A stretch of DNA of 33,146 bases. Origin: Oscillospiraceae bacterium (GTDB lineage Bacteria; Bacillota; Clostridia; Oscillospirales; Acutalibacteraceae). The stretch covers positions 1 to 33,146 of the forward strand of contig CADBBT010000016.1 of assembly GCA_902792985.1 (NCBI GenBank), in the 5' to 3' direction. Of this stretch, positions 1 through 33,146 are shown in pieces (within the stretch, counting starts at the first letter, position 1; every line of letters begins with the position of its first letter). The notes beneath the pieces are model-generated. The model saw nothing but the letters and a program-made list of their open reading frames with translations, made no database searches and was not told the DNA's origin. The translations under genes were made by a program, and so were the position numbers.

Positions 1-1
1 C

Positions 2-703
2 GACACCGAGAACTACAACATCGTGGAAAACATCGACGTTCCCGTAACCGTCGGCAAAGCCATCCCGGTCTATGAGACCCCGACCGGCCTGACCGCCACT
101 TACGGCGACACGCTTGCCGATGTGACCCTGCCCGACGACGAAAACGGCACCTGGACCTGGAAAGACGACAACACCACCAGCGTCGGCAACGCCGGTGAAA
201 ACAGCTTCATCGCCGTCTTCACCCCGACCGACATCGACAACTGCGCAGTGGTGGAAGTGCCTTTGACGATCACCGTCGGCAAAGCGAACCCGAACTTTGA
301 CGTGCCGACCGGTCTGACCGCAACGGAAGGCGACACCCTTGCTGATGTGACCCTGCCCGAAGGCTGGAGCTGGAAAGACAGCAGCGAATCCGTCGGCGAA
401 GCCGGTGAAAAGACCTTCAAGGCCACCTTCACGCCCGCTGATACCGACAACTATAACATCGTGGAAAACATCGACGTCACCGTGACCGTCAGCGCAAAAA
501 CGCCGGACACCCCGGATACCCCGGACACCCCGGATACGCCCGACACGCCGGATACCCCCGTTGTGCCCGCGCCGAAGGGTGATTTCCGCTGCGACTTCTG
601 CGACGCTTACGAGCGCTGGAAGGATACGCCGATGGTCGGCTGGATCGTCAGCCTGATCCACATCTTTGTCCACCTTGCCGCCCATGTCGGCGAAACGACC
701 TGA
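2..703 (+). CDS. C-terminal part of a repeat-containing surface/secreted protein (5' truncated)
   Basis: The frame is open from base 2 and stops at 701-703, so the N-terminus lies outside the window. About two tandem Ig-like repeats of roughly 75-80 residues are visible. Each carries a GLTAT.GDTLADVTLP block, a WTWKD/WSWKD block and an (F)TPxDxDNY/C ending. A Pro-Asp-Thr linker follows at about 489-560, with PDT repeated some seven times. The last ~45 residues hold a CDFC cysteine pair and then a hydrophobic, His-rich helix (VGWIVSLIHIFVHLAAHVG). Repeats of this kind are common in large extracellular Clostridia proteins, so a cell-surface role is inferred. No LPXTG sorting motif is present; the Cys pair plus hydrophobic tail may be the anchoring module. 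Substrate or ligand unknown. Confidence 0.8.
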   Translation, partial: DTENYNIVENIDVPVTVGKAIPVYETPTGLTATYGDTLADVTLPDDENGTWTWKDDNTTSVGNAGENSFIAVFTPTDIDNCAVVEVPLTITVGKANPNFDVPTGLTATEGDTLADVTLPEGWSWKDSSESVGEAGEKTFKATFTPADTDNYNIVENIDVTVTVSAKTPDTPDTPDTPDTPDTPDTPVVPAPKGDFRCDFCDAYERWKDTPMVGWIVSLIHIFVHLAAHVGETT

Positions 704-721
704 TGAAAGGAGAACAATACC

Positions 722-844
722 ATGGAAATCGGAAGAGAAGTTTGGGATTCCCTGCTGGAAGCGTATGAAAACGCAAAGGAAGCGATCAACTTTTTCATGG
801 ACGCTGTGAAAAAGATCATGAGCTTCTTCGATAAGAAAGACTGA
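722..844 (+). CDS. 40-residue small protein with an amphipathic aromatic helix
   Basis: A short ORF starts 18 bases after the stop of the surface protein, behind a good AAAGGAG ribosome binding site at 706-712, and stops at 842-844 just before a strong terminator. The product (MEIGREVWDSLLEAY at its start) is predicted almost wholly helical. Its second half alternates aromatic and basic residues (INFFMDAVKKIMSFFDKKD), giving an amphipathic, membrane-seeking face. There is no signal peptide and no cysteine. The spacing suggests co-transcription with the surface protein. Function unrecognised; it could be a membrane-associated small protein or a detached version of the aromatic C-terminal tails seen on secreted proteins here. 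The RBS and terminator make translation likely. Confidence 0.6.
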   Translation: MEIGREVWDSLLEAYENAKEAINFFMDAVKKIMSFFDKKD

Positions 845-870
845 GCTTGATTTCTCCTGTAAAAGCAACG

Positions 871-903
871 GCCGACCTCAAGAACGGGGTCGGCTTTTGT
901 TTT
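871..903 (+). terminator. Rho-independent terminator after the small ORF
   Basis: A 9-bp stem (871-879 pairing with 886-894, one G-T pair) with a 6-base loop is followed by TTTTGTTTT. It ends the surface protein/small ORF transcript. Confidence 0.85.
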
Positions 904-982
904 GCGCGGCGGCGGAATTTTTTCTTTTAAAGCTTTTTTTCAGTTTGGTTTTGTAGTATAATGATCGAAAAGGAGGATGGCT

Positions 983-1654
983 ATGAATATTCTCGTTGTG
1001 GAAGATGAAATCTCGCTTGCAAACGCGATCAAAAAAATATTGGAGCAGCACGGCTTTATGGTGGACGCCGTGCATGACGGACCGTCTGCGCTGGATTACG
1101 CCGAAGGGTTTTCCTATGAACTGATCATCCTCGATGTGATGCTGCCGGGGCTGGACGGCTTCGGCGTTGTGCAAAAACTGCGGCAAAAGGGGATCGCGAC
1201 GCCGGTTTTGATGCTCACAGCGCGTACCACGGTGCGCGACAAGGTCACCGGGCTGAACAGCGGCGCGGATGATTACATGACAAAGCCCTTCGACACCGAA
1301 GAGCTGATCGCCCGCGTGAATGCGCTGACTCGCCGCACGGGGCAGGTGGTTGTGGAACAGATGCATTTCGGCGATCTTTTGCTGGATCTCAAATCCGCCG
1401 AGCTGATCTGCGGCGCCGAACGGGTGCAGCTCAGCCGCAAAGAGTTTGAGGTGCTCAAGCTGTTCCTTTACAACCCCACCGCGACGATTACCAAGGAGAT
1501 GATGATCGTGAAGGTCTGGGGCGTGGAATCCGACGCAACGGACAACAATGTGGAGGTCTATATCTCATTCCTGCGCAAGAAGCTGAAGTTTTTGAAGTCA
1601 ACGGTGACGATCAAAAACATCCAGCGCCTCGGTTACCGTTTGGAGGTGGCATAA
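983..1654 (+). CDS. OmpR/PhoB-family response regulator
   Basis: This is a two-domain transcription factor of 223 residues. The receiver domain (about 1-115) has the acidic pair ED at 8-9, phospho-acceptor D51 in ILDVMLPG and K101 in YMTKPF. The C-terminal winged-helix DNA-binding domain (about 128-223) ends in the usual RRLGYRL-like hairpin (IQRLGYRLEVA). An in-frame ATG at 977 directly abuts the AGGAGG at 971-976, so it is too close to be used. The ATG at 983 has ideal spacing and gives the standard MNILVVEDE start. The stop overlaps the kinase start by one base (TAATG), so the two are translationally coupled. A TATAAT lies at 957-962 but has no clear -35 and would leave a very short leader. 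Target genes are not evident. Confidence 0.93.
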   Translation: MNILVVEDEISLANAIKKILEQHGFMVDAVHDGPSALDYAEGFSYELIILDVMLPGLDGFGVVQKLRQKGIATPVLMLTARTTVRDKVTGLNSGADDYMTKPFDTEELIARVNALTRRTGQVVVEQMHFGDLLLDLKSAELICGAERVQLSRKEFEVLKLFLYNPTATITKEMMIVKVWGVESDATDNNVEVYISFLRKKLKFLKSTVTIKNIQRLGYRLEVA

Positions 1655-3054
1655 TGCTCAGCAGCTATCGCAGGCGCTTTGTGGCGTCAAATATGCTCCT
1701 GGTCGGCATCGTTTTGCTGGCGGTGCTTGTGGGACTTGGTGTAACACAGCTGCAAAGCGCCTATAAAGAGGTGCGCGCCACGATGCATCAGGTGCTGGAT
1801 CAGTTCGACGGGCCGAACGAAAAGTTTCGCTCGCTGGAAGATTTGACCGTTTCGGAACAGAGCGGTGAAAAAGAAGCGCCGCCGGAAAAACCGACGGGAC
1901 CTGTGCCGGACAATGCGGACGGAACGCCGCCGGAAAAACCGGAACGCATTCCGGAAGAGCAAAAGAACGAAAACGCGCCGCTGACAATGAAAAAGCGGTT
2001 GGCCTCCGTGGAACGCAACAAGATCGTCACAGCGTTTTATGACAGCGCGACGGGGCAGATCTCTATCACCAAAAACGTTGAAACGACCGACGACGCCGTG
2101 ATCAACGAGGCGGTGGCCGATTTGCTGGAAAAAGAGGCGCCCTTCGGAAAGCTGCGGGATCTCGGCCTGTTTTACTTTAAAGAGAGTGCCGACGGCGGCT
2201 GGAAGATCGCGCTTGCGAATGAGACGTACTTTACCAACCAGCTGCTGCGGGTGTTCGCTGTGTATGCCGCAGGCTTTCTGCTGGCGATGGGGCTGCTGCT
2301 GCTGATCAGCCTGTGGCTGTCAAAACTGGCGGCCCGGCCGATGGAGCGCGCAATGGAGCTGCAGCGGCAGTTTGTGGACGATGTTTCGCACGATCTGAAA
2401 ACGCCGATCACGGTCATTCTTGCCAACAACAGCATCATGAAAAGCAACCCGGAGGAGACCGTTGCCTCACAGCGACAGTGGCTGGACGCGACGGAGGACG
2501 CCGCCAAGGGCATGATGGGCATGATCCATGAGATGCTTTCGCTCTCGTCGCTGGAGGCGATGCAGCAGGGCGTGCAGACCGTTTCCGTGGATCTGACGAG
2601 TGCGGCGGAAAAGGCGGTTTTGCAAATGGAATCCGTGGCGTTTGACCGCGGGATCACGCTGGAGGACGCAATCGCGGAGGACGTGAGCGCGCTTGCAACA
2701 ACGGAATACGCCGAGCGCATCTGCAACAGCTTGCTGGATAACGCGCTCAAATATGAGCCGGACGGCGGCAGGGTGTGTGTGACGCTGCAGGGCGGGAAGA
2801 AGCATGCGGTCCTGACTGTGCAAAATTTCGGCGCCGTGATCGCGCCGGAGGATCTGGAGCATGTGTTTGAACGGTTCTATCGCAGCGACAAGGTGCGCGC
2901 TTCCAAAAGCGGCCACGGGCTGGGACTGCCGATCCTCAAGCAGATCACGTCGCTCATCGGCGCGACCATCACCGCCGAAAGCAGCGAAAAAGAAGGAACG
3001 GTCTTTCGCGTGACCTTTGCAGCCGGCAGCAGTGCGGCGAAAAATGGACTGTGA
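1654..3054 (+). CDS. Membrane sensor histidine kinase, partner of the upstream regulator
   Basis: The 466-residue protein has TM1 at about 9-31, an extracytoplasmic region of about 165 residues with a Pro/Glu/Lys-rich stretch at 68-108, and TM2 at about 199-222. The HisKA dimerisation domain carries H246 in VSHDLKTP. The HATPase domain has an N box (NSLLDNALKYE) and a G box (GHGLGLPILKQI). Little or no HAMP linker lies between TM2 and HisKA. By family knowledge it autophosphorylates H246 and passes the phosphate to D51 of the partner encoded just upstream. The P/E-rich sensor region resembles no ligand-binding fold I recognise, so the signal is unknown. No convincing terminator follows; a gapA promoter begins 65 bases downstream. 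Confidence 0.92.
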   Translation: MLSSYRRRFVASNMLLVGIVLLAVLVGLGVTQLQSAYKEVRATMHQVLDQFDGPNEKFRSLEDLTVSEQSGEKEAPPEKPTGPVPDNADGTPPEKPERIPEEQKNENAPLTMKKRLASVERNKIVTAFYDSATGQISITKNVETTDDAVINEAVADLLEKEAPFGKLRDLGLFYFKESADGGWKIALANETYFTNQLLRVFAVYAAGFLLAMGLLLLISLWLSKLAARPMERAMELQRQFVDDVSHDLKTPITVILANNSIMKSNPEETVASQRQWLDATEDAAKGMMGMIHEMLSLSSLEAMQQGVQTVSVDLTSAAEKAVLQMESVAFDRGITLEDAIAEDVSALATTEYAERICNSLLDNALKYEPDGGRVCVTLQGGKKHAVLTVQNFGAVIAPEDLEHVFERFYRSDKVRASKSGHGLGLPILKQITSLIGATITAESSEKEGTVFRVTFAAGSSAAKNGL

Positions 3055-3119
3055 AGCGGCAGCTTTTTGGTTGAGATTCACAAATTTTAAGAATCATGCC
3101 ATCTTTTTTCAATTTTCGG

Positions 3120-3148
3120 TTGCAAAAAATCCAGATTTAGGCTAATAT
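3120..3148 (+). promoter_or_regulatory. Sigma-A promoter for gapA
   Basis: TTGCAA (3120-3125), a 17-base spacer and TATAAT-like TAATAT (3143-3148). GGAGG at 3182-3186 precedes the ATG at 3195. Confidence 0.7.
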
Positions 3149-3194
3149 ATACAGGAAAAAATATTTTCAAAAACATTTTTCGGAGGTAAATCTT

Positions 3195-4229
3195 ATGTCA
3201 GTGAAAGTTGCAATTAACGGCTTTGGCCGTATCGGTCGTCTCGCGTTCCGTCAGATGTTCGGCGCGGAAGGTTATGAAGTCGTTGCGATCAACGATCTTA
3301 CCAAACCGTCCATGCTCGCACACCTGCTCAAGTATGATACCGCACAAGGCGGCTACTGCGGCAGAATCGGCGAAAATCTTCACACTGTGACTGCAGATGA
3401 CGAAGCCGGCACCATCACCGTGGACGGCAAAGTGCTCACCATCTATGCAAAGGCTAACGCTGCCGAGCTGCCCTGGGGCGAAATCGGTGTTGACGTTGTT
3501 CTTGAGTGCACAGGTTTCTATTGCTCCAAGGAAAAGAGCATGGCGCACATCAACGCAGGCGCGAAAAAGGTTGTTATTTCCGCTCCGGCCGGCAACGACC
3601 TCAAGACCATCGTTTTCAGCGTGAACAATGACACTCTGACCGCTGACGATCAGATCATCTCCGCTGCTTCCTGCACCACGAACTGCCTGGCTCCCATGGC
3701 AAAGGCGCTCAACGATTATGCTGCCATCCAGAGCGGTATCATGAGCACCATCCACGCCTACACCGGCGATCAGATGATCCTGGACGGCCCGCACAGAAAG
3801 GGCGACCTCAGAAGAGCCCGTGCCGGCGCTGCGAACATCGTTCCCAACTCCACCGGCGCTGCAAAAGCGATCGGCCTTGTCATTCCCGAACTCAACGGTA
3901 AGCTCATCGGCTCCGCTCAGCGCGTGCCCGTGCCCACCGGTTCCACCACGATCCTGACCGCTGTTGTCAAGGGCGAAAACGTGACCAAGGAAGGCATCAA
4001 CGCCGCGATGAAGGCTGCTGCAAGCGAATCCTTCGGCTACAACGAAGATCCCATCGTCTCCTCCGACGTCATCGGCATGAAGTTCGGTTCTCTCTTCGAT
4101 GCGACCCAGACCATGGTCATCGACCTTGGCGACGGTCTCTATGAAGTTCAGGTCGTCTCCTGGTATGACAACGAGAACTCCTACACCTCTCAGATGGTCC
4201 GCACCATCAAATACTTCGCAGAGCTGTAA
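3195..4229 (+). CDS. gapA: Glyceraldehyde-3-phosphate dehydrogenase, type I
   Basis: It converts glyceraldehyde-3-phosphate, NAD+ and phosphate to 1,3-bisphosphoglycerate and NADH in glycolysis; the enzyme is a cytoplasmic tetramer. The 344-residue length fits the family (about 330-345). The N-terminal Rossmann motif is INGFGRIGR (residues 7-15). The catalytic cysteine is C160 in SCTTNC and the catalytic histidine is H187 in [10 protein letters not shown]. The C-terminus has the conserved WYDNENSYT. An acidic residue after the second strand (ND in VVAINDLT) favours NAD+. It is monocistronic, with its own promoter and a strong terminator. Codon use is biased to favoured codons, as expected for a highly expressed gene. 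Confidence 0.98.
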
Positions 4230-4243
4230 TTTCAAAGCGCAGG

Positions 4244-4275
4244 AGCTGCGGCCGAATGGCCGCAGCTTTTTTTTT
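4244..4275 (+). terminator. Strong intrinsic terminator after gapA
   Basis: A perfect 10-bp stem (4244-4253 with 4258-4267), a GAAT tetraloop and a nine-T tract (4267-4275). The last five T also form the outer pairs of the next hairpin in element A. Confidence 0.92.
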
Positions 4276-4430
4276 CGCCGTTTTGCAAAGCAAAACGGCG
4301 AAAAACCCGGCGGCGGAACGCCCCGTGCAGCGCACGGGGCGTTCCTAAGGCGTGCCGCCTTAGAAACCGCGCTGCTTCGCAGCGTGGTTCCGCCGCCGGG
4401 GTGTCGCGCAAAGCGCAGCTTTGCGCGACA
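4271..4430. repeat. Nested-palindrome element A
   Basis: Non-coding block made almost wholly of inverted repeats. The leading hairpin pairs 4271-4286 with 4290-4305 (16 bp, loop AAA). The outer stem pairs 4306-4319 with 4387-4400 (14 bp, core GGCGGCGG). Inside it lie three hairpins: 4316-4328/4332-4344 (13 bp, loop AGC), 4345-4352/4356-4363 (8 bp, loop TGC) and 4367-4375/4379-4387 (9 bp with one G-T, loop TTC). The trailing hairpin pairs 4402-4414 with 4418-4430 (13 bp, loop GCA). All hairpin loops are three bases. The first inner hairpin shares the GAAC arm with the outer stem, so two alternative folds exist. No ORF with coding character was seen. Elements B, C and D share this plan. Confidence 0.85.
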
Positions 4431-4448
4431 GAAGCGTACATGCAGCTC

Positions 4449-4477
4449 TTGCATTTTTAGCCGGTTTATGCTATGAT
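4449..4477 (+). promoter_or_regulatory. Sigma-A promoter for the SDR gene
   Basis: TTGCAT (4449-4454), a 17-base spacer and TATGAT (4472-4477), 19 bases after element A ends. Confidence 0.65.
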
Positions 4478-4502
4478 TGTCAAAAAAACGGAGGGATCAT
4501 TG

Positions 4503-5501
4503 ATGGAAAAACACTTGAGCGTCGTTACCGGCGCAAACGGTTATCTCGGCTATGCGCTTGTGCACGCGCTTGCCGAACGCGGAGAGGATGTGCGCCTTGC
4601 CATGCTCTTTGACTGCACCGAATTCGATCATCTCGGCTTTGAAAAATGCATCGGCAACATCACCGACATGGATTACCTGGAAAAGACCTTTGCCGGCGCG
4701 GAAACGGTTTATCATGTGGCCGGCATCGTGGACATCACCGGCGAGCGCGACCAGCTTGTGTGGAGCGTCAACTATGAGGGCACGAAAAACGTGGTTGCCG
4801 CCTGTAAAAAATGCGGCGTGAAGAATCTGGTCTATGTTTCGTCCGTGGACTGTGTTCCCGTGACCGACGAGATGGAAAAAATCACCGAACTGACCGCTTT
4901 TGACCCTGAACCCATTGAGGGCGCCTACGGCAAAAGCAAGGCAGCGGCGAGCCAGTTCGTGATGGATTCCAACGACGCGGCGTTGAAAACCGTGGTCGTG
5001 CAGCCGAGCTGCTGCATCGGTCCGAACGACATTTACGGTACCAATCCCGTGTGCACAATGATCGAACTGTATCTGAAAGGACTGTTCCCGGTCACACTGT
5101 CCTTTGGCGCCTATAATTTTGTGGATGTACGCGATGTTGCCAAAGGCATGATCGCTGCTGCGGAAAAAGGACACGGCGGCGAATGCTATTACCTTTGCGG
5201 CGAACGGATGACGGTGGAGGAATTCATTGCCACACTGGCAAAGATCAACGGCAAAAAGCCGCCGAAGATCGCACTGAACAAAAAGACCATTCTCGCACTT
5301 TGCCCGGCCATCGGGGTGCTCTTTAAACTGATGAAGCTGCCGCCCGTGGTCACGCCGTTTTCTATGAACAAGCTCTGCGAAAACTGCAATTTCAGCTATG
5401 AAAAGGCCGCTGCCGACCTCGACTATCGGCCGATGACGGCGTATGAATCCTTGAGCGACACTGTGGCGTGGATCAAAGAGAAGAACGCGAAAAAACAGTG
5501 A
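4503..5501 (+). CDS. NAD(P)-dependent epimerase/dehydratase-family protein (extended SDR)
   Basis: The 332-residue protein has the nucleotide-binding glycine motif TGANGYLG near residues 8-15. Its catalytic Tyr-Lys pair is in YGKSKAAA (about 142-149), with an upstream Ser in the YVSSVD strand. The overall plan matches extended SDRs of the dihydroflavonol reductase/3-beta-hydroxysteroid dehydrogenase type, which oxidise or reduce a hydroxyl/keto group. The actual substrate cannot be read from sequence. The ATG at 4503 is chosen because GGAGGG at 4490-4495 is spaced seven bases from it; an in-frame ATG at 4473 overlaps the promoter -10. The gene is monocistronic with its own promoter and a terminator shared with the convergent gene. 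Confidence 0.88.
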   Translation: MEKHLSVVTGANGYLGYALVHALAERGEDVRLAMLFDCTEFDHLGFEKCIGNITDMDYLEKTFAGAETVYHVAGIVDITGERDQLVWSVNYEGTKNVVAACKKCGVKNLVYVSSVDCVPVTDEMEKITELTAFDPEPIEGAYGKSKAAASQFVMDSNDAALKTVVVQPSCCIGPNDIYGTNPVCTMIELYLKGLFPVTLSFGAYNFVDVRDVAKGMIAAAEKGHGGECYYLCGERMTVEEFIATLAKINGKKPPKIALNKKTILALCPAIGVLFKLMKLPPVVTPFSMNKLCENCNFSYEKAAADLDYRPMTAYESLSDTVAWIKEKNAKKQ

Positions 5502-5504
5502 ATA

Positions 5505-5552
5505 AAAACAGCGCTTACCTGCAAGACGGTTCTTGCCGATAAGCGCTGTTTT
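5505..5552. terminator. Bidirectional terminator between convergent genes
   Basis: A 13-bp stem (5505-5517 with 5540-5552) has A/T tracts on both edges, so it works in either direction. A second 6-bp stem (GCAAGA/TCTTGC, 5521-5536) is stacked inside. Confidence 0.85.
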
Positions 5553-5602
5553 ATGTTTCGGTTGTTTTGAAAAACGCAGCGCCCTGTTTTTGCCGCGTCC
5601 GG

Positions 5603-6154
5603 TTATGGGGTCGGTTCTGCGTCCAGCGCGTAGACGCCCTCGGTGGCTTTCAACTCAAACAGGCGAACCGGTTGATCTGCTCCCCGGGCAACATCGGACA
5701 GAATGATCGCTTTGATTCCGGCCTCTTCCATATGATCTTCGTTCAAAATTTCCCAGCAAATATCCGCCTGATACGGACGGTCTGCCAAAATATGAATGGC
5801 CAGCTTCGCCTGACAGATTTTGTCCTGATCTGCCGAAACCGGACCGGAGCAAAGCTCCCATTCGGCTGTTTGCACATCGCCCTGTATGAGATCGAACATC
5901 TCCCGGAGATGTTCTTGGGCGTTCGGGTCGTTCCTTTTGATATTCGCGCACAAACGCGCAAGGAGCGGGTCGGCGTCCTTTTCTTTGAACGCTTCGGCAA
6001 TGACCGGCGCGTTATTCGTCACACTGTTTTGTGTGATGTGGTGTCCGAGCATGATGGTGGAACTGTTTGGAAAAATCGTGATCAAAAACGCAAATACAAC
6101 CGTCCAAAATTTTACATAGACCGTCGTGTCCATCGACTGAAGGAATCTTTTCAT
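5603..6154 (-). CDS. Membrane-anchored hypothetical protein
   Basis: The 183-residue protein has an N-terminal hydrophobic segment (about 14-30, YVKFWTVVFAFLITIF), consistent with a signal anchor, followed by a soluble mostly helical domain. The domain has two cysteines in CANIKR and ICQAK contexts and one in ICWEIL. I recognise no family. The start is supported by AAGGAG eight bases upstream. It is the last gene of the minus-strand group zinc-ribbon protein - galU - this gene, 57 bases after galU, so it is probably co-transcribed with both. A role in envelope biology is suggested only by that neighbourhood and the membrane segment. Confidence 0.75.
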   Translation of the reverse strand: MKRFLQSMDTTVYVKFWTVVFAFLITIFPNSSTIMLGHHITQNSVTNNAPVIAEAFKEKDADPLLARLCANIKRNDPNAQEHLREMFDLIQGDVQTAEWELCSGPVSADQDKICQAKLAIHILADRPYQADICWEILNEDHMEEAGIKAIILSDVARGADQPVRLFELKATEGVYALDAEPTP

Positions 6155-6211
6155 GGCAAAATCTCCTTTTTCTCCTGTTTCGTGATTGCTGCAAAAATCA
6201 AGCAGAGCACT

Positions 6212-7093
6212 TTACAGCGTCTTTGCCAGCTCCTTGATATATTCGCGGAACTGTTCACCGATCTCGTCGTGCTGCAGCGCCACTTCACAGTTTGCTTTCA
6301 TAATGCCGAGCTTGTTGCCCATGTCAAAACGCGTGCCCTCAAAATCAAGCGCCTGCAGGCCGCTTTCTTTTGCAAGGATGGTCATGGAATCGGTGAAGTA
6401 GACCTCGTGTGCCTTCGGGTCCTCCGGCGTGCGTTCAATGATATCGAAAATTTCCGGCGGCATCACCACGCGGCCGAGGATCGAATAGCAGGAAATGATC
6501 TGATCCTCCGTCGGCTTTTCAATGATGTTGTGCACATCCATGAGGCGGTCCTTGACCGGTGTGACGTCGAGCGAGCAGTATTTGCTCACATCCTTGCGCG
6601 GCACCTCTTTCACACCGACGATGCCTTTGCCGTACTGCTCAAAGCAGTCGCAAAGCTGGCCGATGACGGGCGTTCCGCCGGGGTTGACCGTGACGTCGTC
6701 GCCGTAAAGGATGGCGAACGGCTCGTTGCCGATGAAGCTTTTGGCGCAAAGGATCGCGTGGGCGAGGCCTTTTGTTTCTTTTTGGCGCAAGAAGTAAATG
6801 TTCGCCATATTTGCGGGTGCAACCACGTCGGCGTAGATTTTTTCTTTGCCGGGCGCGTTTTTGAGGTTTGCCTCCAGCTCGAATGCGTGGTCAAAGTGGT
6901 CCTCAATGGCGCCTTTGCCGCGGTTCGTGATGATGAGGATGTCCTCAATCCCGGCGGCAACAGCCTCTTCCACAATGTACTGGATCGCGGGGCGGTCCAC
7001 AATGTTGAGCATCTCTTTCGGAATGGATTTGGACGCCGGCAGCACACGGGTGCCGAGTCCGGCGGCGGGAATGATCGCTTTTTTGACTTTCAT
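6212..7093 (-). CDS. galU: UTP-glucose-1-phosphate uridylyltransferase
   Basis: It makes UDP-glucose from UTP and glucose-1-phosphate, the donor for cell-wall polymers, glycolipids and exopolysaccharides. The 293-residue length is typical. The nucleotidyltransferase signature AAGLGTRVLPASKSIPKEML is near residues 10-29. Further family blocks are YIVEEAVAAGI, ILYGDDV (metal/nucleotide site), GVKEV and the IEKPTED region. AGGAGG is eight bases upstream of the ATG, and the gene follows the zinc-ribbon gene by 12 bases, so they share the promoter at 8191-8218. The window also carries a polysaccharide exporter and O-acetylation genes that could use products of this pathway. Confidence 0.96.
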   Translation of the reverse strand: MKVKKAIIPAAGLGTRVLPASKSIPKEMLNIVDRPAIQYIVEEAVAAGIEDILIITNRGKGAIEDHFDHAFELEANLKNAPGKEKIYADVVAPANMANIYFLRQKETKGLAHAILCAKSFIGNEPFAILYGDDVTVNPGGTPVIGQLCDCFEQYGKGIVGVKEVPRKDVSKYCSLDVTPVKDRLMDVHNIIEKPTEDQIISCYSILGRVVMPPEIFDIIERTPEDPKAHEVYFTDSMTILAKESGLQALDFEGTRFDMGNKLGIMKANCEVALQHDEIGEQFREYIKELAKTL

Positions 7094-7105
7094 GTGGAGA
7101 TCCTC

Positions 7106-8158
7106 CTATTGGATAACGAATGTCATGATCAGATTCGGAATGATAGAGATCGCAGCGTAGCTCACTGCGGCAAGCAGGGGACTGACCGCGCTGTTTCGCA
7201 GAAAATGAACCAAAAAGGCGTCGCGGCTTTCCATTTGCTTGAGCCGGTCGAGCGTGCGCTGCACATGGCGGTGATACAGCCGGTCGGCGAGCAGTCCGGA
7301 GAGGATGGCCAGCAGCAGCATCACGCCAAGCGAGATCATCATCACCGGCGCATAGGCGCTGATCTGTTCCATTGTGGACGCATACATCGCTTCGGTGAGC
7401 GATCCGTCCTGCGCGGCCTGAGAGAGCGTCATCATCAGCTCGCTCACGCGTGTGACTGGTCCGTAGACCGCGATGGCAAGGCAGATGCGCACGGTCAGCA
7501 CTACGATGCCGGGCTTGAAGAGCTTGCGGTAAAAGAACCAGTAGGGTGTCAGGAAAAACGCCGCCCAGTTCCAAGTGAAGGCGCTGCCGCTTTCTATTTT
7601 GCGGAATTTATTGACAAAGGTGAGCGCGCGGGAGGAGAGGAAGGTCATGACTTGACGCAGAGGGTGGCCGCAGAGCTTTTCCTGCGTCTGCGCCTCAGTC
7701 ATGCCGGGCGTGGCCTGCAGCATCCGCTGCGAAATTACATATTCCACCTGCTCGCGCTCGTCATCGTCAAGCTGAATATCCGCTTCGCCGCGCGGGGCGT
7801 CAAAGAACAGTTCATCCACAAGGAGGGAAGCGCTGACACTTTGCTGCGGGGGATAGTTATGTGTGAAAACAGGCGCTTCGGCGGAAAACGGCTGCCCGCA
7901 GCGCGCACATTCGGTGGCGTTCGGCGCGTTTTCGTGGCCGCAGACCGGACAGCGCGTACCGTCCTTTTGCACCGGCGCATCGGTACCGGCGGCGCTCCAG
8001 TCAAAGTTTTCGCCGTGGCGGTCGGTGTGGATGCACTGCCCATTTTTTTCAAAGCAGGCGCGGTGCTGCGGCGTTCCGCAGTCCGGGCAGACCACAACGT
8101 CTTCGTCTTCGCGCAAAGGCTGACCGCAGGCGTCACAAATTCGGTTACGATAGTCCAT
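7106..8158 (-). CDS. Zinc-ribbon/Prok-RING-type membrane protein with DUF2628-like domain
   Basis: The 350-residue protein starts with a treble of zinc ligands (C8, C11, C24, C27, H32, C35, C42, H44), matching the prokaryotic RING-like finger. A second ribbon (CPVCGHE...CARCG) lies at about residues 71-90. After a variable acidic linker comes a block resembling DUF2628 (WNWAAFFLTPYWFFYRKLF, about 195-213), followed by three or four hydrophobic segments to the C-terminus, so the fingers should face the cytoplasm. Function of this family is unknown; roles in membrane protein assembly or sensing are guesses. It is the first gene of the operon with galU and has a clear promoter. Confidence 0.85.
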   Translation of the reverse strand: MDYRNRICDACGQPLREDEDVVVCPDCGTPQHRACFEKNGQCIHTDRHGENFDWSAAGTDAPVQKDGTRCPVCGHENAPNATECARCGQPFSAEAPVFTHNYPPQQSVSASLLVDELFFDAPRGEADIQLDDDEREQVEYVISQRMLQATPGMTEAQTQEKLCGHPLRQVMTFLSSRALTFVNKFRKIESGSAFTWNWAAFFLTPYWFFYRKLFKPGIVVLTVRICLAIAVYGPVTRVSELMMTLSQAAQDGSLTEAMYASTMEQISAYAPVMMISLGVMLLLAILSGLLADRLYHRHVQRTLDRLKQMESRDAFLVHFLRNSAVSPLLAAVSYAAISIIPNLIMTFVIQ

Positions 8159-8190
8159 AGAACAATCCTTTCAGGCTTTTCTTTTTCTCT

Positions 8191-8218
8191 ATTGTACCGC
8201 TTTTCTGAAAAAAAGCAA
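8191..8218 (-). promoter_or_regulatory. Promoter for the zinc-ribbon-galU operon
   Basis: On the minus strand: TTGCTT (8218-8213), a 16-base spacer and TACAAT (8196-8191). Confidence 0.6.
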
Positions 8219-8271
8219 TCGGTTTTCAATATTTTATGTCCTTTCCTGCGAAAAATATTTTAAAATTATGG

Positions 8272-8299
8272 TTGCACATTGGAAATATTCGTGTATAAT
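8272..8299 (+). promoter_or_regulatory. Promoter for prfB
   Basis: TTGCAC (8272-8277), a 16-base spacer and a consensus TATAAT (8294-8299). It lies 54 bases from the divergent promoter. Confidence 0.7.
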
Positions 8300-8338
8300 A
8301 ATATCTGTATATTGTTCGGCAGAAAGGAAACCTTAGCC

Positions 8339-9460
8339 ATGATCCAATTTGAAGAATTACGTTTACGTTTGCTGGAAAGCGAAAAGCCGCTGCAGGAGCT
8401 TGCTTCGTCTGTCGGCCTGAGCGAGATGCAGCAGGAAGTGGAAACGCTGGAAGCAAAAACGACCGACGAGGCTTTTTGGGGCGACCTTGCTGCGTCGCAA
8501 AAGGTGCTGCAGCGCATCTCCATGCTCAAAGGTAAAATCAAAGCCTATAACGACCTGAAGACCGCGTTTGACGATGCGCTGGTGATGATCGAGCTTTCCG
8601 ACGAAGAGGGCGATCTCGATCTGCTCGACGACTGCCGCGAAAGTGTGGAGGCTGTGGAAAAAGAGCTTGAAAAGCAGACCCTTGCAACGCTGCTGTCCGG
8701 CGAGTATGACGGACTGAACGCGATCTTGACCTTCCACGCCGGCGCAGGCGGAACGGAGGCACAGGACTGGTGCCAGATGCTGTTCCGGATGTATAACCAG
8801 TGGGCGACGAAGCACGGCTATAAGTTCACAACGGTGGACTTCCTTGACGGCGATGAAGCCGGTCTGAAATCCGCGGTCGTGGTGATCGAAGGCGAGAACG
8901 CCTACGGCTATCTCAAGAGCGAAATGGGCGTTCACCGTCTGGTGCGTGTGTCGCCGTTCGATTCCTCCGGCCGCCGCCATACATCCTTCGCCTCGCTGGA
9001 GGTCATGCCTGAGATCGACGATACCATCGAGGTCGAGATCAAACCCGAAGACATCAAGATGGAAGTCTACCGCGCCTCCGGTGCAGGCGGACAGAAGGTC
9101 AACAAAACGTCCTCCGCCGTGCGCTTGATCCATATTCCCACAGGCATCGTCGTGTCCTGCCAGGTGGAGCGCAGCCAGCATCAGAACCGTGAGGTCTGCA
9201 TGCGTATGCTCAAATCGAAGCTGATCGAGATCAAGGAGCGCGAGCATCTGGACAAGATCGAAGACATCAAGGGCGACCAGAAGGAGATCGGCTGGGGCAG
9301 CCAGATCCGCTCCTATGTGTTCATGCCGTACACCCTTGCGAAGGACCACCGCACGGGCTACGAAATGGGCAACATCAACGCTGTGATGGACGGCGACCTG
9401 GACGGCTTCATCAACGCATATCTGAAAAAGCAGTCGCTGGACGCGCTGGCGAACAGCTAA
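8339..9460 (+). CDS. prfB: Peptide chain release factor 2
   Basis: RF2 recognises UGA and UAA stop codons on the ribosome and triggers peptide release. The 373-residue protein has the RF2-type codon-recognition tripeptide SPF (VSPFDSSGRRHTSFA) and the catalytic GGQ loop (GAGGQKVNKTSSAVRL). The start at 8339 is preceded by AGAAAGGA; the longer frame from 8279 overlaps the promoter -10 and is rejected. The frame is continuous, with no in-frame UGA or CUUUGA slippery site in the first 30 codons, so the common autoregulatory +1 frameshift is absent. A heptad repeat array begins close after the stop codon. Confidence 0.97.
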   Translation: MIQFEELRLRLLESEKPLQELASSVGLSEMQQEVETLEAKTTDEAFWGDLAASQKVLQRISMLKGKIKAYNDLKTAFDDALVMIELSDEEGDLDLLDDCRESVEAVEKELEKQTLATLLSGEYDGLNAILTFHAGAGGTEAQDWCQMLFRMYNQWATKHGYKFTTVDFLDGDEAGLKSAVVVIEGENAYGYLKSEMGVHRLVRVSPFDSSGRRHTSFASLEVMPEIDDTIEVEIKPEDIKMEVYRASGAGGQKVNKTSSAVRLIHIPTGIVVSCQVERSQHQNREVCMRMLKSKLIEIKEREHLDKIEDIKGDQKEIGWGSQIRSYVFMPYTLAKDHRTGYEMGNINAVMDGDLDGFINAYLKKQSLDALANS

Positions 9461-9522
9461 GCTGTTTGAAGCTGTTAGCCGTTAGTCGTTAGCTGTTAGC
9501 TGTTAGCTTTTAGCCGTTAGCG
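9458..9522 (+). repeat. Degenerate 7-bp repeat array after the prfB stop codon
   Basis: Seven clear heptads of GTTAGCY type lie at 9474-9522 (variants GTTAGTC, TTTAGCC, GTTAGCG). One degenerate copy and the TAA-containing heptad at 9458-9464 extend the phase to the stop codon. Every clear copy contains TAG. Because 7 is not a multiple of 3, successive TAGs fall in different frames, covering all three. Related arrays follow argH and glnA. Confidence 0.85.
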
Positions 9523-9530
9523 AAAAGTTT

Positions 9531-9739
9531 AAGGGGCTGTTGCATTTAGATGAAAACGGCGTTTTCTTCGACCGAAGGCTACAGTTACGCCGAGAAAGAA
9601 AAACGGCGAGTCAAAGCAAAAACCATATCCTTTTAAAAAATAAAAATCAAGGAAAGCGCTTTCTTTACAGAACAGGTCTGCGGAAAGCGCTTTCTTTTTC
9701 GTTTGCTTTGACGTTTTTCGCTAAATGCGACAGTCCCTT
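9531..9739. mobile_element. 209-bp MITE-like element with 19-bp terminal inverted repeats
   Basis: Left end 9531-9549 (AAGGGGCTGTTGCATTTAG) matches the inverse of right end 9721-9739 with two mismatches. Weaker inverted similarity continues about 12 bases inward. A second internal inverted pair is GTCAAAGCAAA (about 9610-9620) with TTTGCTTTGAC (about 9702-9712). No transposase frame exists inside, so it would be non-autonomous. The GGGGCTGTTGCA-type end recalls IS1182/ISL3-group ends from memory; this is not verified. I could not identify a convincing target duplication. Together with the heptads, it fills most of the gene-free stretch 9461-9881. Confidence 0.6.
9651..9696. repeat. Two direct copies of a 12-bp palindrome
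   Basis: GGAAAGCGCTTTCTTT occurs at 9651-9666 and again at 9682-9697 or within a base of it. Each contains the perfect palindrome GAAAGCGCTTTC followed by T-rich sequence. They may act as weak terminators after prfB, or as protein binding sites. Confidence 0.6.
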
Positions 9740-9813
9740 TTTGAAAAGCATCCACTGATGAAATCGTCTGCGCAAATATTTTCGCACCGATCGAATGAGG
9801 TGATACAAAACAC

Positions 9814-9842
9814 TTGATTTTCCGGCGCACGCATGGTAGGAT
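9814..9842 (+). promoter_or_regulatory. Promoter for the secreted SGNH hydrolase
   Basis: TTGATT (9814-9819), a 17-base spacer and TAGGAT (9837-9842). Confidence 0.55.
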
Positions 9843-9881
9843 AGAACTGTGAGCGCTTGTGCAGAAAGGATTGATGTTTCG

Positions 9882-11015
9882 ATGATTGCTTGCAGCAGGA
9901 AAGTCTGTGTTGTTTTGTTTGTTTTGCTGTTATTGCTTGGCACGTTTTCGTTTGCCGCTTCGTCTTCAAACGTCATGCCCGGCCTGCCGACAGAGTACTG
10001 CACCGCGATTGTCGGTACTGACCTGACATTTCATGTTGATGCTAACGTGGTTTCTGTCGAGAGCAGCCGTGCGGACATTGCGGCCGCTTTTTTCGATGCG
10101 GGTGAACTCAAAATCGTTCCGTCTGCGACGGGTGACACAACCGTTACCGTCACCCAAGCGGACGGTAACGCTGAAACCTTTGACATTTACGTTTATGCTT
10201 CACAAGCGGAATATGAATATTTGCAAACCGTGTTTCAAGGCAAGACCTTCTCCGTTCTAGGCGACAGCATCTCCACACTGGAACCGTGGGATGATGGCGG
10301 AGCTTCGCGCTATTTTGATTTTGAGACAGTTGCCAATTGCGGTTTAGACAGCGGACTGGTGAATGCAAACGGCGAAAACAAGGGCGGTATTCCCATCCGC
10401 CGCAGGGACACCTACTGGGGCAACTTGCAGACCCGTTTCGATATGACGCTGGGCAATCTCGTTTCCTGGAGAGGAAAAACGGTGATCGACTGGATGGAAA
10501 GTGACGCACAAATCCATCGGCTTGGCAAAAACGGAACGCCGGACGTGATCTTTTTTAACGGCGGCAGCAATGATATTTTGAAGAAGAAAGCGCTCGATGA
10601 TTATTGCGCGGCGTATGATACCGTGCTGACGAAGCTTGGCGCAGACTACCCGGATGCAACCATCCTTGCACTGCTGCCTTGCGCACCGTCCGGTAATGCG
10701 CCTTATAACGCGGCGGCGATGGAGCTTTGTGAGCTGCATCATGTGGAATATGTGAACCTTGCAGCGTCCGGCGTCAAAGCGCTGCACCCAGACGCGGACG
10801 GATTTTCCAAAGAGGTCGGTTATATTCTTGATACGCTTTATGCCAACGAAAGAAGCCGCCTTGCAGATGCGCAGGAGCCTGTGACACAAGAGGCGGTGAC
10901 GGATGCGCCCACAACGAAACCTACGGTCGATGCGCCCACCGCGCCGAAGCTGAATTTTTTCCAGCGGCTGCTTGCATGGCTGCGTACGTTCTTTGCGCAC
11001 CTGTTCGGAAGATGA
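9882..11015 (+). CDS. Secreted SGNH/GDSL-family hydrolase
   Basis: The 377-residue protein is exported: an N-terminal signal sequence has a long leucine/valine core (about 9-25) ending near SFAASSS. A small Ig-like or adhesion-type region (about 30-105) precedes the hydrolase domain. Block I is GDSIS with the nucleophile at about S129, block III is NGGSNDI (about 226-232), and the last catalytic His is in LHPDADGF (about 302). Such enzymes deacylate esters, often acetyl groups on polysaccharides. A Thr/Pro linker (PTTKPTVDAPTAP) then leads to an aromatic amphipathic tail (FFQRLLAWLRTFFAHLFGR) that may attach the enzyme to the envelope. ATG 9882 is chosen over GTG 9849 because it follows AGAAAGGA and starts at the signal sequence. 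Substrate unknown. Confidence 0.85.
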   Translation: MIACSRKVCVVLFVLLLLLGTFSFAASSSNVMPGLPTEYCTAIVGTDLTFHVDANVVSVESSRADIAAAFFDAGELKIVPSATGDTTVTVTQADGNAETFDIYVYASQAEYEYLQTVFQGKTFSVLGDSISTLEPWDDGGASRYFDFETVANCGLDSGLVNANGENKGGIPIRRRDTYWGNLQTRFDMTLGNLVSWRGKTVIDWMESDAQIHRLGKNGTPDVIFFNGGSNDILKKKALDDYCAAYDTVLTKLGADYPDATILALLPCAPSGNAPYNAAAMELCELHHVEYVNLAASGVKALHPDADGFSKEVGYILDTLYANERSRLADAQEPVTQEAVTDAPTTKPTVDAPTAPKLNFFQRLLAWLRTFFAHLFGR

Positions 11016-11050
11016 CCGGCTTGTTCTTCCGCTTTTAAAATACAAAAATG

Positions 11051-11078
11051 CCCGCCGTGGGATGTGAACCGCGGCGGG
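11051..11078. terminator. Shared terminator of the SGNH gene and the argH operon
   Basis: A 10-bp stem (11051-11060 with 11069-11078, one G-T pair) with an 8-base loop. T-rich sequence follows on the minus side (opposite 11035-11048) and a weaker TCTTCTATT on the plus side. Confidence 0.75.
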
Positions 11079-11088
11079 TCTTCTATTC

Positions 11089-11130
11089 GCTAACGACTAA
11101 CAGCTAATAGCTAACAGCTATCAGCAATCA
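11089..11130 (-). repeat. 7-bp repeat array starting at the argH stop codon
   Basis: Six heptads. In the argH direction they read TGATTGC, TGATAGC, TGTTAGC, TATTAGC, TGTTAGT, CGTTAGC. The first three bases are the argH stop codon itself. The other five copies carry TAG in rotating frames. Orientation to the upstream gene is the same as in the prfB array. Confidence 0.85.
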
Positions 11131-12501
11131 GCTCCCCAATCTCTCTTTCAGCGCTTTGATCTCCTTGCGCACGCATTCCGGCGCGGGGCCGCCTTTGACC
11201 GTGCGGCGGTTCACACAGGCGTCGAGGTCGATCGCGTCGAACACGCCCTCGTCAAACAGCTCGCAAACCTTGCGGTAATCGTCGAGCGGCAGGGTTTCCA
11301 GCGTCAGGCCGCGGTCGATGCAAAGCGCCACGAGCTCGCCCGTGCATTTGTAGGCGTCACGGAAGGGGAGTCCCTTGCCGACCAGATAGTCGGCGCAGTC
11401 GGTGGCGTTGATGAAGCCGCCGGCGGCAGCCTTGCGCAGATTCTCGCGCAAAACAGTCGCGGTTTCCAGCATGGGGCTGAAGGTGTCGAGACACAGCAGC
11501 ACCGTGTCCACCGCGTCAAACACCGCCTCTTTGTCCTCCTGCATATCCTTGTTGTAGGCCAGGGGGATGCCCTTCATCACCGTCAGAAGGGTCATCAGAT
11601 CGCCGAACACACGGCCCGATTTTCCGCGCACCAGCTCCGCAATGTCGGGGTTTTTCTTTTGCGGCATGATGGAGCTGCCGGTGGAAAACGCATCGTCCAG
11701 CTCAACGAATTTGAACTCCCATGAGCACCAGAGAATGACCTCTTCCGCAAATCGCGACAGGTGCACCATGATGATGGACAGCGCGCTCAGAAGCTCCAGC
11801 ACATAGTCGCGGTCGCTCACGCCGTCCAGACTGTTGTCGCTCACGCCTGAAAGACCGAGCAGCCCGGCGGCATAGGCGCGGTCAAGCGGATAGGTCGTGC
11901 CGGCCAGCGCACCGGAGCCGAGGGGAGACACGGCCATGCGCTTTTTGCAATCGGTCAAGCGGTCGCGGTCGCGTTCCAGCATGGCGGCATAGGCGAGCAG
12001 ATGGTGACCGAACGTGACGGGCTGCGCGCGCTGCATATGGGTGTAGCCGGGCATGACGTAATCGGCGGTCGCTTCTGCTTTGTCAGCGATCACGCGCAAA
12101 AAACGCACGATGGCAGCGTCTACAAGATCGGTTTGCTCGAGCAGATACAGCCGCAGGTCGAGCGCAACCTGATCGTTGCGGCTGCGCGCGGTGTGCAAAC
12201 GTTTTCCGCTGTCGCCGATACGGCGGGTCAGCTCGGCTTCCACAAAGGTGTGGATGTCCTCGACCGTCATGTCGATCTCCAGCTTTCCGCTTTCCAGATC
12301 TGCAGCGATCTCGCCCAGCGTTGCGGCGATCTTTTCGCTTTCCGCTTTGTCGAGGATGCCCTGTTTGCCGAGCATGGTCACATGCGCGACCGACCCGGCG
12401 ATGTCCTGCTTCGCCATGCGGCAGTCAAAGGGGATCGACGCGTTGAAATCGTTGGTCTGTTTGTCCAGTGTTTTTTTGAATCGTCCTGTCCAAAGGGGCA
12501 T
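11128..12501 (-). CDS. argH: Argininosuccinate lyase
   Basis: It cleaves argininosuccinate to arginine and fumarate, the last step of arginine synthesis; the enzyme is a cytoplasmic homotetramer of the fumarase/aspartase superfamily. The 457-residue length is normal. Visible motifs are the N-terminal LWTGRF, HTARSRNDQVALD (substrate site), YTHMQRAQPVTFGHH, and the superfamily signature GSSIMPQKKNPD carrying the catalytic serine. AAGGAGGT lies seven bases before the ATG. It is the third gene of the GDPD-Ogt-argH operon, 18 bases after the Ogt-like gene. argG is not in the window. The stop codon sits inside a heptad repeat. Confidence 0.97.
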   Translation of the reverse strand: MPLWTGRFKKTLDKQTNDFNASIPFDCRMAKQDIAGSVAHVTMLGKQGILDKAESEKIAATLGEIAADLESGKLEIDMTVEDIHTFVEAELTRRIGDSGKRLHTARSRNDQVALDLRLYLLEQTDLVDAAIVRFLRVIADKAEATADYVMPGYTHMQRAQPVTFGHHLLAYAAMLERDRDRLTDCKKRMAVSPLGSGALAGTTYPLDRAYAAGLLGLSGVSDNSLDGVSDRDYVLELLSALSIIMVHLSRFAEEVILWCSWEFKFVELDDAFSTGSSIMPQKKNPDIAELVRGKSGRVFGDLMTLLTVMKGIPLAYNKDMQEDKEAVFDAVDTVLLCLDTFSPMLETATVLRENLRKAAAGGFINATDCADYLVGKGLPFRDAYKCTGELVALCIDRGLTLETLPLDDYRKVCELFDEGVFDAIDLDACVNRRTVKGGPAPECVRKEIKALKERLGS

Positions 12502-12519
12502 GGGAACGACCTCCTTGCT

Positions 12520-12825
12520 TTATAGTTTCAGTTGAAAATGTTTCATGTCCACATGTTCGTCATCCAAAAACTGCACGCCCTCGTTCTTGAGCAGCTCCAC
12601 CTGGATGTTCGGTCCGCCGAAGGCAAACGCGGACGAGACGGCGCCGTTGCGGTGGACAACGCGGTGGCAGGGGATGACGCCAGGTTCCGGGTTTTGATGC
12701 AGCGCATAGCCGACAACGCGCGCCCAGCGGGGATTTCCGGCGAGCGCGGCGACTTGTCCGTAGGACGCGACCGTGCCCTTCGGAATGGTGCGCACAACTT
12801 CATAGATTTTTTCAAACGTCGTCAT
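12520..12825 (-). CDS. Minimal Ogt/alkyltransferase-like DNA-binding domain protein
   Basis: The 101-residue protein corresponds only to the C-terminal domain of O6-alkylguanine-DNA alkyltransferases (full enzymes are about 150-180 residues). It has the helix-turn-helix region (GTVASYGQVAALAG), the intercalating-arginine area (RWARVVGYAL) and the active-site motif IPCHRVV with C53. Known ATL proteins of this size usually replace the Cys with Trp or Ala and only flag lesions for excision repair. Here the cysteine is kept, so alkyl transfer is chemically possible. Its ATG overlaps the upstream stop (ATGA), giving translational coupling. Most likely it acts in alkylation damage recognition or repair; which of the two is uncertain. 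Confidence 0.85.
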   Translation of the reverse strand: MTTFEKIYEVVRTIPKGTVASYGQVAALAGNPRWARVVGYALHQNPEPGVIPCHRVVHRNGAVSSAFAFGGPNIQVELLKNEGVQFLDDEHVDMKHFQLKL

Positions 12826-13646
12826 AAGCTTTCATAATACTGCTTCGCAGCGAGCAGGAAATCGGTCTGCACGATGTCGAAGCCCTTTTCTTTGAACCAG
12901 CCCCAGCCGAACTCCGGGTCGCCGCAAACAGCTTTGTCATCGGTGTGTCCGGCGGAAAGCACGTCCTTGTAGTTGTAAACGATGGCGTTGCCCCAAACCG
13001 CAAGTCCGCACGCGTGAAAGCTGTTTATGGATGCGTCGCTGACAATGGGCGCGTCCTCATTTTCAAACAGCGCTTCCACACCGGCGAGACGGATGCCCTT
13101 GCTTTGAATGTACGGCGTGATCTCGTCATTGTCGCGCACCATAACGAACAGCGGCAGCTCCGGCGCGGCGGCAGCGGCCTTGTCGGCGTCGCGCTTTTTC
13201 GCGGGGATCTTCACAAGCACCTGTGATTGCAGATTGTGCCGGCGGATGCAATCGGCGATCGCGTCGGGGTACATCCAGTATTTGTCGATGTTGAGCAGAC
13301 ACTTGCCCTTCAGCAGCTCAAACGCGTTGTCCAGTGTCAAAAGGGGGTCTTCGGTCTTTGTGCGGTCGGCGTTGACAAAGCGCAGGCGCGAGATCGCGCT
13401 TTCTTTCATCGTGCAAAGCAGTCGTCGCTGCGCCAGATGCACATACTCCATGCCCGGATGAAACACCCAAAGCGTACCGTCTTTGGCGCGTGTAACGTCA
13501 AGTTCGATGATATCGGCGCCCTGTGCCAGTGCGGCTAGAAAGGCTTTTTCCGAATTGCAGGGAATGTTGCCGCCGCAAACGCCTCGGTGCGCCGCGAGCA
13601 GCGGACGTTCACCGCCGCGCAGCAGAGAAGGGAACGGATTGGTCAT
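12822..13646 (-). CDS. Glycerophosphodiester phosphodiesterase-family protein
   Basis: The 274-residue TIM-barrel protein has the GDPD signature: HRG at 20-22, E48 and D50 in IIELDVTRAKDGTLWVFHP, and H63. The family hydrolyses glycerophosphodiesters to glycerol-3-phosphate and an alcohol. No signal peptide is seen, so it is probably cytoplasmic. The C-terminal barrel strands are present (KGFDIVQTDFL), with a second aromatic segment PEFGWGWF. ATG 13646 has AAAGGAG seven bases upstream and a near-consensus promoter just before it; a longer frame reaching 14114 runs through element B and is rejected. First gene of the operon with the Ogt-like gene and argH. Confidence 0.88.
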   Translation of the reverse strand: MTNPFPSLLRGGERPLLAAHRGVCGGNIPCNSEKAFLAALAQGADIIELDVTRAKDGTLWVFHPGMEYVHLAQRRLLCTMKESAISRLRFVNADRTKTEDPLLTLDNAFELLKGKCLLNIDKYWMYPDAIADCIRRHNLQSQVLVKIPAKKRDADKAAAAAPELPLFVMVRDNDEITPYIQSKGIRLAGVEALFENEDAPIVSDASINSFHACGLAVWGNAIVYNYKDVLSAGHTDDKAVCGDPEFGWGWFKEKGFDIVQTDFLLAAKQYYESL

Positions 13647-13677
13647 TGAAATGCTCCTTTCCGAGTGTCTTTGCAAA

Positions 13678-13706
13678 ATTTTAGCATGCCGGGCGGCGGT
13701 TGTCAA
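13678..13706 (-). promoter_or_regulatory. Near-consensus promoter of the GDPD-Ogt-argH operon
   Basis: On the minus strand: TTGACA (13706-13701), a 17-base spacer and TAAAAT (13683-13678). A 7-bp hairpin (13709-13715 with 13721-13727) lies just upstream. Confidence 0.85.
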
Positions 13707-13775
13707 GAGCATTTCAAGCGGAAATGCCGTTTGAACAGGGCGAAAAAAAGCGGTGTGCTGCGGTGCGGCGAGAAA

Positions 13776-13932
13776 GGCGGCGGGCGGGTCGCCGGCGTGC
13801 TTGCACGCCGGCGAAAAGGGGCGCGGCGCAGGGGTGAAGAAGGAAAACAGCGCGTAAGGCCGCGCCCCTTTCCCACGCGGCTGCGCCGCGTGGGCCCGCC
13901 CGCCGCCCGTGCGCACGGCGCAGCCGTGCGCA
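13776..13932. repeat. Nested-palindrome element B
   Basis: The outer stem pairs 13776-13788 with 13895-13907 (13 bp, GGCGGCGGGCGGG). Inside it are three hairpins: 13789-13800/13803-13814 (12 bp), 13815-13827/13859-13871 (13 bp with a 31-base loop) and 13872-13881/13885-13894 (10 bp, loop TGC). These tile the interior with almost no spare bases. A trailing hairpin pairs 13910-13919 with 13923-13932 (10 bp, loop GCA). No leading hairpin is obvious. It occupies most of the gene-free stretch 13647-14040, between the GDPD promoter and the kinase terminator. Its long-loop hairpin resembles that of element D. Confidence 0.85.
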
Positions 13933-13944
13933 GCTCCGGAAAAG

Positions 13945-14018
13945 AGCAAAAAACAAACCCGGCAGTAAATGATACGGATTTCATGTTTACATGAGATTCG
14001 TATCAACTGTCGGGTTTG
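13945..14018 (-). terminator. Terminator of the RR-HK operon (minus strand)
   Basis: A long interrupted hairpin: 13954-13966 with 14006-14018 (13 bp, one G-T), 13971-13976 with 13999-14004, and a tip 13981-13985/13990-13994. On the minus strand it is followed by six U (opposite 13948-13953). Confidence 0.85.
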
Positions 14019-14040
14019 CTGAGAGGTAGGAACTGTCTTT

Positions 14041-15108
14041 TTATTCCAGCGGCAGTGTGACTGTGAATGTGCTGCCGAAATTTTCTTCGCTTTCGGCGGT
14101 GATGCTGCCGCCAAGCAGACGCAGCACCTGCTGCACCAGCGCGAGCCCGAGCCCGTTCCCCTCGGTGGCGTGGGAGCGGTCGGCCTGATAAAACTTATCG
14201 AAAATGTGCGGCAGACTCTCTGCCGAAATCCCGCAGCCGGTGTCGGTGACGGTCACAATGACCTGATCTTGTGTGCGGCGCTCGGTAACCGTGATGCTCC
14301 CGCCGACGGGCGTAAACTTGACGGCGTTGGAGATCAGGTTGTTCCAGACCATTTCCAGCAGGCTTTCTTCCGAGCGGATGACGCAGCGGTCTTCAACCTC
14401 CATGTTGATCTCGATGTTCTTTTCTTCCCATTTGTTTTCAAACAAAATCACGCATTCGCAAATCTGTCGGCTGAGATCAAACGGCGCTTTCTGTGCGGAA
14501 AGCGCGTGCTGTTCAAGCTTGTTGAGCCGCAAAATGTTGCTGACAAGTTCGCTCATGCGCGCGGCGGAATCGGCGATGACGGACGCGTATTCCTGACAGA
14601 TATCGTCCTGCGGCACGCTGCTTTTCAACAGGGTCGCGTAGTTGTTGAGCAGGGAAAGCGGCGTTTTGAATTCGTGCGAGACATTGGAGATGAAATCTGT
14701 TTTCAGCGTTTCAATGCTGGACAGCTCTTCTGCCATCTGATTGAGGTCGAGCATCATGTAATCGAGGTAGTCCATTTTTTTGCCGCTGTGCGTCGGCGTA
14801 AGTCGAACGGAAAAATCGCCGTGCGAAATGCGGTCCATCGCTTCAGAGATCTTTTGTGTCGGCTCGTCATAGGTTTTTTTGAATTTCCGCTGCAAGATCA
14901 GTGTCAGCAGGCTCGAAACCGCGAACCAGTAGGCCAGCATGATGTGGGTCTGCAGCCACTCGACGATCTGTTCCTTCTGCATGAGCACGATCAGTCCGAT
15001 ATGGATGCCTGTTGTCAGCAGCAAAATACCGAGCACAAGCCAGAAGATGTGAAACGGAAACCGCGACGCGCGCACGTCTTTGCGCTTCGGCACCACGGGA
15101 AGAATCAT
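14041..15108 (-). CDS. Membrane sensor histidine kinase
   Basis: The 355-residue protein has two hydrophobic segments (about 20-43 and 55-73) with a very short extracytoplasmic loop, so it probably senses the membrane or a partner protein rather than a large ligand. A HAMP-like linker (about 74-130) precedes HisKA with H145 in VSHEFKTPLSLL. The HATPase part has an N box (NLISNAVKFTPVGG), a G1 box (DTGCGI), an F box (FDKFYQADRS) and a G2 box (GNGLGLALVQQV). It is translated from an ATG that overlaps the regulator stop (ATGA), so the pair is coupled. The short loop recalls intramembrane-sensing kinases of Firmicutes envelope-stress systems, but no cognate transporter is adjacent. Confidence 0.93.
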   Translation of the reverse strand: MILPVVPKRKDVRASRFPFHIFWLVLGILLLTTGIHIGLIVLMQKEQIVEWLQTHIMLAYWFAVSSLLTLILQRKFKKTYDEPTQKISEAMDRISHGDFSVRLTPTHSGKKMDYLDYMMLDLNQMAEELSSIETLKTDFISNVSHEFKTPLSLLNNYATLLKSSVPQDDICQEYASVIADSAARMSELVSNILRLNKLEQHALSAQKAPFDLSRQICECVILFENKWEEKNIEINMEVEDRCVIRSEESLLEMVWNNLISNAVKFTPVGGSITVTERRTQDQVIVTVTDTGCGISAESLPHIFDKFYQADRSHATEGNGLGLALVQQVLRLLGGSITAESEENFGSTFTVTLPLE

Positions 15109-15776
15109 AGCAGCACCGCCTTATAGCCGAGCCCGCGCACGGTCACGATGGAAAAGCCGTCGCAGTCGGCAAGTTTATTGCGCAGCTTCGTGATATACAC
15201 GTCCACGGCGCGCAGTCCGGAATCACTGTCCATGCCCCAAAACTCATCCATGAGCTGGGCGCGCGAAAAGGTTTTTCCAGGGTAGGAGAGAAACTTAAAC
15301 ATCAGCTTGAACTCCCGCTTTGTGAGCGCGATCTCTTCTCCGTTGACCGTTACCGTGACCGCGTCTGCGTCCAAAACGAGATTGCCGACCTCGATTTTTC
15401 GCTGCGCTTCAATGTTGGCGCGCCGCAGCAGTGCGCGCACGCGCAGCAGCAGCTCGTCGAGGTTTACGGGCTTGACCATGTAATCGTCCACGCCCAACCG
15501 GAACGCTTTCTGTTTTGCGGAAAGCTCCTCAAGCGCCGAGATGAAGAGAATGGGGATCTTTTCGTTCACGCTGCGTACCGTATCGGCAAATTCAAATCCG
15601 TCTGTGCCGGGCATCATGATGTCGGAAATGATGAGGTCGTAAAGACTGCTGTAAAGTGCGTCATATGCTTCCTGCACAGTCAGACAGCCCTTTGTTTCAA
15701 AGCCGCTGTCTTTGAGATAGCGCGTGATCAGCTTGTTCAGCCGCGCGTCGTCTTCCACAATGAGTATTTTGATCAT
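15105..15776 (-). CDS. OmpR-family response regulator
   Basis: The 223-residue protein has a receiver domain (acidic pair at D9-D10, phospho-acceptor D52 in ISDIMMPG, lysine in YMVKPVN) and a C-terminal winged helix ending in TVRGLGYKAVLL. ATG 15776 follows GGAGGG by six bases and gives MIKILIVEDD; the longer upstream frame has no family similarity. It is the first gene of the two-gene operon with the kinase and is divergent from the hydrogenase operon. The 302-base region between them could place its own operator there; autoregulation or control of the hydrogenase genes is only a possibility. Confidence 0.93.
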   Translation of the reverse strand: MIKILIVEDDARLNKLITRYLKDSGFETKGCLTVQEAYDALYSSLYDLIISDIMMPGTDGFEFADTVRSVNEKIPILFISALEELSAKQKAFRLGVDDYMVKPVNLDELLLRVRALLRRANIEAQRKIEVGNLVLDADAVTVTVNGEEIALTKREFKLMFKFLSYPGKTFSRAQLMDEFWGMDSDSGLRAVDVYITKLRNKLADCDGFSIVTVRGLGYKAVLL

Positions 15777-15945
15777 GGGAATCCCTCCGTTTCTATCATA
15801 GCATAGCATGAAGATGTTTCCGTTTTGTTGCCGTTCACGCTTTTTGAACAAAGAAACGAAAATCGTTTTGCGCGGTTTTGTCAGTAAGCATCTGCTAACT
15901 TTTTGAAAAATGGCATTTTTTTGCAAATTTGGCGCGGAAAAACTA

Positions 15946-15975
15946 TAGACAATTCGATCTTATTTATGTTATTAT
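15946..15975 (+). promoter_or_regulatory. Probable promoter of the hydrogenase operon
   Basis: TAGACA (15946-15951), an 18-base spacer and TATTAT (15970-15975) in a very AT-rich stretch. Weaker alternatives overlap (TTGCAA 15921-15926 with TATAGA 15944-15949). Confidence 0.4.
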
Positions 15976-15985
15976 ATATTGACTA

Positions 15986-16042
15986 ATCCGAAGATTGACC
16001 ATAAATCTGCGGATCGGTGCAGCTGCCGATGCTGTCGGCAGC
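15986..16042 (+). promoter_or_regulatory. Two hairpins in the hydrogenase operon leader
   Basis: Hairpin 1 pairs 15986-15996 with 16004-16014 (10 pairs with one A-G mismatch, 7-base loop). Hairpin 2 pairs 16022-16029 with 16035-16042 (GCTGCCGA/TCGGCAGC, 5-base loop). Both lie in the roughly 95-base leader before AAAGGAGG (16063-16070). No U-tract follows, so they are not a simple terminator. No riboswitch class was recognised. Bases 15777-15945 of this gene-free stretch show only AT-rich sequence. Confidence 0.5.
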
Positions 16043-16078
16043 AACGGAGTTTGTAACGAAACAAAGGAGGATATATCT

Positions 16079-16573
16079 ATGCTTAAGAAAATCAGCAAAA
16101 TCCCTTTTTCAGACACGCCTGAGCAGGCGGCGAAGCTGGACGCGGTCATCGCGGAATGCGCCGGTGACAAAAGCAAACTGATGCACGTCATGCAAGTCGC
16201 GCAGGACATTTACGGCTACCTTCCGTTTGAGATCCAGAAAAAGATCGCCGACGGCATGGGTGTGGATCTGGAAAAGGTTTACGGTGTTGCAACCTTCTAT
16301 GCGCAGTTCGCGCTGTCACCGAAGGGCAAATACGCCATTTCGGTCTGTCTTGGCACAGCGTGCTACGTCAAGGGTTCGCAGGACGTTCTGGATGAACTGA
16401 GCGCCCAGCTCGGCATCGAAGCGGAGGAGTGCACCGAAGACGGTACGTTCTCGCTGAGCGCCTGCCGCTGCATCGGCGCGTGCGGCCTCGCGCCGGTCAT
16501 GACCGTCAACGACGACGTTTACGGTAAGATCACAGCGAAGGACGTCAAGGGCATCCTTGCAAAATATGCCTGA
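16079..16573 (+). CDS. hndA: NuoE-like [2Fe-2S] subunit of NADH-linked hydrogenase
   Basis: The 164-residue protein matches the NuoE/HndA thioredoxin-like ferredoxin family. A helical N-terminus contains LMHVMQVAQDIYGYLP and VYGVATFYAQF. The [2Fe-2S] cysteines are C90, C95 (CLGTAC) and C131, C135 (CIGAC). It relays electrons between the flavin subunit and the other iron-sulfur centres of the complex. ATG 16079 is used: AAAGGAGG is eight bases upstream, while an in-frame upstream start at 15995 lies in the leader. First gene of the operon; its stop overlaps the next start (TGATG). Confidence 0.95.
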   Translation: MLKKISKIPFSDTPEQAAKLDAVIAECAGDKSKLMHVMQVAQDIYGYLPFEIQKKIADGMGVDLEKVYGVATFYAQFALSPKGKYAISVCLGTACYVKGSQDVLDELSAQLGIEAEECTEDGTFSLSACRCIGACGLAPVMTVNDDVYGKITAKDVKGILAKYA

Positions 16574-17124
16574 TGCGTGAGCTTTCCCTCAATGTGCTGG
16601 ATATCGCGCAAAACTCTGTTTCCGCCGAATCCTCGCTGATCGAGCTCGTCGTTTGCGAAAACCGCCGCACGCATGATCTCATGCTCGGCATTTACGACAA
16701 CGGCAAAGGCATGACAAAAGAGCAGCTTGACGCTGTACGCGACCCGTTTTTCACCACCCGCACGACCCGCAAGGTCGGCATGGGCGTGCCGCTGTTCAAA
16801 ATGGCGGCGGAAATGACAGGCGGTTCGCTCACGATCGAAAGCGAAGTCGGCGTCGGCACAAAGGTGCGCGCGTTTTTCAAAACCGATCACGTTGACTTCA
16901 CTCCGCTGGGCGATATGACAGATACGGTCGTGATGCTCATCACGATGAATCTGCACATCGATTTTGTGTATCGCTTTCAGGTGGATGATCGGGAATTCGT
17001 GCTCGACACGCGGCAGCTCAAAGAGATCCTCGGCGATGTGCCGCTGAACGATCCGGGCATTGCGCACTGGATCAAAGATTATATCAATGAAAACACTGCA
17101 AAACTTACGGAGGTGCAAGAATAA
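16573..17124 (+). CDS. GHKL-type ATP-binding protein in the hydrogenase operon
   Basis: The 183-residue protein is a stand-alone HATPase fold. It has an N-box-like segment (LNVLDIAQNSVSAES, residues 5-19), a G1 box (YDNGKGM, about 41-47), a DPFFTTRTTR lid segment and a G2 box (KVGMGVPLFKMAAEMTGG). No HisKA dimerisation domain or transmembrane segment is present, so it is not a conventional sensor kinase. The C-terminal ~80 residues (from TDHVDFTPLGD) are a separate small domain. Homologues sit between hndA-like and hndB-like genes in other Clostridia hydrogenase operons, from general knowledge. Its role, perhaps ATP-dependent regulation or assembly, is not established. Coupled to hndA by TGATG. 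Confidence 0.88.
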   Translation: MRELSLNVLDIAQNSVSAESSLIELVVCENRRTHDLMLGIYDNGKGMTKEQLDAVRDPFFTTRTTRKVGMGVPLFKMAAEMTGGSLTIESEVGVGTKVRAFFKTDHVDFTPLGDMTDTVVMLITMNLHIDFVYRFQVDDREFVLDTRQLKEILGDVPLNDPGIAHWIKDYINENTAKLTEVQE

Positions 17125-17496
17125 ATGAAAAGCTTGGAAGAATTGATGGCGCTCAGAGACGCAGCTAAAGCAAAAATGACGGCGCGCGACGATTCCACCG
17201 CGGTAACACGCGTGGTCGTCGGTATGGCAACGTGCGGCATCGCCGCCGGCGCCCGCCCGGTCATGAACAAGTTTTCCGAAGAGATCGAAAAGCGCGGACT
17301 GACGAATGTTACGGTTGCGCAGACCGGCTGCATCGGCATGTGCCAGTATGAGCCGATCGTGGAAGTGACGGAGCCGGGCAAGGAAAAAGTCACCTATGTG
17401 CTGATGAATCCGGAAAAGGCTGTCAAAGTTGTGGTCGATCATCTCGTCAACGGCAACCCCGTCACGGAATACACCGTCGGCGCGATCAAGAAATAA
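17125..17496 (+). CDS. hndB: Thioredoxin-like [2Fe-2S] protein, HndB family
   Basis: The 123-residue protein has a helical N-terminus and a thioredoxin-like ferredoxin domain with C37 (GMATCGIAAGA) and C69/C73 (TGCIGMC). Only three cysteines align with the usual cluster ligands, as far as I can see. HndB-type subunits accompany the NuoE-, NuoF- and HydA-like subunits in tetrameric hydrogenases, and are thought to serve as an electron-transfer branch. The start codon immediately follows the previous stop (TAA-ATG), with GGAGG some 12 bases upstream. The next gene starts 12 bases after its stop. Confidence 0.9.
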   Translation: MKSLEELMALRDAAKAKMTARDDSTAVTRVVVGMATCGIAAGARPVMNKFSEEIEKRGLTNVTVAQTGCIGMCQYEPIVEVTEPGKEKVTYVLMNPEKAVKVVVDHLVNGNPVTEYTVGAIKK

Positions 17497-17508
17497 GGAG
17501 GAAACGGA

Positions 17509-19296
<1,788 letters not shown>

Positions 19297-19311
19297 GGGG
19301 AGGTACAGATC

Positions 19312-21063
19312 ATGGAAAAAATGCTCAACATTAAAATCAACAACATGCCTTGTACCGTTCCTTACGGTACGACCGTTCTCGAAGCTGCCCGCTCGGTCGG
19401 CATCGAGATCCCGACGCTCTGCTTCCTCAAAGATCTCAACGAGATCGGCGCCTGCCGTTTCTGCGTTGCCGAGGTCAAGGGCGCAAGAAGCCTTGTTGCC
19501 GCCTGTGTGTTCCCGATCGAACGCGACGGCACCGAGATCTTCACCAACACCGAAAAGATCCGCGCTTCCCGCCGCAAGACGCTGGAGCTGATCCTTTCCA
19601 CCCATGAGCGCAAGTGCCTTTCCTGCGTGCGCAGCGGCGAATGCGAACTGCAGAAGCTCTGCAAAGAGTACGGCGTGGAGGATGAGGGCGTTTTTGACGG
19701 CTTTAAGCCCCATTATGAGCTTGACACCTCCGCGGCACACATGATCCGCGACAACAACAAGTGCATTCTTTGCCGTCGCTGCGTGGCCGCCTGCAAAAAC
19801 CAGGACATCAACGTCATCGGCGCAAATGCCCGCGGCATCGACACACACATCGGTTCTGCTTTTGAGCTGCCGCTGGGTTCCACCTCCTGCGTCTCCTGCG
19901 GCCAGTGCATCGTTTCCTGCCCCGTCGGCGCGCTTTATGAAAAGAGCGCGATCAAAGACGTTCAGAAAGCCATTGCCGACCCGAGCAAATATGTTGTCGT
20001 GCAGGCTGCGCCGTCCATCCGCGCAACGCTTGGCGAATGCTTCGATATGCCCGTCGGTACCGACGTGACCGGCAAGCTCTTTGCTGCAATGCGTCGCCTC
20101 GGTTTTGACAAGGTGTACGATACCAACTTCGGCGCCGACCTCACCATCATGGAAGAGGCGAACGAACTTCTTGACCGTGTCAAGAACGGCGGCGTGCTGC
20201 CGATGATCACCTCCTGCTCCCCGGGCTGGATCAAGTATTGCGAACACTATTATCCCGATCAGCTCGCGCATCTGTCCTCCTGCAAATCTCCGCAGCAGAT
20301 GCAGGGCGCCATCATCAAAACCTACATCGCCGAGAAGAACGGCATTGACCCGAAGGATATCGTTTCCGTCTCCGTCATGCCCTGCACGGCGAAGAAGTTC
20401 GAGATCGGCCGCGACGATCAGAACGCCAGCGGTTATCCCGATGTGGACTATGTCCTCACGACCCGCGAGCTCGGCCGCATGATCAAAACGGCAGGCATCC
20501 GCTTCACGGAACTGCCCGATGAAAATCCGGACGCACCGCTCGGTCAGGGCACCGGCGCTGCCGTCATCTTCGGCGCATCCGGCGGCGTGATGGAAGCTGC
20601 GCTTCGTACCGCAGCGGAAGTCATCACCGGCAAAGAGCTGGAGGATGTGGAATTCAAGGATGTCCGCGGCATGCAGGGCGTCAAGGAAGCGTCCTATGAT
20701 CTTGCCGGCCTGAATGTCAAGGTCGCCATTGCAAGCGGCACCAAGAACGCGAAGATCCTGATGGACAAGGTGCGTGAAGGCACTGCCGATTACACCTTCA
20801 TCGAGATCATGTGCTGCCCCGGCGGCTGCATCAACGGCGGCGGTCAGCCCGTACAGCCGGCTTCGGTGCGCAACTTCACCGATCTCAAGAGCCTGCGTGC
20901 GAACGCGCTGTATGAGAACGACAAAAACCGTCCGCAGCGTAAGAGCCACGAGAGCGAGGACATCAAGCAGGTCTACAGCGAATTCCTCGGCGCGCCCAAC
21001 AGCCATAAAGCGCACGAGCTGCTGCACACCAGCTATGTCGCTCGTCCGATGTTCAAGAAATAA
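19312..21063 (+). CDS. hndD: [FeFe] hydrogenase catalytic subunit
   Basis: The 583-residue protein reduces protons to H2. In order it has: a plant-type [2Fe-2S] domain (C37, C48, C51, C65), a His-Cys3 [4Fe-4S] site (H98, C102, C105, C111), and two [4Fe-4S] motifs (C151, C154, C157, C161 and C193, C196, C199, C203). The H-cluster domain follows with L1 TSCSPGW (C302), L2 MPCTAKKFE (C358) and L3 EIMCCPGGCINGGGQP (C502, C506). L1 carries Ser303 where single-subunit enzymes such as CpI have the proton-relay Cys. With hndABC it should form an NADH/ferredoxin-linked, possibly bifurcating complex. Maturation genes hydEFG are not in the window. Element C begins 18 bases after the stop. Confidence 0.97.
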   Translation: MEKMLNIKINNMPCTVPYGTTVLEAARSVGIEIPTLCFLKDLNEIGACRFCVAEVKGARSLVAACVFPIERDGTEIFTNTEKIRASRRKTLELILSTHERKCLSCVRSGECELQKLCKEYGVEDEGVFDGFKPHYELDTSAAHMIRDNNKCILCRRCVAACKNQDINVIGANARGIDTHIGSAFELPLGSTSCVSCGQCIVSCPVGALYEKSAIKDVQKAIADPSKYVVVQAAPSIRATLGECFDMPVGTDVTGKLFAAMRRLGFDKVYDTNFGADLTIMEEANELLDRVKNGGVLPMITSCSPGWIKYCEHYYPDQLAHLSSCKSPQQMQGAIIKTYIAEKNGIDPKDIVSVSVMPCTAKKFEIGRDDQNASGYPDVDYVLTTRELGRMIKTAGIRFTELPDENPDAPLGQGTGAAVIFGASGGVMEAALRTAAEVITGKELEDVEFKDVRGMQGVKEASYDLAGLNVKVAIASGTKNAKILMDKVREGTADYTFIEIMCCPGGCINGGGQPVQPASVRNFTDLKSLRANALYENDKNRPQRKSHESEDIKQVYSEFLGAPNSHKAHELLHTSYVARPMFKK

Positions 21064-21080
21064 GAGTAGCTGCACTTTTG

Positions 21081-21254
21081 CGCACGAAGATTCGCCGCCG
21101 GCGAATCTTCGTGCGTTTCACCGCCGCAGAGCGGTTTTTGCCCTTGGCAAAAACCCGGGGCGCAGCTGTGCTGCGCCCTGCCCGCCGCCGGCGGGCGGCG
21201 GGGCTCTGCGGCGGCCTTGTGGCTGTTGCATTTCGTGAAATGCAACAGCCACAA
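21081..21254. repeat. Nested-palindrome element C
   Basis: The leading hairpin pairs 21081-21096 with 21100-21115 (16 bp, loop GCC). The outer stem pairs 21121-21131 with 21204-21214 (11 bp, CCGCCGCAGAG). Inside are three hairpins: 21133-21142/21146-21155 (10 bp, loop CTT), 21158-21166/21170-21178 (9 bp, loop TGT) and 21181-21189/21194-21202 (9 bp, several registers possible). The trailing hairpin pairs 21217-21234 with 21237-21254 (18 bp). The leading hairpin may also terminate the hydrogenase transcript, although the tract after it is only TTTCA. Same plan as A. The trailing hairpin contains GGCTGTTGCATTT, as in the MITE end at 9531. Confidence 0.85.
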
Positions 21255-21290
21255 ATGCGGCGTAAGGCGTAAAAAGAAAGGTGATTTTTC

Positions 21291-21836
21291 ATGGATCTGA
21301 AACTTGTGGAACACGCAAAGGGCTATATCGACGCGCTGGCGAACGGCGTCAATCCGCTTACCGGTGAACCTGTTCCGGAAACCGATGTTGTCAATCAGGT
21401 GCGCATCTCGCGCTGTTTGTTTTATGTTTCGGATGTGCTTGGCGAGGTTCTTCAGAACGGCGGCACAAAAAAGCATAAATCCACTGAGCCGCCCTTCGAT
21501 CCCGGAATGCTCGACCTTTCTGCACTGTCCTATTTTGAGGATCCCGTGGGCATCAAGGTGTTTACGGATGCAATCAATGCGCTGCGGCCGGAAGGTATGA
21601 AAAAGCTGAATCCGGCGGTGCTCACAAACTGGCTGGCGGAGCAGGGATACCTGCGGGTGGAAACGGCGAACGATAAAAAACGCAAGCGCCTTGCGCCCCT
21701 CGGCGCGCAGATCGGGATCAGTGAAATCGAACGCAGCGGCGAACACGGCCACTATTTTCATCTGCTTTATGCGGAGTCCGCACAGCACTTTTTGATCGAC
21801 CGTCTGCCGGAGATCGTCGGCACTGCCGAAATGTAA
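21291..21836 (+). CDS. Conserved-looking hypothetical protein
   Basis: The 181-residue soluble protein lacks a signal peptide and membrane segments. Its N-terminus holds a distinctive block, YIDALANGVNPLTGEPVPE, followed by VRISRCLFYVSDVL. The middle is helical (LNPAVLTNWLAEQGYL), recalling a winged-helix recognition segment, and the C-terminal half has a basic patch (DKKRKRLAP). I do not recognise a characterised family; a nucleic-acid-binding role is only a guess from the helix and basic patch. AAAGGTG lies eight bases upstream of the ATG. The gene lies between element C and the promoter of the surface operon, and its own promoter is not obvious. Confidence 0.7.
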   Translation: MDLKLVEHAKGYIDALANGVNPLTGEPVPETDVVNQVRISRCLFYVSDVLGEVLQNGGTKKHKSTEPPFDPGMLDLSALSYFEDPVGIKVFTDAINALRPEGMKKLNPAVLTNWLAEQGYLRVETANDKKRKRLAPLGAQIGISEIERSGEHGHYFHLLYAESAQHFLIDRLPEIVGTAEM

Positions 21837-21874
21837 AACGATTTGTGAATTTTTGATTTCCTGCGTGTGGGTTC

Positions 21875-21903
21875 TTGATTTCTTTGTGAGATAGGTATAC
21901 AAT
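21875..21903 (+). promoter_or_regulatory. Promoter of the surface-modification operon
   Basis: TTGATT (21875-21880), a 17-base spacer and TACAAT (21898-21903). GGAGG at 21926-21930 serves the ATG at 21936. Confidence 0.7.
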
Positions 21904-21935
21904 ACTAAAGATAAACGCTCGACCCGGAGGATCCT

Positions 21936-22748
21936 ATGAAACGATTCTTTTGTGTTTTTTGTGTACTTTTGCTGACAGCGGCTGTGCCGTTGGTCGGCTT
22001 TTTTGCGCTGAAAACACCGAAAGCCGGCGCGGTCGATACCGCAAAGGGACTTGCGGCGCTTGCGCGTTTTGACAAAGTCGATGTCGCAAAGGTCGACAGC
22101 AAACTCAAGGCGATCGAACAAAAAAGGTTGGCAGCGCTGGAACGCGAAAACCGCCGCCTTCGCATCGACGAAATTCTGAAGCAGATCGACGCAGGCAAGC
22201 TCTCCTATCGCAAGGTGCTCAAAAACGTCTATATCGCCGGTGACTCGCTGATGGAGGGGCTGGAGGTGTATGACATCCTCAACAGCAACCACATTTTTGC
22301 GCAGGTGAGCGCGAGCCTGAGCCATCTTGAGGAAAACTACAGTAAAATCGTTTCCATCCGACCGCCCGTACTGATCCTGCATTACGGACTGAACATGATC
22401 GCTGCCGACGAACAGCATTTGCAATCGTTCATCAAAAACTATACAGCCATCATCAAACGACTGCAAAAGGAGCTGCCCGACACGCGCATCGTGATCAGTC
22501 TGCTCTTCCCGGTGGACCGCAGTGTGGCAAAGGCGCCAAGGTTCGGCGCAATCAAAAACTATAACAAGCGCCTGCGTGAGATGTGTAAAACGCTGGGGAT
22601 CGAAGCGCTCGATTCAGCGCCGGCGTTTCAGGAAAACGGAAGCTTCACCACACGCTATTACGGTGCGGACGGCATTCATCTGAGCGCATCGTTTTATCGG
22701 AACGTCTGGCTGAAGCATGTGATTCGGACCTTGGAGATTGGCGTATGA
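21936..22748 (+). CDS. Membrane-anchored SGNH/GDSL hydrolase or acetyltransferase-like protein
   Basis: The 270-residue protein has an N-terminal signal anchor (about 3-24), then a charged coiled-coil-like helix (about 48-80). The SGNH domain carries YIAGDSLMEGL (nucleophile Ser at about 104), block III HYGLNMI (about 148-154) and the final DGIHLS with catalytic Asp/His (about 245-250). SGNH proteins next to MBOAT genes usually act on acetyl esters of surface polymers, either adding or removing acetyl groups. It is first in a five-gene operon; the next gene starts inside its last codons (ATGA overlap), so the two are tightly coupled. The acceptor polymer cannot be told. Confidence 0.88.
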   Translation: MKRFFCVFCVLLLTAAVPLVGFFALKTPKAGAVDTAKGLAALARFDKVDVAKVDSKLKAIEQKRLAALERENRRLRIDEILKQIDAGKLSYRKVLKNVYIAGDSLMEGLEVYDILNSNHIFAQVSASLSHLEENYSKIVSIRPPVLILHYGLNMIAADEQHLQSFIKNYTAIIKRLQKELPDTRIVISLLFPVDRSVAKAPRFGAIKNYNKRLREMCKTLGIEALDSAPAFQENGSFTTRYYGADGIHLSASFYRNVWLKHVIRTLEIGV

Positions 22749-23218
22749 AGACGTTGAGGATCAAAGAAATCTTGTGCGTCGCGGTGCTGCTGCTTTTTGT
22801 TCTGGCCATGATCGGACAAAAGGGGCGGGTGAGCGACGCGTCTGCCGCGGATGTCGGCAAAGCCGTCAGCGCTGCCGCAGGGCTTGCGCAGCTTGAGACG
22901 CGCGGAGGAAAGGCGTTTCAAAAGGAATTCGGTCTGGACCCGCAGCAGTTTGACGGGGGCTATTATGCCGCATCGGACGATGTGATGGAAGTGCGTGAGC
23001 TGCTGGTCGTGCGGCTCAAGGACAGCGCCGCCGCCACTTCGCTGTTGGAGCAGTTGAAACAGCGCGTGGAGCAAAAGATCGTGCTGTTTGAAGGCTATGC
23101 GGCAGAACAGACCGCGCTTTTGAAAAACTATAAGCTCGTGCAGCGCGGCAACTTTGTGCTTTACACTGTGTGCGATGCACCGTCAGACGCTGTGCGCGCC
23201 TTCCGCGCCGCGTTATAA
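22745..23218 (+). CDS. DUF4358-like membrane-anchored protein
   Basis: The 157-residue protein has one N-terminal membrane segment (about 8-24, ILCVAVLLLFVLAMIG) and an extracellular domain. That domain contains the YYAASDDVMEVRELLVVRLKD region and a QKIVLFEGYAAEQTALLKN region, which fit DUF4358 proteins by general memory. These are often encoded beside MBOAT and SGNH genes in Firmicutes. The hydrophobic segment lacks a lipobox cysteine. Function unknown; gene order suggests an accessory of the O-acetylation machinery. The start overlaps the SGNH stop (ATGA). Confidence 0.75.
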   Translation: MKTLRIKEILCVAVLLLFVLAMIGQKGRVSDASAADVGKAVSAAAGLAQLETRGGKAFQKEFGLDPQQFDGGYYAASDDVMEVRELLVVRLKDSAAATSLLEQLKQRVEQKIVLFEGYAAEQTALLKNYKLVQRGNFVLYTVCDAPSDAVRAFRAAL

Positions 23219-23263
23219 GAAAGGGATCAAAAAACAAAGGATCGTTAAGGGGAAACAAGCGTT

Positions 23264-24685
23264 ATGTTGTTCAGCAGTGCCACATTTCTTTTTGTGTTTT
23301 TGCCGCTGGTTCTTTTTTGCTATTTCCTGCCGGTGTTCAAAAAGGGTTCGCCGGAAAGCTATGAGATGACAAAAAAGAACCTGGTGCTGTGTCTGGCCAG
23401 CCTCGTGTTTTACGCGTGGGGCGAGCCGGTCTATGTGGTGCTGATGCTCGTGAGCATCTATTTCAACTTCAACATCACCTTGGATTTTCAGCGCTTTCCC
23501 GAAAAAATGCGGCGCAAAAAAACGCTGTTTATCTTCGCCGTGATCTTCAATTTGTTCGTTCTCGGCTTCTTCAAATATGAGCCGTTTTTGATCGAAAACA
23601 TCAACCGGCTGTTTTCGCTGCATCTGAAAGCGGCGGCGCTGCCGCTGCCGGTCGGTATCTCGTTTTACACGTTCCAGATCCTGTCCTATGTGATCGACGT
23701 TTATAAGGGCGAAAGCGAAGCGCAGCCGAGCCTGCTGCGGTTTGCGACCTATATCACCATGTTCCCGCAGCTCATTGCCGGCCCGATCGTGCAGTACGGC
23801 GACATTGAAGCACAGTTGGAAAACCGCACGGTCACGATGCAGAAATTTTCGCGCGGCGTGCTGATCTTTGTGCGCGGCCTCGGCAAAAAAATGATCTTTG
23901 CCAACGCTGTCGGCGCGGTGTTCAGCGAGATCCAGGGCAGCGATGTTCACGCGCTCGGCGCAGTTACGGCGTGGTTCGGCATCCTGTGCTACACGCTGCA
24001 GATCTACTTCGATTTCTCCGGCTATTCCGATATGGCGATCGGTCTTGGCCGTATGTTCGGCTTTGAACTGATGCAAAACTTCAACTACCCCTACACCGCC
24101 GAAAGCATCAAGGACTTCTGGAGCCGCTGGCATATCTCGCTGTCCGGCTGGTTCAAAAAATACGTCTACATCCCCTTGGGCGGCAACCGCAAGGGCACAG
24201 TGCGCACGGTACGCAATATTCTGATCGTCTGGACACTGACCGGTCTGTGGCACGGCGCGGCGTGGAACTTTGTGGCGTGGGGCGCATATTACGGCTTGTT
24301 GCTGCTGCTTGAAAAATATGTATTCTCTGCCGTGCTCGAAAAAATACCGAAAGCGCTGCGCCATGTGCTGACGATGGTCATCGTCGTGATCGGCTGGGTG
24401 TTCTTTTCGGCAGAGAGCTTTTTCTCTGCGGCGGCCTACCTCGGCGCCATGTTCGGCGGCGCAGGGTTTACGGACGCGAACACCCTATATCTGCTGCTGT
24501 CGCACGGCTTCCCCTTTGCCGTGATGACCGCTTGCGCCCTCGGCGCGTTCCGCAATCCGCCGAAATTCAAAAACGAACGCACCCACCTGATCGTTCAGGC
24601 CGCCGGCTATGCCGCTGTGTTTGCCCTTTGCGTGGCGTGCCTTGTTTCCGACAGCTACAACCCGTTCCTATATTTCCGATTCTGA
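23264..24685 (+). CDS. MBOAT-family O-acyltransferase (AlgI/DltB-like)
   Basis: The 473-residue polytopic membrane protein has about ten or more hydrophobic segments. Family blocks are LPVGISFYTFQILSYVID, the FPQLIAGPIVQY segment, DFSGYSDMAIGLGRMFG, FWSRWHISLSGWFKKYVYIP and LTGLWHGAAWNFVAWG, where the last His is the conserved MBOAT active-site residue. MBOAT proteins of this type carry acetyl groups across the membrane for transfer to polysaccharide or peptidoglycan acceptors by an SGNH- or DHHW/AlgJ-type partner. Both partner types flank it here. No dltA or dltC lies nearby, so D-alanylation is less likely than O-acetylation. Third gene of the operon. Confidence 0.95.
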   Translation: MLFSSATFLFVFLPLVLFCYFLPVFKKGSPESYEMTKKNLVLCLASLVFYAWGEPVYVVLMLVSIYFNFNITLDFQRFPEKMRRKKTLFIFAVIFNLFVLGFFKYEPFLIENINRLFSLHLKAAALPLPVGISFYTFQILSYVIDVYKGESEAQPSLLRFATYITMFPQLIAGPIVQYGDIEAQLENRTVTMQKFSRGVLIFVRGLGKKMIFANAVGAVFSEIQGSDVHALGAVTAWFGILCYTLQIYFDFSGYSDMAIGLGRMFGFELMQNFNYPYTAESIKDFWSRWHISLSGWFKKYVYIPLGGNRKGTVRTVRNILIVWTLTGLWHGAAWNFVAWGAYYGLLLLLEKYVFSAVLEKIPKALRHVLTMVIVVIGWVFFSAESFFSAAAYLGAMFGGAGFTDANTLYLLLSHGFPFAVMTACALGAFRNPPKFKNERTHLIVQAAGYAAVFALCVACLVSDSYNPFLYFRF

Positions 24686-24694
24686 GGCGAGTTT

Positions 24695-25885
24695 ATGAAG
24701 AAAGAAACCTCCACTCCGGCTTCGCCGACCACCGGCGGCCGCAAAAACAACGGCGTGATCTATACCTGCATCACGCTGGGCTTTTTGCTGTGTTTGTTTT
24801 TGACGGGCGTGGTGATGCTGCTCACGCCGGACAAGGCGCAATCGGAAACGGAAAACCGTGTTTTGGCGCAAAGGCCGCGTCTGACGTGGTCGTCGCTGAC
24901 CGACGGCAGCTTTATGCGCGACTATGAGACCTATCTGACCGACCAGTTTCCGCACAGAGACGCCTGGGTGTCGCTTCGCGCAGGGGTTTCCACACTGACT
25001 GGTTCGCGTGAGCAAAACGGTGTGTACCGAACAAAAAGCGGCTTTTTGCTGGAAAAGCAGACGCCGTTTGATCCTTCGCAGCTTTCCGAGCTGACGAGCG
25101 CGATCAAATCCTTTTTAAAGAAAAACAAGTCCCTGACCGGCGGTATGATCCTTGCGCCGAACGCGAGCTTGCTGCTGCAGGAGGAAATGCCTTACGGACT
25201 GCGGCAGCCCGACCAGCAAAAGCAGCTCAAGGACATCCACGCGCAGCTCAAGGGCGTGGACTTGAAATGGGTGAGCTGCCTGAAGCAATATGAGGGCGTC
25301 GACACGCATTCGCTTTATTACCGCACCGACCATCACTGGACGACCCGCGCGGCGTTTCGTGCCTTCCTTGGGCTGAGCAAAGCATGGAAGCTCGGCGCAA
25401 AGGAAGAAAACTACACGTTTTATCCCGTGGCAACCGATTTTTCCGGCACCTTGGCCGCAACCTACGGTGAACGGCGGCTGCGCGACACGGTGGAGGTCTG
25501 CATCCCGAAGGAATCCAGGGGCAAGTATACGGTCTATTATGAAGCGCAGGGCAAGAAAACCGCGACGCTGTTCGCCTCCGAAAAGCTGCAGGAAAAGAAC
25601 AAGTATGAGGTCTTTCTCGGCGGCAACTTTGATAAGGTGATCATCTCCACCACAGCGAATACCGAAAACGCGCTGCTGCTGTTCAAGGATTCCTATGCCA
25701 ACTGTCTGATCCCGATGCTCACGCCGTATTTTTCAAAAATCGTGGTCATCGACCCGCGCTATTTCAACGACAGCTTATCCGCCGTGATGGAGGAAACGAC
25801 CTTCACCCATGCGTTGTTCGTTTATAACGCAAACACCTTTTTAGAGGATCGTTCTCTGGCGCCGCTTTTGAAAAGCGCAAAATAA
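24695..25885 (+). CDS. DHHW-motif (AlgJ/AlgX-like) membrane-anchored protein
   Basis: The 396-residue protein has a Pro/Thr/Lys-rich cytoplasmic start, one membrane segment (about 22-45) and a large extracytoplasmic domain. The hallmark TDHHWT motif is at about residues 210-215. A second block is LLFKDSYANCLIPMLTPYF, with a GDS-like KDSYAN serine, and a third is VVIDPRYFN. These fit the SGNH-like AlgJ/AlgX/DHHW group that works with MBOAT proteins in polysaccharide O-acetylation. It starts nine bases after the MBOAT stop. Most likely it transfers acetyl groups to an exported polymer; the polymer is unknown. Confidence 0.9.
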   Translation: MKKETSTPASPTTGGRKNNGVIYTCITLGFLLCLFLTGVVMLLTPDKAQSETENRVLAQRPRLTWSSLTDGSFMRDYETYLTDQFPHRDAWVSLRAGVSTLTGSREQNGVYRTKSGFLLEKQTPFDPSQLSELTSAIKSFLKKNKSLTGGMILAPNASLLLQEEMPYGLRQPDQQKQLKDIHAQLKGVDLKWVSCLKQYEGVDTHSLYYRTDHHWTTRAAFRAFLGLSKAWKLGAKEENYTFYPVATDFSGTLAATYGERRLRDTVEVCIPKESRGKYTVYYEAQGKKTATLFASEKLQEKNKYEVFLGGNFDKVIISTTANTENALLLFKDSYANCLIPMLTPYFSKIVVIDPRYFNDSLSAVMEETTFTHALFVYNANTFLEDRSLAPLLKSAK

Positions 25886-25903
25886 ATGATTGAAGGAAAA
25901 GCT

Positions 25904-26620
25904 ATGACCAAAAAACGCTTTCGATTTCTTCTGGCTGTGATCGTGCTGCTGCTTGTCAGCATCATCTGCGGTCTTGTGGGCGCTGCGCACAAACCGCATT
26001 CTTCGCGCTCGCGCGCCTCTCAAACAGAGACGACCGACCCGCCGATGTCCTATGTGGAAACGACGCTTGCGCAGTGGCAGACCTGGCCGCTGATGCTCGT
26101 CAACCGCACGCACGCCGTGCCGGACGATTATGTGCCGCCGCTGTTCACACTGGAAAACGGCCAGCAGTTCGACGCGCGCATGTACCCCGAATGGCAAAAA
26201 CTGGTGCTTGCCGCAAAGGACGCCGGCTTTGCCATGGAAGCCGCGTACTGCTATCGTTCCAATGAAACGCAGCGGCAGATCCTGAACGAGCGCATTGCCT
26301 GGTATCGCAAACAGGGCGATTCCGCTGCCGAAGCCGAACGCAAGGCGCGCGAATATGTGGCCGAACCGGGGCACAGCGAACACGAACTCGGCCTTGCGAT
26401 CGACATCCACGCAGCAGGGGAGACCAAAGCGGAAAACCTGTTCAAATGGCTGAAGGAAAACGCGCATCTGTACGGCTTCATCGAACGCTATCCAGAAGAC
26501 AAGGTCGAAATCACGGGCATCGCCTATGAGCGCTGGCATTACCGCTTTGTCGGCAAGGATGCCGCAACAGAGATTTATGAAAAGCACCTGACGCTCGAGG
26601 AATACCTCGGCGAAAAGTGA
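25904..26620 (+). CDS. D-alanyl-D-alanine carboxypeptidase, M15B/VanY type
   Basis: The 238-residue protein has an N-terminal membrane anchor (about 6-26) and a zinc peptidase domain. Metal and catalytic motifs are SEHELGLAIDI (about 157-167; His and Asp ligands) and ERWHYRFVG (about 208-216; catalytic Glu and third ligand His). YRSNETQRQ is the usual substrate-side block. The family trims the terminal D-Ala from peptidoglycan stem peptides. ATG 25904 is preferred because AAGGA sits six bases upstream; an in-frame ATG at 25886 directly abuts the previous stop. It is the last gene of the five-gene surface operon. It need not confer glycopeptide resistance, as vanHAX-like genes are absent here. 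Confidence 0.92.
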   Translation: MTKKRFRFLLAVIVLLLVSIICGLVGAAHKPHSSRSRASQTETTDPPMSYVETTLAQWQTWPLMLVNRTHAVPDDYVPPLFTLENGQQFDARMYPEWQKLVLAAKDAGFAMEAAYCYRSNETQRQILNERIAWYRKQGDSAAEAERKAREYVAEPGHSEHELGLAIDIHAAGETKAENLFKWLKENAHLYGFIERYPEDKVEITGIAYERWHYRFVGKDAATEIYEKHLTLEEYLGEK

Positions 26621-26648
26621 CGCGCGCTTTTATCTTGAAAGAACTGAA

Positions 26649-26677
26649 AACCCCGCCGTAAACGCTACGGCGGGGTT
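26649..26677. terminator. Bidirectional terminator between the M15 gene and glnA
   Basis: A perfect 12-bp stem (26649-26660 with 26666-26677), a 5-base loop, and A/T-rich edges on both sides. Confidence 0.85.
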
Positions 26678-26689
26678 GCTCTATTCTAT

Positions 26690-26717
26690 GGACTATCGAC
26701 TATCGACTAACGACTCA
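26690..26717 (-). repeat. 7-bp repeat array starting at the glnA stop codon
   Basis: Four heptads read in the glnA direction: TGAGTCG, TTAGTCG, ATAGTCG, ATAGTCC. The first begins with the glnA stop codon TGA. The other three place TAG in all three frames. Confidence 0.75.
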
Positions 26718-28046
26718 ATACTTTCCGAGATACTTTTCGATTTCCCACTGCGACACGCGGGTGCAGTATTCTTTCCATTCTTCGGTCTTTGCCTCAATGT
26801 ACTTTTTGAACACATGATCGCCCATGCATTCGCGCATGAAGTCGTCGTGCTTGAATTCGTGGATCGCTTCGCCAAGCGTCTTCGGCAGCGAATGGATGCC
26901 CTGCGCGTGGCGCTCTTCGGTCGAAAGCGTGAAGATGTTGCTGTCCTTCGGTTCCGGCGGGGTCAGACCGCGTTTGATGCCGTCGAGACCGGCGAAGATG
27001 ACTGCCGCCATTTCAAGATACGGGTTTGCGGCCGGGTCGGGGTTGCGCAGCTCCACGCGGGTGGCGTTGCCCTTTGCGGAGGGGATGCGGATGAGCGGGC
27101 TGCGGTTCTTTGCGGACCAGGCGATATACACCGGCGCTTCATAGCCGGGCACAAGGCGCTTATAGGAGTTGACGATCGGGTTCGTCAGCAGCGTCAGGGG
27201 CTTGATGTGTTCCATCAGGCCGGCGATGAACTGATAGGCGACGGACGACAGGCCAAACGCGTCGTTTGCATCATAAAAGGCGTTTTTGCCGTCCTTGAAC
27301 AGGGAGATGTTCGTGTGCATACCGGAGCCGCACTGACCGAACATCGGCTTGGGCATGAAGGTCGCGTAAAGCCCGTGGGCGCGCGAAACGCTTTTGACAA
27401 CATACTTGAAGGTCATCACGTTGTCCGCTGTGCGCAAAACTTCGTCATAGCGGAAGTCGATCTCATGCTGCGCAATGGCGTTTTCATGGTGGGACGCTTC
27501 GATCACAAAGCCCATGCGCTCAAGCACAAGGCAGATATCGTTGCGGCAGCTTTCGCCGCGGTCCGTGGGGCCAAGCTCAAAATAGCCGCCCTTGTCAAAG
27601 GTTTCGGTGGTCGGCTTGCCGTTCTGATCGAGATGGAACAGGAAAAATTCGCATTCCGGGCCGACATTGACTGTGAAGCCCAGATCGGCGGCTGCTTTGA
27701 TCGCGCGGCGCAGCACATAGCGCGGGTCGCCCTCAAACGGGGTGCCGTCGGCGCGAAAAACGTCGCAGATCAAGCGCGCGGTCTTGCTTTCTTCCGACTG
27801 CCAGGGGAGGATCACAAAGGAGTCCAGATCCGGATGCAGGCACATATCGCTTTCTTCAATACGCACAAAGCCGTCAATGGACGAGCCGTCGAAGCCGCAG
27901 CCGTTTGAAAGCGCTTTTTTGAGCTGGCTCGCGGTCACGGTCACGCTTTTGAGCATGCCGAGGATGTCGGTGAACTGCAGACAGATGAATTTTACGTTTT
28001 CTTCTTCGGCGATGCGGAAGATATCCTCTTTTGTGTATTTCGCCAT
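26715..28046 (-). CDS. glnA: Glutamine synthetase type I (alpha)
   Basis: It makes glutamine from glutamate, ammonia and ATP and is the main ammonia-assimilation enzyme, a cytoplasmic dodecamer. The 443-residue length matches the Firmicutes GSI-alpha form. Motifs: [10 protein letters not shown] (N-terminal domain), GPECEFFLF (metal-binding Glu), [44 protein letters not shown] and the [11 protein letters not shown] segment. The adenylylation-site loop of GSI-beta is absent. ATG 28046 ([10 protein letters not shown]) is preceded by AAAGGAAGG; the longer frame to 28220 overlaps the promoter. Single gene with a near-consensus promoter. Its stop codon starts a heptad repeat array. Confidence 0.98.
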
Positions 28047-28097
28047 GTCGATCGCCTTCCTTTCGGGGAATCGTGAATTGTTCTGCTGATCTTTACA

Positions 28098-28126
28098 AAT
28101 ATAACACGATTGACGGCATTTGTCAA
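28098..28126 (-). promoter_or_regulatory. glnA promoter with overlapping inverted repeat
   Basis: On the minus strand: TTGACA (28126-28121), a 17-base spacer and TATATT (28103-28098). TTGAC and GTCAA (28126-28122 and 28114-28110) form a 5-bp inverted repeat with a 7-base gap across the -35 and spacer. This could be an operator. It does not match the GlnR consensus I know. Confidence 0.8.
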
Positions 28127-28186
28127 CAAAACGAGGGCCCATTTTTTGTGCATTTGGTAGATAAATTTTTCTGTTCTTGCATAGAC

Positions 28187-28215
28187 TTGCAAATTTTACC
28201 ACCGTCGGGTATAAT
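28187..28215 (+). promoter_or_regulatory. Promoter of the MFS transporter gene
   Basis: TTGCAA (28187-28192), a 17-base spacer and TATAAT (28210-28215). AAAGGAGG precedes the ATG at 28246. Confidence 0.8.
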
Positions 28216-28245
28216 AACAATTAACAGTTCAAAGGAGGAATCTTC

Positions 28246-29790
28246 ATGGCTGAAAAAAAAGAAAAGAAAACAACGGAAGGAAAACTCAATTATAAACGCA
28301 CCTTCCTGATCGGCTTTGGCTTTATGGGCTGCATGCTGCTTTGGTCGGTCTATAATTCCTATGTGCCCGTGATTCTGCGCGGCAAGCTCTCGCAGCTCGG
28401 CATCGCCGATTTTGCACAGGCGCACGCGTTCTTCAAATGGGTGTCTGTGCCGCTGATCGTCAACGCGATCATGACCATCGACAACATCTTCGGCGTGGTC
28501 TTCCAGCCGCATTTCGGCAAACGGAGCGACCGCACGCACACCAAGCTCGGCAAGCGTATGCCCTACATTTTGGTCTGCCTGCCGATCTGCGCGCTGTTCT
28601 TCACATTCGTTCCCGTGGCCGCGACCGTGCGCGCCACCGGCCTTTCCATTCTTTTGATGATGGCCGTCATCATCTGCTTCAACTTCCTGATGTCGGTCTG
28701 GCGTTCCCCGGTCGTTTCGCTGATGCCGGACTTCACGCCCTCGGAGCTGCAAAGCGACGCCAACGCCGTGATCAACATCATGGGCGGCATCGGTCAGATG
28801 GTCGGCTTCGTGGTCGGCACCATCGCTTCCACGCTCTGCGGTCTGCTCGGCTTTGTGACCCTTTCAAACAACCTGAAGGCCGACACCAACGCGCTTGGTG
28901 AAGTGCTGGACGAAGCGGGCAACGTTGTGTTGAACGCGGCGGGCGAACCCGTCTATGTCAACTATACGCCGGTCTTCCTTGTGGCGGCGATCATTTCCGT
29001 GCTCTGTCTTGTGGTGCTTTACTTCTTCTATAAGCGCAACAAGCAGTACGACCTTTCCGCAAACGTCGGCTTTGAAGGCGGCGAAGAGGAAAAGAAAGAA
29101 AAGATCAAGATCAAGAACCTGCCCATCACCAAAGAAGAAAAGCGTTCGCTGTTCATCATGCTCGGCGCGCTGTTCCTGATCAACAACGCCACGGAAGCCA
29201 TTGTTCCGAACTTTACCAACTTTGCCAACGATACGCTGAAGGTCTCCCCGATCTATTCCACGCTGATGATGGCTGTCTTTGCCGTTTCGCTTGCCGTGTT
29301 CGGCATTCCGGCCGGCAGAATGGGCCGCAAGCTCGGCAGGAAAAAGACGATTGTTATCGGCCTTGCCGTGATCGTTGCCATGTTCGCCATCTATCTTGCC
29401 GTGTCGCAGTTCCTGCCCGCCAACGCGGACGGTTCGGTGAATAAATTCACCTGGATCACCCTTTGGGTCGCGCTTGTGGTCGGCGGCGCCGCTGTCGGCT
29501 GCATCAACATCAACACGCTCCCGCTTGTGCTCGCCATTGGCGGCCGCGAATATGTCGGCACCTTCACCGGTTACTATTACACCGCGACGATGTCAGCCTC
29601 CGTGACCGGCCCCATCCTTTGCGGCCTTGTCATCGGTCTGTTCAAAGAGGACTACAACTTCATGTTCCTGTTCTGCTCGGCCTTCTTTGCGCTCGGTCTG
29701 CTGACCATGTTCGGCGTCAAGCACGGCGAGATCGCCAAGGGTGAAGACGCTGCGTGGCTGGAAGAAGCTGTGAAGAACGCGGACGACTAA
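28246..29790 (+). CDS. MFS transporter, sugar:cation symporter-like (GPH/SLC45 type)
   Basis: The 514-residue protein has about 12 hydrophobic segments, a Lys-rich cytoplasmic start and a charged central loop (about 275-305, EGGEEEKKEKIKIKN). The first inter-helix loop has KRSDRTHTKLGKRMPYI, a close variant of the GPH/SLC45 R/K-rich signature (SDRTRTRFGRRRPY). The second half repeats it weakly (GRMGRKLGRKK). Proteins of this group import glycosides or sugars with H+ or Na+. The substrate cannot be told and no glycosidase is adjacent. It is followed by a weak hairpin and a secreted protein gene 67 bases away. Confidence 0.9.
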   Translation: MAEKKEKKTTEGKLNYKRTFLIGFGFMGCMLLWSVYNSYVPVILRGKLSQLGIADFAQAHAFFKWVSVPLIVNAIMTIDNIFGVVFQPHFGKRSDRTHTKLGKRMPYILVCLPICALFFTFVPVAATVRATGLSILLMMAVIICFNFLMSVWRSPVVSLMPDFTPSELQSDANAVINIMGGIGQMVGFVVGTIASTLCGLLGFVTLSNNLKADTNALGEVLDEAGNVVLNAAGEPVYVNYTPVFLVAAIISVLCLVVLYFFYKRNKQYDLSANVGFEGGEEEKKEKIKIKNLPITKEEKRSLFIMLGALFLINNATEAIVPNFTNFANDTLKVSPIYSTLMMAVFAVSLAVFGIPAGRMGRKLGRKKTIVIGLAVIVAMFAIYLAVSQFLPANADGSVNKFTWITLWVALVVGGAAVGCININTLPLVLAIGGREYVGTFTGYYYTATMSASVTGPILCGLVIGLFKEDYNFMFLFCSAFFALGLLTMFGVKHGEIAKGEDAAWLEEAVKNADD

Positions 29791-29811
29791 ACTGCATTTT
29801 ACGCAAAACGT

Positions 29812-29844
29812 TTGGGGTGACCGCCGGTTGCCCCAACTTGCTTT
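29812..29844 (+). terminator. Weak hairpin after the MFS gene
   Basis: TTGGGG (29812-29817) pairs with CCCCAA (29831-29836), with ACC/GGT inside. CTTGCTTTT follows. The U-tract is poor, so partial readthrough into the next gene is likely. Confidence 0.4.
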
Positions 29845-29857
29845 TGAAGGAGCTTTT

Positions 29858-30508
29858 ATGAAGATCAAAAAAAGACGCATCCTTTCCCTGCTTCTGGCGC
29901 TTTGTCTGCTGTTCTCCTTTGCTGCGCCGTTTTCGGCGGCAGCCGCAGGGAACGACGATGAGATCGTGGCAAATATGTATCTTTGCCATACAAGGACCCA
30001 AGGTTCCCTGTTCGGTCACTGCTGGGTCTATATTGAAAACCTTTCCGCTGAAACGCTGCAGATCGGCGCTTATGCCTGCCCGCCGGGGCAGGGTGTTTCT
30101 GTGGGCACTTGGGCGCTCACACGCGACGACGGCCACGGGATCTATTATAATCTGGAATCCTATCTGGTGAATGCCTTCGGTCTGGGGCGGATGCGCGCAA
30201 TCAAGGACACGCTCACGCGCGCCGAGTTGGAAAAGGTCAGCCGCCGTGCCGCAAAACAGAATTTTTGGGATTTTCTCTTCTTCAACTGCGCGTTTTACGC
30301 CGCCGCAGTCTGGAATGCGGGCAGCGGCAAAAAGGTCATTCCGCTGATTCACCCAACGGTTGTTTGGCTGCAAATCATGCTGCGCGGCGACATCGGAAGA
30401 GTTCAGATGTATTACCCGGCGCGCGAGCAGGTGCTCCGGCAGTCCGGCAGCGGCGGCAGTGCGTCGACCTATGTTGTTTCCGACGGCACTGTCGGAAAAC
30501 GGATGTAA
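29858..30508 (+). CDS. Secreted protein, possible permuted NlpC/P60-like cysteine hydrolase
   Basis: The 216-residue protein has a clear signal peptide (KIKKRR, a leucine-rich core, cleavage near SAAAAG at about 28-32). In the mature part FGHCWVYIEN (about 53-62) places a His early, and FFNCAFYAAAVWN (about 145-157) places a Cys late in an NC pair. A His-first/Cys-later order is typical of circularly permuted papain-like folds (LRAT, YiiX or DUF4105-like). The match is by motif only. Cell-wall hydrolysis or amide-bond chemistry outside the cell would be expected. AAGGAG lies five bases before the ATG. No dedicated promoter is seen, so it may be read from the MFS promoter. Confidence 0.7.
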   Translation: MKIKKRRILSLLLALCLLFSFAAPFSAAAAGNDDEIVANMYLCHTRTQGSLFGHCWVYIENLSAETLQIGAYACPPGQGVSVGTWALTRDDGHGIYYNLESYLVNAFGLGRMRAIKDTLTRAELEKVSRRAAKQNFWDFLFFNCAFYAAAVWNAGSGKKVIPLIHPTVVWLQIMLRGDIGRVQMYYPAREQVLRQSGSGGSASTYVVSDGTVGKRM

Positions 30509-30521
30509 ATTGTTGCACCAT

Positions 30522-30570
30522 GCAAAACGGAGACAGTCCGGCGGACGGTCTCCGTTTTGCTTTCTGTTTT
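30522..30570 (+). terminator. Terminator after the secreted protein gene
   Basis: A 13-bp stem (30522-30534 with 30548-30560) encloses a small GTCC/GGAC hairpin and is followed by TTTCTGTTTT. It may also serve as the leading hairpin of element D. Confidence 0.85.
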
Positions 30571-30581
30571 GCCGTGCGCGC

Positions 30582-30739
30582 GGCGGCGAGACGCCGCAGC
30601 CGACATGCGTCGGCTGCGCGCAAAGGAGCGCGGGCGGGCGTTCGAAAAATCACAGCCGCGTTTCCGGCGCTCCTTTGCCGGCCACACAGCATCGCTGTGC
30701 GGCGCGTCTCGCCGCCTTTTTCGCGCAGCGAAGCTGCGC
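30582..30739. repeat. Nested-palindrome element D
   Basis: The outer stem pairs 30582-30594 with 30704-30716 (13 bp, GGCGGCGAGACGC). Inside are three hairpins: 30596-30604/30609-30617 (9 bp, loop ATGC), 30620-30631/30667-30678 (12 bp, 35-base loop) and 30685-30690/30694-30699 (6 bp, loop ATC). The trailing hairpin pairs 30723-30729 with 30733-30739 (7 bp, loop GAA). The second hairpin and its long loop resemble element B (AAAGG-GCGCGG arm; A-rich loop with ACAGC then GCGT). It fills the convergent gap between the secreted protein and the minus-strand gene. Confidence 0.85.
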
Positions 30740-30745
30740 AGCGCT

Positions 30746-31177
30746 TTAAAGATACTTGCGCAGCTTTTGCAGCAGCGTGTCCTCCTCCGAACGGAAGCGG
30801 TCGGCAAGCGCCTTCACAGCGTCCTGTGCATTCGGATATTTGTTGAAATATACCGAGATCTGCTTGATGCCCATGTTGCATCCGTCGGTCATCAGATCGG
30901 CGATCGTGTTGTCTGTCGGCTCGGCAAGCAGCTCCAGATTGATTTTGAACCGCGCGCCTGCCCGCGCCATCGCCGAAGGGTCTTTGCCGGTTTCTCCAAC
31001 ACTTTCCAGCAGGCGGTCCGTTTCGTTGCCCAGATCCTCGTGCGCCTGGCGGGAGCCTTTGAGCAAGGCGCGCAGATCCTGATCCTGCACTTTGTCCAGC
31101 ACGGCGTCGAAGGAGTTGATCGCGGTCTTTGCGCCGCTGTTGCATTCTTTGAGCAATTTGATGCTGTCTTCGTTCAT
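30746..31177 (-). CDS. Small helical protein, DUF2383/ferritin-like (tentative)
   Basis: The 143-residue soluble protein is predicted nearly all helical: LLKECNSGAKTAINSFDAVL, DLRALLKGSRQAHEDLGNETD and SEEDTLLQKLRKYL are amphipathic. The plan of four helices, with a paired start at residue 1 and a Gly/Asp-containing middle, resembles the DUF2383 four-helix group. The usual metal ligand pattern of true ferritins is not evident. ATG 31177 has AAAGGA eight bases upstream; the longer frame to 31537 runs antisense into the permease gene and is rejected. Monocistronic. Function unknown; stress or envelope roles have been suggested for the group. Confidence 0.75.
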   Translation of the reverse strand: MNEDSIKLLKECNSGAKTAINSFDAVLDKVQDQDLRALLKGSRQAHEDLGNETDRLLESVGETGKDPSAMARAGARFKINLELLAEPTDNTIADLMTDGCNMGIKQISVYFNKYPNAQDAVKALADRFRSEEDTLLQKLRKYL

Positions 31178-31254
31178 AATGATCATCCTTTCCGTAGATT
31201 CAATGAAAGTGTTGGTTTTTTCTGCGCTTTTATGCGCAATCGCCGAAAAAGGGA

Positions 31255-31283
31255 TTGTAAAAAAGGGACCTTTGTGATATAAT
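31255..31283 (+). promoter_or_regulatory. Promoter of the ABC exporter operon
   Basis: TTGTAA (31255-31260), a 17-base spacer and consensus TATAAT (31278-31283). Confidence 0.8.
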
Positions 31284-31322
31284 CTTAAACTGACGGAAAA
31301 TCTCTGGTTGGGAGGGGAGCGT

Positions 31323-32171
31323 TTGCAACGCATCAAAAAAGCCGCAACGGCGCATCTCAATAACTTTTTAAAATACCGGTTTCTCATCCGGGAGCTTGTG
31401 AGCAAAAATATCAAGCTGCAATACCGCAATTCCTTTTTGGGCGTGCTTTGGACATTTCTGCAGCCGCTGTTGACGATGATCGTTCTGGCATTCGTGTTCA
31501 ACAACATTTTCGGACGCGACAGCAGCAAGGTCGTCAACTACCCGGTCTATCTGCTCTGCGGCCGACTGCTGTATCAGTTTTACACCAGCTCGACCAAGCG
31601 CGCCATGGGTTCGGTGCGCAAGCACGCGTCCATGATCAAAAAGGTCTATGTGCCGAAGTATGTCTACCCGGTGTCGGCGGTGCTTTCTGCGTTCGTGACG
31701 TTTCTGATCTCGCTGACGGTGCTCGTGGTCGTGGTCGCGTTCATGAACATCTTCAAGATCCACCCCATCGTCATCACCTGGCGCGTGGTGTTCATCATCG
31801 TTCCGATCCTGATCACCCTCGTCCTCTCCGTCGGCGTGGGCATGATCCTCGCAACGATCTCCGTGTTCTTCAAGGATGTGGAAAACCTGTATGACGTGTT
31901 CACGCTGCTGCTGTTCTACATGACGCCGATCGTCTATCATGTCAGCCGCCTCGGTTTTGAGGAGGGCACTTGGCAGATCCGGCTGCTCAAGCTCAACCCG
32001 CTTTACGGGCTGGTCGGCATGTTCCGCGCGGCCGTGCTTTGGGGAACGGACTTTGTGCACTACTGGGATATGCGCCTGATGTATTACAGCTTAGGCTTTG
32101 CCGTTGTGACCGTTATCATCGGCTTTTTCCTGTTCTATAAGTATCAGGACAAGTTCATTCTTCACATTTGA
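31323..32171 (+). CDS. Polysaccharide/teichoic-acid ABC exporter permease (Wzm/TagG-like)
   Basis: The 282-residue membrane protein is the ABC-2 type permease of a surface glycopolymer exporter. The N-terminal amphipathic part (FLIRELVSKNIKLQYRNSFLG) is followed by VLWTFLQPLLTMIVLAFVF and about six hydrophobic segments. The conserved C-terminal LNPLYGLVGMFRAAVLWG block is present. Family members move undecaprenyl-linked O-antigen or teichoic acid across the membrane with a Wzt/TagH ATPase. The start is probably TTG 31323, a few bases after GGAGGGG; an upstream TTG at 31308 overlaps that ribosome binding site. The ATPase gene begins 15 bases after the stop. Confidence 0.93.
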   Translation: MQRIKKAATAHLNNFLKYRFLIRELVSKNIKLQYRNSFLGVLWTFLQPLLTMIVLAFVFNNIFGRDSSKVVNYPVYLLCGRLLYQFYTSSTKRAMGSVRKHASMIKKVYVPKYVYPVSAVLSAFVTFLISLTVLVVVVAFMNIFKIHPIVITWRVVFIIVPILITLVLSVGVGMILATISVFFKDVENLYDVFTLLLFYMTPIVYHVSRLGFEEGTWQIRLLKLNPLYGLVGMFRAAVLWGTDFVHYWDMRLMYYSLGFAVVTVIIGFFLFYKYQDKFILHI

Positions 32172-32186
32172 TCCGGAGGTAGCCTT

Positions 32187-33146
32187 GTGAGTAAATATGC
32201 AATAGACGCGCAGCACATCAGCATGAAATTCAATCTGAATTCCGAAGGTGTGGATTCCGCGAAGGAATACTTCATCCGGCTGCTCAAGCACGATCTGCAT
32301 TATTCCGAATTCTGGGCGCTGAAGGATGTTTCGTTCAAAGTGAAAAAAGGCGACCGCATGGGCGTGCTCGGCTTCAACGGCGCAGGCAAAAGCACCCTGC
32401 TCAAAACCGTTGCCGGCGTTTTGAAACCCACGCAGGGAACGATTCGCACCGAAGGCGTCATTGCGCCGATGCTTGAACTCGGCGCGGGTTTTGACCCGAA
32501 CTACAGCGGCAAGGAAAACATCTTCCTTTACGGCGCAACGCTCGGCTTTCCGCGCTCGTTCCTGGAAAGCAAATATGACGAGATCGTGGAATTTTCCGAG
32601 CTGGGCGACTTCATCATCCTCGGTGCGTGGCCATCCTCCGGCAAGACCGCGATTGCGCTGCAGTTTGCAATGCACATGGCGTCCAAGGGCTACCGCCCCG
32701 TGTTTGCGGTGTATTCCACCTTTTTGCAGCGCTCCTACGACCAGCTCATTCACGACGCGGCGCTCGGCAACAATCATCTGGTGCTCGCCGTTGACCGCGC
32801 CGGTATCGTCGGCAGCGACGGCGAAACCCATCAGGGCGTGTTCGACGTTTCCATGGTCAACACCATTCCGAATTCCACCATCTATTCTCCGTCCTATTTT
32901 GAGGGCATGCGCCAATCGCTTGCCGACGCGGTGTACCGCTGCAAGGGCTTGGCGGTGGTGCGCTATCCGCGCGGCGGCGAGCTGTATAAGCCTGCCGACT
33001 TCAAGGAGGAGAGCATTAATTATAACATCTACGGCAACCCCAACGCCAAATACCTGATTGTCACCTACGGCAGACTGTTTTCCTACGCCTGCAAAGCAAA
33101 GGAAATGCTGAAGAAAAAGAAAATCGACGTCTGTATCCTCAAGCTC
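32187..33146 (+). CDS. Wzt/TagH-like ATPase N-terminus joined to DnaB-like and DXS-like segments (3' truncated, likely chimera)
   Basis: GTG 32187 follows CGGAGG and opens a frame that runs off the window (320 codons). Residues 1 to about 143 are a Wzt/TagH-type ATP-binding protein with Walker A GFNGAGKST (62-70) and the LELGAGFDPNYSGKENI Q-loop region. From about residue 140 the sequence changes to a P-loop resembling the DnaB helicase (GDFIILGAWPSSGKTA, then ALQFAMHMASKG). From about residue 169 it becomes 1-deoxy-xylulose-5-phosphate synthase: VFAVYSTFLQRSYDQ, DRAGIVGSDGETHQGVFD and VVRYPRGGE. The ABC signature, Walker B and H-loop are missing, as are the DXS N-terminus and most of DnaB. 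The joins fall at about 32601-32618 and 32685-32697. Only the first part should be trusted as belonging to this locus. Confidence 0.8.
   Translation, partial: MSKYAIDAQHISMKFNLNSEGVDSAKEYFIRLLKHDLHYSEFWALKDVSFKVKKGDRMGVLGFNGAGKSTLLKTVAGVLKPTQGTIRTEGVIAPMLELGAGFDPNYSGKENIFLYGATLGFPRSFLESKYDEIVEFSELGDFIILGAWPSSGKTAIALQFAMHMASKGYRPVFAVYSTFLQRSYDQLIHDAALGNNHLVLAVDRAGIVGSDGETHQGVFDVSMVNTIPNSTIYSPSYFEGMRQSLADAVYRCKGLAVVRYPRGGELYKPADFKEESINYNIYGNPNAKYLIVTYGRLFSYACKAKEMLKKKKIDVCILKL

What the first reader, a model, noticed from the sequence alone, without database searches (positions are those of the whole stretch)
4271..30739. Four intergenic elements with one nested-hairpin plan but different sequences
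Elements A (4271-4430), B (13776-13932), C (21081-21254) and D (30582-30739) each have a GC-rich outer stem of 11-14 bp (GCCGCC/GGCGGC core) enclosing exactly three hairpins that tile the interior, plus a hairpin immediately after; A and C also have one before. Most loops are three bases. Arms pair perfectly while the sequences differ between copies, which suggests structure kept by compensatory change. All are intergenic, in co-directional or convergent settings. No named family I know (REP/BIME, ERIC, riboswitches) fits. They could be a mobile palindromic element, a chromosome-organisation site or an RNA fold.
Basis: seen in the sequence. Interest (0 to 1): 0.72.

Follow-up and report, generated by a model that had tools for sequence, protein, structure and literature searches.

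The report
Three-hairpin cloverleaf repeats between genes
A bacterium carries dozens of short non-coding DNA elements that all fold into the same cloverleaf, one outer stem holding exactly three hairpins, while their letters differ, and their arms seem to be copied onto each other during DNA replication, so matching changes in the arms need not mean that an RNA is being conserved.

Summary
A-D fold as an outer stem around exactly three hairpins, with flanking hairpins, far beyond chance. They are a repeat family: in sampled stretches of this genome and two close relatives, 65 of 66 strict hits parse as three hairpins; shuffles gave none. A model built from other copies recovers all four on both strands, D weakly. 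Unrelated sequence families with the same plan occur in other species of the genus. Near-identical stems at many loci and empty sites in a relative point to dispersal. Of 35 copies between called genes 22 are convergent, against 42 of 225 gaps. Between species about 92% identical, stems stay paired while loops are rewritten and sometimes exactly inverted (4 of 17 changed loops by my pairing; 3 of 14 automated), the published signature of replication template switching. So covariation here does not prove an RNA. Best reading: a REPIN/BIME-like interspersed palindromic DNA element with a new cloverleaf plan, kept perfect by template switching, spread by unknown machinery. No transposase, target duplication or function was shown; an automated pair count does not favour paired change.

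The parts
4271..4305 (.). A: 5' flanking hairpin, 16-bp stem, loop AAA
   Evidence: stem conserved in G043 with loop GTT
4306..4400 (.). A: cloverleaf; outer stem 14 bp (4306-4319 / 4387-4400), hairpins 4320-4340, 4341-4367, 4368-4386
   Evidence: model R1 76.7 bits
4402..4430 (.). A: 3' flanking hairpin, 13-bp stem
4241..4270 (+). Terminator-like hairpin with a T run behind the GAPDH gene (3195-4229), directly before element A
   Evidence: 1 found; shuffles mean 1.0, so the scan alone is no proof; Pfam
13776..13907 (.). B: cloverleaf; outer stem 13 bp; hairpins 13789-13814, 13815-13871 (31-nt loop), 13872-13894
   Evidence: model R1 33.8 bits
13910..13932 (.). B: 3' flanking hairpin, 10-bp stem
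21081..21115 (.). C: 5' flanking hairpin, 16-bp stem
21121..21214 (.). C: cloverleaf; outer stem 12 bp; hairpins 21133-21155, 21156-21180, 21181-21202; 3' of a [FeFe] hydrogenase gene (19312-21063)
   Evidence: orthologs in G004 and G043; Pfam; model R1 59.4 bits
21217..21254 (.). C: 3' flanking hairpin, 17-bp stem
30582..30716 (.). D: cloverleaf; outer stem 13 bp; hairpins 30595-30618, 30620-30678 (large apical loop), 30681-30703
   Evidence: orthologs in G004 and G043; model R1 23.6 bits
30723..30739 (.). D: 3' flanking hairpin, 7-bp stem, loop GAA

Best explanation
A-D are copies of a genus-restricted family of short (about 95-170 bp) non-coding interspersed palindromic DNA elements. The unit is a cloverleaf, often with one hairpin on each side (five hairpins in the best-defined subfamily). 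SHOWN: multi-copy; three inner hairpins; model matches on both strands; stems conserved between copies while loops vary; placement behind genes, mostly between convergent ones; present or absent at orthologous sites between species; loops replaced or inverted while stems stay paired. INFERRED, likely: the single strand folds during replication, and polymerase template switching between arms repeats one arm's mutations in the other and flips or rewrites loops, so the shape outlives its sequence. INFERRED, less certain: units spread as REPIN-like non-autonomous elements, the folded single strand being recognised by some enzyme acting in trans; they persist where they do no harm (behind genes) and may there act as bidirectional transcription or supercoiling buffers like BIMEs.
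For: Copies: 36 in 780 kb of G000, 12 (+1 parsed as one branch) in 457 kb of G004, 17 in 547 kb of G043 at outer stem >=11 bp, 65 of 66 parsed as three hairpins; 0 in 3 Markov shuffles of the first sample. Model R1: matches in 3 of 59 genomes (G000 55, G004 67, G043 48, some being both strands of one place), with stricter filters and at most 73 candidates scored per genome. Dispersal: of 29 loci with top model matches, 22 share the first stem, 24 the middle stem, 23 and 24 the two flanking hairpins (one off-centre locus read as missing has them). Of 10 real G000 elements mapped to G004 by flanks, 6 have an element there and 4 (A, B, C8:111438 and one on C6) do not. Context: 22 of 35 convergent against 42 of 225, Fisher p 2e-7. 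Template switching: at seven loci with both flanks orthologous in G000 and G043, of 28 loops 11 same, 4 exact reverse complement (A, D, C8:99307, C3:124126), 13 other (my pairing; p 1.3e-4 for 4 of 17). Automated: 16 same, 11 other, 3 inverted in cloverleaves (p 1.3e-3); 34, 11, 0 in other hairpins. Several adjacent pairs changed on both arms of A's middle hairpin. Across copies 59 both-sided cells against 5 one-sided. Stem pairs over 43 elements: 1678 Watson-Crick, 17 G-T, 3 A-C, 5 other.
Against: No transposase linked: no R1 copy in the fetched loci of the 6 Y1 hits of G000, G004 and G043, nor of one in G002; genes between closely spaced copies are ordinary. No clean empty site or target duplication. 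Automated ortholog counts do not favour paired change: 10 double against 15 single-side pairs (G000/G043) and 12 against 22 (G000/G004), with some misaligned and doubtful pairs. 13 further changed loops at multi-copy loci (C42, C56, C68; doubtful orthology) include no inversion; with them it is 4 of 30, p 1.3e-3. Within-family inversion is only suggestive: 7 reverse-complement pairs of 157 differing, null mean 3.05, maximum 9, from 25 of 99 regions that could be oriented. One of five covariation measures did not exceed shuffles (26 against 26.7). The context test rests on a home-made gene caller that misplaced B and D.
Confidence: 0.57

Rival explanations
1. RNA element: the cloverleaf is transcribed from the 3' ends of genes as a protective or terminating RNA fold, kept by selection for RNA pairing.
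For: A-D all lie 3' of a gene; very stable fold; strong covariation; convergent placement puts a 3' end on each side.
Against: Model R1 matches both strands; G-T pairs are about 1% of stem pairs, low for structured RNA (recalled); loops inverted; A follows a terminator-like hairpin; no Rfam match at the gathering score.
Confidence: 0.17
2. Chromosome-organisation or supercoiling site like BIMEs: the extruded or duplex element binds gyrase or a nucleoid protein between convergent genes.
For: 22 of 35 convergent; REPs of other bacteria also sit mostly between convergent and unidirectional genes (PMC3733652, passages seen); strand symmetry.
Against: Patchy: absent at orthologous sites, and no R1 match in 31 of 34 genomes of the genus; convergent gaps are also where a neutral insertion harms least.
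Confidence: 0.15
3. Not a mobile element: chance hairpins extended and homogenised in place by template switching, with no dispersal.
For: Template-switch signature; unrelated sequences with the same plan in different species.
Against: The same stems in the same order at many unrelated loci; about 26 places of one family in G002 at E below 1e-10; nothing in such a process demands three hairpins.
Confidence: 0.07

Closest known systems
REPIN (REP doublets forming hairpins; PMC3116915, abstract, passages and a figure legend seen)
   Same: Small non-autonomous intergenic palindromic element, multi-copy, variable spacer with compensatory changes; the authors propose an alternative 'clover' configuration (Fig. 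S11 legend).
   Different: A REPIN is two inverted REPs in one long hairpin and travels with a RAYT; here an outer stem holds three independent hairpins, and no RAYT linked to the repeat was found.
REP / BIME (PMC3733652, abstract and passages seen)
   Same: Extragenic palindromes at 3' ends, preferring convergent and unidirectional gaps.
   Different: REPs are 20-40 bp with a GTAG or CGTC tag; these units are about 95-170 bp and I saw no such tag.
MITEs (general knowledge)
   Same: Short, non-coding, inverted repeats, dispersed.
   Different: No terminal repeats tied to a transposase and no target duplication found; a single-hairpin MITE-like family lies in the same genomes.
Template-switch hairpins (PMC8794818, PMC8604942, abstract and passages seen)
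   Same: Arm homogenisation, multi-base paired changes and loop or spacer inversion.
   Different: Those are single hairpins in rRNA and microRNA genes or yeast coding genes; here a dispersed multi-hairpin element is affected.

Membership tests
REP/BIME | Unpaired GTAG or CGTC tag at one end | tested here: not met
   By eye only, on the printed flanks of subfamily copies; no conserved tag seen
REP/BIME | Extragenic, mostly at 3' ends and rarely in divergent gaps | tested here: met
   22 convergent, 11 co-directional, 2 divergent of 35; 2 further copies fell inside called ORFs
REPIN | Two inverted REPs forming one hairpin | tested here: not met
   Three hairpins inside an outer stem in 65 of 66 strict hits
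REP/REPIN | Linked RAYT (Y1 transposase) flanked by the same repeat | tested here: not met
   No R1 match in the fetched loci of 6 Y1 hits in G000, G004 and G043; the genomes are incomplete
MITE | Target site duplication at a clean empty site | tested here: inconclusive
   Gaps without a cloverleaf in G004 are too diverged to read boundaries
Rfam RNA families | Match at the gathering score | tested here: not met
   0 matches in the window
tRNA or tRNA-derived cloverleaf | tRNA gene prediction | tested here: not met
   ARAGORN: 0 in the window
Template-switch-shaped inverted repeat | Loop inversion and multi-base paired arm change between close relatives | tested here: met
   small sample, found and tested on overlapping data; and one search do not add support

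The most novel reading that the evidence does not exclude
A shape-defined mobile DNA: what is recognised and propagated is the outer-stem-plus-exactly-three-hairpins architecture of the single strand, not its letters. Template switching rewrites the sequence while the shape persists, and the same architecture has arisen or survived in several unrelated sequence families within one genus (R1 in G000/G004/G043; GGGGAGGC in G002; GCGAAGC in G011/G014; another in G018).
Probability: 0.28. Interest if true: 0.85.

Novelty: new variant of a known kind. Interest (0 to 1): 0.66.

Why it matters
It adds a new plan to the REP/REPIN kind in a group (named relatives are mostly rumen and gut MAGs labelled Clostridia, Ruminococcus or Oscillospiraceae) where the listings of six searches of an open-access library showed no description of it (subscription papers are mostly not held). 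It is also a warning: covariation, the usual proof of a conserved RNA, may be produced at scale by replication template switching. With dozens of copies per genome and close sister species, the family makes the rate of template switching and loop inversion directly measurable.

Tried and rejected
Cloverleaf as tRNA-derived or a known RNA family: no tRNA, no Rfam match at the gathering score. Phage or plasmid origin: one subfamily unit has no match in the phage or plasmid collections, and an exact hairpin pattern none in viral contigs. Composite transposon: the genes I scanned between three closely spaced pairs of copies are alkaline phosphatase, MBOAT and AlgX-like, radical SAM and acyltransferase genes plus small ORFs without Pfam match. 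Y1 transposase as partner: no link, and Y1 hits in 21 of 39 genomes do not track the repeat. Within-family loop-inversion test: only suggestive. Pair counts contain misaligned pairs and duplicates; kept as evidence against. The script scored 22 hairpins (11 same, 4 inverted, 7 other), mis-paired at least two and left others unmatched; I re-paired by hand from its printed arms: 28 loops, 11 same, 4 inverted, 13 other. Dropped before that count: two hairpins without counterpart (B, C3:60483) and three pairings that overlap the outer stem or lie inside the large middle hairpin (two in D, one in C8:99307; the script had scored two of them as same), and the long middle loops. Orthologous multi-copy loci (C42, C56, C68) were left out of it and are given under evidence against. 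The inversion pattern was seen first and tested on overlapping loci. An earlier count said 12 further elements; the right number is 8 with outer stem >=11 bp plus one weaker. Searches timed out on a bug with runs of N; fixed. Densities are biased upward, because most contigs were chosen for containing hits.
Full report
Check of the observation. The four elements fold as described (z -12.4, -6.7, -13.4, -6.1; no shuffle as stable). A scanner that looks for a perfect outer helix and folds its interior finds each as an outer stem of 12-14 bp around three branches. A and C have small loops throughout; B and D have a middle hairpin with a large loop.

Exactly three. In the first sample (654 kb of this genome, G000, window included), 21 of 21 hits with an outer stem of 11 bp or more and a stable interior had three branches, as did 5 of 5 in G004 (57 kb) and 3 of 3 in G002 (60 kb); stretches of eight other genomes (11-100 kb each) had none, and three Markov shuffles of the whole sample gave none. 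In the final sample of G000, G004 and G043, 65 of 66 such hits parsed as three; the odd one is a G004 copy whose outer helix runs on and which also holds three hairpins by eye. At the looser limit of 9 bp, 76 of 84 parsed as three (G000 40 of 44, G004 16 of 19, G043 20 of 21). Most stretches were chosen for containing hits, so these are not densities.

Anatomy. The parts table of 43 elements shows a recurring outer stem (GGCGGCGG-R-AC in many) and slots: first hairpin often ending in CGTGC-loop-GCACG, a variable middle hairpin (small, or AAAGG-GCGC with a long apical loop), and a third often ending in CGCGCRGC. In the best-defined subfamily the unit has five hairpins: GCGCGCAGC-loop, the cloverleaf, and TGCGCACGGC-loop, with near-identical stems and different loops at unrelated loci (27 of 29 loci displayed). 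A string search finds the first stem in 22, the middle stem in 24, the 5' hairpin in 23 and the 3' hairpin in 24 of the 29 (it misses one off-centre locus). Some copies carry further imperfect inverted arms, not explained.

Family and spread. A covariance model built from 11 small-loop copies matches 3 of 59 genomes searched: G000 55 times, G004 67, G043 48, some being both strands of one place; 31 of 34 genomes of the genus (own included) have no match, under stricter filters with at most 73 candidates scored per genome. It recovers all four window elements on both strands; D is the weakest, at E 0.017 and 0.16. G002 has its own family with unrelated sequence: about 26 places at E below 1e-10, and 12 of 12 fetched copies fold as outer stem plus three hairpins. 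G011 and G014 have another, just 3' of the same hydrogenase gene as element C (loci), G011 one more of different sequence, and G018 one 3' of GAPDH. Further stretches of G013, G014 and G018 (12.6-19.6 kb) had no strict hit. In 151 loci (1.11 Mb: 80 named loci plus relatives' loci, a few from G000 and G004) strict hits split 3 with three branches, 3 with one and 1 with two; of the three, two are real cloverleaves (G004, G014) and one, from a named MAG, looks unrelated. One three-branch hit in G026, another family, falls just below the energy limit. In these samples the plan is frequent in parts of this genus and not seen to be so elsewhere in the order.

Presence and absence. G004 is 75-90% identical over aligned blocks of the window. 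Element A's site there has no cloverleaf and a different terminator; so has the site of C8:111438. By flank mapping 6 of 10 real G000 elements have an element at the site in G004 and 4 do not. C and D have orthologs there with paired changes, for example GAGC/GCTC to GGGC/GCCC in C's outer stem. At C3:117234 the same gap holds an element with a different middle hairpin. In G043 (87-93% identical) all four window elements are present, and B's long middle loop is wholly different while its stems are nearly the same.

How the shape is kept. At seven loci with both flanks orthologous in G000 and G043, loops change more than flanks predict: 17 of 28 changed, about 24% expected from 8% divergence, p 4e-5; at 10% divergence p 6e-4. 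Four of the 17 are exact reverse complements: A (AGC to GCT), D (ATC to GAT), C8:99307 (CCT to AGG) and C3:124126 (AAC to GTT); chance at 1 in 63 gives p 1.3e-4. The 28 pairings are mine, made from the printed arms after seeing the pattern; rows dropped are listed under Tried and rejected. Adding 13 changed loops at multi-copy loci, none inverted, gives 4 of 30, p 1.3e-3. An automated survey gives 16 same, 11 other and 3 inverted in cloverleaves against 34, 11 and 0 elsewhere. A's middle hairpin changed several adjacent pairs on both arms. Arm homogenisation plus loop or spacer inversion is the stated signature of template switching (PMC8794818 and PMC8604942, abstract and passages seen). Against: the automated pair count shows more single-side than double changes (10 against 15, and 12 against 22), and within families inversion is only suggestive.

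RNA or DNA. Stem pairs over 43 elements: 1678 Watson-Crick, 17 G-T, 3 A-C and 5 other, counting the outer eight pairs of the middle hairpin. The outer stems were selected to be perfect; in the first and third hairpins alone it is 765, 5, 1 and 2. Folding as RNA favours G-T over A-C, so that difference is not evidence. Both-strand model matches and the rarity of G-T speak for DNA-level maintenance.

Place. Of 35 elements placed between called genes, 22 lie between convergent genes, 11 co-directional and 2 divergent; 2 more fell inside called ORFs. Of 225 gaps of 120 bp or more, 42 are convergent and 53 divergent; Fisher p 2e-7 and 0.014. My gene caller labelled B convergent and D co-directional; from ORFs and a promoter-like site B is co-directional and D convergent, which leaves the totals unchanged. 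The bias fits both a 3'-end role and neutral insertion where there is no promoter. REPs elsewhere show a like preference (PMC3733652, passages seen).

Verdict. It works like a REPIN or BIME but fails defining features tested here (tag, by eye; doublet; linked RAYT). I rate it a new variant of the interspersed palindromic element kind, with a new architecture and a suggestive template-switch history. Mobilising enzyme and function are not shown.

Noticed in passing
window 12826-12828; G043 C64 about 3294-3457: A separate single-hairpin MITE-like family of about 165 bp (ends GGTACCC ... GGGTACC) is inserted in G043 but not here, with an apparent 3-bp repeat (AAG) at the junction; similar copies at G043 C56 about 20089 and C41 about 84615 and a single-hairpin hit at G000 C8:170614.
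   Followed up: partly
window 9470-9740 and 11069-11136: Multi-copy repeats in opposite orientation lie on either side of a GDSL-lipase-like gene (9849-11015); many matches in G043.
   Followed up: no
G043 C64:11866-12063 (right of element C): A roughly 200-bp insertion similar to window 9543-9737 sits in G043 where element C's 3' hairpin lies here.
   Followed up: no
L033 (G026), after GAPDH: An array of small hairpins with GAA-type loops separated by AATACCACTG-like spacers, a different palindromic repeat in a related genus.
   Followed up: no
L249 (G004 C16), 649-704: A Y1 transposase gene near a 26-bp hairpin (arm CAGACAGGGGGACGGTTCTCTGTCTG), a possible RAYT-type unit unrelated to the cloverleaves.
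   Followed up: no
L276, L282 and other G043/G000 subfamily copies: Long imperfect inverted arms of about 100 nt surround the five-hairpin core in some copies, on one or both sides, so a larger fold-back element may exist.
   Followed up: partly
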